This document shows positions 1-64,000 of a stretch of 64,000 nt of DNA, piece by piece. The notes beneath the pieces were generated by a model. It was not told where the DNA came from and did no database searches. It worked only from the letters and a program-made list of their open reading frames with translations. Both the position numbers and the translations under genes were made by a program. The DNA is from Sphaerolaimus hirsutus (Eukaryota > Nematoda > Chromadorea > Monhysterida > Sphaerolaimidae): assembly GCA_964036195.1 (NCBI GenBank), contig OZ038450.1, positions 27,964,794-28,028,793 on the forward strand, written 5' to 3'. The stretch's first letter is position 1. The number at the start of each line of letters is the position of its first letter.

Positions 1-1041
1 TCTAAAAACCACCCCAGTCCCGGTGGGTCAGCGGCCGGTCGGCTCGATAGCCGACTACGACCCCGTTCACGGGCGGGGAAGCAGCGCGGCGACTCAACTG
101 CAACAAGCACAGCAACATCAACATCATCAACAACAACAACAGCACCAGGTGAAACACCTGTAAAGTGTAAAATGTCATGCAAGGTGTAAAGTCGTGTAAA
201 ATGTCAAATGTGCTGTAAAATGTAAAATGTCATGCCAATGGTCGATAGTCATATAAAATCTCCTGTAAAATGGCAAAGTGTCAAAAGTCATGTATATTGC
301 CCTATCAAATGTCAAATGGCATGCAAAGTGTGAAAGTTATGTTGAGTGCCTTGTAAAATGTCAAATGTCAGGAAAAGTGTCAAAAGTCATGTAAATGCCC
401 TCAAAATGCTATGTGTCATTCAAATTGTCAAACGTAATGTAAACTGCCCTGGAAAATGTCAAACTCGTTTATCACCTTACAGATGCGATCGCCGCTGGCC
501 CTGAACACGTCGAATTTGCAGCCGCAGCAGCACAATTATCAGGGGCAACAACAACAACAACCCCCGCTCAGTCCACAGCAGGCTGCTAGGTGAGGGAGGG
601 GTCCCCCCTTTTTTTTTTTGGGGGGGGGGGGGGGGTTAAATTTTGATGGATGGATGAAATTGACTGCGAGTTATTTGAATGATGAATTATTTTGTAGTTA
701 AATGTTTTTAAGTAGATTTTGTGTGTTATTTTGATGAGAATTGGGATGTCTTTCTTCAGTAATTATGGTAACATTCTGACGGTAATGCGGCCTTTTACTG
801 TATTTTTATTAGATGTAGTGTAAGATTGTAATGTACGGATTACCGTCCATGCATATGTCCATGCAAATTTTTAATCCATGCATCTGTCGCGATTGCAGAA
901 TTGTCTCAAATAATCCCCCCATTCGAGAACTGGTAACACTCTAAATCCCTACATGATTCTGAAACAAACCTCAAACCACCCCCCCCCCCGGCAGGTACCC
1001 CTCCGGCGCCCCCAGAGGCGGCGCACCCCCGATGCACCCCC

Positions 1042-1072
<31 letters not shown>

Positions 1073-1253
1073 TCTGCCTACTTTCCAAGCGATTTACGAC
1101 TACACTGCCGCGGACACAGACGAAGTCACTTTTGTCGAGGGTGATTTAATTGTCGATTGTCAACCAGTTGACGAAGGTTGGATGGTAGGTACGATTAGAA
1201 GGACTGGGCTACGTGGCATGTTGCCAGCTAATTATGTTGAGAGGGTGAAGTAG
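1..1253 (+). CDS. Lasp: LIM and SH3 domain protein (Lasp), 3' end only
   Basis: Three exons are readable: 1-148 (continues from outside the window), 483-589 and 995-1253, ending in TAG. Both introns are GT-AG. The first exon carries a PVPV...GSIADYDPV stretch and then a Gln/His-rich run; the second is Gln/Pro-rich. The last exon, after another poly-Gln run, encodes a C-terminal SH3 domain of about 58 residues with the ALYDY-type motif ([15 protein letters not shown]), the central Trp (DEGWMVGT) and the final GMLPANYVE. That SH3 closely matches the Lasp/nebulin family, whose members bind F-actin through nebulin repeats and use the SH3 to recruit partners at actin structures. The LIM domain and nebulin repeats must lie upstream of the window. 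Family assignment is solid; the choice of Lasp over another nebulin-family SH3 protein rests on the adjacent DYDP-containing linker. Confidence 0.88.
149..482 (+). repeat. Lasp intron made of TGTAAAATGTCA-type repeats
   Basis: The whole intron consists of diverged units such as TGTAAAATGTCAAATG and CAAAGTGTCAAAAGTC. These are the same units that make up the palindromic intron-forming elements in HSP60, RCAN and SLC35B3. Here they run mostly in one direction, so no clear hairpin remains. Splice sites are GT (149-150) and AG (481-482). It is probably a decayed relative of that family. Confidence 0.55.
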
Positions 1254-2444
1254 GTTGAATGGAGGTTTATGAGTGGGAGTTGACGGCGCTGCGCGCACTG
1301 GGATTTTGGGTTTAGGGCGCTGCGCGCGCTGGTTTATTCACTCAAGTGAACTCAAGATTGAGTACTCAGTAAATCAGGTTTGAATGTAGTTGAGTTAGCT
1401 ATTAGACTCCGTGAACTGAAGATTGAATAGTTAACTGAAATATGTTCAAAGCTGATTTATGAGTACTCAAATTTGAGGTTACTGGTGTTAGTAAACTAGC
1501 GTGCGCAGTGACTGTGCGTCCGAACATTTTTAGTTTTGTTGTTGCGGAACTAAAATTCTTGAAAGTTTTAACTTTTTTTTTTTAAGACCACCATAAAAAG
1601 TTGACTGCAATTTCTAGTTCTTTGGGTAATTTCATGTAGACCAATTTTTCCGCATTTAAATAATTCCGCGTCCAAAAAAACGTTCAGGCGCATAACTCAA
1701 AAATTCAGTGTGCCCAGTGCCATTTTGTGGTGATTTTAGTGGCTGAGTGAGGTTGATTTTGGCTGTATATTGTCAATTTGGAAGACTTCAATATTTGTAT
1801 TTTAGCCATGAAATCAATCCTACTGAGTTTGTTGTATTAGAAGAGAGTTTTTTCTTTTTTTATATATGAAGTCACTGATTGGTTGTCGATTGCGATGCTG
1901 TATACATATTTACATAAATGATGTATTGTTGTGTTTTCAACTGTTTGAATTGTACAAGTATTTGAAGAATTTTTACCCATTATTTGTCGTTAATAGGTTA
2001 AAATAGGTGAAAATCCTAAGAAGATTATTCCAAAATGCAGGGTTTCAGAAAGATTTTTCGGCTATCGCTTCAGCTGAAAGAATTTTTGTGCACCCCAATA
2101 ATTGAACTTGTCAATTCTATCATAAATATTTGGTCATCATCACTATGAAATTTTCCCAGCATAGATGGAAAACACATTTTAATTTGATGACAATGGTAAA
2201 AACTCTAAAATTGATTATAGATCGTCCAGCTATCTATAGAGACACTCAGATATGGCTGCAATCTGCTGAAACCCTGCTTAAATTGTTGTGTCATGAATAA
2301 TTTTTGTGCCGCCAGCGATAAGTATTTTCTGTAAATTGTCACTTCAGATTTCTGACAGCTTCCCACCACCTGTGCAATGTGATTCATGGAATTTAGATGG
2401 CTTTTTCCCGAAGAATTTTTAAAGTATCGATTACAGAAACCAAA
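1254..2444. other. Intergenic DNA, no gene seen
   Basis: This is the 3' flank of Lasp. It is AT-rich with no convincing coding region on either strand. A short duplicated phrase (ggcgctgcgcgc) occurs at about 1284-1330. Confidence 0.5.
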
Positions 2445-3391
2445 TACCGTATATCCTCGAATAAGACCCCCTCAAATAACCCCTCTAGAATAAATCCCCC
2501 TCAAAAGCCCTGATGAAAGAATAACCCCCCTCGAATAACTGCCCACTCTGGGTTAGAAATATGCTACGAGATCTACAAAATGATCGATGAAAATGCAAAA
2601 GAATGTTAACGTATGGCAGCTTCAGCCGATAAATAACGTGTACGCAGTGTATATATACCGTATTTCCTCGAAATACCCCCCGGGGGGTGATTGTTATATA
2701 GTTCTCCCGAGAGGGGGGGGGGGGTTATTTCGAGGAAATACGGTGTATACATACCCCTTTGTTCCATCGAGAATCCAATCAACATGGATTGCATGAGTTG
2801 ACTGAATGCATTCATCCAATGAATTAAGACCAAGTTTTCTGAGGAAAAAATAACTTCTCCCCCTTGAAAAACTCCCCCTCAAAAACTCTGACGAAAAAAT
2901 AACTCTCCTGGGGTCTTATTTGTGGATACCGTATTACCTCGAATTATCCCCCCCCCCTTGAATTAACCCCCCCCTCGAATTAACCCCCCTCAAAATGGGC
3001 TGGGGAAATAATAAACCCCCTCGAAATACCCCCCCTCCGGAATGATGTACATCATGTATGCAATGTACATGATGTATTTATTACTACTTATTTGCATCGC
3101 AGCTACACTTATACACTCATTTGTGTACAGATGTAGATCTATAGCCCCAATATAACCTATTTTCTCACGTATATTACCGTTTTTGTGTAAGAAAAAGTGT
3201 ATTCTTTACTATGAATTTCACGAAAATTTCTCGCGAAATAATAACACCCCCCTCGAATAACCCCCCCCCCCCCTCGAATAAACCCCCCCCCCTCGAATTA
3301 ACCCCCCCCCCCCCCTCGAATTAACCCCCCCTCCTCAAATTTTGCTGGCGAAATAATAAACCCCCATGGGGGTATTTCGAGGTAATACGGT
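2445..3391. repeat. Cluster of nested TACCGTATTTCCTCGAAATA elements
   Basis: Several inverted-repeat elements overlap here. A compact one runs 2656-2745, with the terminal inverted repeat TACCGTATTTCCTCGAAATA followed by a C-run and closed by GGGG...TATTTCGAGGAAATACGG. A second runs 2927-3391 with the same end sequence (one base changed) and a core of CCCCCCTCGAATTAA repeats. An outer pair (2447 and about 2932) has the variant CCTCGAATAAGACCCC and GGGGTCTTATT. The family recurs at 4150, 13330, 16734, 19949 and 25036. No transposase is present, so these are non-autonomous. Confidence 0.75.
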
Positions 3392-4149
3392 ATACGGTGC
3401 GTAGAATCCTGGGGTATCCTGTTGTCATTTGGATACCGGTTTTCCTATTTTTGAGAGCTAAATATAATTTTTAATAGCATCTGCTTTCTGTAACTCACAT
3501 TTTCTATTGTATTTCCATTTTTTTATTCTGGGACAGTAGTCTGTTATCCATTTATCTTCTACTTTGTATTTATGTAGAAATAGTTATCATTTTTGGAATA
3601 TTTAATTATCATGTAAAACTTTGTCCATTGGCCATTTCTGTAGTCTAATGTCAGTACTTTTTCGTATGATATTCTGTAGTTTTAAATAATTTTTGCCCGA
3701 AATTTCCCGCCTTATGGTTTTGAAAATCTAATTTATGTATATATACACCCTGCACTTTTTATTGATATTTAGTTCCCGAATTCCTACTTAATATTCGTGA
3801 ATGGGGTGTGAAGTGTGTCGAGAGAAATTAAAAAATGAATTGCTGTGGCAATTTTTCTTGGTTGTTGTTTCTGTTTCATCCTCATTAAGTGTTGCATAAT
3901 TGGAAGTGGAACAGTGGCAAGAAAACTTGTAAGTGAAAAGTGAAGTTATAAGTGGCCAATCAAGTGGTAAGTTTATAGTTGGGAAGTATTTCCGAGTGTG
4001 GACTAAGTTTCCACTCGCAACTTTTTACATGAGAATTAGCCTGGAACTTTACGCTTAACAACTCTTAACTTTAACTATTAATTTAGTCTTCACATTGTCA
4101 CTTGCAGAACCGACACCTAGATCTCCGAAGCCATCTGATACATGCTAAA

Positions 4150-4725
4150 TACCGTATTTCCTCGAAATACCCCCCAGTGGGTTTATTATTTCGCCAGCAA
4201 ATTTTGAGGGGGGGGGGTGAATTTGAGTAGCGACTGACGGGATATGTTTTTCGTCAAGCTTGATAGTAAGGAATACGCTTTTACATTTTTTTACCCAAAA
4301 CTTGTGATAAATGTGACAAAACAGGATATATTTGGACATATGAATTTATACGTCTACACAAATCTGTAGCTGCGGTGCAATTTGGCAGCAATAAATAATA
4401 CATCATTTTATACATTGCAGGTATACTCGGCTGACATCACACTTAGTATGGAAACGTACCATAACCCATCTGAATAGTGAATCAAAAATATGCAGTTTTT
4501 CATCAAAATATTTAGTTTTTACTGTGGAATAAATAATTATGAAATCTATCAAAAGATTTTATTCATCAAATTATGGTAGGATTCTGCGCATACTGTGCGC
4601 TCCGCTGATTATGCATCATACAAGGCGGGTGTATTTCGAGGTGTGTTATTTTTTCCCGCTCGCTTAGACGGGGGGGGGGGTATTTCGAGGTTGTCAATTT
4701 AGGGATAATTCGAGGAAATACGGTA
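4150..4725. repeat. TACCGTATTTCCTCGAAATA element
   Basis: The left end at 4150 and the inverted right end at 4711-4725 match over about 20 bp. A second GGGGGTATTTCGAGG end is internal at 4670-4690, so the copy is composite. The interior also holds the phrase GTATACTCGGCTGACATCAC (about 4421), the end of another short-element family. A minus-strand reading frame at 4566-4997 is just this repeat. Confidence 0.65.
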
Positions 4726-5280
4726 ATAACAATTCGGCAAGTGGACCACCGACACGAAAATTGGTAAGCCTTTAGTAGTGATGCTTCAAGTGGCAAGTTA
4801 TCTGTGTTTCTGGGGGTACAGGTCACTTTCAAGTGGATGGATGCCCGACGCTGGTTTCCCCTACGCGCCCATTTCTGGAGGGTTTGACCCAGTGAAATCC
4901 TTCTAAACATAACTTTCTGAAAAGTTAGGTCATAACGCTTCTTTGCTTCAAAAATTCGATATTTTAAATTTTTGCAAACATTTTTGGTTACTTTCAACGT
5001 GGCATTTTGCGATCGTGTTGTGCGATTGTCGAATAATTATGAATTTTTACTGACTTTTCGAAATAATGACGTCATACAACCCTTGGCCCATCTGGAAACT
5101 TGCCAATTTTTCTAAAAAACTAAAAATTGTTGATGTAGTTTTTCGTGACTTCGTGTCAAAAGATAATTTGAACCGGGAACGCATCGTGAGTTCATTGGCA
5201 CTTTTCCATTTCCAGTGTAATCAAAAAACCTTTTAAAATGTTTTCAGGAGGAATCGGCGTGAAAACACAGACTTGCCATC

Positions 5281-7983
5281 ATGTCTGACGCTGGAGGGTG
5301 AGTTGATTTATATTTATTTTTAGTGTGCAAAATCTTTGTCGCTTAAGCTTGGTACTGTCGAGCCAGCGCCGAAAAGGTTGAAATTCTTGTTTGAAAAATC
5401 TGGATAGTTTCATTTACTCGTCAATGCTCGAGTTGAGACGATTACCGGGAATTTTATATGGTAACTGATAGGTTACTGTAATTCTAGTATGGAAACCTAC
5501 CATAATCTATCTGAATAATGAACCTAAAATTAAACAGTTTTTCCAATATTTCGTTTTTACTATGGAATAATTGATTACGAAATTTATCACAAAACTATAT
5601 TCATTAAACTATGGTAGAATTTTACACACTAACTCCCCATTGTACACATGGCATACATAAACCCCCAAGTGTCCAAACCCCCAACCCCCCCCCCCTCACA
5701 GAGATGACGTTGCCGCGCCAGTTGTAGCGCCAGTGGCCGTGGCGCCGGGCGCCATGGACGTGCAGACGGCGCTCAAAGAAGTGCTGAAATCGGCGCTCAT
5801 TGTAGATGGACTGGCCAGGGGGCTCCATGAGGCTGTTAAGGCGCTCGATAAGTTGGTGTGAAGTGTTTGTGGTGGGATTTGGGATAGGTTGGAAGAGTGC
5901 CAATTTTGGGCTGTATTTGTTGATATTCAACATTCCATCGGGAGTTTTCGCTGCTTTGTTCGACTGGTGCCTGGAAGTTTTCCATATTTTTGCACTAAAT
6001 TCGATATATAAAAACAAAAATACACACGATACAAAAAAGATAACAGACATCGCTTTCAAATTTAATGCAAAAAACCGCATTTTTCAGACGTACAGCACAT
6101 CTGGCAGTTTTGGCGGAAAATTGCGACGAGCCAATGTACGTGAAATTGGTGGAGGCGCTGTGCGCAGAGCACGGAATTGCGCTCATCAAGGTAATTAATT
6201 CCGGTGCGAGTTTTTGAGTGAATGTGGTTTTGATTCTACTGAGTTATGTTCAGTAGCCTTGATATTCAGAGTGGCTTCTGACGTAGACTAACGGTAAACT
6301 GAGAGTTTGGTAAACTCATTTTTTTAGATTTTGGTGCATCTGGGTTTACCGGTGTTATGTTTAACCGAGGCTATCGCAAAATCTCCGACAAAAGCCCACT
6401 CTGAATATCAAGGCTACTTAACATAACTACAAACCGCCGTTGTTTTATACTAGAGTCGTTTCGGTGGTCCACAGTAAAATTTGGAAGCGTGCCAACAATG
6501 ACGTAATTGATGTAAAATTGAACGAATAAAACGACTGATGTCCGGCACTTTCACGAGTGCCCAATGTGACTCAAAATTCTGACCCATTTAAAAGTCTCAA
6601 CTCCAAAAAAGTCTAAAATCCGATAAAAAATTCTTAAAACGCAGGTGAAAGACAACAAAACGCTGGGCGAGTGGGTGGGCCTGTGCAAGTACGACAAAGA
6701 GGGAACAGCCAGAAAAGTGGTCAAGTGTTCCTGTTGTGTTATTCGGGTGCGTGGGAGGTTTTTTAAACTTGAAATGACAGTTTTGGGTTAGATTCAGGTT
6801 TGGAAAGGATTACGGTTAGGGTTCAAACGATATGACTTTTCGATATCGATATTCGATATTTTTTTTTGAAACTCGATATTCGATATCGATACGATATGGA
6901 ACCTCGATATCGATATTCGATATTCGATATGAAAAAATGGTCGATATTCGATATTCGATATTTTCGATATTCGATATTGCAATTTGCTTTTGGTATAGAA
7001 AAGCAAATTTCAAGCAGCATATTGTATTTTCATGTGGTTGCACACACACACATGGTAAATGTTGGTTAATCATCTCTTTACTGAAATGTTAATGGTACAA
7101 GTGATTTAAAAAAGTTTACATCAGTCAAAAGTAGAAAATGGAAGGAAAACATGAGAACCAAAATGTATCACTTACACAAGGCGAACAACAATTGGTAAAT
7201 ATTACAGTTCATACTTATAACCAAATTGTTTGATGAATGTAGCAAAAAATAGCATATCAGCATTTTCAGGCTTCAAATTCAGTGCTCCAACAAAAATTAC
7301 ATTATAGACATTGTACTTTTACTCATCAAATAAAATACTATGAGTAAATTAGATCAATCACAAATATCTCAAAATGAAAATAATCACTTAAATTAGGGAC
7401 ATAATACAGGTTCGATATATCGAAAAAATGGTCGATATTCGATATCGATATTCGATATTTTTTCAAAATTTTCGATATCGATATTCGATATTCGATATTT
7501 TTTCAAAATTTTCGATATCGATATTCGATATTCGATATTAAAAAATGGTCGATATCCGATATTCGATACGATATATCGTTTGAACCCTAATTACGGTAGA
7601 TGATTTTTTGAGATTGCGTTGATGTCTATGGTTTTCATTGATCCGTTTGACACAATGTGTTTTTTGGAAGCCCAAGACGTTATGAGGCATTCGTATTCAA
7701 TGTTTTTTTGGTTGTCAGTAAGTTGTCTCGAAAAATCGCCTGAAAATCCGGTGTCACCGTTAAGTGAGGTATGTACATAATTATGTAGGATTTCAGCCTG
7801 GATAAATGATTTGTTTCACCCCGATTATTTTTCAAAATATTTTTTACAAATTTGGTTGTCTTATTCACAAATTTGATTGTCTATTAAATTTACAAATCTT
7901 TCAATTTTCCACAGGAATGGGGGCCAGAAGATGTGGCGCACACAATTCTGAAGGAGTACATCGAGAGCCAGAAAAAGGGATAA
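5281..7983 (+). CDS. RPS12: 40S ribosomal protein S12 (eS12)
   Basis: Five exons join in frame: 5281-5297, 5702-5851, 6088-6190, 6645-6746 and 7915-7983, giving 146 residues. All four introns are GT-AG. The protein has the acidic, Ala/Val/Pro-rich N-terminus of eS12, then the conserved blocks [48 protein letters not shown] and [20 protein letters not shown], then the Cys-rich VVKCSCCVI and a short acidic/basic tail ending ESQKKG. Animal eS12 is usually 130-140 residues. It is a small-subunit component placed near the beak of the 40S. A polyadenylation signal AATAAA lies at 8120-8125. Intron 4 (6747-7914) is enlarged by the CGATAT element described separately. Confidence 0.97.
6816..7590. mobile_element. 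CGATAT-repeat element with TTAGGGTTCAAACG ends
   Basis: The inverted termini TTAGGGTTCAAACGATAT (6816) and ATATATCGTTTGAACCCTAA (ending 7590) enclose two blocks of tandem TCGATATTCGATAT units and a unique AT-rich middle. The flanks carry TTACGG on both sides, a likely target duplication. The element sits inside RPS12 intron 4. A diverged sister copy with the same middle lies at about 44942-45545. Confidence 0.8.
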
Positions 7984-8354
7984 ATTCTGCGACTTTATGT
8001 GCCGATTTTTTGAGCACTTTAAGCGCCGTCTGCACGTCTGTTGTTGAAATTTGAAACAAAAATTTGTTCATTGTTGAGTTGAATTTTGGCGTTTTGTTTA
8101 TATTTTAGACCTCGATCAGAATAAATAAATGCATTATTTGTCTCAATAGCATTATTGATGCAATTTCTAACGCTTTAATGATTACTTGTTTGGCTTTAAT
8201 TTTTCCATTGGTCCATTTTCCATAACGCACATTGGTCCCACTGTAATTGTCTTGGCGCAGTGCCAATACCTTCCATTGCGCTGCCTCTGAAAGCACATTT
8301 ACATGCACTCGGAGCACAGCCCCGCTCTAACCCTCTGTCACACCTCAGCGAAAA

Positions 8355-8536
8355 ATGAATCAATTTAACCAAAATGCCGAAAAAAGTTCTTCTGAAACTT
8401 CATCGACACTTTGCCGCAGTCCATCCAAAAATAAAATCAAAGAAATATCTGTTGATATTGAACGAGTAAAGCTCAATGGACGGACAGCTAAATCAAATGA
8501 TGGGGTGCAGTTACTTTGTTTCGATCTCACTGAATG
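8355..8536 (+). CDS. Possible first exon of the SLC35B3-type transporter
   Basis: An ATG at 8355 opens a frame of about 60 residues, polar and Ser-rich at first and ending DGVQLLCFDLTEW, with a possible donor at 8537-8538 (GT). Insect PAPST2 proteins carry a similar short cytosolic N-terminus with a (L/M)CFD motif before the first membrane helix, which is why it is linked to the gene downstream. The exons that should follow, for the first two membrane helices, are not visible between here and 10308. The link is inference. Confidence 0.35.
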
Positions 8537-8611
8537 GTTGGTGTTTGGGTGGTGGATTTTTGTCAAAGAAAAATTGAAATGAATTTTTTCGGTGGAATTT
8601 TGTGTCAATTT

Positions 8612-8870
8612 TCCTACACTAGTTGTCAACCGTCTGTACAGAATGTCAACTGGTTCCCCTTCCAATTCAAAGCTTGCTGACAAGTCTGCGAACGACGTTC
8701 AAACGTAAGCGCAGAATGACTTCGCGAATAGCGGTAGTGTTGAAAAATGGGCTATGGACAACGTCCGGAATATATGTATGTGTATAGTAATGCGTAGTGT
8801 TAGTCGTCAGCAAGCTTTGGATCGGGATCAGTTGACATTTGATGTCGTTGTCGACTAGTTTGTGTAGGGC
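8612..8870. repeat. GTTGACA-family inverted-repeat element, copy 1
   Basis: The left end CACTAGTTGTCAACC and an internal AATGTCAACTGGTTCCC are mirrored on the right by CAGTTGACATTTGATGTCG and GACTAGTTTGTGTAGGGCC. An inner pair (CAAAGCTTGCTGAC and GTCAGCAAGCTTTG) makes a second palindrome. The core contains CGAACGACGTTCAAACG, found in most copies of the family. It has no coding capacity. Confidence 0.7.
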
Positions 8871-8873
8871 CAA

Positions 8874-9036
8874 TGGTCCCACACACGCTAGTTGACATTG
8901 ACACAAATGTCAACTGGTTCCGGTCTCAATTCCAAGCTTGTATTTGAAGGTCGATCGTTGGCTCGCCAGCAAGCATTGAATTGGGATTTGAACCAGTTGA
9001 CATTTGGTGTCGTTGTCAACTGGTTTGTGTAGGGCC
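8874..9036. repeat. GTTGACA-family inverted-repeat element, copy 2
   Basis: The copy starts GGTCCCACACACGCTAGTTG and ends with CAACTGGTTTGTGTAGGGCC. It abuts copy 1, so two insertions stand side by side. The inner AAGCTTG / CAAGCATTGAATTGGG pair is conserved. Confidence 0.7.
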
Positions 9037-9188
9037 GATGTGCTGGTGTGCAGTCGAAATTTGGGGAGTTCGATTGACTGTTTAACTTTTTATCGCCATC
9101 AGCAGTAGTTGACAGACTCGTCATTGTGATTCAAAACGGATTTTGAGATTCTCTAATTTCGGTTGCGTGTCTTGCCTTGTGTCTTACC

Positions 9189-9295
9189 TAGGGTTGGAAA
9201 AAAATCAATTTTTTTTAACGACCCCGATTTTTTAAAAAAAAAATCGATTTTAAAAAAAAAATCGATTTTTTTAAATAAAAATCGCTGGGGTTGAA
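9189..9295. repeat. AAAATCGATTTTTT low-complexity repeat with an AGGGTTGG edge
   Basis: The phrase CTAGGGTTGGAAAAAAATC opens a run of alternating AAAAATCGATTTTT units that ends near GGGGTTGAAATTAG. The same opening (AGGGTTGGAAAAAAC) recurs at 63540. From here to 10068 no gene is supported. Confidence 0.45.
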
Positions 9296-10068
9296 ATTAG
9301 CCCCAATTATCTCTAAAATCGCCTCTAAAGGTAAGAAAAGCCATATAAATTGATAGGGAGTGCAAACTTATGCTTTATGTTGTAATACAAGTACTGTAGA
9401 GCTTTAGAAAAGCTTGAAAGTCAGTTATTTTTAAGTTTCAGAGTAATTATCTAGTTATATTTGCAGCGTGAATTACACCTCATCAATCATTTGCGATTTT
9501 GTTTGCAGAAATTACACGTTCTTGCTGAGAACAACGTAAAAATCATCTTGGGAGTGAACATGAATGCATTTGCATAAATGTTTGATGTTAAAACACATAG
9601 CATACCAATGAATGATTCATGGCCTACCTTACATGCTTAAAAGCACACAGAAATGGGTGCTACACCACCAAATTATTTGAAAAAGTAATGAAAAAAGCAA
9701 ATGATGGATTGCTTGCATGAAAATGCGTGCTCGCGTGCAAAATTTTTTGCATTTTACCTAGTGCAAGGGTACCAAAATTTTTCGCCAGCGATTTTTAAAA
9801 CTGTCAATTCAATTTTGACAGGAATTAATATTGAGCAATTCCGATTTGCGACCATTTGGCTGGACGGTGACACTTATTCAATTTGTGATTTATGCACTAC
9901 TTTCATTGGGAGAAATGCAAATGACTGATTTTGGTCGAATAAATAATAGGTGAGGTTTTTCTCTTTTTGGGTGGTGGGGTTTTTTTTCACGCGTACAGCA
10001 CGCTGCCATCTGGCAAATTTTCACACTAGCGGCAGTATAGAGTGTTAGTTTTTAGCACCACATATACT

Positions 10069-10272
10069 CGGATGACATAACGCCGTACATTTTTCCGGAG
10101 GAAACACTCCATCATGACGTGATCACTTTCGTCGCCATCACGTCGTCTTCCTCTTCATGACGTCATCACTTCGTCGTCATCGCGCCTTCCATAAGTTCTC
10201 GGCTGGCCGTCTGCCAGCCCAAGACATAACTCCTATCCGTTTGTAGAGTATCGTGTCTGCCGAGTATACAAG
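10069..10272. repeat. Short element with TATACTCGGATGACA ends
   Basis: The left end TATACTCGGATGACATAAC is mirrored by GTCTGCCGAGTATAC on the right, with an interior of CATCACGTCGTC-type repeats. Related ends occur near 4421, 14086 and 50820. It ends only 35 bp before an SLC35B3 exon. Confidence 0.55.
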
Positions 10273-10307
10273 AAATACAGTATTTATTTTCCGACTCCCC
10301 ATTTCAG

Positions 10308-13291
10308 GATATCATTGCAAGTTTATGTTCAATTGGCTTTTTACACTGTTGGCACCATGGGATTGTCAAATTCTAGTGTAGGCTACTTGAATTACCCCAC
10401 ACAAGTGATTTTCAAATCTTGCAAACTTATACCCGTGTTGATTGGTGGCATATTGATACAGGGTTTGTGGGGGATTTACTTTTTTGTTTTCGACAGAAAA
10501 CTTTGGGCTTATACGGTGCCACCAGGTGCCAATCCCAGGCCCTGTAAAGTGTAAAGTAAGCTGTCATGTAAAATGTCACGCAAAGTGTCAATTGCCATGG
10601 CAAATGTAAAGTGTCAATTGTGATGCAAAGTTCAGTAATAAAATTCTTTCTTTTTTGTTTGTTTTGATTGACATTTGGTACTTTACAGCAGGGGTCTCCA
10701 AGATTTTGGCCCTCGCGGGGGCTGGATAGGTAGCAAATCGCTCCTCCGGAGGGATAGATATTTAGCTGAAAAAATTTTATGGGGGGGGGGCTCGCGGGGG
10801 CAAAATATATAGGCTTTTTCAGTGCATAGAAGGCCGAAAGGGGAAAAAATCGCTATCAATCTGTTAAAAGTGGCCAAAAGTAGGTTTCAAATGGCTAAAA
10901 ACAGGCATATAACCATACATATAGCCGGAGAGCATGATTTTGAAGGTGAAAAACTATAAAAAGGAGCGAAAATTGGTGATTTTGAGCGAAAGTTGGTGAT
11001 TTTGAGCGAAAATTGGGGTAAATTTCGTAAAAACCACTCCAGATAGATAGATAGCTGAGCGATTTGGGGGGGGGGTCTTTGGGGTAGTAGCCAAAAATTT
11101 TGCCTCGGGATAGATAGATAGCTGAGCGGCCTCCGGGATAGATAGATAGCTGGCGGATTTGGGGGGGGGGCAGCCCACCCCCCCCCCCGCCCCCCCCCCC
11201 TAGGAGACCCCTGCTTTACAAGGCCTGGGACTGCCCCCAGGGAATAGGGTTGAAAGGGATCGATTTTTAGGTATTGGTTTTGGGATCGGGATTGGGGTTG
11301 AGGGTTTCATTTTAAGAGCTGAAGCCGTAGCGTTTTAAGAGATCATTTGAATTTTTTCTTCAATACTTCTCCATTTCCTTCGCGCACACTTCCACTTTGA
11401 AACGTACAATTATTTTCAATCTAATCAAACACAAGCACCCCCAGCCACCTTTACACATTAGTGACCCACCACCCAACCGCAGGCAAGCGCTACGGTCCAC
11501 TGGACATCCTAGCGGTGGTCCTGATGAGCTCGGGCTTGATGTGGTTCACGCTGGTGGACAACGAGTTGGCGCCGAATTTCCAGCCCTGGGGCCTGGTGTC
11601 AATCTCAGAGCCTGTGAAATGCCCTGGAAAATGTAAAATGTCTTGCAAAGTGTCAAAAGTCGTGTGAAATGCACTGGAAAATGACAAACATATGTTTGCC
11701 ATTTTCCAGGGCATTTTACATGACTTTTGACACTTTACATGACGTTTGACATTTTACAGGGCATTTTACAGGCCCTGGGATTGCCCCGCGGCTCTCATTT
11801 GTGGCGCCCTGCTATTTGATGCGGTTATAGGCAATGTACAAGAGAAGCATATGAAAAGCAGTGGAGCTAGTAATGCGGAAGTTGTGAGTGGATGGGGAAC
11901 TGTGGATTTGAGGACCTGTGGGAATTTCGGTGAACAGTGCTTGCTTCGGTAATTTACCGCCATTTACCGGTATTTACAGCTGAATTTTGGTAATTTTATC
12001 TATGCAAAAATGGCGGTAAACAGTATGGTTACTTTCTATATCTATTGTTCACTGAATAACCTCTATGCAGTGACATCTACCCTCCAATGGAGGGGGGTGG
12101 AGTTAAGCGTGCTCCCCGCAAATCGCCCAGCTTTCTAGCGATCCAGGGTGATTTTTGAGAAATTTTGCCACACTTTTCACTCACAATCGCTAATTTTCAT
12201 ACTTCTTACCCATATTCGAAGGGGATTAGATATTCATCGAAAATCTGTTTTTTTCATGGATATCTTTCTTGGAAGAGTCGTTACTTTCATCTAATGCAAC
12301 TTAATAAAAAAATATAAACTTGCAGGTCTTCTTCTCGTATGGAATTGGCACCCTGTACATCCTTATATTGGTCATTTTTGATGGCGAATTACAGAAGTCT
12401 GTGCCAATATTTTTGGAGGTAGGTATTTGTTTTTACCGTGTTCCGTTGGTGTTCGGCGCCCTACAATCTAATTCAATCTGGACCGAGAAACCCCCCGTGC
12501 AGAACCCTCAATCCACACTGGGCAGGGTGTTTTCCTTCAGCGTGGCCGGCTACATGGGCGTCAACGTGGTGTTGACCCTGGTCCGACGTTTCGACGCCCT
12601 GGTGCCAGATCCAATTGGAATTTAAGGCGCCCTACAAGCTCTCAATTGTACGCGATTTCATGCGCTTACTCACCTGTCGGGCGCCTTATGGTGCGCCCTA
12701 CGTCCCAATTGAATTTGAGCCCTGGTTGCTGTGACGGTCACAACTATGAGGAAGGCTGTCACGATTGGCCTGAGCTTTTTCCTTTTCTCTAAGGCGTTTA
12801 ATGTGCAGTTGGTTCTTCTGGGGTGGATATTTTGGAGTTGACGCTCATCAAACTCTGGTGATTTGACTGTGCATGCGTAGTTCACGTTGGCAGCGTGCCA
12901 ACGAGTGTAACTACCGTAAAGTCACGAAAAAAGCGATTTTTCTAAACTCCTTAACGACGTTAACACAAACTTTTTGGTCACTTCACAAGAGTCGTACGCG
13001 TTGTTTGAGGTCTAAACATAAATGGGTAACTGCTTTTTATCTCACTTTCATATGTATTTAACATCATTTCTCTTTTTGCAACGAGTTGACTTAACGGAAA
13101 ATTCACAACAACAAAAAATCCATCAAATAATAATAATAATCAATTTTCTCCCTTAAAGGTACATCCTAGCGGGCCTAGTCGTACTGTTTGGAATCTACCT
13201 GAACGTGCATGCAAAGCACGCGGACAAAATCGCCACATTTTGGAACGCTGGTCCAAAAAAGCGTGTGAAATTTGCAGTGCAGACTGTGTGA
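10308..13291 (+). CDS. SLC35B3: PAPS (3'-phosphoadenylyl sulfate) transporter, SLC35B3/PAPST2 type, C-terminal two thirds
   Basis: Exons 10308-10462, 11483-11595, 11791-11883, 12326-12418, 12503-12601, 12725-12807 and 13159-13291 join in frame to about 255 residues. Conserved family blocks in order: TVGTMGLSNSSVGYLNYPTQ, VIFKSCKLIPVLIGGILIQG, KRYGPLDILAVVLMSSGLMW, FDAVIGNVQEKHM, FFSYGIGTLYIL, GRVFSFSVAGYMGVNVVLTL, AVTVTTMRKAVTIGLSFFLF, and a last helix YILAGLVVLFGIYLNV. The protein is a Golgi nucleotide-sulfate antiporter supplying PAPS to sulfotransferases. Five introns have GT-AG or plausible GT-AG ends. Two do not if the family reading frame is kept: 11596-11790 ends in CG and 12602-12724 ends in TG. 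Exons for the first two membrane helices were not found upstream, so the gene is incomplete or partly lost. Confidence 0.9.
10526..11237. mobile_element. Intron-forming palindromic element, interrupted copy
   Basis: Inside SLC35B3 intron 10463-11482. It starts GTGCCAATCCCAGGCCCTG and ends GGCCTGGGACTGCCCC, flanked by CAG on both sides (10523-10525 and 11238-11240), the family's 3-bp target duplication. Most of the middle has been replaced by a hAT-like element (10689-11213). Here the element is only part of an intron. Confidence 0.75.
10689..11213. mobile_element. hAT-like non-autonomous element, copy 1
   Basis: Inverted ends CAGGGGTCTCCAAGATTTTG and GGAGACCCCTG match the hAT terminal consensus CAGGGGTCNNCAA. 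It is flanked by the 8-bp duplication CTTTACAG / CTTTACAA (10681-10688, 11214-11221), as expected for hAT. The interior has GATAGATAGATAGCTG tandem units and long G/C runs; no transposase. It is nested in the palindromic element 10526-11237. Confidence 0.85.
11596..11790 (+). mobile_element. Whole-intron palindromic element in SLC35B3
   Basis: The intron is the element. It starts GTGTCAATCTCAG, runs into AAATGCCCTGGAAAATG units, turns at a palindromic centre (CAAACATATGTTTG) and returns to CTGGGATTGCCCC plus GCG. Keeping the protein frame (FQPWGL then ALICGALLFDAVIGN) needs the intron to end in GCG, so the acceptor dinucleotide is CG. The AG at TTTTACAG, 19 nt upstream, would shift the frame. 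An in-frame TGA inside rules out retention as coding sequence. Confidence 0.75.
12602..12724 (+). other. Intron bounded by a GCCCTGGT direct repeat
   Basis: The exon text GCCCTGGT occurs on both sides (12596-12603 and 12719-12726), as if an insertion duplicated 8 bp. Frame continuity (RRFDALVAVTV) requires removal of 123 bp with GT at the start and TG at the end, or an equivalent shift within the repeat; no GT-AG choice keeps the frame. The interior has related phrases CCAATTGGAATTTAAGGCGC and CCAATTGAATTTGAG near the two ends. Confidence 0.6.
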
Positions 13292-13329
13292 ACAATGGTC
13301 GTTTGTCGGTGTTTGACATTGTTTTGATA

Positions 13330-13575
13330 TACCGTATTTCCTCGAAATACCCCCAGGGGGTTTATTTTTTCAGAGTTGAAAGTTTGAGAGAAAAATGTGA
13401 AAAATGCACCAATAACCACCATTTATAAGTTTTTACAGCCTTATATAAGGATGTAGATGGTATAAACGATGTTCTAACGTAACACAGTAAGTGTTTTGAA
13501 CGTCTGTTATGCATTTCCCGGACCACAAATACATAGTGCCGATTTTGAGGGGGGGTATTTCGAGGAAATATGGTA
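13330..13575. repeat. TACCGTATTTCCTCGAAATA element downstream of SLC35B3
   Basis: It has clean inverted ends, TACCGTATTTCCTCGAAATA at 13330 and GGTATTTCGAGGAAATATGG at about 13555-13574. It begins 39 bp after the SLC35B3 stop codon and may lie in the 3' UTR. Confidence 0.7.
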
Positions 13576-13750
13576 CCTACATTCCATTGATATACATTTG
13601 ATATACATTGATATATTTACATTCCATTTGATATACAGTGGAAGGCAGCGTACGATTGGCCAAATTTGATTGGGACGCTCCCTAGTTCGGGTGGTGGCCA
13701 CAACAATTTCTGTAAGACTAAAATTAGGCCCCAAATTCCCCGCTTAAGTA

Positions 13751-14834
13751 CAGGGTGCGGCAATTTAGACGCCCCCACTAGATTTCGAATAACTTGTCAC
13801 TGGGTGGTAGGGTTGGGGAACCGAACCGACCCGAACCGAACCGAGCACCGAGAACCGGAACCGAGCTTGAGAACCGAACCGGAACCGAGAACCGGCACTT
13901 ATACCCGGAACCGAAGTAAATACCCGAAAGAACCGAAATTTTGTAGGAATCTTAAAGTTTTTCAACAGCGTTTTTTCAACACCTACATCTAAGCCTTTAC
14001 ACAGCAGCTGAACATCTTGGTGCGTGTTCAGAATTGCAAAATTCATCTATTTGCAAAATGATTGCGCGGGAGCGTGTAATTTCACATATACTCCAGCGAC
14101 ATTACACCTTACAACGAAATCTACCATATCCCACCTGAATAAAAGAACCAACATAAAAAAATTTCATTATCTTTATCAAATTGCTTTGATAAATATGATG
14201 AAATTTTTATGTATGTTCATTTATTCAGATGGGATATGGTAGATTTCATTTTAAGGTGTAATGTCGTTGCAGTATACACATTATCACTGGTAGTAGTTTT
14301 CATTGGTTTTGTGACAGTTTTAACCGTAGTTGGCAAAAGTTATTTATGTTTGTACTCAAAATAATACGCGTACTCACTCGCGTACTACTTAAATACATTG
14401 ACGTTTCCTCCAGAAAAAAATACCAGTGCTCATTTACTGGTGTACTTTTTGAAAGTACGCGAGTGCAGAAAACGTATATGTTTGCTTTTACACTTTTTTA
14501 AATACCAGTATTATTATAACAACTCTGATTTCTGCATTCTACCATGAAATAATAAGCTGCGATATGTCCCTGTAGTATGAAATATCGAACCAATGTACTT
14601 ACACATGTAAACTTGGGTATTATATATTGTTTTTCTGTTGTTCAGCCGATTATTACTCGATACCCGGTTATTTTATTACCCGGGACCGAAATTTTGATCA
14701 TTTTAGAACCGAAAGAACTGAACCGGAACCGAGTTTAAGAACCGAACCGCGAACCGGAACCGAAAATTTTCAGGAACCGAGAACCGATAGCCGAACCGAA
14801 ATCGGTAACTTCCTGCAACTATTCCACCCCCTCA
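13751..14834. repeat. ACCGAACCGG tandem-repeat element with nested palindrome
   Basis: 13751-13806 is the broken end of a mariner-like element (TACAGGGTGCGGCAATTTAG, compare 15790). It is cut by a block starting TAGGGTTGGGGAACCGAACC, built of ACCGAACCGG and GAACCGAGAACC units at both edges (13812-13940 and 14690-14800). Within it, 14086-14277 is a near-perfect palindrome with ends TATACTCCAGCGACATTAC and GTAATGTCGTTGCAGTATA. Nothing here codes for a recognisable protein. Confidence 0.6.
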
Positions 14835-15789
14835 CAACAACTGACACAATCCCTACACCAAAATTTTGCTGAAGATCAAACCTGAAATATTTTTTTTGAA
14901 CAAAACATATATTGGAACTAATGTGTCTTACACAGCCCCAGGCTTATGATACAGCACATGGTGGCCAGGACATGCTTCCTAAGTGTCATGAGCAACATGT
15001 GGCTGGTCCTGCACCACATTGTTGCACGAAGATTGCATTTATGGCCATCAGTGGAAATACCACTGTTCAAAGACAGCATTTCTGTAAAAGCGTGACCAGC
15101 CTTTGCAGCATATGCATGCAAATCATTAAATGCTAGTGCCCATTGAATTCAGGCAACAATTATCTGTTAAACATATACCAGGGGACAACTGGAAATGTGT
15201 TCTGTATTTTGTGTAAATGGGCCAAACAGATGAAGAGGTCATTCCCAGAAAGTGTAAATTTGTGGTTTTTGCAATCACAATCAAAATGTTTGCACTTATA
15301 AAGTTCTTTATATGTTTGAATGTCATGAAGTGGCTGATATCTGCAATTTAGGATGGATTTTTGTGAGGCAGCAGCAGCGGGTAAAAATCACCCTGCAACC
15401 TATGTGCGGCTCTGAGCGAGCCCTTAGTGATTTTTTCCATCAAAAAACTGCCAGCACAAGCGTATCCAATGCTTGTGTTGGCAGCATGCCAAAAATGGCA
15501 GCGCCCTTTCCTGCAGCAATATTCTGTGTGGGATTCCAAAATTTTCCAATTATATTGGCCAGAAAAAATCGGAAAAAATATATAGAAGGCTGTTACAGCT
15601 AACCAGGGGGGTGCTGGGGGGTGCCGTTTGGGGACAATGTAAAGAAATGTTGGCCCCACATTCACACAAAATTTTAGCTAGATTGGGCTGATCATTTGCA
15701 CATGAGAATATTTCAAAAATTGATGTAGTCAATTTTCCATTTAAATTGTCCACCAGTTTATTTATGTCACCACCCAAATACCATATAAA
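14835..15789. other. Intergenic DNA, nothing recognised
   Basis: Small open frames exist on both strands but none resembles a known protein or has splice-site support. Confidence 0.4.
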
Positions 15790-16211
15790 TACAGGGTGCG
15801 GCAATTTAGACGGACGCTCTAGATATCGAATAACTAGTCATTGGATTGATGGATTAACGTCAAATTTTAGGTCAACATTAACAACTAAATAGGAAAGGAT
15901 CCCTGAAAATATGGGAGCGATAACTCACGAATGGGAGCTCCACTCGTTTTTAAGTTATTCACGCAAACACCTATAATTGTTGCTTTACTACCACCTCGTG
16001 GCAATACATTTCGGCAAAATTATGTAGTATGTAGTGCCAATTATGTGTTTGCATGAATAACTTAAGAACGGGTGGAGCTGATGCAGCCATATTTTCTGGG
16101 ATTCTTTCCTATTTTGTTGTCAATATTGACCTAAAATTTGACATTAATCCGACCACCCAGTGACGGGTTATCAGAGATCTAGAGCGTCCGTCTAAATTGC
16201 CGCACCCTGTA
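15790..16211. mobile_element. Mariner-like non-autonomous element
   Basis: TACAGGGTGCGGCAATTTAG at the left is mirrored by CTAAATTGCCGCACCCTGTA at the right. The inverted repeat extends roughly 150 bp inward with mismatches (for instance TGACCTAAAATTTGAC on both arms). TA at each edge fits the Tc1/mariner target. A broken relative lies at 13751. The 16212-16733 stretch that follows holds nothing I recognise. Confidence 0.75.
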
Positions 16212-16733
16212 CATGCTGTATTTGTTGCCGTGTGTCTATGAACATGTGTCAGAGCTTTTATAGCTTTACAGAAGTGCCATTTTAATCAGTACTGTGATAT
16301 TTTTGTGCCTTCATTGTGAATATGTGCAATCGCAGACTGCGTGAATAAAATATGATAAATATCACATGTCACACTATTTACTGACTAGCAAAACACTTGA
16401 CAAAGGTCGAATATCAGACTACTCAGACAACTAAAAATACATGAAGTGAGGAAATGACATTGAAAGCGTTGGTACCTATTTTTTTAAATACTATGCAGCG
16501 CATGCTTGAATCAACCCCGGAGTTTACCATTTGATGGCGCGGTTTTTATGGGGATGTTATTCGAGCGGCGACTTTCATAAAAACACTAAAATTTTGGACT
16601 TTCATGCTATTCACATAGCTATTGTGAGTATAGATCACTGAAAATATAAAGTATAAATGGACAAACACGAGAACAGACTCTCATCCCGACTACATTTCAA
16701 GTAGACAAGTGAAAGTAAGTTGATGGTAAGTGA

Positions 16734-17421
16734 TACCGCATTTACTCGAATAATACCCCCGGGGAACTGTTTTTTCGTAAGACATTTTTGAGGGGGGGGG
16801 GGGGGTATGATTTCATCAAAACTTCATCAACTCATTTAATGAAATATGCTTTATTCACAGCATAACATACCATTTTGGTCAAGGACGTAGCCAGGGGGGG
16901 CGGGGGGCGGCCGCCCCCCCCCCTTCCCGGGTCGGGTAAGAAAGTATGCCCGAAATAGCACTTTCGTAAAGCGATTTTGTTCGCAGTTCCGAATAATTTA
17001 GCGCGCAAGCACGCATTTCGGCACCGTACAGTATATTTTAGTCATACCTGCGGTTTAAAACCAAAAAAGCACACTCAAAATCTGCCCCCGTCGCTGTATA
17101 TGTAATTTATGTAAAATACATACAAGTACATCACCATTTGGCGCCAATGCAAACGCCAACGGCGCATTGGCGTAGCGCCTACGAATGGCGCTGGCGCCAA
17201 GGCGTCATTCTTTTACCACAGGGGTCAAATTTTAGGGGGGGGCGCCGCTCCCCCCCCCCCGTTCGCCGAGCTCCGTATACAATCCGCCGCCCCCCGCTCA
17301 AAAATCCTGGCTACGTCCCAGATTTTGGTCCATATTATGCACAAAAATATTATCATATAACGAGGGAATAATTATTCCCTCACTCGTCTAACAGCGGGGA
17401 ATTATTCGAATAAATACGGTC
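16734..17421. repeat. TACCGCATTTACTCGAATAA element with nested insertion
   Basis: Outer ends TACCGCATTTACTCGAATAA and TTATTCGAATAAATACGGT are inverted. Inside, 16882-17322 is another inverted-repeat element (GGACGTAGCCAGG / CCTGGCTACGTCC) flanked by ATTTTGGTC on both sides, a likely target duplication. The inner element carries GGCGCC-rich palindromes at 17140-17200. Confidence 0.7.
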
Positions 17422-17502
17422 ACTGTGTTTATCAAGACTTGCCACTTTCAAAATTTATTTTTACCTGCCTCCTTCCTGCATGAGTGAACCTAAATACATA
17501 AA

Positions 17503-17690
17503 TACACTAGTTGACGGTAGAAATTTCCAAAGCTGGTGAATTTGTTTTTAACACATTTGAGGTTTTCTTGTGGTAACCATTTTTGATAGCTTCTGTCAAC
17601 ATTAGTTGACGAACTCCTCAGGTCGGTTAGCTCGATGTGTTTAAAAAACGATTTACCAGCTTTGGAAATTTCAGCTGTCAACTAGTGTGC
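17503..17690. repeat. GTTGACA-family element, variant
   Basis: CACTAGTTGACGGTAGAAAT at the left mirrors AATTTCAGCTGTCAACTAGTG at the right, with an inner CCAAAGCTGGTGAATTTG / ACCAGCTTTGG pair. It lies downstream of the RCAN stop codon. Confidence 0.65.
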
Positions 17691-17967
17691 GTAACATAAT
17701 GTGTCTACGACACTAGTTTTCCACTGAAATTAGCTGATTTTCGAAACTCACACATCAGCTTTAAACTGGTCTAGGTTTACCGGAATGAGTCATTTTTATC
17801 TCGGCCACCAGAGTTACGGACACCTCACTCCGGTAAATTCAAAAGCTGATTTATAATTTTTCCACTTTTTGGAATTTATATCGCCATAATATCACACACG
17901 GAAGATAAATCAGTGAACTAGTGACCTGTGAAACAGCGATTATCCTCACAAAAAAAATGCAAAAAAA

Positions 17968-20900
17968 TCAATGAACCGCCTTTCTTGGCGGGCACGGTGT
18001 ATGCGGTATTTTGCCCTTCCCCGTCGGGCTGCCCTCTTCATCGGAATCGGGTACCCGCAACTTCTCATCCGGACTCGGGTACACCACGATGCCCGGCGTT
18101 TGATCAGTGGCCGCTTGCAATTCGGTTATCTGAGTTTTGGAGGCGGGTTTTGTGATTGTGAATTGTGATGTCTTTTTGGAGGGTTTAGGTTGAATTTTGG
18201 CGTGTTTTTGTATTTATTGCACACTGGCTCACTGCCGAAATTGTAAAAATTTAGTCAACTCAGTAATCGGCTTTGAATGCAAATTTTATTCTGCGTTCTT
18301 TCAGATCGGATATTGTAGATTTCAGTGATATGGCATCATTTGAAACATACGGTTTTCATGTCAAAATTCACGTCAGAGATAAAAAACTTTTTTGGGGTGC
18401 ACCGGCTCGCATAGGATGAAGTACAAAAATTCAACCAACCTTTTTCGTACTGATTCCAAATGTTGCCCTATTAAAACCCATTATGCTCACTGAACCTAAC
18501 CTGAATTTAAAGACACATTACGCTCCAAAAATGATATTTTTTCACACACAAGATGATATTTTGATGATCAGAAAATATATAAGCCCGGAGGGAGATGCCG
18601 CAACTGATTTCTATCTCTAACCACCCTCTCTAACCACTCTCTAAACACGCCCATTCTAACCACCTATAGCCCATCCCACCGAAATGGAAAAATGTCACTG
18701 CACACACTAGTTGACAACGACGCCGAATGTCAACTGGTCCCGACCCCAATTCAAATCTTGCTGGCGGGCCGACGAACGACGTTCAAATGCAGAAGTGTTG
18801 AAAGGAGGTGTTGCTAATGAAGCTGTGGCGTACAAAAAATATTGCCGAATGTGCAGCTTACAAGGCCGGTATATGTGTATACTCGTCAGCAAGCTTTGAA
18901 TTGGGATCGGGACCAGTTGACATTTCGTGTGGTTGTCAACTAGTGCGTGTAAACTAGGTCAAAGTCATCCCAAACCCAGCCCACGCACCGCATCGGGTCG
19001 GGCATAAGCAGCCAATCGGGCAACCAGTTCAAAAGCGGGTAAAGCGGCCGCTGAGCGGGTAAAATCGACCGGGGGGCATTCCCAGAGCCTGTAAAATGCC
19101 CGGTAGAATGTAAAATGACATGCAAAGTGCCAATAGTCATGTAAAATTCCCTGGAAAATGGCAAACGTACGTTTTACATGACTTTTGACACTTTGATTGA
19201 CATTTTACATTTTACAGGGCGTTTTACAGGGTCTGGGAATGGCACCGGGTGACTTTCCCTCTGTTGTTCCCACCCAACCGGCGGGGAAGCGGGGGGACTA
19301 ATTAAAAATTGTTTTTCCAACGCGGGAAGCTCTAAACGGCGGCCCCTGGATGGCATTTCGATCCCGAGATTGTCGTCGTCGGGCTGCGAGTTTTGGTTTT
19401 GGTTTAGGGGCGTTTTGGGACGGTTTTGACGTGAAGACAATGTATCAATGAAAATTGTTATACAAATATGAACAGTTTCATTCCAAAAGTGCATATATCC
19501 TCAGATTTAGATTTTTCAATTGGGCGGGAGACAAAGCGACATTTGTTTTGTAACCACGACTTCTGTCGTTCAGCAAATCTTTCATGATGCCATATTTTAA
19601 AAACCATCGAAAATTGGACCCTACAATCATTTGTGGGTTCAAACGGGGTTCCATATTTTGAATTGTCAAGATCCCAGTTATCATGATTTCATCCAAATAG
19701 ATGCTGGGATTTGCCAGCCCAAAGATAAATAAAAACGTACAAATAAAAATTTCGTGCGAGCAGCACCAAAATTCTGAATAAAATGATTGCTCGGCATACA
19801 TAAAAAATGGAGATCAATTGCAGGGGTTCCCTCCGCGTTTATATATTTTCCTATTATCAAAATATCCCTTAGTATTTGAAAAAATACCGTTTTACTGAGA
19901 AGAGCGTCTTTGATTTTGATGGCATTGGGATTTCATTTGAATGGTACATACCGTATTTCCGCGAAATATCCCCCTCAAAATGGACACTATAAATTTCTTT
20001 AAACCCCCCTCGAAATACCCCTCCCTCAAATTTAGTGTATAGAGAAAATAAAAGACAAAAGCTGTGGTTTGTGATCCGGGAAACGCAGAACACACGTTAA
20101 AAACAATGACCGTGTCATGTTAGAACAGGGTTTATACCGTCTACGTACTTATATTAGCCAATAGAGTCTTAAACATGGCGGTTTTTGTCGCACTTTTCGA
20201 CGTCTGTGCACGTTACAAACAACAATTTACTACTGGAATTTCAAAAACTTTCTGGCGAAATAATAAACCACCTCTAAATACCCCGCCCCCCTTAAAATTT
20301 CCACTCTGAAGAATAAACCCCGGGGGTAATTCGAGGAAATACGGTATTTACAAGTCTATGAGCTAAGCCAGGGTTCAAACGGAACTGGGTTTTCGGGATC
20401 GGAATCGGGAGCGACTGAACGATTCCGATATTATGTCCGAGATAGGGATTCCCCTAAACGAAGCCAAAAAACTTTCACTTTTTCAATTTTTACTTTTTCA
20501 ATCCACAAAAAGCTCCCACCAAACCTGCGCATAAAAGCATCTCATAGTGAAATCCCTGAAATTATAATTGTCCAATTTAATCCTGGCCGCGGTGGCGGCC
20601 TGGGGATTGTGAAATTTGACCCGGACCCGTCGAAAACTGCGAAAATACTCGCATACAACTGTGCCGGTGCCCTTGGCGAATAGTGCCTCGAAATCGCGCT
20701 GAAAATGGATTGTAAATAGTTTTATGTTATGTTTGTAAGCGAGCAGCTTGTAGATTTGCAAACATGACTGGGAAAACATGACTTGCACACTTAAAACTAT
20801 GTAAACGAGAGAATCAGGGGTTCAGTATAGGGGGTTGCGCACCCCACGGGTCTCCTAGGGGGGGGCTGGGGGGGGGCTGCCCCCCCCCCAAATCCGCCAG

Positions 20901-23900
20901 CTATCTATCTATCCCCGAGGCGGCTCAGCTATCTATCTATCCCGAGGCAAAATTTTCGGCTACTACCCCCAAAGACCCCCCCCCCCCCCAAATCGCTCAG
21001 CTATCTATCTATCTGGAGTGGTTTTTGAGAAATTTTGCCTCAATTTTCGCTAAAAATCACCAATTTTCGCACCTTTTTATAGTTTTTCACCTTCAAAATC
21101 GTGCTCTCCGGCTATATGCATGGTTATATGCCTGTTTTTAGCCATTTTGAACCTACTTTTGGCCACTTTTAACCGATTATTAGCGATTTTTTCCCCTTTC
21201 GGCCTTCTACGCACTGAAAAAGCTTATATATTTTGCCCCCGCGAGCCCCCCCCCCCCCAGAAAATGTGTTCAGCTATCTATCCCTCCAGAGGAGCGATTT
21301 GCTATCTATCCAGCCCCCGCGAGGGCCAAAATCTTGGAGACCCCTGGCGCACCCCCCCCCCCCCCTCTGAACGCTCCAGCTATCTATCCCGAGGCAAAAT
21401 TTTGGCTGCTTTTCTCGAATACCCCCCTCAGCTATCTATCGAATTTTTATAAATGTTGCCCCAATTTTCGCTCATACCTTTGATGGTTTTCACTTTGAAA
21501 ACCATTAACGGATTTTCTTCGATAATTTTGCGGTCACGAAGTCACCCGAAGACACAGAAACTTTTTCCTATAATCACGATCCCAGAAAAGTTGCCAATTT
21601 GACAGATGAAGTCATGATTTTTTTTGTGAAAACCGTGCATACCAAACTTCATAAAAAATACTGACCCCTTGACCCAATCACGATCTAGAAAATTTTCGTG
21701 GCAATCCCAATCTCGAAGCTGCAATCCCAACACCGAAAATTTAAAAACCGTTCGATAGGCAATTCACGCCCCAAAACCATCACAATATCAGATGAAACAG
21801 TTTTCAAATCCACCACTTTCCAAATTTTCCATCTACCAAGCCCAAATAGGGTTCAAACGGGATTGACTTTTCGGGACCGGGATTGGGGTCTCGGGTCCGG
21901 GATTGGATTTTTGGAGTTTTCGGGATGGGGATTGACGGGGATTGGCGCTACGCACACTGAAGCCGAAATATTCGGCATACGCACGTTTTTGACAAATGCC
22001 GAATTAAATGCTGAATAGAAAAAAACTTGCTGAACTCAAATCGTCCGTACTCTTGAAAATTAGGCGGTTTGTCAATTCAGCATGTATTTCAGCATTCAAA
22101 AGATGCGTACACTTTTTCATGCGGAAACATTCAGCAATAATCAGATAAAATCTCAAATGCTGAAATGCAAAGATAAACGAGGATTGGTTTTTGAGATCTC
22201 GGGATCGGATCGGGATTGACCTTTTGGTATCGGGATCGGGATTGGTTTTTGAGATTTCGGGATCGGGATTGACCTTTCGGGATCGGGATTGGCATTTTTC
22301 GGGATCGGTAATGGCATTTTTGAAAACATTCTAATATACACGTTTTTTGCCAATGTTTTCACAAAACAGGCTCAAAAACACGTCTGGATGCCAGAAAAGA
22401 GGCATAAAGTGGACATTGGTTAAAATTTATTAATGCAAAAAGGGCATTTAATGAGGTTGACCAAATTTTCTGGGATCGGGATCGGGATTGTATAAATTTT
22501 TTCGGGATCGGGATTGTGATTTTGAAAGTTTCTGGATCGGGATCGGGATTGGCTTTTGAGATTTCGGGATCGGGATCAGGATTGAGGTTTCAGGATCGGG
22601 ATCGGGACCACCAAATCCCGAAATGTTTTAGGATCGGGATCGGGATTCCGTTTCGACCCTAGTGCCAACCCTATCCAATATACATAATCACTATTGTCTA
22701 TTGACCGAAGTTGATGCTGTACAGAGAATGTAACTAATTATATCTTGTCATAAAGTTGACATCAAAAATTGTCATCAATTATATCTTGTCACACACACTA
22801 GTCAGGGGTAGGAAAGGGGGGGTTCCCCCCCCCCCAAATCGCCCAGCTATCTATCTATTCCAGAGGCCGCTCAGCTATCTATCTATCCCGGAGGCAAAAT
22901 TTTGGGCTACTATCCCCTAAACCCCTCCCCCCAATCGGCCAGCTATCTACCTATCTGGAGCGATTTTTGGGAAACTATACCCTAATTTTCGCTCAAAATC
23001 GCTATTTTCATACCTATATATAGATTTTCACCTCCAAAATCACTAGTTCGTGCATCTAACTGCCTATTTTGAGCTATTTTTAGTACTATATGTCCTTATA
23101 TACCCATTTTTAGCCATTTTTCACCTACTTTCAGCAATTTTTCTCCTTTTCCTCCCTTCTATGCCTATATATTGAGCCCCCGCGAACCCCCCCCCCAGAA
23201 AAATTTTCAGCTATCTATCCCTCCGGAGGAGTGATTTGCTATCTATCCAACACCCAGGAGGGCCGAAAACTAGAATACCCCTGACACTAGTTGACATCAA
23301 AAATTGTGTCAACTAAATTTTGGATAATTATTGGTTTTACTTGGCAGCAGGGTTGGCAAAATCTCAGAGAAAAAAAATCAAATACAATTTTTATACAATT
23401 TTACTACAATTTTAGTAAAAATAAGGATTTACCAGTCCCGATCCTGATCCTGAAACCCCAATCCTGATCCCGATCCCGAAATCTCAAAAATACCAATGCC
23501 GATCCCGAAAGTTTTCAAATCCCGATCCCGATCCCGAGAAACTCCCAAGTCCGGGATCCCGGCCCCGGAAAAATTAGTGGAAATTATAAAAAGTGAAATA
23601 ATAACGTTTTTGCATGCAAAAAAGTGGATGCAAACCCCCAGCGTCAATTTTATGCCACTTTTCTGGCATCCAACAGTGTTTTGAGACCTTTATGAACAAC
23701 TGTGAATGCCAGAAAAATGGCCAAAATTTCTATCCCTAGAACCCAATCCCGATCCCGGAAAAATGCCTATCCCAATCCCGATCCCGTGACCCCAATCCCG
23801 GCCAATCCCGATCCCGAAATCTCAAATTACCAATCCAGATCCCGATCCCAATCCCGAAATCTCAAAAAGTGAATCCCGATCCCGATCCTGATCCCGAAAA

Positions 23901-24889
23901 GTCAATCCCGTTTGAACCCTACTCATGTACACACATTGCCCAAATTCCCAAAATGGTTTGTATGTTTTTTCTGTTTACACACTGTTGAACTGTGCTGAAC
24001 TACAATATCTCAAGAATGAGCAGTTTTTAAAAAAAATTTATGGTCTTCATTTTTGAAGATCATGTTCATACATGTTCATAAAAAATGTTTCATGAAGATG
24101 TATGAAAAACTAGATGAGATCTGGATCATTTCACAGCAGTAGATTTTCTGCCAATTGCTGAACTGGTTTGCTGAAATGAAAGTGTCTGGATACAATTTTT
24201 TCACAAGATGCTGAAATGTTAAATTCAGCATATGACCAAAAATGCTGGAAAATCATCTAAATCCGTCCGAATTTGTCCGAATTCGTACGGTTGCTGAATG
24301 TCTGGACCCAAAAATGCTGGTCTAAAACCGTCCGAACAGCATTTTTTTAGTTCGGATTCGGCAGATGAAAACGTGCGTATGCCGAATATTTCGGCTTCAG
24401 TGTGCGTAGCGCCATTAGTGTTTCGGGATTTCGGAGAAAGATCTGGTATTCATATTTTCCTTGATTTATCACAAAAAAAAGCTCTAAAAACATGCCTGGA
24501 TGCCACAGAAGTGGCGTAAAATTCACGCTGGACATTCGCATTTTTCATCGCTCATCGGAATTTGAAACTTGCATCGGGATCGCGATTCGAAAATCTTCGG
24601 GATCGGGACCGCAAAATCCCGAAATTTTTCGGGATACAGGACCCCGTCTGTACTCTACCCAACGGCATATAGCAAAAAAATCCAAATCCCACAAACAAAC
24701 CCTCGCCTGACCCCCATCATAATTCGCACTTTTCTGCCTTCCAAAAACCGCCGGGGGTACATTGGTAAAAATGAGCGACTGCGGCAGATCGGACAAATCG
24801 TCGAGCTGGTAAAAGTCAAGCCCGAAGCCCTCGTCGGGCGCGTCGGTGGGCGACAAGTCGGATTGGGGTGGGGCAGATTCTTTTGACAT
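17968..24889 (-). CDS. RCAN: Calcipressin (regulator of calcineurin, RCAN/nebula)
   Basis: Five minus-strand exons join in frame to 231 residues: 24889-24749, 20698-20525, 19383-19246, 19069-18989 and 18129-17968 (TGA at 17968-17970). The first exon gives an acidic N-terminus and the start of the RRM-like fold (DLPQSLIFTNV). The second completes that fold (RDFEALFAK, EYFRSFRRVRVKFHNPQAA). The third carries the family signature KQFLISPPASPPVGW, with ISPPASPP at about residues 133-140, the segment that contacts calcineurin. The last two give FELVARLAAY and TELQAATDQTPGIVVY, matching the RCAN C-terminus, which ends in a Lys/Pro-rich tail. RCANs bind and modulate the phosphatase calcineurin. The exon 1 donor is the weakest call; relatives have about seven more residues there. 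Intron 3 is a whole mobile element with a CG acceptor. A candidate AATAAA lies at 17454-17459 (minus). Confidence 0.93.
18700..18950. repeat. GTTGACA-family element in RCAN intron 4
   Basis: Ends GCACACACTAGTTGACAACG and GTTGTCAACTAGTGCGTGT are inverted, with the inner GTCAACTGGTCCCGACCCC / GGGATCGGGACCAGTTGAC pair. The core phrase CGAACGACGTTCAAATGCAG is shared with the copy at 62957-63180. It ends 38 bp from an RCAN exon. Confidence 0.8.
19070..19245 (-). mobile_element. Whole-intron palindromic element in RCAN
   Basis: Read on the minus strand, the intron begins GTGCCATTCCCAGACCCTG and ends GGGAATGCCCC plus CCG. The exon before it also ends in CCG, so CCG is the 3-bp target duplication. 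The two arms pair along their length around a GCAAACGTACGTTT centre. The frame (VGWEQQRESHP then VDFTRSAAALPAFELVARL) needs the intron to end in CCG, a CG acceptor; the nearest AG would break the frame. Confidence 0.78.
19949..20346. repeat. TACCGTATTTCCGCGAAATA element in RCAN intron 2
   Basis: The left end TACCGTATTTCCGCGAAATA and right end AATTCGAGGAAATACGGTA are inverted; the middle carries CCCCCCTCGAAATACCCC runs. It lies wholly within intron 19384-20524. Confidence 0.7.
20845..21346. mobile_element. hAT-like non-autonomous element, copy 2
   Basis: Ends CACGGGTCTCC and TTGGAGACCCCTG are inverted and flanked by a perfect 8-bp duplication GCGCACCC (20837-20844 and 21347-21354). The interior is the reverse of copy 1, with CTATCTATCTATC units. 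It sits in RCAN intron 1. Confidence 0.88.
21847..24680. mobile_element. Nest of GGGATCGGGATTGG elements in RCAN intron 1
   Basis: The left edge has the GGGTTCAAACGGGATTGAC end, followed by GGGATCGGGATTG repeats. At 21944 a second element begins, GGCGCTACGCACACTGAAGC. Its 46-bp inverted end closes at 24413, giving a 2470-bp insertion. After 24414 the first element resumes with GGGATCGGGACCGC repeats. Inside the 2470-bp element are two more GGGATCGGG blocks (about 22170-22662 and 23420-23921) and the hAT-like copy at 22803-23283. The nesting order can be read as GGGATCGGG element, then 2470-bp element, then hAT. Confidence 0.7.
22803..23283. mobile_element. hAT-like non-autonomous element, copy 3
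   Basis: Ends CAGGGGTAGG and TAGAATACCCCTG are flanked by a perfect 8-bp duplication ACACTAGT (22795-22802 and 23284-23291). The target itself was a GTTGACA-family end (CACACACTAG / TTGACATC), so this copy inserted into an older element. Confidence 0.88.
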
Positions 24890-25035
24890 TTTGATGGATT
24901 TTGGGCTTTAAATGCCTGGAATTTGGATTTTGAGTGGAGTTTGCGTTTTGAGTGGGTTTTGGGGGTTAGCTGTGGCTTAGCACACTATATTCATTAGCAG
25001 TCTCAACGTTAGAAAATCGGAGAAAACGAAAATAA

Positions 25036-25290
25036 ACTACCGTATCTGCTTGAATAAATCGCCTGGGGAATTATTTTTTCGTCAGATTTTTTGAAGGGGG
25101 GCTATTCGAGGGGAATTATTCCTGGGGTTAATTATTTCCACGAAATAAACTTTATTAGCACAACAACCTGCAATTTTTGTTCAAATTGGACAGAACAACT
25201 TTATCGGTTAAGGAGGAATTATTCGAGGGAGGGGGTTATTTATTCCTCAGTCGTCTTACAGGAGGAATTATTCAAGCAAACACGGCACGC
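25036..25290. repeat. TACCGTATCTGCTTGAATAA element
   Basis: Left end TACCGTATCTGCTTGAATAA and right end TTATTCAAGCAAACACGG are inverted, with GGGGAATTATTT-type internal repeats. It lies about 150 bp upstream of the RCAN start codon and so could affect its promoter. From 25291 to 26125 I see only AT-rich sequence. Confidence 0.65.
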
Positions 25291-26125
25291 CGAAAATGTT
25301 GATTTCGTGTCCGAACTTCCGTGAAATCAGAAATTGTAGACATAATAAAACGGTGGTTCTTGCAATCACGAGATCCTTTTTACAATTTGTATGAGAGCTA
25401 ATTGTTTACCCTTTAATTTGTTGTTGATGTTGTTGTCGTTCCGCGCACAAAAACTGTTCGGACGCGGAAAAATTTCTAACATGCCGTAGGACAAAAATAT
25501 AATCTCGCGGATTATCAGTGTCAACTGAATCACAACAAACAAATTGTAGTCCCAACAGTAGATTTTTCTGCATTATCCATCATTCAAGTAAATTTCATGT
25601 TAGCTCAACAGATTTAATGGATTTATTTCGCTGTGACGCCATGACCATGACAAGCCTCGCGTAACGATGGCCATTTTTTTTTTGTGGAAAATAATGAAAT
25701 TTTTGATGTTTTTTTAGGAAAGAAATTTTGGAATTATAGTATTTTTTCAAACAATAACCTTCGAATTTTCGAATAAAACTTCGGAATTATAAATATTCCT
25801 GCACTTTATTTATACATTCTTTACCAAAAATTCCGGTAACATTAGAAAACACTATTAAAATATCATTTTGAAGAGCTTTGTCTAGTGACGGGAAAAAATA
25901 GAATGTTAAAATTAAATGGCTTTATCCGCGTTACTCATATTCTATTTAGGTAGTTAGTGAAGGGTTATTTCGTTCACTGAGCCCAACTAAAAAGGGTTTT
26001 TACGTTTTCAAATTTCAGTATTCAGTAAAAGGCCTGTTTATCCACATTTATTCGAAAAAAAATTCTTCACATTTCGATCGAAGGCAACGTTCATAACTTG
26101 CTAAATTCAAAAGTCTAAATTTAAA

Positions 26126-26797
26126 ATGACAAAAAAGTACGCAATGCTCCGTGACGTAAGTGCACACAAGGACAAATAACTCTGCACATGTAAATAACAA
26201 CTTGCAGAACTAAGTAACAGTGCCAAGTTATTGTGATGTCACGTTTTGTGAGGAAGTGCCAAAAAAACGTTTTCGAGAAATAAAAAAGTTTTGGCGCCTA
26301 GGTACGATTTTGCATAGCTTGTTTTACATGCGCAAATGTAAAAATCCCCGCGCGCACCAATTATTTATTCTAAAATTGCAATCCGACTATTTAAAGAGAA
26401 CCGAACTACCCGAATCAATTCAAAGTTTTTCTATACTGACAAAACAAAAACAAAAGTGTGATAGAAATTTTACAACGAGTTGAGCACGAATGAAAAAATG
26501 GAACTATCTAGACTAAAATGGAATATAATCGAAACTAAGCAACATAGCGATCCTAAAATAGCAGTTGACTATTCTCCTCCAAAAAAAAAATCAAAATTCA
26601 CCAGAAAACAAAAAGTTAAGTTCACGGATTTCAAGAAAACGCATTTCAATATGAAAAAAAATAAAAAGAAGACCGACGATCTCCGAGCAACAGAGCAAAA
26701 AATAACAAAAATTTCTAAAAAAGAAAAAATGACCCCGAAAAACAACAACAAGATTGCCCATGAAACAATGGATTCAGTACCTAAGTTCTTCAAATAG
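26126..26797 (+). CDS. Uncharacterised small reading frames, doubtful gene
   Basis: An ATG at 26126 reads MTKKYAMLRD into a GTAAGT donor. Further on, two frames follow: about 88 codons at 26220-26483 (Lys/Arg-rich, with CDVTFCEEVPKKRFREIKKF) and about 106 codons at 26480-26797, very Lys-rich and ending VPKFFK. The two frames overlap by 4 nt. Their length is notable in AT-rich DNA and a small basic nuclear protein is possible, but I recognise no domain and no splice choice joins the pieces cleanly. It could equally be chance. Confidence 0.2.
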
Positions 26798-27095
26798 TTC
26801 TTCCAGCTTTGGGCGAATGCAAATACATAAATGTGTGCAAATACAATTGTTACAGGGAAATTACACATATACATTTTCTTGTCTTTGGGGATCTGACCAA
26901 TTTATCCAAAAATTGATTTTTTTTAAAAGAAAACTCCATCAAAATAGTTGATTTCCATCCCTATTTACATCGCACATTTATATGTATTCAAAACAATCCA
27001 CTCACAAACATTCGCATTCGCATTTGCCCAAGCCCCCAAACGTGCCACACATCAAGTGTCACACTTTAAACCACTTTAACCCAACTTGACACTTC

Positions 27096-28085
27096 TCACA
27101 TCATGCCACCCATACCCCCCATTCCGCCCATGCCACCCATTCCTCCCATGCCGCCGCCGCCCATACCGCCACCAGGGGCTGGGTCCTCTTTCGGGATTTC
27201 GACAACTACGGCCTCGGCAGTTGACAAAAGTGAAGCGACCCCCGCGGCATCTTGGAGGGCGGTGCGGATTACCTGCGGGTTTTTTTTGGGGGGGGGGGGG
27301 GTTTGGTGGTAATTTTTGATTTTGAATTTTTGAGTTGATTTTGGATGGAATTTAGGTTGGAATTTTAGTGTGAAGTTAACTAGCCAGCTCTGCATATGGA
27401 AAACCGCGCAGGCAAACATTTGAGGCGTTTTTTTAGGAAAAATTTATGATGACAAATTCTTATTCGTTTCATATTTCAACGAAAAAGTCCCGCATTTGCG
27501 CCCACAACATAATTTTAAAAAATGCGTAGATTTTATGAGCGAAAAGCATAAATTACGTGATACTTCGCATGCGTGTACACTCAAGTAGTATATACTTCTT
27601 GAACTTTCTAAAAAATACGGAAATATAACTTTTTCCTTGAAATATGAAATTTACGAAAAAAATTTTTGCATATGCAAATTACGATCTTGCCAACACACCA
27701 CAAAAACTGTACGATTCATCCGTAATGTGACAGGAAATACACCTGTGACACACTGTACAACGAATCGACGTAAATGATAATCCGCTTTCACTGGTTTCAA
27801 ATCTACCGCTGCGATACTCAAGAACTCTCGACAGCGGTCGCCTTTTTCAACCAGTTTTTTAAAAACTGTAAAAAAATATTTTAAAAAATCTAAAAACCCA
27901 AACCTTAGTCGGGTCAATAATTCCAGCATCCATCATATCCACAAATTCTCCCTTCAAAGCATCCCATCCATAATTGGGATTGTCATTGGAGATGATTTGT
28001 TCAATCTTGGCAGACGGGTCGATTCCGGAATTGCGAATGATTGTCATGGCTGGCTGGCGGATAGCACGACGCACGATTGTGGCGC
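27096..28085 (-). CDS. HSPD1: Mitochondrial chaperonin HSP60, exons 9-10 (C-terminus)
   Basis: Exon 9 (28085-27904) continues the frame split by intron 8. It encodes [13 protein letters not shown], the equatorial region and GIIDPTK. Exon 10 (27272-27096) gives [20 protein letters not shown], then the EIPKED segment and a flexible GGM-repeat tail ending MM. Both junctions are GT-AG. The Gly-Met tail is typical of type I chaperonins and projects into the folding chamber. These exons are separated from exons 1-8 by a 27,007-bp intron that contains the giant retroelement. Phase and sequence join exactly across it (DQSTG then [10 protein letters not shown]), so the coding sequence is undamaged. 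Confidence 0.97.
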
Positions 28086-28504
28086 CTGAGGGGTTGTCAT
28101 TGTCATTGTCATTGGTTTTTGTCGTTGTCATTGAGATTGGTGATTGTCATTGTAATTGGGCCACACGCTGGTTGACTTCGCGAATTCGTCTCAACTGAAT
28201 GTCAACTAAAAAACAAAATTTTTTAAAGCATCACACTAAACAGAAACGATAAAATTAAGTTTCGCGATATAAATTTAAATATCGTGTCTCTATCGTATAT
28301 CACACAAGAAATTTAAAATCACATAATAGACCAAAATTTAGTCGAACTGAATTCAGTTGCCATCCACTTACTAAACGACAGTTTTCATCTATTTCTTCTC
28401 GCACAATCATACGTTTCCTCAATTTAGCTCAAGTTCAAAATTTCACACCGTAACCAATCACCACACTGCCGACAAACCCCCAAAAAAATCACCCAAACCT
28501 CAAT

Positions 28505-28733
28505 GGGCCCCCACACACTGGATGTCAACTGGATTCGTGTCAACGAAATGTCAACTGAATTTAAGTGATACTGTGATTTCAACTTATCTATCTGATAGAG
28601 CATAGTTAATTTTACATCATGACACTTCATTTTCATTGTTCCTGTTAAGTGTGATGCCTTTTACAAACTTCTTGTTTTATTCAATTGACACTGAGTTGAC
28701 GCGAATTTGCGATGTCAACTAGTGTGTGGGCCC
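28505..28733. repeat. GTTGACA-family element beside the retroelement
   Basis: Ends GGGCCCCCACACACTGGATG and TCAACTAGTGTGTGGGCCC are inverted. It lies within HSP60 intron 8, and its edge is two bases from the retroelement's 3' LTR, which inserted just outside the GGGCCC terminus. The rest of the left part of this intron (28086-28504) shows GACAATGACAAT runs next to exon 9 and nothing else. Confidence 0.8.
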
Positions 28734-28735
28734 AA

Positions 28736-29765
28736 TAAAAGGGGCCCAGCGCAGCTGGCGTTTATGGCGCCAGCTGGCTGGGTGGTCGGGAGGTCGATTA
28801 TTTAATTAGAAAATGGTTAGCGTCTTACTCTGTATTTTAGGGGTTAATTAAGCAACAATCTGTGTACCAAATTCGTTTTTTATGGGGGTTTATTGAGAAA
28901 GAACTTGTGAATAAAATACATCAATTAATTAGCGATTAATTAGCGTTGGGCGAAAATACAACAATCATTAGGCAAAAATACGAAAAACAACTAGGCGAAA
29001 ATACGAAAAAACAGATGAAATTCCACACCAAAATAAGTGAGTGAATGGGGCTCGGGTTCTGCCAAAACAATAAAGAAATGACAGGCCCTGAACAGTGTGA
29101 AATGGGGCTGCAGCTACCTATTTGGGTCTTCAATGTGCACATATTTGGTTGATGAAATTCTAAGGCCCATTTCACAACTGATGCCTATTTTGGTGTGGAT
29201 TTCCCCTTTTATGCACAACTTTACAATGGGGGGGGGGTATTTAATCGTAAATGAAATACGCCTACTATAAATGGCTGTAAAATGTATCTTAACGACTTGT
29301 TTTTCCCCCCCTCAAATGCATGTGAAAAACAAGTCATTAACTGCCCAAGTTTGCTCGCGAAATGCGATTTGGGCAGTTAATAACGTAAATATGTGGCCCC
29401 CATTACACTAAAACGCGGGCGGCGCCACATATTTACGTGCGTGCACGCCCGCCGGCCCCCGTCTTACTGCGCGGACAACGGGTCCGCGCGCGCATTCCTG
29501 CGCCGCCACGCACGGCGTACTATGGCGCGGCGCGTTGTACTATGCAACGCGGGCGGCCCGTCGCGGCCGTTTGCGCGCGGCTGCGTGCGCATGAACTTTA
29601 TCGCATGCGCAATCTGCGCATGCGATTTTCGGTGGCCGCGGCGGTCCGCCCACGGCGCGATCATTAACGCAGATTATCATCACCAGTGTCTTGGTGATGA
29701 TAATCTGGCGTCAAAAAACGTTCATGGCGCCGGCGCCATAGTATGCCCCGCGTGGCACCCCTACA
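28736..29765 (-). repeat. 3' LTR
   Basis: On the minus strand it begins TGTAGGGGTGCC and ends GGGCCCCTTTTA. The first 350 bp are GC- and CpG-rich; the rest is AT-rich. It carries an AATAAA signal (plus 28889-28894 reads TTTATT) and three strong hairpins: 29670-29707, 29337-29380 and 29295-29334. Short open frames here are duplicated exactly in the other LTR and are not genes. Upstream on the minus strand a short purine-rich stretch, AAGAAGGG, could serve as polypurine tract. Confidence 0.95.
29670..29707 (-). promoter_or_regulatory. Perfect 16-bp hairpin in the LTR
   Basis: CAGATTATCATCACCA pairs exactly with TGGTGATGATAATCTG around a 6-nt loop. It lies about 58 nt into the LTR in the element's orientation. 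The second copy is at 54982-55019. Position and strength suggest an RNA structure near the transcript's 5' end if transcription starts upstream of it, or a palindromic protein site. Confidence 0.7.
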
Positions 29766-30036
29766 TTCGGCCCTTCTTGTCAACTGTAATGGCCTCATAC
29801 AGGTAAAATTAGCAAATATAGACGTTCGAGTAAGACATAAAAGCCGTCACCTTAGCGGTTGTTTGACTTTATATTTTCGTAAAAGTATAGACAAAATTTA
29901 GTTCAATTGATGGTTTTTATGTCAGGAAAAAACAAATGTCTGTATATACCTTCACCAAAAATGTATTCTTCTGATCATACGTTAAAATAATCACTTCGCA
30001 CAATCAATTGTCCAACCATGTGTCGTTTGTCCTAAT

Positions 30037-33000
30037 TCAGACGTGTTTTGTATCGACTACCTTATACATGTGTATGCAAGCGAGTGTATCATCCGTAGTG
30101 AATGTAACAGTGGTATTTACAATAAACCACAGCGAGATACAATGCATTCCCATGGGATAGGTTTGTTCTGATAATTTGTAGCGAAATCCGGCATCCTCTG
30201 GGTGGTACAGCTGCGCTGCGTAGCCAGTGGGCACGGTGATTTGTATTCCGGTGTTGAGGCAGCTGTGTGGCGGCACAAAGATTTTGAGTCGCCGTGGTTT
30301 GATATGCACGGTATTTCCTTCGGCACCATATGAGATGGTGTATTCGTGGGATTTGGTGGCATCGGCCTTGAGGTATCGGCATATTGGTGGTACCAGGTCG
30401 CACGGATGTGGCTGGCTGGTTTCTTCTGGTACTCGTGGAGTGGGCGCCACTGGGCGGCTGACGTAATTCGCCTCGTAATGCATGTCACCCCCATTCGGTA
30501 GTGGGGTCGTTTGCCACTCTTGCTCGTCTTCTGTCAGTTCTGGTTCGTCAAATAGATGGCGGCCCAGCTCACTGGTCTCATCTGATGTTGGTTTTCTGTT
30601 CCAGCGGATCATTCCAATAACCTTCTTCTTGGGGTTCAAGCGCAGATTGTACCGAGTGGCAGCCCTAGGAACCGCTGTCTGGTCTATTGTGGTTGGTGAT
30701 TGACTCATCACTGGCACTGCTGGCGGTGCAGGCACGTGAGTGTTGGCTGGTGGGTCAGCACTTGAAGCACCGGCTGTGGCTGTATCAGTGGGATTTCCGT
30801 CTGGGCTGTCTTCTGTCTCTTGGGCTGCTGGTTCTCCGTGGCCAAATGTCGGATAGGTGTCTTCCCGAGGGTACCATGTCTTGACCAGCATCGCTGGGAA
30901 CCGAGTTTCAGGGCCATCCGGCTCGTTCCATTTTTGCAGGTGCACCGTTTTTGGTGGATTTCCGATGAGTTTTGTAACCATGTATGGTCCAATCCATATG
31001 TCTTTGGTCTTTCCTGTCTGGTCTTTTGGGATTGTGAACGCTTTCTTTAGCACCAGACAGCCCAAATGCAATCCTTGGGGCTTTGTGCATTTTCGGTCAT
31101 GGACGGCCTTATTCTGTCTGTTCTGTTCTTGATTGGACTTGTTGGCAAAAGCCCAAATTCGCCTGAGCGTAGCCATCAGCGTGCTTATGTAGCTTGGATA
31201 TTCCATTGCTGTCTCAAATCTTTTTGGTTTCAAGTCCGCAGCCAATGTGGTTCTTGGCATCTGGCTGAAAACACAAGTGTATGGCGAGATTCCAGTTGCT
31301 GAGTGCACTGCCATACGATTTGCCATCAGAGCGAATGGCAGCCATACTGGCCAGTCATGGTGGTCCAGATCTCGCATGCAAGCAGCCAGCAGCCCCAGTA
31401 AGCTTCGATTGGCGCGTTCCACTATCCCATTGCTCTGCGGGTGGAATGGCGCCGTGCTGATCTTCCTGATTTTGAATAGCTTGGTTACTTCGGTGAATAT
31501 TTCGCCGGTGAATGATGCGTGGCAATCAGATGTTAGATATGCTGGTGCACCATATTTGCATATCCAGTTCTCCACCAACAACTGGGCAGCTGTCTTTGCA
31601 TCAGTTCGTTCCACCGGCCAGCCATCGGCCCATCGAGAACATTTGTCGACAACCAGGAACACGTAGCTGTGTCCTGAGTAGCTGGCTGGTAGCTCCAAAT
31701 GGTCAATGTGGATCCACTCGAAAGGTTGCAGACAGGGTTGTGTGTCCGGCATAGGCAGTCTGGTCTTTGGCACTGGTGCATTTCGCGCTTGGCAGTGTGC
31801 GCATGTTTTCACATAATTGTATATGTCTTGCCTCATTTCGGGCCAATAGAGGTGCTGTGCCATTGCGGAAAAGACTTTCCGGGCATTGAGATGTCCACCA
31901 ATTGTCGTGTCGTGGTGTTCTGCCAACATTTGCGTTCTCAGGGATTTTGGCACAAAGACGCGCATGCGTTTTGTTTTCTCTATCGGGTGTGTTGGGTTGC
32001 GCACATAAGCCAACAGATTTGGATATGCGAAGTGAGCCCCAAAACATGGTTGGTTACCCTGCTCCATCTGTTCAATTAGCCGTTGTGTTTCTCGGTCTTC
32101 TGTTTGAGCAGTTGCCAGCCTTTCCCTCCAGTTGTTTAACTGGGCGGGGTCTGGTTCACCCACATCTCGTGGTGATCGCAATAATGTCATAATGCGTGTA
32201 GGTGCTGGTTGTTCGGTTCCATCTTTTTCCACTATTGAGGGTTTCTTTGGTCCCTTGTATGGGTCCGGAATTGGTTCGTCTGGCACGTATGGCGGCAGTT
32301 CTCTCCACCAAGGACGCGCCTTGTGGATTTTGTTGTCGTTTAGTTCTATCTCCATCGGCGGATTGTCGATTCTTGTCAAGAGTTCCTGGTCCTCTCCCGT
32401 GGGTGCTCGGGAAAGAGCATCTGCGACCACATTTGCTTTCCCTGGACGATGTTTGACATCCAAGTCATAACCCGCCAATGTCAGGCAGATCCGCGTGATG
32501 TACTGTGAGTGCCCTTGCGCGTGCATGAGATACGCCAGCGCACGGCTATCTGTGTACACGGTGACTTGTCTGCCCATGCACAGGTGTTTGAATTTTTCCA
32601 GGATCCACGCCAGTGCTTCTGCTTCGCGAATCATTGCGTGGAAGTCGTTTCGATTATCTGACACCTTTGTTGATGCAAATGCAATTGGCCGTATTTCGCC
32701 CGTCTCAGGCTGGCATTGTTCTAGCACTGCTCCATAGCCATGTACTGGTGGGCAGGCCGCATCAACCGATATGATCAGGTCCAGCTCTGGGCGATAGAAT
32801 GCCAGCACCGGGGCCGTGACCATTGCCTTTTTGAGTGAGTCAAAGGCATTCAGTCTTTCTTCCGTCCATTCAAACTCTGTGGTGTCCTTCGTGAGTTCAA
32901 CCAGTGGTTTGGCAATGATTGAATAATTCCGAATGAAACGGCGATAGAATCCACACATTCCAAGGAATGACTTCACGCCAGTTCTGTTCTGCGGCAGTGG

Positions 33001-36000
33001 GAAAGCCTCGATTGTTTTTGTTTTCTGGATGTCTTGTTCTAATCCTTTTCCGGATAATTTAAAGCCGAGGAAGATACACTCGCTCACGCCGAATGAGCAT
33101 TTCTTCGCTTTAAATTTTAGTCTGAACATTCTGGCCCTATCCAGTAGTGTAGTCAGGTCAGCCAGATGCTTCTCGAATGTCGGAGAAGCGGTTAACAGAT
33201 CATCCATGTAAGCGAGGACACTTTTGTTGATGATTGGCTCGAATATGGTCGTAATTGCCCTGGCATATGATGCTGGTGCTGTGCTGAGGCCAAATGGCAT
33301 TCTGGTGAAGTGATATAGTTGGCCATTTGCCACACCAAATGCTGTCTTTTCAGCATCGTCTGGATGCATTGGCAGCTGCCAATAAGCTCCCAGGCAATCC
33401 AAACTGCTAAAGTATTTTGGATTCAATTCGGCTATTCGGTCAAATATCTCTGCTTGGTCTGGTGCTGGGAAAGCATCACTTTCGGTGATCAGATTTAGTT
33501 GCCTGAAGTCTTGGCAGAGGCGGTGTGTGTTGTCCTTTTTCTTGACCATGACAATAGCAGCGCGCCAAGGGCTATTTGACTTGACAATCACACCTGACCT
33601 GAGCATTGATTTTAGCTCGTCTTCAACCACATCTCGCAAGTGTGGCGGTGTGCGCCGTGGTGGCAGCTGTATTGGTGGCTTGCCATGTGTCCGGATACGG
33701 TGAAAGATATCACCAGTGATTGTGGTCAGTTCGCTATAATCTAGTGCGAAGCAGTCGTGATATTTCCGTAGCAACTCTGTCATCTGTTCCTTCTCTTCCG
33801 GCTCCAGTTTGTCTCCGAATTTCCAGGCAGCTTCGAGTTTTTCGAGTCTCTCCTCAAGGGCTTTTCCGGATAATGCCAACAGATCTACTTTATCTGGTTC
33901 AATGTTCGGTGTTCCTTGGTTTGTCAACTGGTTCACAGCATGTGCAGCCTGTGCTGTCGTCTGCCGGGCAAGTGGGATTGCCGTCCCCGCAATTTCCATG
34001 TGTCCGATTATTTCACCTTTTGGTAGACATCGGTGCTGTGCTGACATGTTGTAGATGTCGATTTTGAGCAGTTCATGTCCGCCTGGGACGCGGAAGTATG
34101 GCAGGCGTAGCCCCCTTATTTCTCGTGGTGATTTCGGGATGAATACAAGGTTCATCTGGGGGTCGCAATTTGGGAGACCAACCACAGCAACAGGGATTCG
34201 TTTTTGCGTGTTGCTGCGAATCAGTTCCCTTTCCACAAGCTTCACTGGCCACTGCGTTGTGGGTGGTCCTTCGGTGGGTGTTGAGTCACCCGTTGGACCC
34301 AGTCCAATCTGCTTTGTGCCGATCCATACTCTGCTGGTTTGGTAGCAGATGGTCAGACTGCGGAATCGGCGAAGTAGATCGCCGCCGATAAGGACCTCAT
34401 TATTGAGTTCTTTTGCCACAAAGAATTTCTGCTGTAAGGTCATTCCGGCCATCGTGATCCTGATGTCTACTTGCCCGGGGATTGTCAACGCATGGCCCGT
34501 GATGGACACCAAGCGATGATTGTCTGTCAGGGGTTGGATTGGGCCCAAACCCAGATCATGCACGATTTTCTCGTCAATTAGACAGCACTGTGCGCCTGAA
34601 TCTAACAAGGCAGCTAGAGTCGTGTTGGCGATATTGACTGCTACATACAGCAGATCCTGTTGGTTCACCATTTTTACTGCTTTGACTGCGTTGACCTGAG
34701 TCATTTCCGGCACGGTGGCAATGTGGGTGCCTTCGTTGTTGTATTGGATCGTTAACTGTCCAACTGCCTGCAGCGCATCATTTCCCAGTATCACTTGGTC
34801 TCCCAATTCGGCTGAAACATGCATTCGATGGGTCCACGATTGTTCTCCCATTCCAATTTCTGCTTGGATTATCCCTGTGATGGGCATTTCGTGTCCGGTA
34901 GCGGATGTCAGATTTTGTCTCTGGTCTGCTTGTGGCTCATATGGCAGACTGAGGATGTCAGCTAACATTTTTCCGATTATGCTGCACTGAGCCCCCGTAT
35001 CAATGGCAGCCATGACATATTCCCCGTTGATGGTGATTGATGTCATTGGCACTTCATCAGTGTCTTCTGGTTCCAGGCTTTTTACCATATTGACAATGCT
35101 GACAGGTCGGAGTTCAATGGTTTCGCCATTTATGGTGACACTTCGACCTTGGGTCAATGCTGCCACGTGCCCCTGGTGTCGGCTTGGTCTGAGTGGTTCT
35201 TCCATCACTGAGACTGTGAGTGGCACCGCAGCTTCAGTCACGGGATTTCGTGTTCTTTCGTGACGTTCCCGGAATCGATGGACTGCGCTGAAGCATCTGC
35301 TTAGTGTGGTGGCTTGTTGCCACAGCCATTTGGTGATATTGATGGCAACATCCAGCACATTGTGTGTCAGCTTAGCCCGTATGGCTAAGGGCAGGCAGCA
35401 TTTGGCCATGATAAAGCACCATGTTGCTGCCAACGGGATAATTGCCAGCCCAATGGCCCATTTAAGCCATGTGTGCTTTCCAGCTTGAGTCATGCCTGTG
35501 ACAGCAACATTTTGGGCTATTTCTCTGGTATTCTCTTCTGCTGTTTGTTCTGTCCTCAAGCCCAAGGTCTCCATGACCTCTTGATGTTTCTGGAGCACAT
35601 TGATCAGTTGTTCACGTGCATCCCAATCTGGTGAACTTTCAAAGGGGTGTAGCCGCATTGGTCTATTGACCCCTGGGTGCGGTTCTCTCTGTTCCTGGTT
35701 CTGATGGAGCAGGGGTATGTGTGGCAGTCCAGGCAGAGGGTGCAAGTCTCCGGTGGCTGCATTGTAGCGCCATGTGGCATTGTGGACCTTGACAATTTGA
35801 CCATCTGCTTGTGTGCATGGTATGTCATAGGCCTGTTTGGTCACAGTCAGAGTGGCTGTGTCCAGATAGAATGGCCCTTGTTCGATGGATGCGAATTCAA
35901 TCGGTATGTGATTTGTACAGTGACCGGAGGCTACATCCATAGGCAGTAGCTTGTACGTGCCGTTTGCTAGTGGTTGGCAGAACCAGACGTGCACTATGCT

Positions 36001-37095
36001 GTTCACTGTCTCAGCTACTAGGTATGGGTGCTGTAGTAGCATGCGCGCTGTTTCGGTTGGGTCAGCACGTAACTGCGAAATGGTCAGTGCGTGCAGTGTT
36101 CGCAGCATTTGGCAGTGTTTGACCATCAGGAATCTGAAGTAGAATCTCTGAGTCTGGTCAGCATGCAACTGCCGTAGTGTTGCTTGAGCGGCAATCTCTT
36201 CTGAGGTGTGCCTTTCTTCAGGAATGATGGTGATGTTTGTGAGTGGCTTAATGGAATGGTCACTCATTTCAACTGTCTGGACTGCAAATCCCTGGTCACT
36301 GACATAGAGCTGTTCGCCACAGTCTGTGATTTCACGTGGGCTCATGAAGGTCAGTGCTAGTTGATTGTCCGAGGAAATCCACTGACGTTGTAGGCTAATG
36401 CCAGCCATTTCTTTCCACAGTTCAAATCGGCATTCTGTGGTGGCATTGGCTTGCCAGAGCAACAGCTGCTGATCAGGTAGCACACAATTGTTGTCGCGAT
36501 AGCGACATTTGGAAATGTCGATTCCCAGTGTGGATTGCAGAGGGCCTTGTTGTTGCTGTCGGTAGATAGTAGTCTGTTGTACCGCGCATTGGGTCACATT
36601 TCTGGTTATTGTCCTGCAGCACCGGAAGGCACCGCGGGTTGGCAGTCTTGGCGGTGCATGTTGTGTGCGCCACTGCCCCAGACCAGATGGTTGCAAGTCC
36701 TTTGTTGTGATGCACTGGTGGTAATCGACCATACGCCGACATTCGTCGGTCGTCACAGCGATCGGCTCGTATGTGGTGCGGTCATAGCTGGTGTAGACGA
36801 AATTAGTATAGCGGGAATGCACCTCCTGCCATTTGGTGCACACATGGGCGCTTGTCACGTGCTGGTGGGAGTTCCGTCGATATAGCTGCAGCGTCAATTT
36901 GCCAGGCGCGGCAAATTCTGCCGTAGTGGAATAGTCACAGTCCGTGTTAGCGGGAAGATCGTAGTTTGCAGTCGGCGGGCGATCGGTCGGGCAGATCATT
37001 GGATCCAGTGCGTCGATGTGAACACAATAGAAAGCTAAAGTACAGGATACAAGTGCCTGAGTAACTCGCACATGGAAAGGAATGATAGCTAGCAT
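30037..37095 (-). CDS. Env-like / tandem protease / RT / RNase H / integrase / dUTPase-like polyprotein
   Basis: One 2352-codon frame. Residues 1-30 look like a signal peptide. About 31-540 is Cys-rich with several N-X-S/T sites (near 166, 217, 287, 378 and 439). About 545-572 is a membrane segment. Two aspartic protease domains follow, with DTGAQCS at 699-705 and DSGAQCC at 832-838. RT spans about 1140-1340 (RMPFGLSTAP, then YMDD at 1296-1299), RNase H about 1440-1562 (Asp1445, Asp1516, Asp1559), and integrase about 1720-1950 (HHCC zinc site; D1798, D1857, E1893, the D,D35E pattern). A GPY motif is at 2036-2038, and the C-terminal 130 residues resemble a dUTPase fold. RT, connection and integrase are Ty3/Gypsy-like. 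Env before Pro-Pol in one frame is highly unusual. The predicted topology keeps protease and Pol cytosolic behind a membrane anchor. The Env class is not identified. Confidence 0.95.
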   Translation of the reverse strand: MLAIIPFHVRVTQALVSCTLAFYCVHIDALDPMICPTDRPPTANYDLPANTDCDYSTTAEFAAPGKLTLQLYRRNSHQHVTSAHVCTKWQEVHSRYTNFVYTSYDRTTYEPIAVTTDECRRMVDYHQCITTKDLQPSGLGQWRTQHAPPRLPTRGAFRCCRTITRNVTQCAVQQTTIYRQQQQGPLQSTLGIDISKCRYRDNNCVLPDQQLLLWQANATTECRFELWKEMAGISLQRQWISSDNQLALTFMSPREITDCGEQLYVSDQGFAVQTVEMSDHSIKPLTNITIIPEERHTSEEIAAQATLRQLHADQTQRFYFRFLMVKHCQMLRTLHALTISQLRADPTETARMLLQHPYLVAETVNSIVHVWFCQPLANGTYKLLPMDVASGHCTNHIPIEFASIEQGPFYLDTATLTVTKQAYDIPCTQADGQIVKVHNATWRYNAATGDLHPLPGLPHIPLLHQNQEQREPHPGVNRPMRLHPFESSPDWDAREQLINVLQKHQEVMETLGLRTEQTAEENTREIAQNVAVTGMTQAGKHTWLKWAIGLAIIPLAATWCFIMAKCCLPLAIRAKLTHNVLDVAINITKWLWQQATTLSRCFSAVHRFRERHERTRNPVTEAAVPLTVSVMEEPLRPSRHQGHVAALTQGRSVTINGETIELRPVSIVNMVKSLEPEDTDEVPMTSITINGEYVMAAIDTGAQCSIIGKMLADILSLPYEPQADQRQNLTSATGHEMPITGIIQAEIGMGEQSWTHRMHVSAELGDQVILGNDALQAVGQLTIQYNNEGTHIATVPEMTQVNAVKAVKMVNQQDLLYVAVNIANTTLAALLDSGAQCCLIDEKIVHDLGLGPIQPLTDNHRLVSITGHALTIPGQVDIRITMAGMTLQQKFFVAKELNNEVLIGGDLLRRFRSLTICYQTSRVWIGTKQIGLGPTGDSTPTEGPPTTQWPVKLVERELIRSNTQKRIPVAVVGLPNCDPQMNLVFIPKSPREIRGLRLPYFRVPGGHELLKIDIYNMSAQHRCLPKGEIIGHMEIAGTAIPLARQTTAQAAHAVNQLTNQGTPNIEPDKVDLLALSGKALEERLEKLEAAWKFGDKLEPEEKEQMTELLRKYHDCFALDYSELTTITGDIFHRIRTHGKPPIQLPPRRTPPHLRDVVEDELKSMLRSGVIVKSNSPWRAAIVMVKKKDNTHRLCQDFRQLNLITESDAFPAPDQAEIFDRIAELNPKYFSSLDCLGAYWQLPMHPDDAEKTAFGVANGQLYHFTRMPFGLSTAPASYARAITTIFEPIINKSVLAYMDDLLTASPTFEKHLADLTTLLDRARMFRLKFKAKKCSFGVSECIFLGFKLSGKGLEQDIQKTKTIEAFPLPQNRTGVKSFLGMCGFYRRFIRNYSIIAKPLVELTKDTTEFEWTEERLNAFDSLKKAMVTAPVLAFYRPELDLIISVDAACPPVHGYGAVLEQCQPETGEIRPIAFASTKVSDNRNDFHAMIREAEALAWILEKFKHLCMGRQVTVYTDSRALAYLMHAQGHSQYITRICLTLAGYDLDVKHRPGKANVVADALSRAPTGEDQELLTRIDNPPMEIELNDNKIHKARPWWRELPPYVPDEPIPDPYKGPKKPSIVEKDGTEQPAPTRIMTLLRSPRDVGEPDPAQLNNWRERLATAQTEDRETQRLIEQMEQGNQPCFGAHFAYPNLLAYVRNPTHPIEKTKRMRVFVPKSLRTQMLAEHHDTTIGGHLNARKVFSAMAQHLYWPEMRQDIYNYVKTCAHCQARNAPVPKTRLPMPDTQPCLQPFEWIHIDHLELPASYSGHSYVFLVVDKCSRWADGWPVERTDAKTAAQLLVENWICKYGAPAYLTSDCHASFTGEIFTEVTKLFKIRKISTAPFHPQSNGIVERANRSLLGLLAACMRDLDHHDWPVWLPFALMANRMAVHSATGISPYTCVFSQMPRTTLAADLKPKRFETAMEYPSYISTLMATLRRIWAFANKSNQEQNRQNKAVHDRKCTKPQGLHLGCLVLKKAFTIPKDQTGKTKDIWIGPYMVTKLIGNPPKTVHLQKWNEPDGPETRFPAMLVKTWYPREDTYPTFGHGEPAAQETEDSPDGNPTDTATAGASSADPPANTHVPAPPAVPVMSQSPTTIDQTAVPRAATRYNLRLNPKKKVIGMIRWNRKPTSDETSELGRHLFDEPELTEDEQEWQTTPLPNGGDMHYEANYVSRPVAPTPRVPEETSQPHPCDLVPPICRYLKADATKSHEYTISYGAEGNTVHIKPRRLKIFVPPHSCLNTGIQITVPTGYAAQLYHPEDAGFRYKLSEQTYPMGMHCISLWFIVNTTVTFTTDDTLACIHMYKVVDTKHV

Positions 37096-38052
37096 TTTGG
37101 TTCAAAATTCAAGAATACTGGAGACTGAATAATTGGTAGCTCTGGTCCCTTTTCATGCGTGTAATGTATTGGTTGAATTGGTGAATAAACAATGGTAACT
37201 TGGGTTTTAGGTAAGGCCAATGGTTGGCCGGGGTGATTTTCCACCCGAATTCGGTGTACATAAACTATTTGTAACATATTACACATTGTTCATTTGGCGA
37301 CTTGGTAAATTCACGGATTTTGAACTACGGAACAGTAAAATAGAAAGTTTACAAGTTTTAAACAATTTTAGTTACTGATACGTTTCAATAGATATTTTTT
37401 AGCCGAGGTAAATGTGATACGAAATTACACATTAGCTAAGTATAGATCAAAGGTCACGTGACAATGCTGAAAATGCGGGGTACATCGATGAAATCCTGTT
37501 TTTGGTCAAAAAAACGTCGTTGTAGTACAGTCGTTGCAAACTGTGAAAAGAAATGAAGTTTGTGTTTGCGAAAATATCACATTAGCATTGAAACTCTACC
37601 AAGGGATTTAGACTATGCAAGAGGGATGCTAAAGCTGTTTGAAGCCAATGAAAATGTCATGTTGGGTCTCAAAACTCATATTTTTATTTCTATTTCTGAA
37701 TTGGCTTATTTCTGTTCTCCATAGTAACTGAAACTTTATCTTCCTTGGTCATTTTCAATGCTAATTCACGAAATATGAACAGTACAATATTTCCTGGGCA
37801 TTTCGGGTAAACTTGTCCTACATGGAAAGTGGGTTCTCTGGAAAACGTCTCCCAGTGCCTTGAAGACACGTTATAGAAACTGAAATTGTCCATTTTGTTT
37901 GACTTAAAACCTCGAGAAGTTCAAGGAAAGGTGAAAATTGGACCAGGTCTTGATACAATTTTTTATGATATATTTTGCATAACTAATTAATTGGTCATCA
38001 GAAAAAAGAAAGAATGCAACTCACATCCAAATCCAAACGCACGTTCTCCTGC
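37096..38052 (-). other. 957-nt gap between helicase and polyprotein ORFs
   Basis: AT-rich with no conserved coding. Two short minus-strand frames are present, 37893-37690 (67 codons) and 37286-37089 (65 codons). The second overlaps the polyprotein ATG by 7 nt and could be a small upstream ORF. The gap makes frameshift or read-through expression unlikely, so a spliced or internally initiated mRNA is needed for the polyprotein. Confidence 0.5.
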
Positions 38053-41000
38053 TCATGTCCTCAACTCCACTTCTTTGTCCCTCATCCGGAAGAATTCTGC
38101 CGCTGTATGTGCCACAATACATGGCGGGCGCTTATCATAGTCAATTCTCAGCAGGGTGCATGCTCTCTGGTAGCGGTGGGGCTGCATGATGAATGCCCCA
38201 GTCTGGTGGATCATTGAGAACAGTTGGCGCCATTTCTCTGTGGTCTCTGACAATTTGAACATTGGCTCGAAGTCCGCGAGAATGGTCAGCGATCTCTGTT
38301 GGCGCGTCAGGGCGACGCAGAGACGCATCATGTTGGTCAAGTGCGTCAATTGTTTGTATCTGGTGTTGGCACTCCAACCGGGCACCAGCATTATGTCCGG
38401 CATCTGAGACCCTTGGGCTATGTCGCACGTGGTCACTCTGCCCCTGAGGTTTGTGATGCCCCTTCGTTTGAGCTCTGTCACATCATTCTCAAAATCTCTC
38501 TCAAAGTCTTTGTAGTAGGCCAGAACCCTTAATTCGTCAAACGCCGCATCTCCTGCTGCGTGATGCCATTTTTCCATAAAGGTCTTGAACTCTTTCCTCG
38601 TCTCTGGGCAATGACGCACCGTTTGTTCCCTCTCTGAATCTGTGACTGCTTTCTGGGTCTCCACGTCCACCCAATAGATGGCCGGCACGTAGATTTTCTT
38701 GCCCTGGCTGATTCGATATGGCAGTGGAAAACCGGGTGGTTTAGCCGCCATGTAACTCTCCTTGGTGGCTGGCAATGCTGGCGCTTCGAGTTGGCCCAAG
38801 TAGATCATGTTTTTCACCAAATTGGCATGTTCCGCGGAGGCCCGGTAAACCTGGCGCAGTCCATGTCTGTCCTCTGGGCGCAATATGGCGTTCATGCGCT
38901 CCAATGCGCTCTCGTTGAAAATGGTCTCCAGGATTCGCTTGGCTGGCACGTGCGATAATGTCGGCCTAGAAAGTTGGCGATCATCTCCGAGAAGCACCAC
39001 AATGAAGCGCCTCTGTATCTGGTCCTCCGCATTGAGCAGGCACAACAACTGGCAGAGTTCCAGCTTTGTCACCTTCGAGGCTTCCTCTACGATTAGCATC
39101 GAGAAACGGCTGTCTCTGATTCTGCTGAGCGCTGTGGATATGGTGGCAGTGACGATCTGATATCTGTTACTGATTGCGCTATCTATCTGAGCAGTTTCAG
39201 CCTCTTTTTGTTCCCTGCTCTTTTTGATCTCTTCAAACCAGCGCGGGGGCACTTGCTCGTCACGCGATAGAAAACGGTCTCCGGCGCGACGGGAGTCTTT
39301 GGAGCGCTCAGCCTGCTCGATGGTGCGTGAGGTGGCTTGAAGTCTCAGGTGTTGCCACCCCTTTGGGCATATCTTGCGCACGATGTCATTCTCATTTCGG
39401 TCAACCGCCCCATTGTCGGAGGCGACCAAAAGCACCTTAGTGGCCAACGGTTCTGTCTGGTGCCGCAATGCCCCTGATTTGAGGTGCTCCTCAGAGCCTG
39501 ATTGGGATGTTACAGTTTTCCCCGCACCGGCAGGGGCGCGGATGGCGATGCACTTTTCAGTTGTTCGGAGGGCTTTGATCACTGCACGTTGTCGGTCGTT
39601 CACTCCCTCGGGAAACTCGGTGGGGTATGTGTACACATACGGATCTTGAACGGCCGCCTCTATCTGGTTCACCAAACGCAGTTGGTTTGGCAGTAGGACC
39701 CGCATAATTTCTATATCCGCTCTGCATTTCCTTGGGTTGAGAATGGCGAAGGACAGCATAGCCCACATTTCCTTGTCATGATCCTCCCACGACTGATCGC
39801 TGGCCAGAACACGGACCTGGCTGGTGCGCATCATGTCGTGGCTCCTCAAGTACCTTTCCGTTGCTTTGGACAGCATAGTGACCCCAATCTCCTGGCATTT
39901 CCCATTGTTGCGTGGTGTGATGGATGTCACGGTTCCTGCCAGCTCCAGCTTGGGGTTGTCAAATGTCAGCTTAGCTGGCGTGCGGGTTGACCATGATGTC
40001 TTTGGATCGCGCTGGACCGTGACATGTCCGGTCAAGTAGCTGTAGTCATCCGCTATGATGAATCTGACCTGGGCTGACCATTTTGTTCTCTGCTTCTTGG
40101 TGCGCGTCAGAGCTAGTGTGAGTTTCGCTATGGCTGTCTCGTGGGACAGAGCCATTATTGCTTCAAAGATAGCGGATTGTTCTTCCTCTGTCTTTGTGGT
40201 CAGGATGGTGTCAATCCAGTGGTAAGCTTGCCAGAATTTGTACTCTAGGTGTATCTCTCTTTTTTCAATGGACGAATGCGCGGGCGCATTGGCTGGCGCG
40301 TGCGGATTGAAAGCCAGACGTGTTAGATCAGTGAAGCCATCTAATGTGGTCAGCTGGTGTTCAGTGAGTCCCTCTCTCTTCACGACTTTCGGTATGTCAA
40401 AACGCGGGAATATCGCTCGGATTTCTTCCGCCGTGGCAGCAGTCTGGCCGGGCTGGTGTGGGGCCAGATCTGCCATCCTTCTGAGGCTGACTATGCCGTT
40501 GATGATGGGTCTGATGTGTCTCCCACCACCACGTACACATGGGATCCAGAAGAGAGGCTGATTCTCTTGCAGGCTCTTGACAACTACTCGTGGGATTGCT
40601 TTGTCACTGATCCAGAATTCTTGCGTCATGCATCTGGCCGCTTGGTTTTCTTTGTTGAAGTGTTTCTGGCCCAGTATCTGAATTTCAGCTAGGGCATTCA
40701 CTTCTGACACAAGGTGGCTTTTCTTTCCCTGCTTTTTGCCAGTGATTGTGGTCAGGATGGTGACTTCGCAGCCTGTCCACCCAGTGGCTGTTCCATATTG
40801 TGCTATGGCCAAATAGTAATCTGGCACCATCTCTGCCCTGTGCTGCAGCTGCGCCAGGGTTGCGTGGATGTGCACGTGTGTCCATTGTCCTTTTTCGTTG
40901 AGGACAATGCTGGCTTCGGTGTTTACCAGTGTTTCCCATGGGACACTGAGCAGCAGCATTCTGAGTTTGTCTGGGTCTATTTCTAAGTGGAGTAGTGTCA

Positions 41001-41520
41001 TGTCTTTCGCGATCTTGCCATCCTGCATGCGTTCGCCCGCATACAAGACGCCGTCCCGTGTTGGGTTTCGGGTGGGCACCAGTGCCATCTGTCTCTTATC
41101 GAGCTTCGGTGGGTTTGTATGAAGCGCCCGACGCTTGATGTCAGTCTCATAACCCGCCAGAACGAGTTGCCCGCGGATCCACATTCCAGGCGTGGTCAGC
41201 TCGATCTCTGGCGTCTGTTTCGATGTTTGAGGAAGCAATTCTGTGTCCATGCTTGGTTCTGTTTCTGATTCCAGTGCCTTGTCCAGATTCTGATCATCTT
41301 CTTGGGCCACTTCTGGTTCCTCTGATGTATCTGGTTCTTCTGAGTCTGACTCGTCATAGTCCAATTCTAGCTGTGGTTCTGGTGACTCCCCAAGCCGTGG
41401 GAGCCCTTGTGCTTTTATGGCAGCTATTACTTCATCTAGCCGCCGGCGTTTGGGGTCTGGACCTTTGTCTGTGAGGCGTAGAGAGTTTTTGGTCGTGCGA
41501 ATGGCAAGTGTATAGTGCAT
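38053..41520 (-). CDS. Superfamily 1 (Upf1-like) helicase ORF of the retroelement
   Basis: 1155 residues. The N-terminus holds a basic patch (PKRRR, 23-27) and a long acidic region (about 53-95). The middle, about 110-620, has no domain I can name. The C-terminal half has SF1 motifs in order: Q-type NDRQRAVIKA (641-650), Walker A APAGAGKT (662-669), Walker B LIVEEAS (809-815, with EE), motif III LLGDDRQLS (843-851), and late motifs DIAQGSQMPDIMLV (1033-1046) and MMRLCVALTRQQRSL (1064-1078). This fits the Upf1/senataxin-like group, which unwinds RNA or RNA-DNA duplexes. It lies 157 nt after Gag and 957 nt before the polyprotein, inside the LTRs and intact, so it belongs to the element. A helper role in reverse transcription or RNA handling is inference. 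It might be captured from a host or from an RNA virus. Confidence 0.88.
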   Translation of the reverse strand: MHYTLAIRTTKNSLRLTDKGPDPKRRRLDEVIAAIKAQGLPRLGESPEPQLELDYDESDSEEPDTSEEPEVAQEDDQNLDKALESETEPSMDTELLPQTSKQTPEIELTTPGMWIRGQLVLAGYETDIKRRALHTNPPKLDKRQMALVPTRNPTRDGVLYAGERMQDGKIAKDMTLLHLEIDPDKLRMLLLSVPWETLVNTEASIVLNEKGQWTHVHIHATLAQLQHRAEMVPDYYLAIAQYGTATGWTGCEVTILTTITGKKQGKKSHLVSEVNALAEIQILGQKHFNKENQAARCMTQEFWISDKAIPRVVVKSLQENQPLFWIPCVRGGGRHIRPIINGIVSLRRMADLAPHQPGQTAATAEEIRAIFPRFDIPKVVKREGLTEHQLTTLDGFTDLTRLAFNPHAPANAPAHSSIEKREIHLEYKFWQAYHWIDTILTTKTEEEQSAIFEAIMALSHETAIAKLTLALTRTKKQRTKWSAQVRFIIADDYSYLTGHVTVQRDPKTSWSTRTPAKLTFDNPKLELAGTVTSITPRNNGKCQEIGVTMLSKATERYLRSHDMMRTSQVRVLASDQSWEDHDKEMWAMLSFAILNPRKCRADIEIMRVLLPNQLRLVNQIEAAVQDPYVYTYPTEFPEGVNDRQRAVIKALRTTEKCIAIRAPAGAGKTVTSQSGSEEHLKSGALRHQTEPLATKVLLVASDNGAVDRNENDIVRKICPKGWQHLRLQATSRTIEQAERSKDSRRAGDRFLSRDEQVPPRWFEEIKKSREQKEAETAQIDSAISNRYQIVTATISTALSRIRDSRFSMLIVEEASKVTKLELCQLLCLLNAEDQIQRRFIVVLLGDDRQLSRPTLSHVPAKRILETIFNESALERMNAILRPEDRHGLRQVYRASAEHANLVKNMIYLGQLEAPALPATKESYMAAKPPGFPLPYRISQGKKIYVPAIYWVDVETQKAVTDSEREQTVRHCPETRKEFKTFMEKWHHAAGDAAFDELRVLAYYKDFERDFENDVTELKRRGITNLRGRVTTCDIAQGSQMPDIMLVPGWSANTRYKQLTHLTNMMRLCVALTRQQRSLTILADFEPMFKLSETTEKWRQLFSMIHQTGAFIMQPHRYQRACTLLRIDYDKRPPCIVAHTAAEFFRMRDKEVELRT

Positions 41521-41677
41521 GGATGGGTAAGGTACACATTGCGAAGACTCTTCTATGGATTTATGTGCGCAGACAGTAATTGTGTGTCATTTTATAAACA
41601 CATGAGTTGTGGGAAACCATCACCGAAGTTAATAAGTGCCATCACCAAATCCCATCACCAAGATTCCGGGCGTCAAC

Positions 41678-43327
41678 TTAGGCGTCCTCGGGGCAGGCAT
41701 CGGATGCCTCCTCGATCAATAGCTCCGGGTTGGATTCTTTCAACATTGCCAGGATGGTTGGCATGTCGCTTTTCGACGCGGTGATGTTGTATTGTTCCCC
41801 TTCAGTGTCAGAACCGGAATTGGCCTCGGCGTCTTTGTCGCCTTGGTATTGTACCATGCGGATAACGCGCGTTTTAGCAGCGGCATGCACAGATGGTGGC
41901 CCACTGCGACCCGCGGGGTTCTTAGGCTTGTCGTCCATGTCCGGCTCGCGATACGGCGTCCGCTCTTTTGGTTTTGACGCGGCGTCGGGGTTGCGGCGAA
42001 TGCGGCGGTCGCGGGAGCGATTAAATTGCAGATTAGGCTGTTTCTGAGCTTCAGTCGCTGGCTGCGATACATAATTCACCTGTCGCACACTGGTCGTCAA
42101 TGGGAGCTTCCATTGATGAGCTGGAACTTCATCCAACTTGGCTTGTGTCGTGGGTATGGCTGGAGCCAACGCATTGACCTGGTTGGCACCAATGGCCCAG
42201 CCCATGCCCGCATGCTTCATGTGTGAAGCTGATTCCTCGAGTCGTTCAAGGACCGACATGAGAAGCTGGATATCATCGGGAGGGGTCAAAGACTGCATGT
42301 GCACCAAGGCTATCAGTTCGCTTGACATTGAACAGAACACCTTTTCGCCCGTGCGGCGAGCAATTTGCACCGCAGTATCGGTGGGGTTCAGCGCGCGCAC
42401 CATGCGGTGAATGTGGCTGGCATAGCGGGTAATTGGCAGATTGCCTTGCCGTGCACTGTCAAGTTCGAATTGCATCATGCTCCGCTTGAATGGGGTGTTG
42501 AATCGCCTAGCGAGCGCGCGTTGAAGTTCAGGCCAGTCAGTTCTTTGCAAATTCGAAAGCGTTTCATAGCACTGCAGAGCCAAGCCTGTCAGGAAAGATG
42601 GCAACCAATCACACATCTCAGTCTCACTAAGGTGTAGGGACTTTGCCATGGTGATAAAGTTTTCAATGAACATAGCCCATGATTGTTCAGGTTCGCCCGT
42701 GAAGACGTGTACCTGTTTTTGTAGCGCACCCAGGCGGAGCTTCCAGCACATGGAGCTAATGGCATTTGTTCGTGGATTAGGGCGTGACACCGGCATTGGA
42801 TTGACATGCCGTGGCTGTGGCGCAGCTATCGCATTTTTCGGGGCTCTTTGGGCACATGGGTGTATTTCATCCGCTAGTGTTTCGATTGCTCCTGCCAGTG
42901 GAAACGAGTTTTGGCTGGGCACCTGTTGTGCCAACGACACTGGTGCCAAGATCAGTTCACGTTCTGGGGCACTGGGACCCTGATGGCTGGGATTTGCTGG
43001 TTGAGTTGGGCACACATGGCCTCGCAACATGTCTTCAGCCATGCGCGTCGCCGCTGCGGTAGCCACCTGGCCGTGCAGCTCGACCGTTTTCAGGAGCGTA
43101 TCAACTTTGATATCCCTGAAGCACTCGGTAAGCCGGTACCGTGACTCTTCGTCCAGGACTAGATTGCTCAGAAGATGTACCAGTGTGTTGTAAGCAATTT
43201 GTAGGGGTCGGAGATGGGTTTTCGGATCTTGTTGTGCCAAAACGACCAGTTGAACGGCTTCAGTCATCGCGTTGTCATTCGAGGTCACAGCTTGGTCTGC
43301 TGGTTCTCGAGGCGAGTGAGCCATCAC
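41678..43327 (-). CDS. Gag (capsid-type) protein of the retroelement
   Basis: 549 residues with ATG at 43327. Residues about 205-315 match the retrotransposon Gag capsid pattern: FTGEPEQSWAMFIENF, FLTGLALQCYETL, WPELQRALARRF and a following RYASHIHRMVRAL. A basic stretch (about 436-475, RSRDRRIRR) could bind RNA; no CCHC zinc knuckle is visible. The C-terminus is acidic. It precedes the helicase ORF by 157 nt in the same orientation with no overlap, so it is not read through directly into Pol. Gag proteins assemble the particle in which reverse transcription takes place. Confidence 0.87.
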   Translation of the reverse strand: MMAHSPREPADQAVTSNDNAMTEAVQLVVLAQQDPKTHLRPLQIAYNTLVHLLSNLVLDEESRYRLTECFRDIKVDTLLKTVELHGQVATAAATRMAEDMLRGHVCPTQPANPSHQGPSAPERELILAPVSLAQQVPSQNSFPLAGAIETLADEIHPCAQRAPKNAIAAPQPRHVNPMPVSRPNPRTNAISSMCWKLRLGALQKQVHVFTGEPEQSWAMFIENFITMAKSLHLSETEMCDWLPSFLTGLALQCYETLSNLQRTDWPELQRALARRFNTPFKRSMMQFELDSARQGNLPITRYASHIHRMVRALNPTDTAVQIARRTGEKVFCSMSSELIALVHMQSLTPPDDIQLLMSVLERLEESASHMKHAGMGWAIGANQVNALAPAIPTTQAKLDEVPAHQWKLPLTTSVRQVNYVSQPATEAQKQPNLQFNRSRDRRIRRNPDAASKPKERTPYREPDMDDKPKNPAGRSGPPSVHAAAKTRVIRMVQYQGDKDAEANSGSDTEGEQYNITASKSDMPTILAMLKESNPELLIEEASDACPEDA

Positions 43328-43927
43328 CGCCGCTTGGTTGCTGCCTATGAAATGATAAGTTCAAAAATGCGGCAGTTTGTTGAGCAACAGATGAGTTTTC
43401 CACAACACATACGTGATAGGCACAGCGATAAGGAATATACATACAAAACATGCAAGATCTCTACACAATGTGTACCATGTTAAACACCTAGCTCGTCTTG
43501 ACATACTTTCATCGGTTGACATTTTGGCGTAATCGCGTCCAGCCGGCGGGTCGGAAGCGAGGTAGTTTTGGCGGGTTAAATAATTGGAATTTGCGAAATT
43601 TGGTCGATAAATTTTAGTTTAGAATTGTGCTCGATCTATGAGTGGGGTTCATGTTGATAGATTTTGTGTTTAAGTGTGAAAGGTTTTGGTCGGAATCAAA
43701 CAAAAAGGATTGGCAGCAGAGGCAGAACTATTAATGGCAGTACAGGGTGAAAAATACAATCACTAGAATGAAAAGTTATCTTAGAATCATGAATTGCCGC
43801 AGATTTGAAGAGCATTTGATTGCGAAGTATCATGTAAAATGCGCAAATTATGGTAGCGTGGCTTGTCGTATCAAGTTGTTTATAAAATAAGTTTTTTGAA
43901 GTAGATAACATTTTTAAGCAAAAGGTA

Positions 43928-43960
43928 ACGGGGTTCACGCATGAGAAGCGTGAACCCCGT
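43928..43960 (-). promoter_or_regulatory. Perfect 13-bp hairpin upstream of gag
   Basis: ACGGGGTTCACGC pairs exactly with GCGTGAACCCCGT around a 7-nt loop, about 600 nt before the gag start codon. It is followed by GCGCGC. Position suits a packaging or dimerisation structure in the genomic RNA, but function is inferred only from shape. Confidence 0.45.
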
Positions 43961-44941
43961 GCGCGCACCCCTCCCAAGTATTCCTACCCCTTATCGGTCT
44001 TTCATTAATCAATCCGGCTGAAGGCCGGAAGGCTCCACTTGACCCGGGTGGAGATTCGGGCGCTGGCCTTTCGGCCTTACCTAACTTACGCAAGAAAATT
44101 TAATCTACCCACAAAAGCGCTGCGCACTACCCTGGTTTCCCTCGCGCCTTATAACCTTCACAAAAGCACTGCGCCCAAGCGCGCTACCCAGCGGGCTTGT
44201 ACCCCCACGCGTCCCCCCCCCTCAACAGTAATGACCCTGACCCCAGGGTTTAAAGAGGAGTAGAGGTGGAAATTTGGGTAAACTGTAGGTTGTCAGGTAA
44301 TAATAAAAAAAAAATTTAGTGGAAACTGTTTTGGTAAGGTTTTGGGAGGTTGTAGCATAGATAGCATTGAAAGGTAAATTTTAGGTGAAATAGAGTGTAC
44401 ATGGACATTTCTTGTTTTATTTTTAGAGTGGTCATTTTTGTTTATATTTTTATATTGTGGTTTGAGTTGCTTACGTAAAAAAATGGAAACCTTGTAGTAT
44501 GGATGTAATTGGTTGGAAGAAAATGCATCACGAGTTTTTTTGATTTTTTCGTAAAGAAAATAATAAAACCAGGATCATGCAAGCCATTCATGGGTATAAA
44601 TAGTAAGAAATGCTTTTTGTACAAAACTGGAATATGTATAAATTTTATATTACCATTCATTTCCATTTTTATGTTTTATCCTTTCAAAAAAAACTATATT
44701 ATTTGGACAAAAAGAACTTATTTGTTTTGAAATTTTGGTCAGAGGATTCTACAAGATTTTTATGATTTTTGGTGATACACATATTTCCCAAAATTATCCC
44801 CTTTCAATGCTAAAACTATGCACAATTGTGATAATAAGTGTGCTGGTCTAGTCTCATCGTATTCACAGGGATTGGGTATTTTGGGTAAGTAATATCTACG
44901 GTACAAGGATGGAAAACGTAAGTTTTGGTATGTAAGCACGA

Positions 44942-45545
44942 GTAGGTTTCAAACGATATTGAATATCGAATATAGATATCAACGAATTTAATAAAAATTA
45001 TCGAATATCAATATCGAAAAGTCATGCATATTTCAAGTGGCATATTGTCTTTTTATGTAGTTGCACACATGTTTTAATCATCTCTTTACTGAAATTTGAA
45101 TGGTGCCAGTGTTTTTAGCAAGCTTAAAAAAATAGAAGAAAACATGACAACTTTGAAAGTGGATCAGACAAATAACAATTGGTAGACATTTCGGTTCATC
45201 CTAACTTAATTGTTTAAGGGCATGTTGAAAAAGAAGTCTATCAGCGTTGTCTGGCTTCAAATTTAGCGCTTCAACAACAATGATATTATAAATATTTTTA
45301 TTCATCAAATGCAATGCTATAGGCACATCAGATCGATCATAAATATCTCAAAAATGAAAATGAAAATTAAATTTGAGGGCACAATACAGGTTTGATATAT
45401 CGGACAAATGGTAGATATTTGATATCGATATTTGATATCGATATTGGATATCTTTTAAAAGTTTTTGAAATCGATATTCGATATTCGATATTTTTTTTAA
45501 ATTTCAATATTGATATGTGATATGATATACCGTTTGAACCCTACA
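44942..45545. mobile_element. CGATAT element, diverged copy
   Basis: Left GTTTCAAACGATATTGAATA and right TATACCGTTTGAACCCTAC ends are inverted. The middle (GCATATTGTCTTTTTATGTA onward) matches the copy in RPS12 intron 4 at about 7015 with many substitutions. It lies inside the retroelement leader. Confidence 0.7.
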
Positions 45546-46613
45546 TGCTTGCGTACCCTGGCGCACTCCGTAGACTGGGGTTTGTTTGTAGCCAGTTAGC
45601 ACAGTAACACTGTCTGTAATTTAGGCAAAATTCTCCTAGATTTTGAAAACACAAGGGGATTTGTTGCTGAGTGTTTAAAGTACCAATTTTGGAGTGATTC
45701 TTTTGAACACGACACGTTTAGCCCAAAATATTGCTCAACTTGTTGATACTGAAAATTTGTAGCTTATTACAAGTGAGTGTTATCGTGCTATACAAGTTAT
45801 CGCGCTATACCGGCGCACAACAAAGCATGGTTTCATGGTCTGGAATTTTTGTGTGGTTGCAATTTCTTACCACTTGGTGGGTTGGCTTGCAGCACACGTT
45901 GGCGCAGTGACCTGCAAGTGGTTTTTTACCAGTTTGTGGGTGTTCTCGATTAATATAAAACTAAGAGTATTTTGGAATGGCATGAAATATTGGGTAATAG
46001 ATTAGTTTTTCGTGATAAATAAACGTAATTTTTATTTTTTGACTTGTCTTGACTTGCCAACTACATTTATCTGTAGAAAAATTAAAGATTTAGAATTTGT
46101 TTGGAAATTTAGAGTAAGCTTATTCAATGTTGATTTATGGAAACATTTGATGTCAAAAAGAGAGTCTGTAAATGGCACATTTTTCACAATTCGGATGTGG
46201 TTCATTGCGCTTGATCTCGTGCTCATATCCTATATAGATCTTATATTTTGGCACAGGGTGGATACTGAATTTCTTTAATGCCGACTGGAGAGCTTAACAT
46301 TGATTGGTCAATTTTAGATAAAAAAAAACTTTGTTACTTATATGGGTGGCATTTGGGTATTTCCACAAATTTCCGAAGTTTAGCGAAACGTAAAGCGAAG
46401 TTTCATAAGTTTTGAGCAGTCGTAACTGGGGATATGACTTTATGTACGACAGATTTGAGTTTGAAGGTAGGATTTAGATGTTGTTTTTATGTCTGGCATT
46501 CTATTTCTTGGCATAATTTGACATAAAATAATTCAAGTTTTTATCAAAATCGAAATTTATCAAAATATTATTTGAAACCAAATTTTAAGGAATATTCTTG
46601 ATATACATACTTA

Positions 46614-46615
<2 letters not shown>

Positions 46616-46653
<38 letters not shown>

Positions 46654-46672
46654 TACATATATATATATATAT
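46616..46672. repeat. TA microsatellite
   Basis: About 57 bp of alternating TA with two small interruptions, in the AT-rich part of the leader. Confidence 0.9.
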
Positions 46673-47430
46673 GTAAGTGTTGGTAGCTCATGGTTATTTG
46701 CAAAGTTTTTAATTTTATTGAAATTGAAATAATTTTGAGAGTCTTTCGTTTTCAATGGAAACGTAAAGTCTTTTGTCTTGATTGTAGTCTTATAGGAAAT
46801 AGTTTTTTTTTTTTTTTAATGCTAAAACATCATCAATGAGAATAGTTTGAGCAAGCATTTTCATAAGTATAGATATATAAAACACATCTATAATGCAAAT
46901 TTTAAAACTCAAAGGTGTTTCATGGCTGGGTGCAAAGCTCCTAGATCAAGTTCAATGAACCACATTTTCAAGTGTTTTGAACACTGTGCCAGATACACTC
47001 ATCCTTTAAAATATCATAATAATTGTTAAAGTATTAAATAATAATCAATAAATAGTGTCAATAATATTTTTGGCATGTTTCTAGTAGCTAGGTGAAAACA
47101 CTTGTTGCAATATTCCAATGGGGCTCCTAATATGCTTCATCAATAAGTAGGGTGGTAATAATACTTGGTTGGTATTTTCTAAATGCAAATAGATGAAGTG
47201 AGACATGTGATGTAATATGTTTGATATCAGATTGAGTCATGGAAAAAGTACATCAGACACTGTTACCTTCAGTTCTTTTGTTCAAAATTACCAATCTGGT
47301 TTCAGGAGTGATATTGTCCATCAGCCTGTTGTTGAAGGTTGACAGCATGAATAGAGCTCCAGTCAGGTACAGCTTTTTGGCAGTTGTGATGGCTATATGG
47401 TGTAGATCTGAAATATCAATTGGCCAGTGG

Positions 47431-47650
47431 ACAACATGTAAGGACATTTGTGTGTGTGTGAATTGGGGTTCGGGTTGTCCTGCCAGATAACTGACAGAGA
47501 CACCCTATCCTAACTGTCACCAAACCATATAAGCTGAAGAAACCAACAACATGTAAGGACATTTGATTGTGTGTGTGAATTGGGGTTCGGGTTGTCCTGC
47601 CAGATAACTGACAGAGACACCCTATCCTAACTGTCACCAAATCATATGAA
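47431..47650. repeat. Two-copy tandem duplication of about 114 bp
   Basis: ACAACATGTAAGGACATTTG starts each copy (47431 and 47545) and both continue through a TG run, GAATTGGGGTTCGGGTTG and a CCTATCCTAACTGTCACC stretch. The copies differ at only a few positions. Confidence 0.85.
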
Positions 47651-49276
47651 TAATACAACCAAAGCAATTTGAAGCAGCAAACATCAGCAATAAGCAAAGA
47701 TATATAAAAAAATCAAAATTCAAATACCAAGATTCAACAACAATTCAATATGAATCAAATATGCTTGAATACACTAGTCAACAATGGGTTTTGTTTGGTT
47801 GGATCCCTTGTTTGCAAATCCCCAGTGCAAAAGGGTAACAATAATACAGCAGTAGTAGGGAGAGTGGCTGTAACTTTCCCAGCCCTTCTAAAGCCACTGC
47901 AAGGCTTCAGGCACTTACTCAAATTCAGTGGGGCTAACACACATATTAAGTGTAGCAGGTAACCTAGCATTTTTGCTTCTCTCAGCAGCGGACGCACCTG
48001 TGCTATGACATAACTGAGAGGTCCTCACCTTGCCAGCTACAAGGGGAAAAGCGGGCTTGCCCATTTGTTCGGTGCGTCAATCACAGGCTAACCAAATATA
48101 TGTGGGTGGGTTATCAGTACCTAGGGGATTCATAGGCTACTGGTGCTAGAACTCAGCTACATAAGCACACTCCTCCCACCGAGGTATGTAGCAGCATTAG
48201 CGGGGTGCTAGCGTGATGTTCCAATCGCGGGTACACGTCTCTCACACGTGATACAAAGCCGCTTTTGTTTCCCCGCCGCTTCTGGAACTGCCAGAAGCTA
48301 ACATCAGCACAAAAGAGAACATTTCTGGATTGTTTTAGCTTCCCAAGAGGCTTTTTTGTTTTCCAGGCCTATGGGTAGAAGGGGAGCATAGAAGTCAAAA
48401 CCAGAATTTTTCTTTGACTCAGATAGTCAATTTTTTGTGTTTGTGAATGTCCCATTAGGAAAACTGCCATCTGGGGAAGCTGGACTAATTAACTGGGCTA
48501 ACTGCAATAATAGAATGGAGGCACAGTGCTTGCACAGTGTACAACAAGTGTAGACCCTTCAAATATCAAGCAACAACACAGTTAAAAGTCAGTTAAGAAA
48601 GTTTCAAGGTCATGGTTCAAACTGCACCAACACAACTGTTAAGTAGGGCTATGGGGAACTTGTCTGAATCCTTGTTGCAGCTAAAGTTGTCCCACTAGGT
48701 GCTTAAGCAGCAGTAATAGTACAGTGGCAGGTATAATTGCATACAACAGGGCTCTAAAAAAAAACAGTTTACAGAGTGCAAAGGTTGTAAATGTGAATAG
48801 AAATAAGTATGATGCAATAATATGATCAAAATGGTCAAACACAATACTTGGATACATAACACAATAAATGGATACAAAGAGCAAGAATTGGATACCAAAG
48901 ACAGCAGAATGGTTTCAGGATTGCAAACAATAGGAAAGAAAGAAACACAGAACCCAAAACAAATGAAAATACCCCTGGCCCACTGTTCTCCCTGTATCCA
49001 GGTCTGCATGGTGATCAGGCATGCTGAAGTGGTCTACAGCTGCAGTTGAGGTCAGTTATCTGTACGTGAGCTTTTGGGAAACTGTGTGAAAAGAAACTAC
49101 TTAAAATCCTGAAGTGAAGTTTCTGGAGTGGCATTTGCCAAAGTTTTCGCGGGGTGTCCCACTACTTATGGAACCAACCCCCAAATTTATTCCTAAGATT
49201 TATTCCTATATAAGATTGTTTTGCACTGGTTTTAGCAGAAAATCTGCTGTCCCACCACTTTTTGAACACCTCCTGT

Positions 49277-49555
49277 GTTCAGCTCGGACTACGGCAGGTT
49301 CCTGTTTCAAGTATTTTACTGTCCTGTTGTCTCATTACTTTTGGAACACCTCCTGTTCAGCTCGGACAACGAGAGGCATTACAGAATTTTATCATTTTAT
49401 TGTCCTGATGTCCTGTTCAGCTCGTACAACGAGAACGTGTCCTGTTTTGTCAGAAATTTTAACCTAACAGAACTTTACCCAACAATATTAATTTATACTG
49501 TTTTCTGTGTCACTACTTTTGTAAATCGTTCTGTGTTCGGTTCGGACCACGAGAG
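49277..49555. repeat. Four spaced copies of TTCAGCTCGGACAACGAGA
   Basis: Copies start near 49277, 49355, 49415 and 49535. Each is preceded by TCCTGT or CTGTG, and two by an ACTTTTGGAACACC-type phrase. The core is partly palindromic (CTCGG...CGAG). They look like a decayed tandem array or repeated binding sites. Confidence 0.55.
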
Positions 49556-50573
49556 AAAACAGTATGGTTCCTAATTTTAACAAAAATATCAAGTTATAAC
49601 CTAAATTAAAATTTCCTGAATCATCCCAACCCTACATGAAAGAACTCCTTAAGGTAACCTAGAATAGCCCACCGGTTTTCATGGATTCCTTTCCTATCCT
49701 TCCTCAATTCCTTCCTTTCCTTGTAGCTGCCTTCCGGTGATGCTGCAGAAGCGATAACGAAGAGCAGTGGCAGGTGCCAAAAGTTGGCACCTTGCCAACA
49801 CGAAAGCTGAGAGATTTTTGGGCAGGGTTATAGGTGAGTAGGGTACATGAGCACATGTGCCAAGTGCATTGTTGCCAAGCACACTTGGGTGAGCAGTTGA
49901 ACCTCCACTCTGGAAGTTCATACCTCCAGTGAAAATTCCGAATTTTGCTAGAAACATTCATTTTGAGCCATAAGTCAGCTCAGTACATCAAAATTTACTG
50001 TACCTGACACCAAATATTTTTTTTTTGTTGAAAAAACGGGGTCCTAAATAATTCTCTCGGGAAGGAAAAGTTGACGTACTTTTCACGTCAAAGAAAATGC
50101 AAATTGGGTCATTTAAATCATTGAATAACGGAAATTCGAATTTCGCAGTCCTTGTATTCTACCTGAAAAGTTCAAAACTTAAGTACTGTGTAAATACCTT
50201 TACATGTCTTTATTTTGGGAAAGTTCAATACTTTTAACAACCCTAGCTTCACATTTTTCTAGGCACTTGAAATTTCCACGTCACTTTATTCACTGAAAAC
50301 ACTGTCAACAAAAGTCTAGGGAACGTTTTCTAAGTAAAGTGTCTCGAAAAGACTGTATTTTAAAGGGGAGGGGGGAGTTATTCAAGTGAGTGCATTACTC
50401 TCAATGTATTTTCTAAATGACACTCGAGGGGTCCATTTCTCAAAGTTGGGGACTACCAAAATTCTAAGATCGAGTTAAGCATGGAAATGGCATCGAAAAT
50501 CGGTCCCGGACGCACATTTTTAATAATATATTTCCGCCGTGGAGGCATGAACTTCCCGAGCGGAATTTCTCAC

Positions 50574-50787
50574 TGGGCACCATACGCTGGATGTCAACTG
50601 AATCTGTGTCAACTAACTTTTAGTCATCAAAAGATTTTGACTGAGTTTGAAAGTACAAGAACTATTGCATACTCTGGCACTTCACTTTCAATTTGTGAAA
50701 AGAGTGAAGCATTTTACGAATTTTGTGTTATTTAGTTGACACCGAGTTGACACAAATCTGTGATGTCAACTAGCGTGAGCGAGCCCA
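50574..50787. repeat. GTTGACA-family element in the leader
   Basis: TGGGCACCATACGCTGGATG at the left mirrors GATGTCAACTAGCGTGAGCG and GAGCCCA at the right. Inner pair GTCAACTGAATCTGTGTCAAC / GTTGACACCGAGTTGACAC. It is the same subfamily as 28505-28733 in the host intron. Confidence 0.7.
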
Positions 50788-52839
50788 TTTTTACATTCAG
50801 CGTCAGCGGGTTTGGACGCTGTACTTGGCGGACATCACACTTAGTATGGAAACCGACCATAACCCCTCTGAATAAATCTCGCAAAATACTCATTTTGGCA
50901 CTTTTCGCTTTCTCATTTCAACGCGTGAAAGTTCAACAAAATACACATTTAGAAAGTTTTTTTGTTTAAACAATAGTTCTGGCGCCGGGTCAGTTTACAG
51001 AGCTGAAAAAGTAGTTACTTTCACTCGAAAGTGTGAACTGAACAAAATTCAGTTTATTTTATGTCAACTTGGCCCCATACGGTTTCTCATAATTTGATTT
51101 TAATTGTTTGAATGGTGCTGAAATCCACCGCGGATGAGCTTCACGCTCAAGTTTCGAAACAGGACTAATTTTAGACAAGCACCAAAAATTTCGATTTTAT
51201 CTGTACACTAATTTGACGTGTACTAGATTGAGGGGTACAAGAAATGTCCACTGAAAAGTGGACTTAAATCACTTAAATCCCAAAACATTTACCAAAGGAG
51301 TGAATTTGAAAATTTGAACTTGAAGTGTAAATAATTCCCTAACGGTGCATCTCAGGGCAAAACCAATTACACCACTGAGAAGCCCTTTCCGAGAAGTACC
51401 CAAACCTAAATTTTCAGAACTATAATCATACCCGTACTCGATTTATAGAGCAAACTAAATTTGGAAATGAACTTATTTTTGTACAGGAAATCCGGCCGGC
51501 TCTTCGCGAGCGACCGCTTTTGGGAACGGAAGTCCCCAAATGACAAATAAAATATAAAATGTCATTTCCGAGGTGATAGCTTCAAAATAGCTCAAATAGG
51601 TTGATATATTTCGAGGGGGGGGGGGGGGTAGGTGAATACGCGAGCGTTTTACCACATTCCTTCTAAAAAGGAAAACGTCCTTCTATTGGATACTGCCATT
51701 CAACTATTTTCTTGAATGCATGACATGTAAAATCTTGTCATTTGACAGTAGACGCGGTAAAGTGGCACTTAAATTTCTCTTATTTCAGTAGGCAATGGTA
51801 ACTAACATTTATATGTAGGTACCAAACGTTGTGGATATATAAAAAAAAAGGGGTTTACTTCATAAAGTTTCCTGGTCGCTGGTCGACACAGACTTCATTT
51901 ATGTCAAATATTTAGAATACGTATACTTTGAAAAGTTTGGTACTTTTCACAACTCTGCGCACCGAGCCGTGCGCCCCCTCTTGCCAAATTAGCGCGCCGC
52001 AGCGCTTAATCCCCTCCGCACACTTCATCATGACTTTACAAACACTCAAAGGGAACTTCTCTGCGTCGCAGAGCGCGACGCGGCCGGCGTCGTGAAATCC
52101 TGCCGCGACTCGGCAAGCGGCACCGCGGTTCGATTGGTATGGCGCCTCCGCGCCTCGGTTGCTGCTGCCATCGCGCCCACTGGACATCTGAAACTTTGTG
52201 AATTGTGTCAAGTGGAGTGGCATTGGAATGGGGTTCGAGTGGGGGGGGGGTCCCATCAGGACACCTGTCGACGGTTTTCCTCGTGTTATATTTCAATGGG
52301 GAAACTAACACCTCCTTTAAAAAGACTTTAGATGTAGGGTTTTGGCGCCGAGTTGATTTGGCGCTACACCCTGAAGTCAACTGGTTTCCGTGTCAACTCA
52401 AATTTTCATTTCGTGTGCCCAAAAATATTCTCGTAAATGGGGTATGGGCAATCACAGCAGTCTACCTAGAATAGCACCGTAAAGCCTTGAATAAAACACA
52501 TTTTATTTATTTACATGGAATAACGGGAAAACATTTTACCGTTAATCGGTGGGGGATTATTCAAGAAGGTATTATTTCGCCAGACTTTTCCAGAACGTGG
52601 GGACTTGGGGATTTTGACTTTTGGAGACTAGGTTGACATAGAGCGTCTACCGTAACTTCATGAATAAAAGTAGACTTTATTATTCATGGTACTAAGTATT
52701 TTCCAAGGGAACTTCGGCTACCAGAAACTTGAAAAAACCGAAAAGCTTGAATCTTTGGTGGAAATGAGTGTTTCTAGGTGAACTGAATAATTTTTACATT
52801 ACGCATACTTTCAAAAAGTGTACTTTTGGGCACTTTTTG

Positions 52840-53340
52840 CACTTTCGGGCGCAGCACAACCAAGTGTGCTCGCACCGCGCCGATCCAAACCGCTCCCCGC
52901 AAACTCAAACAACTACAAAACGTCAACCCCCTGGAACGCAGGTGACGTTGGCGTCGCGCTGGCGGTCGACTCGCCGCCGCCGCGGCGCGTTCGGAATCGA
53001 GGCTGCAGTTGCTGGAGCCGTCGTCGCCCGCCGCGCGGCAGCGGTCCTTGCGCCCATCGACATTGCCGACCCCTCGCTGGGGCCGAGGGCGTGGGCGCGC
53101 TCGTCGCCGGCGCGCGGCCTTGTCCACCGCCGCGCAGGCGAAATGGTGCCGCGGCGTGCTCGCGGTCGACGTTGCCGGAGCCGTTGTGGCCCTGCGCGCG
53201 GCGGCGGCCGGCCCGTCCATCGACGTTGCTGAACCGCGCTGGCCGCCGAGTCGGTGTGATTGCGCTGGCCGTCGCCTGCGGCGTGGCACCTTCCACAGCT
53301 GCGCCAGGCGTGCTGAGTGTTTTGGGGGGGGGGCTTGATC
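52840..53340. other. GC-rich block with internal repeats
   Basis: About 500 bp of CpG-rich sequence. Long open frames exist on both strands in several phases, which is a composition effect. A degenerate unit recurs (GCCGTCGTCGCCCGCCG near 53012 and GCCGTTGTGGCCCTGCG near 53180, each followed by CCATCGACNTTGC). Confidence 0.5.
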
Positions 53341-53357
53341 GGAGCAATGGCACGAGA

Positions 53358-53548
53358 GGTCACACACGCGGGAAGTCAACTGACTTCCTGTCAACTAAAA
53401 TTTAGTATGTAAATTCAAAATATCTCATCGAGCAGACTTAAATTTTTACCGTTTTTGTCAAGCGTGACGATTTGAGCACCCTATTTGTAATACTTAGTTG
53501 ACAATTGAGTTGACACGAATTCGCGATGTCAACTAGCGTGTGCGGACC
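53358..53548. repeat. GTTGACA-family element next to the GC-rich block
   Basis: GGTCACACACGCGGGAAGTC at the left mirrors GATGTCAACTAGCGTGTGCG at the right, with the inner TTCCTGTCAACTAAA / AGTTGACACGAATTCGCGATG pair. Confidence 0.65.
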
Positions 53549-53970
53549 CTTTTCTGGTCGACTCGCACTCTCGTAAAGTGCATCAAATGTCAGTCCAGAC
53601 TAAAATAAGTGCGAGTGCAGAGTATCAAGTCCGCCGAGAGTACTCAGCGTACTCCCTTGATTTTTGAGTAGTTTTTTTGAAGGCAAAAAAAACGGTTGCT
53701 TTGCAACTCATAATTTCGCAACACCCTCAACTCAAACTTCATCGAAAATTTATCCACGTGAAATCCTCCATGGCGGCGCGCATTTTATTGTGCCGCCGCA
53801 CATTTTCGGTAAACTTTCCTGTATTTTTCCAGCTGGTGGTGAAGTCTCCAGCCGCTGCGTTGGAGCTCGTCGGGACGCCCTAGCGGTCACGTCTTCAGCA
53901 AGCTGCTTGTGGGGGGTTTTTGAGGGGAAATAGGGTAGAAAAATAGGACTTTCTAGCGGAAAAATAGGTT

Positions 53971-54045
53971 TTCCGGTTCGCTCAGGGTAGAGCATTGGAC
54001 TCTTAATCCAACCGGTCGTGGGTTCGAGCCCCACATCGGGAGCCA
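53971..54045 (-). promoter_or_regulatory. Primer-binding site: complement of a whole tRNA-Lys(CUU) with CCA
   Basis: The plus strand reads as a near-complete tRNA. The 7-bp acceptor stem (TTCCGGT with ATCGGGA) pairs fully with two G-U pairs. There is a D arm GCTC...GAGC, an anticodon arm TTGGA-CTCTTAA-TCCAA with anticodon CTT, and a T arm GTGGG-TTCGAGC-CCCAC, then discriminator G and CCA. Animal tRNA genes do not encode CCA. It lies 2 nt from the 5' LTR, exactly where a primer-binding site belongs. The primer is therefore tRNA-Lys(CUU), but complementarity runs over about 75 nt rather than the usual 18. Whether it also acts as a tRNA gene is unknown. Confidence 0.88.
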
Positions 54046-54047
54046 AT

Positions 54048-55077
54048 TAAAAGGGGCCCAGCGCAGCTGGCGTTTATGGCGCCAGCTGGCTGGGTGGTCG
54101 GGAGGTCGATTATTTAATTAGAAAATGGTTAGCGTCTTACTCTGTATTTTAGGGGTTAATTAAGCAACAATCTGTGTACCAAATTCGTTTTTTATGGGGG
54201 TTTATTGAGAAAGAACTTGTGAATAAAATACATCAATTAATTAGCGATTAATTAGCGTTGGGCGAAAATACAACAATCATTAGGCAAAAATACGAAAAAC
54301 AACTAGGCGAAAATACGAAAAAACAGATGAAATTCCACACCAAAATAAGTGAGTGAATGGGGCTCGGGTTCTGCCAAAACAATAAAGAAATGACAGGCCC
54401 TGAACAGTGTGAAATGGGGCTGCAGCTACCTATTTGGGTCTTCAATGTGCACATATTTGGTTGATGAAATTCTAAGGCCCATTTCACAACTGATGCCTAT
54501 TTTGGTGTGGATTTCCCCTTTTATGCACAACTTTACAATGGGGGGGGGGTATTTAATCGTAAATGAAATACGCCTACTATAAATGGCTGTAAAATGTATC
54601 TTAACGACTTGTTTTTCCCCCCCTCAAATGCATGTGAAAAACAAGTCATTAACTGCCCAAGTTTGCTCGCGAAATGCGATTTGGGCAGTTAATAACGTAA
54701 ATATGTGGCCCCCATTACACTAAAACGCGGGCGGCGCCACATATTTACGTGCGTGCACGCCCGCCGGCCCCCGTCTTACTGCGCGGACAACGGGTCCGCG
54801 CGCGCATTCCTGCGCCGCCACGCACGGCGTACTATGGCGCGGCGCGTTGTACTATGCAACGCGGGCGGCCCGTCGCGGCCGTTTGCGCGCGGCTGCGTGC
54901 GCATGAACTTTATCGCATGCGCAATCTGCGCATGCGATTTTCGGTGGCCGCGGCGGTCCGCCCACGGCGCGATCATTAACGCAGATTATCATCACCAGTG
55001 TCTTGGTGATGATAATCTGGCGTCAAAAAACGTTCATGGCGCCGGCGCCATAGTATGCCCCGCGTGGCACCCCTACA
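54048..55077 (-). repeat. 5' LTR
   Basis: The same 1030 bp as the 3' LTR with no difference noticed on reading. The minus-strand start is TGTAGGGGTGCC and the end GGGCCCCTTTTA, followed by AT and the tRNA complement. The hairpin copy is at 54982-55019. Its outer edge is 15 nt from the HSP60 exon 8 donor. Confidence 0.96.
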
Positions 55078-55092
55078 CCCAATTAAACCCAC

Positions 55093-56199
55093 CCGTGGAC
55101 TGGTCAGTATTGGCAGTCTTCACCTCATCTATAGCCTTCAAACAGCGCAGTAATGCCACACCGCCACCGGGCACAATTCCTTCTTCCACAGCGGCGCGAG
55201 TGGCGTTTAATGCGTCATTTACGCGGTCTTTTTTCTCGTTGACTTCCACTTCTGAGGACCCGCCCACCTGGAGAATTTTTTTTTTGGTTTGAGGAAATTT
55301 TGGCGGTTGTTTTCTGGTGTTGAGGGTACGTTTGAAATTTGGGTGTAATGAAGGTAGTTTCATAAGTGAGGGAAATTGAGGACATTGCAAAAACTGGGAA
55401 ATTGGGGTTTCAGAGGGCACCGGTATTTTTGAAAGTTGGTATCGGCACCAGAAAATCCAGATTTTTGGAGCCTACTTTATGAGTTCATTCAAAACCATTC
55501 CTACGTGAATCGAAACGCTGCGACAGTTGAATTACCGGATTAAAATGGTTTCAGGCTGATAACATCCACAGTTCCCGAAAGCCCTAATAACCATGCGCAC
55601 ACTAGTTGCGGTCTAAGCTGATTTGTGAGTTTTTCGAAATTTTGTGTAAAAAACAAGTGTGCGCAGGCGCATTCTGTACACCAAAAAAATCCAGAAATCA
55701 AATCGCAAAAACCACCAATTTCCAACCTTCAAAACAGCCACGCCATTAGCCAACTTCGCCAAACGCTCATTCATTTTCTCCTTCTCATAATCGCTGGTGC
55801 TCCGATCCATTTCATCCTTAATCTGATCCATTCTGCGCTTGATATCTGAAGACTGGCCGCCGCCTTGCAAAATCAAGGTGTCGTCCTTGGTGATGGACAC
55901 CTCGGCGGCCTCGCCGAACCTGCACATGGTGGGGAGCGTGTCGGACATGGGTGAATGAATGGAAGTTAGATGGAAAAAGAAAGTGATGTCGGATTTTTTC
56001 CGGTTTGAAACTTGATGATGGACGAAAGCCGACTGGCATTTGATTTTGTAGGTGAAAATCGAGATGAAAACGAGCGATTTCGAGCAAAGTAGGGCAAGAT
56101 TTCTCAAAATTTGCTCAAACAAGATCGTTCCATAATCGTAGTAAGAGTTTGTTCAGAAATGGTAGCCAAAATATTTTTCGACAGGATAGACAGACAGAC

Positions 56200-56255
<56 letters not shown>

Positions 56256-59200
56256 GTTCAGTGATAGTTATCAGTGCCCCCCCCCTCAGCAAGAATTCAT
56301 TGACTCGTGAAAGCGATATTTTACCACGCCAAAAATAAGGAATTTTGACCATCGGAAAATATATAAACTAGGGGGAACCCAAGATTTCGATCCTCCGCAG
56401 TTATAGCACCGCCCCCCCAAAAAAACAAAAGAAAAAAACAAACTGATGCGCCTGAATATCCTCCAACTTCAACTGGGTGCCCTCATCATTGAAAACGGTC
56501 GCCCCAGTGGCAGTGGCCATATCCAACATTGTATTTTTGCGATTATCCCCAAATCCGGGCGCTTTCACGGCGCACACATTTAAACCGACTTTGAGTCGGT
56601 TTAGAACGAGTGTGGCCAGGGCTTCTCCGTCGATGTCCTCTGCGATTATGAGCAGGGGTCTGCGCTGCTGATTGGCCATTTCCAGGGCGGGAACGATTTC
56701 CTGGGGGGGGGTTGGGGGTTTTGGGGGGTGAAGTGGTAGGAAGTTATGGGTTGGGAGGATATCTCTGCTAAACGTCTGTGATCGGTAAAATGCCAAAAAT
56801 GTGCTGCCAAAAAGCTCGATACCAAAGATTATCGATAGTCTATATGATAAATGGTTCCAGCCGTGGCTGTGGCTACCCAGTAGCGTGGATTCGGAGAAGT
56901 TTACTCAGACAAAGTATATTTACTTATTAAGCGAATATCGGTATATCGGAAAAACGTAAATTCTTTAAATGTTCAAAACTACAAAAAAAAACACAATCGA
57001 TGATCGAAATAATCCCATCTCCCAAACCCCCAACTAAACATTTTTTTAAACAAATTCACATTCATCAGGCACATTAAACATTAAAAAACTCACATTAACA
57101 GAGCTGATTTTCTTCTCATTGAACAAAATGAGGCACTTCTCAAATTCGACTTTGGCGCCCTTGGCCGTGTTAATAAAGTAGGGCGAAATGTAGCCGCGGT
57201 CAAATTTCATTCCTTCGATGATTTCTAATTCATCTTCCAGCGTTTTGCCGTCCTGAAAATGGGGGGGGGGGGTTATTTAAAACCTTTTCAGGTTGAAAAG
57301 TGACGGGTAACGAGGGTGTGAAATAAACGTGTGTATTGTTGTGTCGATAAAGGAACTATAATTTAGTCGATAAAACCCCCTTATTTAGATATTCTGGTTC
57401 AAATAAGTCCGGACAACGAGCGATACTGAATTTTACTTCAAACTCGTCGAATATTGTTCTATATCCGACATTGAAATACCCACAATTTTGAAAATCGAAT
57501 CTTGAATACCGATACCAGACTTTCATCACTTCAAACTTCCAACAGGTAAATATCTATCCACCCCGATGCCGACTATACAGGATCCAGTACCTAATCAAAA
57601 ATGTCTGGGTTTTTTCAGTCCAATCCCGACCCAAACTCAAAGCATACATGCACCCAAAATTCCAGGACCCCCCAAACATCCAACAAAAATACCCCTCCCC
57701 CCGCACCTTGACAGTGACCACCCCCTCATTTCCCACTTTCTGCATGGCATCAGAAATCAATTTCCCGATACTTTTGTCTCCATTGGCGCTAATCGTCGCT
57801 ACCTGGGGGCAGTCCCTGACCCTGTAAAATGCCCTGTAAAATGCCAAATGTCACGCAAAGCGTCAAAAGTCATGTAAAATGCCCGATATAATGGCAAACG
57901 TGTTTGCCATTTTACCGGGCATTTTACATGACTTTAGACACTTTGCGTGACATTTGACACTTTACAGGGCATTTCAGAGTCTGGGACTGGCACCTGCGCC
58001 ACATCGTCCCTGGTGCCGATGGGGCGCGACATGGATTTGAGCGCGGCGACAACTTTTTCCACTGCCAGCATTACCCCCTTGCGAATTTCGATGGGATTAG
58101 CGCCGCGGCTGATGCAATCGAAGCCTTGGGGGGTTGGGGGATTGGGTTTGAGGGGTTTTGGATGGTTAAGTGTGAATTTGGGTTGGGAATCAGTTGAATG
58201 GGAGTGTTGTTGGATAAAAAAGATGAATGCACGTGTTAATGGATCAGGATGATGTACACGAGAATCTTCCACAATTTTGAATTCGTCAGAATTTTGAAAT
58301 GTAATCAAATGTTGACCATCAACAACGGAAAATTGACCCGGAATAAAGATATTTTGCAAAACCTTTGAACTTAAGAAAAACCACGAATATTGGACGTCGG
58401 AAAATCTGATCATCCCAATTTTAAAGTAAGTGAGGGTGGCAGAATCTACCGTACCGTACGGCAAAATGGCATAATTTGCGGCACCGGCGTCTCAAGATTT
58501 ACAATACCGCATCATTTCAAACTTTACCATACCGCAATATTTCAAATTTTATCATATCATACCATACCGTACCGTACCGTACCGTTCACCGTAGAGCCGC
58601 ACCGCTCACCAATCTTCATAGCACGAAACATTTGCTAAGACCTCAAAAAAATATCCAATCAGAGCTTTGAAAGTGGAATTCTATTTGGAATAAGAGTGAA
58701 TCAAAGGGATCTTTAAAGTGGAAATTTTGAGGGAGGGGGTTATTTTTACTGCGGCTGGGTACCGATTCTGAGGGTGATATTTCGAGGAAATACGGAAATA
58801 CAAATTCAATCACTTTGAAATACTCACAGCCAAACCGTGAATCCAACATAAAACCCCCAAAAAGTACCTTCCTTGGCAATGGCCCTAGCCAAAACAGTGG
58901 CGCAAGTGGTTCCATCTCCAGCCTCCTCATTGGTCTTATTCGCTACATCCTGCACCAATCTCGCGCCGATATTCTGATACTTATCCTTCAACTCGATCGC
59001 TTTCGCTACCGTAACCCCGTCCTTGGTGATTTTGGGGCTGCCCCAGCTCTGTTCCAAAATTACGTTGCGCCCTTTGGGACCCATTGTCACGGCTACGGCG
59101 TCGGCTAGCTTGTCTACTCCCACCTGGGGTTGGGTGGGTTTTTAAAAAACGTTTTTTTGAATGCAGCAGTTATTTGAAAAAATCAATGTTTTAAATTTTT

Positions 59201-59655
59201 GTTTGCATTTTTTACTTTTTTTGCACTTTGTTGTGATTTTTACAGAATGGGGCCATCTAGAACTAGAAAAGCATGTTAACCACTGTCAACTGACAACAAT
59301 TTTTGGGAACGTTAGAAAAAAATTTTTTTGTCTTTTTCTTTCTTTCAAAAGCCATCTTTTTAAATGGTAAAAGAAGACATAGTAAAAAAGCACCGGTATA
59401 AAATAAAAAATGGTGAAAAAGGACACTTCTTTAAGTTAAAAAACACCAGTCATCCCTAGGGTAACCATGACAGATTCTCACACAAAAACACAACCACACA
59501 AAAATCGCACCACAAACTCCCCCCCAACCCACGAGCATAGCAGCCCTACTCTCTGCGCCGAACTTGATTTCCTTGGCGGCGTAGCAGCGCATCTGCTGCC
59601 GCAATGTGTTCGTCCTGGCCGCCGCCCTGCCCAGAGACGGTCCGCGACGGAACAT
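55093..59655 (-). CDS. HSPD1: Mitochondrial chaperonin HSP60, exons 1-8
   Basis: Exons on the minus strand: 59655-59533, 59123-58868, 58124-57994, 57802-57707, 57252-57094, 56700-56444, 55919-55727 and 55267-55093, all with GT-AG introns. With exons 9-10 they give 582 residues (human 573). Exon 1 encodes an Arg-rich, acid-poor mitochondrial import signal, then [14 protein letters not shown]. Exon 2 has the nucleotide-binding GPKGRNV (56-62) and DGTT (111-114). Later exons carry [46 protein letters not shown] and [23 protein letters not shown]60 forms the ATP-driven folding chamber of the mitochondrial matrix with HSP10, encoded divergently next door. Intron 3 is a whole palindromic element; intron 8 holds the 26 kb retroelement. 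Confidence 0.98.
56185..56254. repeat. GATA/GACA microsatellite in HSP60 intron 6
   Basis: About 70 bp of GATA with a few GACA units at the left, within intron 55920-56443. The same tetranucleotide appears inside the hAT-like elements. Confidence 0.9.
57803..57993 (-). mobile_element. Whole-intron palindromic element in HSP60
   Basis: On the minus strand the 191-bp intron begins GTGCCAGTCCCAGACTCTG and ends GTCAGGGACTGCCCCCAG. The preceding exon ends in CAG, so CAG is duplicated. The left copy remains exonic and the right copy supplies the AG acceptor. The arms pair along nearly the full length around a GGCAAACACGTTTGCC centre. Exon sequence joins perfectly (RDDVAQ then [10 protein letters not shown]). 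This is the clearest case of an element being the intron. Confidence 0.93.
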
Positions 59656-60303
59656 TTTCTTTTTTTGTTTTGATGGTTTGTCTGGGTGATGAAATTTTGG
59701 GGGGGTTTTGGATGGGGGTTTTTGAGGGGTGAGATTTAGGAGGTTTTTAATTGTGTGTGGGTTTTTTTGGGAAAGCTACAAGGTCTTTTTGAGTTTACCG
59801 TCAGTTTTGCTAAACGAAAATCACGTAAACACTAAAGTCGATAGAAATTCACATATCAAAATTCCAGGAATCTTAAATCCTTACGCAACCAAAAAAATCC
59901 CTACAAAATGACCAAAATACAAAACAAAATCCCAAAAACCTGTGAAATTTGAGATCGGGCAATCAAAAACAGCCAAAAAGCAGCCTTAACTTCCACTCGA
60001 ATTAACAATTAACAAAAGGAGTGATAGCAGAAATCCGCTTTCGAACAAAGGCTTTTTATTTTGACGGGAATATTCTCGAAGCTTCTCCGGGAAGGTTCCT
60101 TCAAAAGGTCAAAATATTTCATTGTTCATTGGTTGAACTAGGGAAATAATTAGCTAAACTCCGCCCATTTTGTAAACTTCCTGGAAGCTTCGAAGCTCAA
60201 ATTTCCCGTATTTCAAAAACAATAATTAGCACGTTTCGTCAGAAAAAAGTTTTTGTTAAGTTTTCGGGAAGGCATCTCTTCTAAACTCGTGAAAGGTCTC
60301 AAA
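59656..60303. promoter_or_regulatory. HSP60/HSP10 bidirectional promoter with heat-shock elements
   Basis: The two start codons are 648 bp apart and diverge. A heat-shock element lies at 60068-60102: GAA, TTC, GAA and TTC blocks spaced 5 bp apart (60068, 60073, 60078, 60083), then GAA at 60091, TTC at 60096 and TTC at 60100. A smaller GAAGCTTCGAA cluster is at 60184-60194. Such elements bind HSF1 trimers, and the same shared-promoter layout is known for other animal HSPD1/HSPE1 genes. Confidence 0.9.
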
Positions 60304-62085
60304 ATGGTTTTCGCAAGTCTCCGTCGCTTGGTGAGTAGCTTTTTCCTCAGTGGATATGTAGGCTTTTTACTTTGCATGAACCTGCAAATTTTTTAATGTG
60401 TTTCAAATTTATGTGTGACTGATGGGAAGTATGACCAGGTACTCTGTAGTTTATTTTTGCGCAGTAGTGATTTCACGTTGCCTGATCTGTATAGGTTTCT
60501 ATGGCTCAAATGGTGGATAGTATCAACTACTGAGTAACAAGCATTTGAACCTTCAAAGTAAACACCAAGTCACATCAATTTTGGCACTGTGCCAAACCTC
60601 ACCAAACTTTCAAAATATTTTACAGGCAACCGTATCGAACTTCCGGCCGCTGTACGATCGGGTTCTAGTGCAGAAATTGACAGCGGAAACGCAGACTAAA
60701 GGCGGGATTATGATTCCCGAAAAAGCGCAAGCGAAAGTGCTTGAGGCCACTGTTGTGGCGGCTGGCCCCGGCGCCAAGACTGAGGTGTTTTTTGGAGAAT
60801 TTTTTGAAAAATGGATGGAAACGTTTTTGTTTTTCAGGATGCGGTTTTTTTGCTTTTTTGTTTGAATTGCTTTGATTTTCTCGCAACAGCAAAAAAGTAC
60901 AAGAAATTCGTGACAAAAAAATCTTAAAAATGACAACGACTATGACAACTGTCAACTGAGATTGACAACCCGTTTTCCATAGAGTCGTTTATAATGATTT
61001 TTTACGTGTTTCATGAAGCGAAATGCTTGATTGCAGTTACTTGAACGCTCTGCCAATCTCACAAGGTGAATCCGCAATCTCACTTTACATACGCAATTAC
61101 GCCACTAACCATTGTCACATTTACCAGACATAACTTTTTGAACATAACTATTTTTCTCGCCACAGGATGGCAAAACTGTGCCCATGAGCGTGAAAGTGGG
61201 CGATCGGGTGCTGCTGCCGGAGTGGGGCGAGAAAAAAGTCGTTATCCAAGATGAGGTTTGTTTGTTTTTTTGAAATTCTAGTTTTGGGGGTCTCAATTTT
61301 TTTTTTTTTTGGGGGGGGGGGGGGGTAGGGTTCAAACGGGATTGACTTTTCGGGATCGGGATTGGTTTTTTGAGATTTCGGGATCGGGATTGGCCGGGAT
61401 TGGCATTTTTGCGGGATCGGGATTGGGGTCTTGGGATAGAGATTTTTGCCAATGTTTTGGCATCCACAGTTGTTTATAAGGTCTAAAAACACTGTTGGAT
61501 GCCAGAAATGATGCATAAAATGAACGCTGGGGGTTTGCGTTCACATTTTTGCATGCAAAAACGTCGTTTTTCACTTTTGATAACTTCCACTAATTTTTCT
61601 GGGATCGGGATTCCGGACTTTGGAGTTTCTCGGGATCGGGATTTGAAAAGTTTCGGGATCGGGACTGCTAAATCCCGGAATTTCACGGGATCCGGGATCG
61701 AAATCCCGTTTGAACCCTGGGGGGGAGCGAGTTATAACGATTAGTTGAATGTGGATCGTTCTATACCGGGTATCGATAATTGTGATGTAAATTGCTAAGC
61801 CATATAGCCATATAGGGAATTTCAGGCTGTAAAGTATCATACCGAAATTGGGTGAAAATGCTGAAAGCAAATAAGTGCATGAGATACTAGGTTTTTACCC
61901 AATTGTTTATTGTTACTGAAAAAAAAAACAATAAATGACGATGTACCCAGTGAATTCAGTAAAATTTAGTACCCCTTTTTGAACGGGATTTTGATTTCAC
62001 AAAACCGGTTCTATCAAAGCTTTCAACATTTCAGGAGTACTACATCTTCAGAGAGCAGGAACTGTTGGGTGTCTTTGATAATTAG
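60304..62085 (+). CDS. HSPE1: Mitochondrial co-chaperonin HSP10
   Basis: Exons 60304-60330, 60626-60784, 61166-61255 and 62035-62085, all GT-AG, give 108 residues. The short first exon MVFASLRRL is followed by FRPLYDRVLVQKL and the mobile loop with TKGGIMIPEK; the hydrophobic IMI triad at 37-39 binds HSP60. Then come VLEATVVAAGPGAK, MSVKVGDRVLLPEWG and the C-terminal strand EYYIFREQELLGVF. Animal HSP10 is about 102 residues. It caps the HSP60 ring. AATAAA lies at 62319-62324. Intron 3 contains a GGGATCGGG element. Confidence 0.98.
61326..61719. mobile_element. GGGATCGGGATTGG element in HSP10 intron 3
   Basis: Ends TAGGGTTCAAACGGGATTG and AATCCCGTTTGAACCCT are inverted. Both flanks are built of GGGATCGGGATT units around a short unique centre. 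Its outer bases match the CGATAT element in RPS12. Confidence 0.8.
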
Positions 62086-62419
62086 AAAACTGACGAATAG
62101 TTGTTTCAAATTTTGTTGATTTTTCGCCACTGAATTTAATTAGTCCACGGCTAGGTATCAATCGGGTTTCGGTATTTTTTGCATTTTGTATTTTTCTCGT
62201 TTTGTTGCGTCACGATTGCTCAGTTTTTTTAAAATAGAATTTTGAGAGTTGCTGGATTTTGTCTAGAAAATCTGTGAAGCTTTAGGATGTTTGATTAGGT
62301 TGCAAATTTTCATTCCGAATAAACTATGTGTGCGAAATATGCGAAACTATAAATGCGCGAAATCAGAAAAATGGAGTTTGACGCGAATTAAGAAAAAAAT
62401 GGCTTCATTCAGATGGAAT

Positions 62420-62583
62420 GGCCCCACACACCCTAGTTGACATCGACACCAAATGTCAACTGGTTCCGTTCCCAATTCAAAGCTTGCGTTTGAACGTCGT
62501 TCGTCGGCTCGTCAGCAAGCTTTGTATCGGGAACGACACCAGTTGACATTTGGTGTCGATGTCAATTAGCGTGTGTGGGCCCA
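62420..62583. repeat. GTTGACA-family element downstream of HSP10
   Basis: GGCCCCACACACCCTAGTTG and AATTAGCGTGTGTGGGCCC are inverted ends. The inner GACACCAAATGTCAACTGG / CCAGTTGACATTTGGTGTC match is perfect over 19 bp. Confidence 0.85.
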
Positions 62584-62956
62584 ATATGGTAGACACTTCA
62601 TTGTAGTTTGCCGTCGGTTGACTGCGCATGCCGAACTGAATTAAGCGGAAAAATTGTTAATGTGACCGCAACATCAAAACTTCAGTGTACGGAGCAGACT
62701 GAGTAAAATTTGAGTGGGCTAATTTTCATTTTACGTAATTACGTAAGATAAAAAATCAGCGAAAACTGCGGCTACCCTCGCACGAGCATGGTGACTCGAC
62801 AATTTCAAATTCACGCTAAACGTTCCGTTTTACAAGACTTTCGAAACGCGTTCATTGCATAATTACGCAGTGCGTCTGCACACATTGAAGTTTGCGCACA
62901 GACATTTTAAACAGACATGACCTTTCCCGCGTGCGCCACCGCGATAAAGCCAAAAT

Positions 62957-63180
62957 GGCCCTACGCACAGTACACACCAGTTGACGACGACCAAATGTCA
63001 ACTGGTTCTCATCCCAATTCGAAGCTTGGAGACGAACGACGTTCAAATGCAAAGGTGTTGAATCGTGTTGTGTTGAAAACATTACAGTACGTGCGTAGTG
63101 TTACTCTGCAGCAAGCTTCGAATTGGGATGGGAACCAGTCGACATTCAGTGCCGTTGTCAACTGGTGTGTGCGGGACCAA
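62957..63180. repeat. GTTGACA-family element, further copy
   Basis: GGCCCTACGCACAGTACACA and AACTGGTGTGTGCGGGACC are inverted ends with the ATCCCAATTCGAAGCTTG / CAAGCTTCGAATTGGGAT inner pair and the shared CGAACGACGTTCAAATGC core. Its edge is about 10 bp from the stop codon of the next exon. Confidence 0.8.
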
Positions 63181-63190
63181 TAGATCACAA

Positions 63191-63431
63191 TCACCCATCC
63201 GCTGACTCGCCCATCGCAATAACATCGCCACTATCCTTGCGATTTTTCGTAGCGGCAAACTTTTGCTGCCGCTGCGAAATATTTTGCGCCGCGCCACCGT
63301 CGATTTTGTGCATCAACTTCAGATAAATTATTGCGTTTTTTGCCGCCTCGTATTTGGCGCCCAGGGAAGAGATTTTATTAGCCCGACACGTTTTTTTGTC
63401 GAGCGGCCCGATTGCAAAAATTGTAAATGAC
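63191..63431 (-). CDS. Last coding exon of an unrecognised protein
   Basis: On the minus strand, an acceptor CCAG at 63435-63432 opens an 80-codon frame (one split base first) ending in TGA at 63193-63191. It reads SFTIFAIGPLDKKTCRANKI, then a helical, Ala/Lys-rich segment (GAKYEAAKNAIIYLKLMHKI), a Gln-rich part and a polar end, DVIAMGESADG. Balanced composition, a helical pattern and a clean splice site argue for real coding. I cannot assign a family. Upstream exons should lie beyond 63432 or outside the window. The stop is close to a GTTGACA-family element. Confidence 0.6.
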
Positions 63432-63539
63432 CTGGTGAATAACTAACGTGCCTGAGTAAACACTAGTTTACAGAAATTTCAAAAGTTTCGGAAACAGATT
63501 ATCCAGCTTTGAGTTTATGGAGTACCTATGTCATGACTA

Positions 63540-64000
63540 GGGTTGGAAAAAACGTTTTTTACGCCACGTTTTTTTTAAAGCTCCCATATATGTTCCTGGG
63601 TCAACATATATAGGTATATCAGACAAGTGACAATACTCTGTGATGTTATACATGACCATATAATGGCTGTGGAGCCATGGGATAGCATAATAAGTGGTGA
63701 TTTGTGTCAAAAATGTCCATGTTTTGTCGACATGTTCATATATCGCCTTATAGTCGAATGTTCGTGACTTCAAGTGGAGTTTGGCACGGAATAGTGATCA
63801 AACAAAGTTATAATAGGAGGTCGTTACTTTGGGAGTGAAGTTACACACTGTGGAGGTACATGGAAGCACATTACCTCAATATTATCTACTACAGCAACAT
63901 GGACGGCTTATTCACCCATGGTAGCACATAGACATGGATGCTTTGATACTAAAAATGCAAAAACGGCAAAAACGTTTCGGACCTCGTGTTTAAAAAAAAC
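63540..64000. repeat. Start of an AGGGTTGGAAAAAAC element, cut by the window
   Basis: TAGGGTTGGAAAAAACG followed by T-runs resembles the opening at 9189. The window ends in AAAACGTTTCGG and A-runs that could be the other arm. No supported gene. Confidence 0.4.

Follow-up and report, generated by a model that had tools for sequence, protein, structure and literature searches.

The retroelement described here, from the nematode Sphaerolaimus hirsutus, raises two questions: whether the order Gag, SF1 helicase and Env-like region ahead of protease and Pol is a true property of a retroelement lineage, and what a helicase might do in it. We analysed a stretch of 64,000 nucleotides of contig OZ038450.1 (the window), which carries the element on its minus strand (Table 1).

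Table 1. Features of the element, given in window positions
Feature	Position	Strand	Basis or remark
Element, ~26 kb	28736..55077	-	read with 54048-55077 as 5' LTR
TSD CCCAA, left copy	28731..28735	no strand	sequence comparison
TSD CCCAA, right copy	55078..55082	no strand	sequence comparison
3' LTR, 1,030 nt	28736..29765	-	identical to 54048-55077; TG...TA ends in element sense
ORF3, Env-like/PR x2/RT/RNase H/integrase, 2352 aa	30037..37095	-	Pfam; C-terminal extension without assigned fold
Env-like domain, in frame with Pol	35176..37095	-	leader peptide, ectodomain rich in Cys, one TM-like stretch (residues 548-566)
ORF2, SF1 (Upf1-like) helicase, 1155 aa	38053..41520	-	Pfam, PDB profile, motif table (motifs I-VI)
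ORF1, Gag	41678..43327	-	Pfam (Retrotrans_gag); basic stretch at the C terminus, CCHC knuckle absent
Leader between primer site and Gag, 10.6 kb	43328..53970	-	ORF list, sequence
Complete tRNA-Lys(CTT) in antisense, CCA encoded; 5' LTR 2 nt away	53971..54045	+	ARAGORN; Rfam RF00005, 52 bits
Extended primer site, complementary to nt 27-76 of tRNA-Lys(CTT) including CCA	53995..54045	-	sequence comparison
5' LTR, 1,030 nt	54048..55077	-	identical to 28736-29765

Anatomy of the element

The first-pass annotation had described identical LTRs, a duplicated CCCAA and three long open reading frames, and all of this was borne out. The two LTRs are alike at 1,030 of 1,030 positions, CCCAA stands on both flanks, and the Gag, helicase and Env-PR-Pol frames run without interruption. 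The absence of any difference across 1,030 nt of LTR supports a recent insertion, which is intact, as had been proposed; LTR pairs of the copies compared had 0/1030, 1/1027 and 3/1073 differences. By eye, copies C9 and C2 and a single LTR each have a 5-bp TSD of their own, and the TSDs differ among the four insertions (CCCAA, TTGTC, AAATT, AATAC).

Two LTRs and a TSD of 5 bp agree with Ty3/Gypsy elements, where 4-6 bp is expected, and Pfam gave the order PR-RT-RNase H-IN, as in Ty3/Gypsy. Among the best database relatives are proteins carrying the names Gypsy or K02A2.6-like. The LTRs of the window element, C9, C2 and the single LTR start with TG and end in TTTTA, not in the expected CA, which we treated as a variant and no bar to Ty3/Gypsy membership. 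We confirmed the window element as a complete Ty3/Gypsy-type LTR element. It is probably autonomous, and its predicted gene content is retrovirus-like (gag, env-like, pro, pol). Two other identities were considered and dropped: Odin, on the part of its description that is available, and Troyka, for which the accessible text gives CG...CG ends, a 3-bp TSD and no env (PMC12440569), none of which fits the window element.

The Gag frame matched Retrotrans_gag (E 5.6e-7). In ORF3, Pfam reported two aspartic protease stretches, RVT_1 (4.6e-24), RNase H, Integrase H2C2 and rve; the Env-like part takes up about residues 1-640, followed by DTGA near 697, DSGA near 830 and the YMDD of RT at 1296. A dUTPase suspected by eye at the C-terminus was unsupported on testing. 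In the tested portion of the leader (52774-53394) no frame had a family match.

The Env-like part (640 aa) has a hydrophobic leader at its N terminus, 22 Cys, 6 N-glycosylation sequons and a single TM-like segment, and its product may function as an envelope. It aligned over 404 columns with the Gag-to-protease region of the polyprotein P0098 (hhalign E 2e-19, prob 99). It matched no Env family in Pfam and no known fusion protein in the databases, PDB gave nothing meaningful (best E 0.53), and AlphaFold, run on a 2-row alignment, produced an unusable model (pLDDT 29.5).

The helicase matched AAA_30, AAA_12 and AAA_11 in Pfam (E 2e-10 to 1e-9). Its best match in a PDB profile search was Nam7/Upf1 (E 4e-8), and a search of PDB with the single sequence gave no match. 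With motifs I-VI and an Upf1-family profile match, ORF2 is an Upf1-like SF1 helicase. The similarity to Upf1 is confined to the core (about 285 profile positions), the TIGR00376 score of 38 bits is far under the cut-off of 349, and domain searches showed no further domain in ORF2. Upf1 proper, the NMD factor, for which a CH zinc domain and full-length orthology would be expected, was therefore rejected. The helicase is under purifying selection, with dN/dS of 0.098 (window versus C9) and 0.090 (window versus C2); its enzymatic activity and its role in the element are predicted. No homologue beyond the host genome was found for residues 560-1130 among the best 7998 candidates scored from a set of 5.8 billion proteins, which likewise gave none for Env, and no relative of either was confirmed in IMG/VR. 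The protein-set searches detect only relatives sharing exact 5-residue words, and the contig scans only those fitting two short peptide patterns.

Relatives in the host genome

Among 38 helicase loci in the 348-Mb host genome, 29, spread over many contigs, are preceded by Gag and followed by Env, all on one strand; at most of these full-order loci the helicase is only 43-48% identical to that of the window. Such recurrence excludes chance or misassembly. The proposed order is real and common to relatives, full copies of it exist, and the joining of separate elements by the assembly, named earlier as a refuting possibility, has very little left in its favour. At 8 of the 38 helicase loci a gag or env match was absent nearby; three of these eight (C551, C16:9.98M and C1:31.33M) have the tRNA primer site of the clade upstream. 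The genome counts are lower bounds from the best candidates scored, where a missing match is no proof of absence, and second pieces of counted loci were dropped (13 of 51 helicase, 4 of 70 env and 9 of 64 gag rows).

Stop-free frames of 2,354-2,424 aa enclose 18 env rows, and in the two downstream stretches that were read a single frame holds env, PR, RT and IN in that order (L039, 2365 aa; L043, 1859 aa up to where the locus stops). The window family has four two-LTR copies. The first-pass annotation had counted copies lacking the helicase or Env as evidence against it, and on this count the outcome is mixed but for the most part favourable: three of the four have all three genes, with env split and carrying one stop in C2, while the fourth, C16, gave no gag or helicase match and has an env with 6 stops. 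This copy keeps the whole tRNA copy, and its LTRs show 0 differences in the 252 nt compared; three gag-type loci with no helicase match have the tRNA primer site as well. Given C16 and these three loci, the helicase is not needed in cis. C16, a helicase-less copy that moved recently, shows that any help from the helicase can act in trans.

In an RT tree, built without Copia or BEL outgroups, the window element, L039 and L043 group with P0098 (support 0.94), a 2847-aa Gag-Env-PRx2-RT-RH-IN polyprotein on a contig of 15,269 bases. P0098 is the closest RT relative of the window element and shares with it a homologous Env (24% identity), a doubled protease and Env before PR. In the host genome, 28 env rows of 25-29% identity belong to a sister family; they were kept out of the locus counts and set against the helicase loci by visual inspection. 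At the one locus of this family that was read, outside Pol, L067, the Gag carries a CCHC knuckle and shares its frame with Env. P0098 and L067 differ from the window element in that their knuckle-bearing (CCHC) Gag is joined directly to Env, with the helicase missing from between the two. Since Gag is fused to Env in these helicase-less relatives, the helicase ORF sits at the Gag/Env joint of what is one polyprotein in them. In the Gags of the helicase clade no zinc knuckle was seen: the CCHC pattern was found at 0 of 26 loci with a gag match, in frames of more than 150 aa within 1.5 kb before the helicase.

The tRNA-Lys primer site

In the textbook account of retroviruses and LTR elements the primer site is about 18 nt long, and plus-strand strong-stop DNA halts at m1A58. 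The primer site of the window element is instead the antisense of the whole mature tRNA-Lys(CTT) including CCA, and its extended part measures 51 nt with one base inserted. Exact 18-nt tRNA-Lys sites occur 11 times in the genome, against 0 for a reversed-pattern control, and all ten that were read reach at least tRNA nt 27 (50 nt); in many cases the complement covers all 76 nucleotides. Compared with the host tRNA, these ten have 5/310 differences in nt 27-57 and 60/250 in nt 1-25. CCA is encoded at the element sites and in 0 of 7 host gene copies read. Six further sites kept nt 1-57 (0-2 differences) and have 6-7 differences in nt 58-76; a seventh is changed throughout, and the match is lost in the C9 family copy. 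An extended match within 20 kb upstream was present at only 9 of the 29 full-order helicase loci. At diagnostic positions 44/68, five of the ten sites are of isodecoder-1 type, three of isodecoder-2 type and two mixed; renewal of the tRNA copy from the primer pool has some slight support.

For these comparisons 17 of 36 tRNA rows were set aside as host-type (match ending by nt 72), and 17 of 19 element-type sites were aligned, with C9:7127896 and C13:23512937 left out. The tRNA copy had been absent from the first description of the element, as had the 10.6-kb leader.

We think it reasonably probable that this is a recent Ty3/Gypsy-type element with a helicase gene at the Gag/Env joint, a knuckle-less Gag and an extended tRNA-Lys primer site, in which the helicase aids priming. 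The helicase, instead of a zinc-knuckle nucleocapsid, would unfold the long genomic RNA as well as the tRNA, and the unfolded primer would pair with the element RNA over at least 50 nt. Reverse transcriptase would then read the primer beyond m1A58, as far as about position 27 and sometimes the 5' end, and the lengthened plus-strand strong-stop DNA would complete second-strand transfer on an equally lengthened primer site. Position 26 is a methylated guanosine in many eukaryotic tRNAs. The link between helicase and primer site is tentative, being drawn from tRNA-Lys sites of this clade. For m1A58, nucleocapsid and primer read-through, PMC13191261 gives the background. More tentatively, reverse transcription as a whole may be altered, with the helicase replacing the knuckle, pairing over 50-76 nt, copying past m1A58 as the normal route, a stop near position 26 and tRNA renewal, while gag-only and helicase-only elements may complement each other in trans in a loosely multipartite manner.

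Less probable, though well conceivable, is that the tRNA complement is a fossil, left when a reverse-transcribed tRNA was once captured by accident, and that the helicase is an accessory with an unrelated role, such as RNA-silencing suppression, RNA export or protection of the long polycistronic RNA from NMD. The Upf1-like core would suit such a role, and SF1 helicases of insect retroelements are reported in PMC6338049 to be weak silencing suppressors and are called accessory there. Several elements show decay over the 5' third of the tRNA copy, and the helicase-less C16 kept its site and yet moved. A relic would, however, be expected to decay evenly and not with a boundary at 26/27, and the near-identity of nt 27-57 holds across ten elements whose immediate flanks seem unrelated between families. 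Moreover, both isodecoder types occur within one LTR family (window and C16 versus C2).

It is most improbable that the element carries the antisense tRNA as an active Pol III gene or as an insulator, with no role in priming: the tRNA was reported by both ARAGORN and Rfam and its B-box stretch is intact, but CCA is encoded, the stretch ends precisely at the primer site next to the LTR, the window copy has a damaged D-arm region, and a T-run terminator is absent in the 25 nt shown behind the tRNA. Hardly any weight is left for a host helicase gene trapped between LTRs or for separate elements joined by the assembly, which the helicase loci with no gag or env match nearby might suggest, given the order repeated on many contigs at mostly low helicase identity, the distinct TSDs of the four insertions and the primer site upstream of three of those very loci.

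Position among known elements

The first-pass annotation knew of no element with this order, and for Env before Pol that claim does not stand: planarian Burro, P0022 and P0098 precede it, and this trait is not new. P0022 is a single 2293-aa Gag-Env-PR-Pol polyprotein with a Monjiviricetes_fusion domain and no helicase. It shares with the window element the place of Env between Gag and protease, and a similar Env motif was not significant (hhalign E 0.019, prob 2.4). Errantiviruses/Gypsy and retroviruses have the gag, pro, pol and env-like content in common with the window element; their env lies after pol, their primer site is about 18 nt and they are not known to have a helicase.

Burro, as far as the available description goes, is like the window element a giant Gypsy-like LTR element, with an internal region of up to 25 kb (PMC6431247). 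In both, an env-like region lies in frame ahead of protease and Pol, in Burro between Gag and Pol, and both have extra non-retroviral domains. Burro has a single giant Gag-to-Pol ORF1 with CCHC knuckles and BIR, BCL2 and SUMO-like domains (PMC6431247), whereas the window element has three ORFs, with the helicase between Gag and Env. A helicase and a long tRNA primer site are absent from the accessible description of Burro, with which we compared by description and not by sequence.

Insect LINEs and two Copia-type fusions have already been found to carry SF1 helicases (PMC5563155). According to the parts of these reports that are available, these helicases are of viral replicase type and either form part of LINE ORFs or are joined to Copia domains (PMC5563155, PMC6338049). 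The window helicase is a separate ORF with Upf1/Nam7 as best profile match, and has in common with the insect cases that an SF1 helicase was acquired by a retroelement. What our searches did not turn up elsewhere is the separate helicase ORF between Gag and Env-Pol, with no Gypsy precedent found, and the whole-tRNA primer site, with no report found, in a literature search that was thin on subscription journals.

With 50-76 nt of tRNA complement, a helicase of its own and a knuckle-less Gag, the clade would allow a direct test of how nucleocapsid, RT and helicase share the work. It is also an example of how a giant retroelement can stably take in an extra replication enzyme, and adds a further lineage with Env ahead of Pol.

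The element and its insertion site

The contig that holds the window is 34 Mb long and belongs to a genome of 348 Mb in 762 contigs. No differences were found between the two LTRs, and CCCAA is present at both outer flanks. A host chaperonin gene of GroEL/HSP60 type surrounds the element, which sits in one of its introns in sense orientation; the LTR starts 15 nt into the intron from the inferred 5' splice site. The final exon of this gene carries the GGM repeat. For the open frames in the leader, the single frame tested gave no Pfam match. The C-terminal extension of ORF3 is conserved in the related locus L039; it gave no Pfam match, and its best PDB match had an E value of 0.18. Two inverted repeat pairs outside the element are perhaps a DNA transposon.

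Features of the element (in element sense) and of its surroundings, in window positions
Feature	Positions	Strand	Details
Element	55077 to 28736	minus	
5' LTR			1,030 nt
Spacer			2 nt
Primer site			tRNA-complementary
Leader			10.6 kb
Open frames in leader	52768-53405	both	G+C-rich, overlapping
Gag (ORF1)			
Gap			157 nt
Helicase (ORF2)			1155 aa
Gap			957 nt
Env-like/PR/PR/RT/RNase H/IN (ORF3)			2352 aa
ORF3 C-terminal extension	30037-30945		after integrase
3' LTR			1,030 nt
GroEL/HSP60-type gene	27099-28146 and 55093-59141		
Inverted repeat pairs	10781-11192 and 20858-21255		215 nt (94% complementary) and 127 nt (91%); separated by about 10 kb

Gene order among relatives and the place of the helicase

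A genome search with the helicase gave 51 rows corresponding to 38 loci; at 29 of these, by coordinates, the helicase is preceded by gag and followed by env, all on one strand. One locus, on C652, has gag without an env match, and its contig ends 3.2 kb beyond the helicase; eight have neither gene by coordinates. When 30 helicase loci were read with 1.5-kb flanks, gag was found at 26 and env at 23. The listed helicase frames measured 1,113-1,183 aa at 24 of the 38 loci (22 without a stop) and 1,324-1,362 aa at four more; L037 and L038 represent a subfamily whose helicase frame contains an insertion (1324-1362 aa as listed). Outside the window family the long helicase matches were mostly 43-48% identical to the window, whereas the longer env matches reached 55-67%, env being the better conserved. 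Two further stretches, L039 (2365 aa) and L043 (running past the locus end), hold Env-PR-RT-IN in a single frame. The Gag-helicase-Env-Pol order, which the first-pass annotation had described as new, is real and a property of a clade, common to many relatives, and has only partial precedent.

The first 640 residues of ORF3 resemble a type I membrane glycoprotein; the Env-like region gave no match to known fusion families. The nearest RT relative is the database polyprotein P0098 (2847 aa; support 0.94, FastTree, about 60 sequences), in which a region homologous to the window Env follows a CCHC Gag and precedes a doubled protease. The same genome holds 28 further env rows at 25-29% identity, with frames up to 2,228 aa, and none of them falls at a helicase locus when compared by eye. 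Of these loci, L067 was the one read on the upstream side of env (1.2 kb), and there a CCHC Gag shares its frame with Env. At none of the 26 gag-carrying helicase loci does a frame longer than 150 aa within the 1.5 kb preceding the helicase contain a CCHC pattern. In the simplest history, the direction of which we infer, the helicase would have entered a Gag-Env-Pol polyprotein at the point where Gag joins Env, and the knuckle would have been lost.

A 10-member helicase profile matched Nam7/Upf1 structures best (E 4e-8). AAA_11 and AAA_12 were detected by Pfam in 10 of 10 members and Viral_helicase1 in 7 of 10. The window helicase has motifs I-VI; in three of the ten members motif I reads SPAGSGK, outside the APAG search pattern.

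Recent copies and apparent derivatives

The LTR search returned 11 rows, comprising four two-LTR insertions (window, C9, C2 and C16), one single LTR and two fragments. The LTR pairs differed at 0/1030 positions in the window, 1/1027 in C9, 3/1073 in C2 and, in the compared part only, 0/252 in C16. Target site duplications were CCCAA (window), TTGTC (C9), AAATT (C2) and AATAC (single LTR). Gag, helicase and Env of the window, C9 and C2 copies share 99-100% protein identity, except for the C2 env, whose two pieces stand about 1 kb apart, the second with 96% identity and one stop. In the C16 copy env contains 6 stops, and neither gag nor helicase is matched. Because of these near-identical LTR pairs and the gene content of the copies, with C16 defective, the family has transposed recently, including at least one defective member, whose mobility we take to mean help in trans. 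Helicase dN/dS within the family was 0.09-0.12 (3 pairs).

No helicase match was found within 6 kb at 25 of 55 gag loci (e.g. C1:27471028), four of the 25 having a short env piece behind; listed frames were 543-589 aa at 20 of the 25 (one with a stop). These loci look like deletion derivatives, since L068, the sole one read behind gag, holds a decayed helicase remnant. At the helicase-only loci L014-L017 the 1.5-kb flanks matched neither gag nor env nor pol, and the same held for 6 kb on each side of L014 and on a single side of L016. Their helicases are intact and under purifying selection (dN/dS 0.14-0.21 among the four, 6 pairs). As a tRNA site lies upstream at three helicase-only and three gag-only loci, such loci themselves appear to be elements. 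One of the three helicase-only ones is C551:15515, which has a tRNA-Lys primer site and, like L014-L017, an intact helicase with no gag or pol match nearby.

The tRNA primer site

At 2 nt from the LTR, ARAGORN and Rfam identify a complete tRNA-Lys(CTT) in antisense orientation relative to the element. CCA is encoded in this copy and in none of the seven host gene copies read; the antisense sequence therefore derives from the mature tRNA. Of the 36 rows from a 75-nt tRNA search, 17 are of host type and 19 of element type. The genome contains 11 exact copies of the 18-nt site and 0 of its reversed pattern; ten of the 11 were read, and the eleventh, C3:23631, is not among the rows of the 75-nt search. 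In these ten nt 58-76 are perfect, the identity of nt 59-76 being a consequence of how the set was chosen. Compared with the host tRNA, they differ at 5/310 positions in nt 27-57 and at 60/250 in nt 1-25. The sites on C551, C7 and C6 have 11-18 differences in nt 1-25 and 0-1 in nt 27-57, placing a break at 26/27. Position 26 is a dimethylguanosine site in many tRNAs.

Six other sites (L059, L060, L061, L062, L064 and L065) have 0 differences in nt 1-25, 0-2 in nt 27-57 and 6-7 in nt 58-76, with a break near A58, and a primer switch is possible there. At a seventh, C2:8.98M, every part is altered. In the C9 copy no tRNA match is left at the primer site itself; some 1.7 kb into the element, at G000:C9:7127896-7127960, there is a tRNA-like stretch of opposite orientation.

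In the review PMC13191261, A58 is given as the normal end of plus-strand strong-stop DNA and nucleocapsid as a tRNA unwinder; copying of unmodified tRNA reaches the 5' end, and only some of the run-through products are usable. The primer sites of the present elements provide complementarity to longer products. That the position of the helicase is linked to the long tRNA complement is our hypothesis. Against a universal role count the absence of a tRNA hit within 20 kb upstream at 20 of 29 full-order helicase loci, the C9 copy, which has lost its tRNA site, and the helicase-less C16 copy with one. As far as literature and database searches reach, neither this placement of a helicase nor so long a tRNA complement has been described before.
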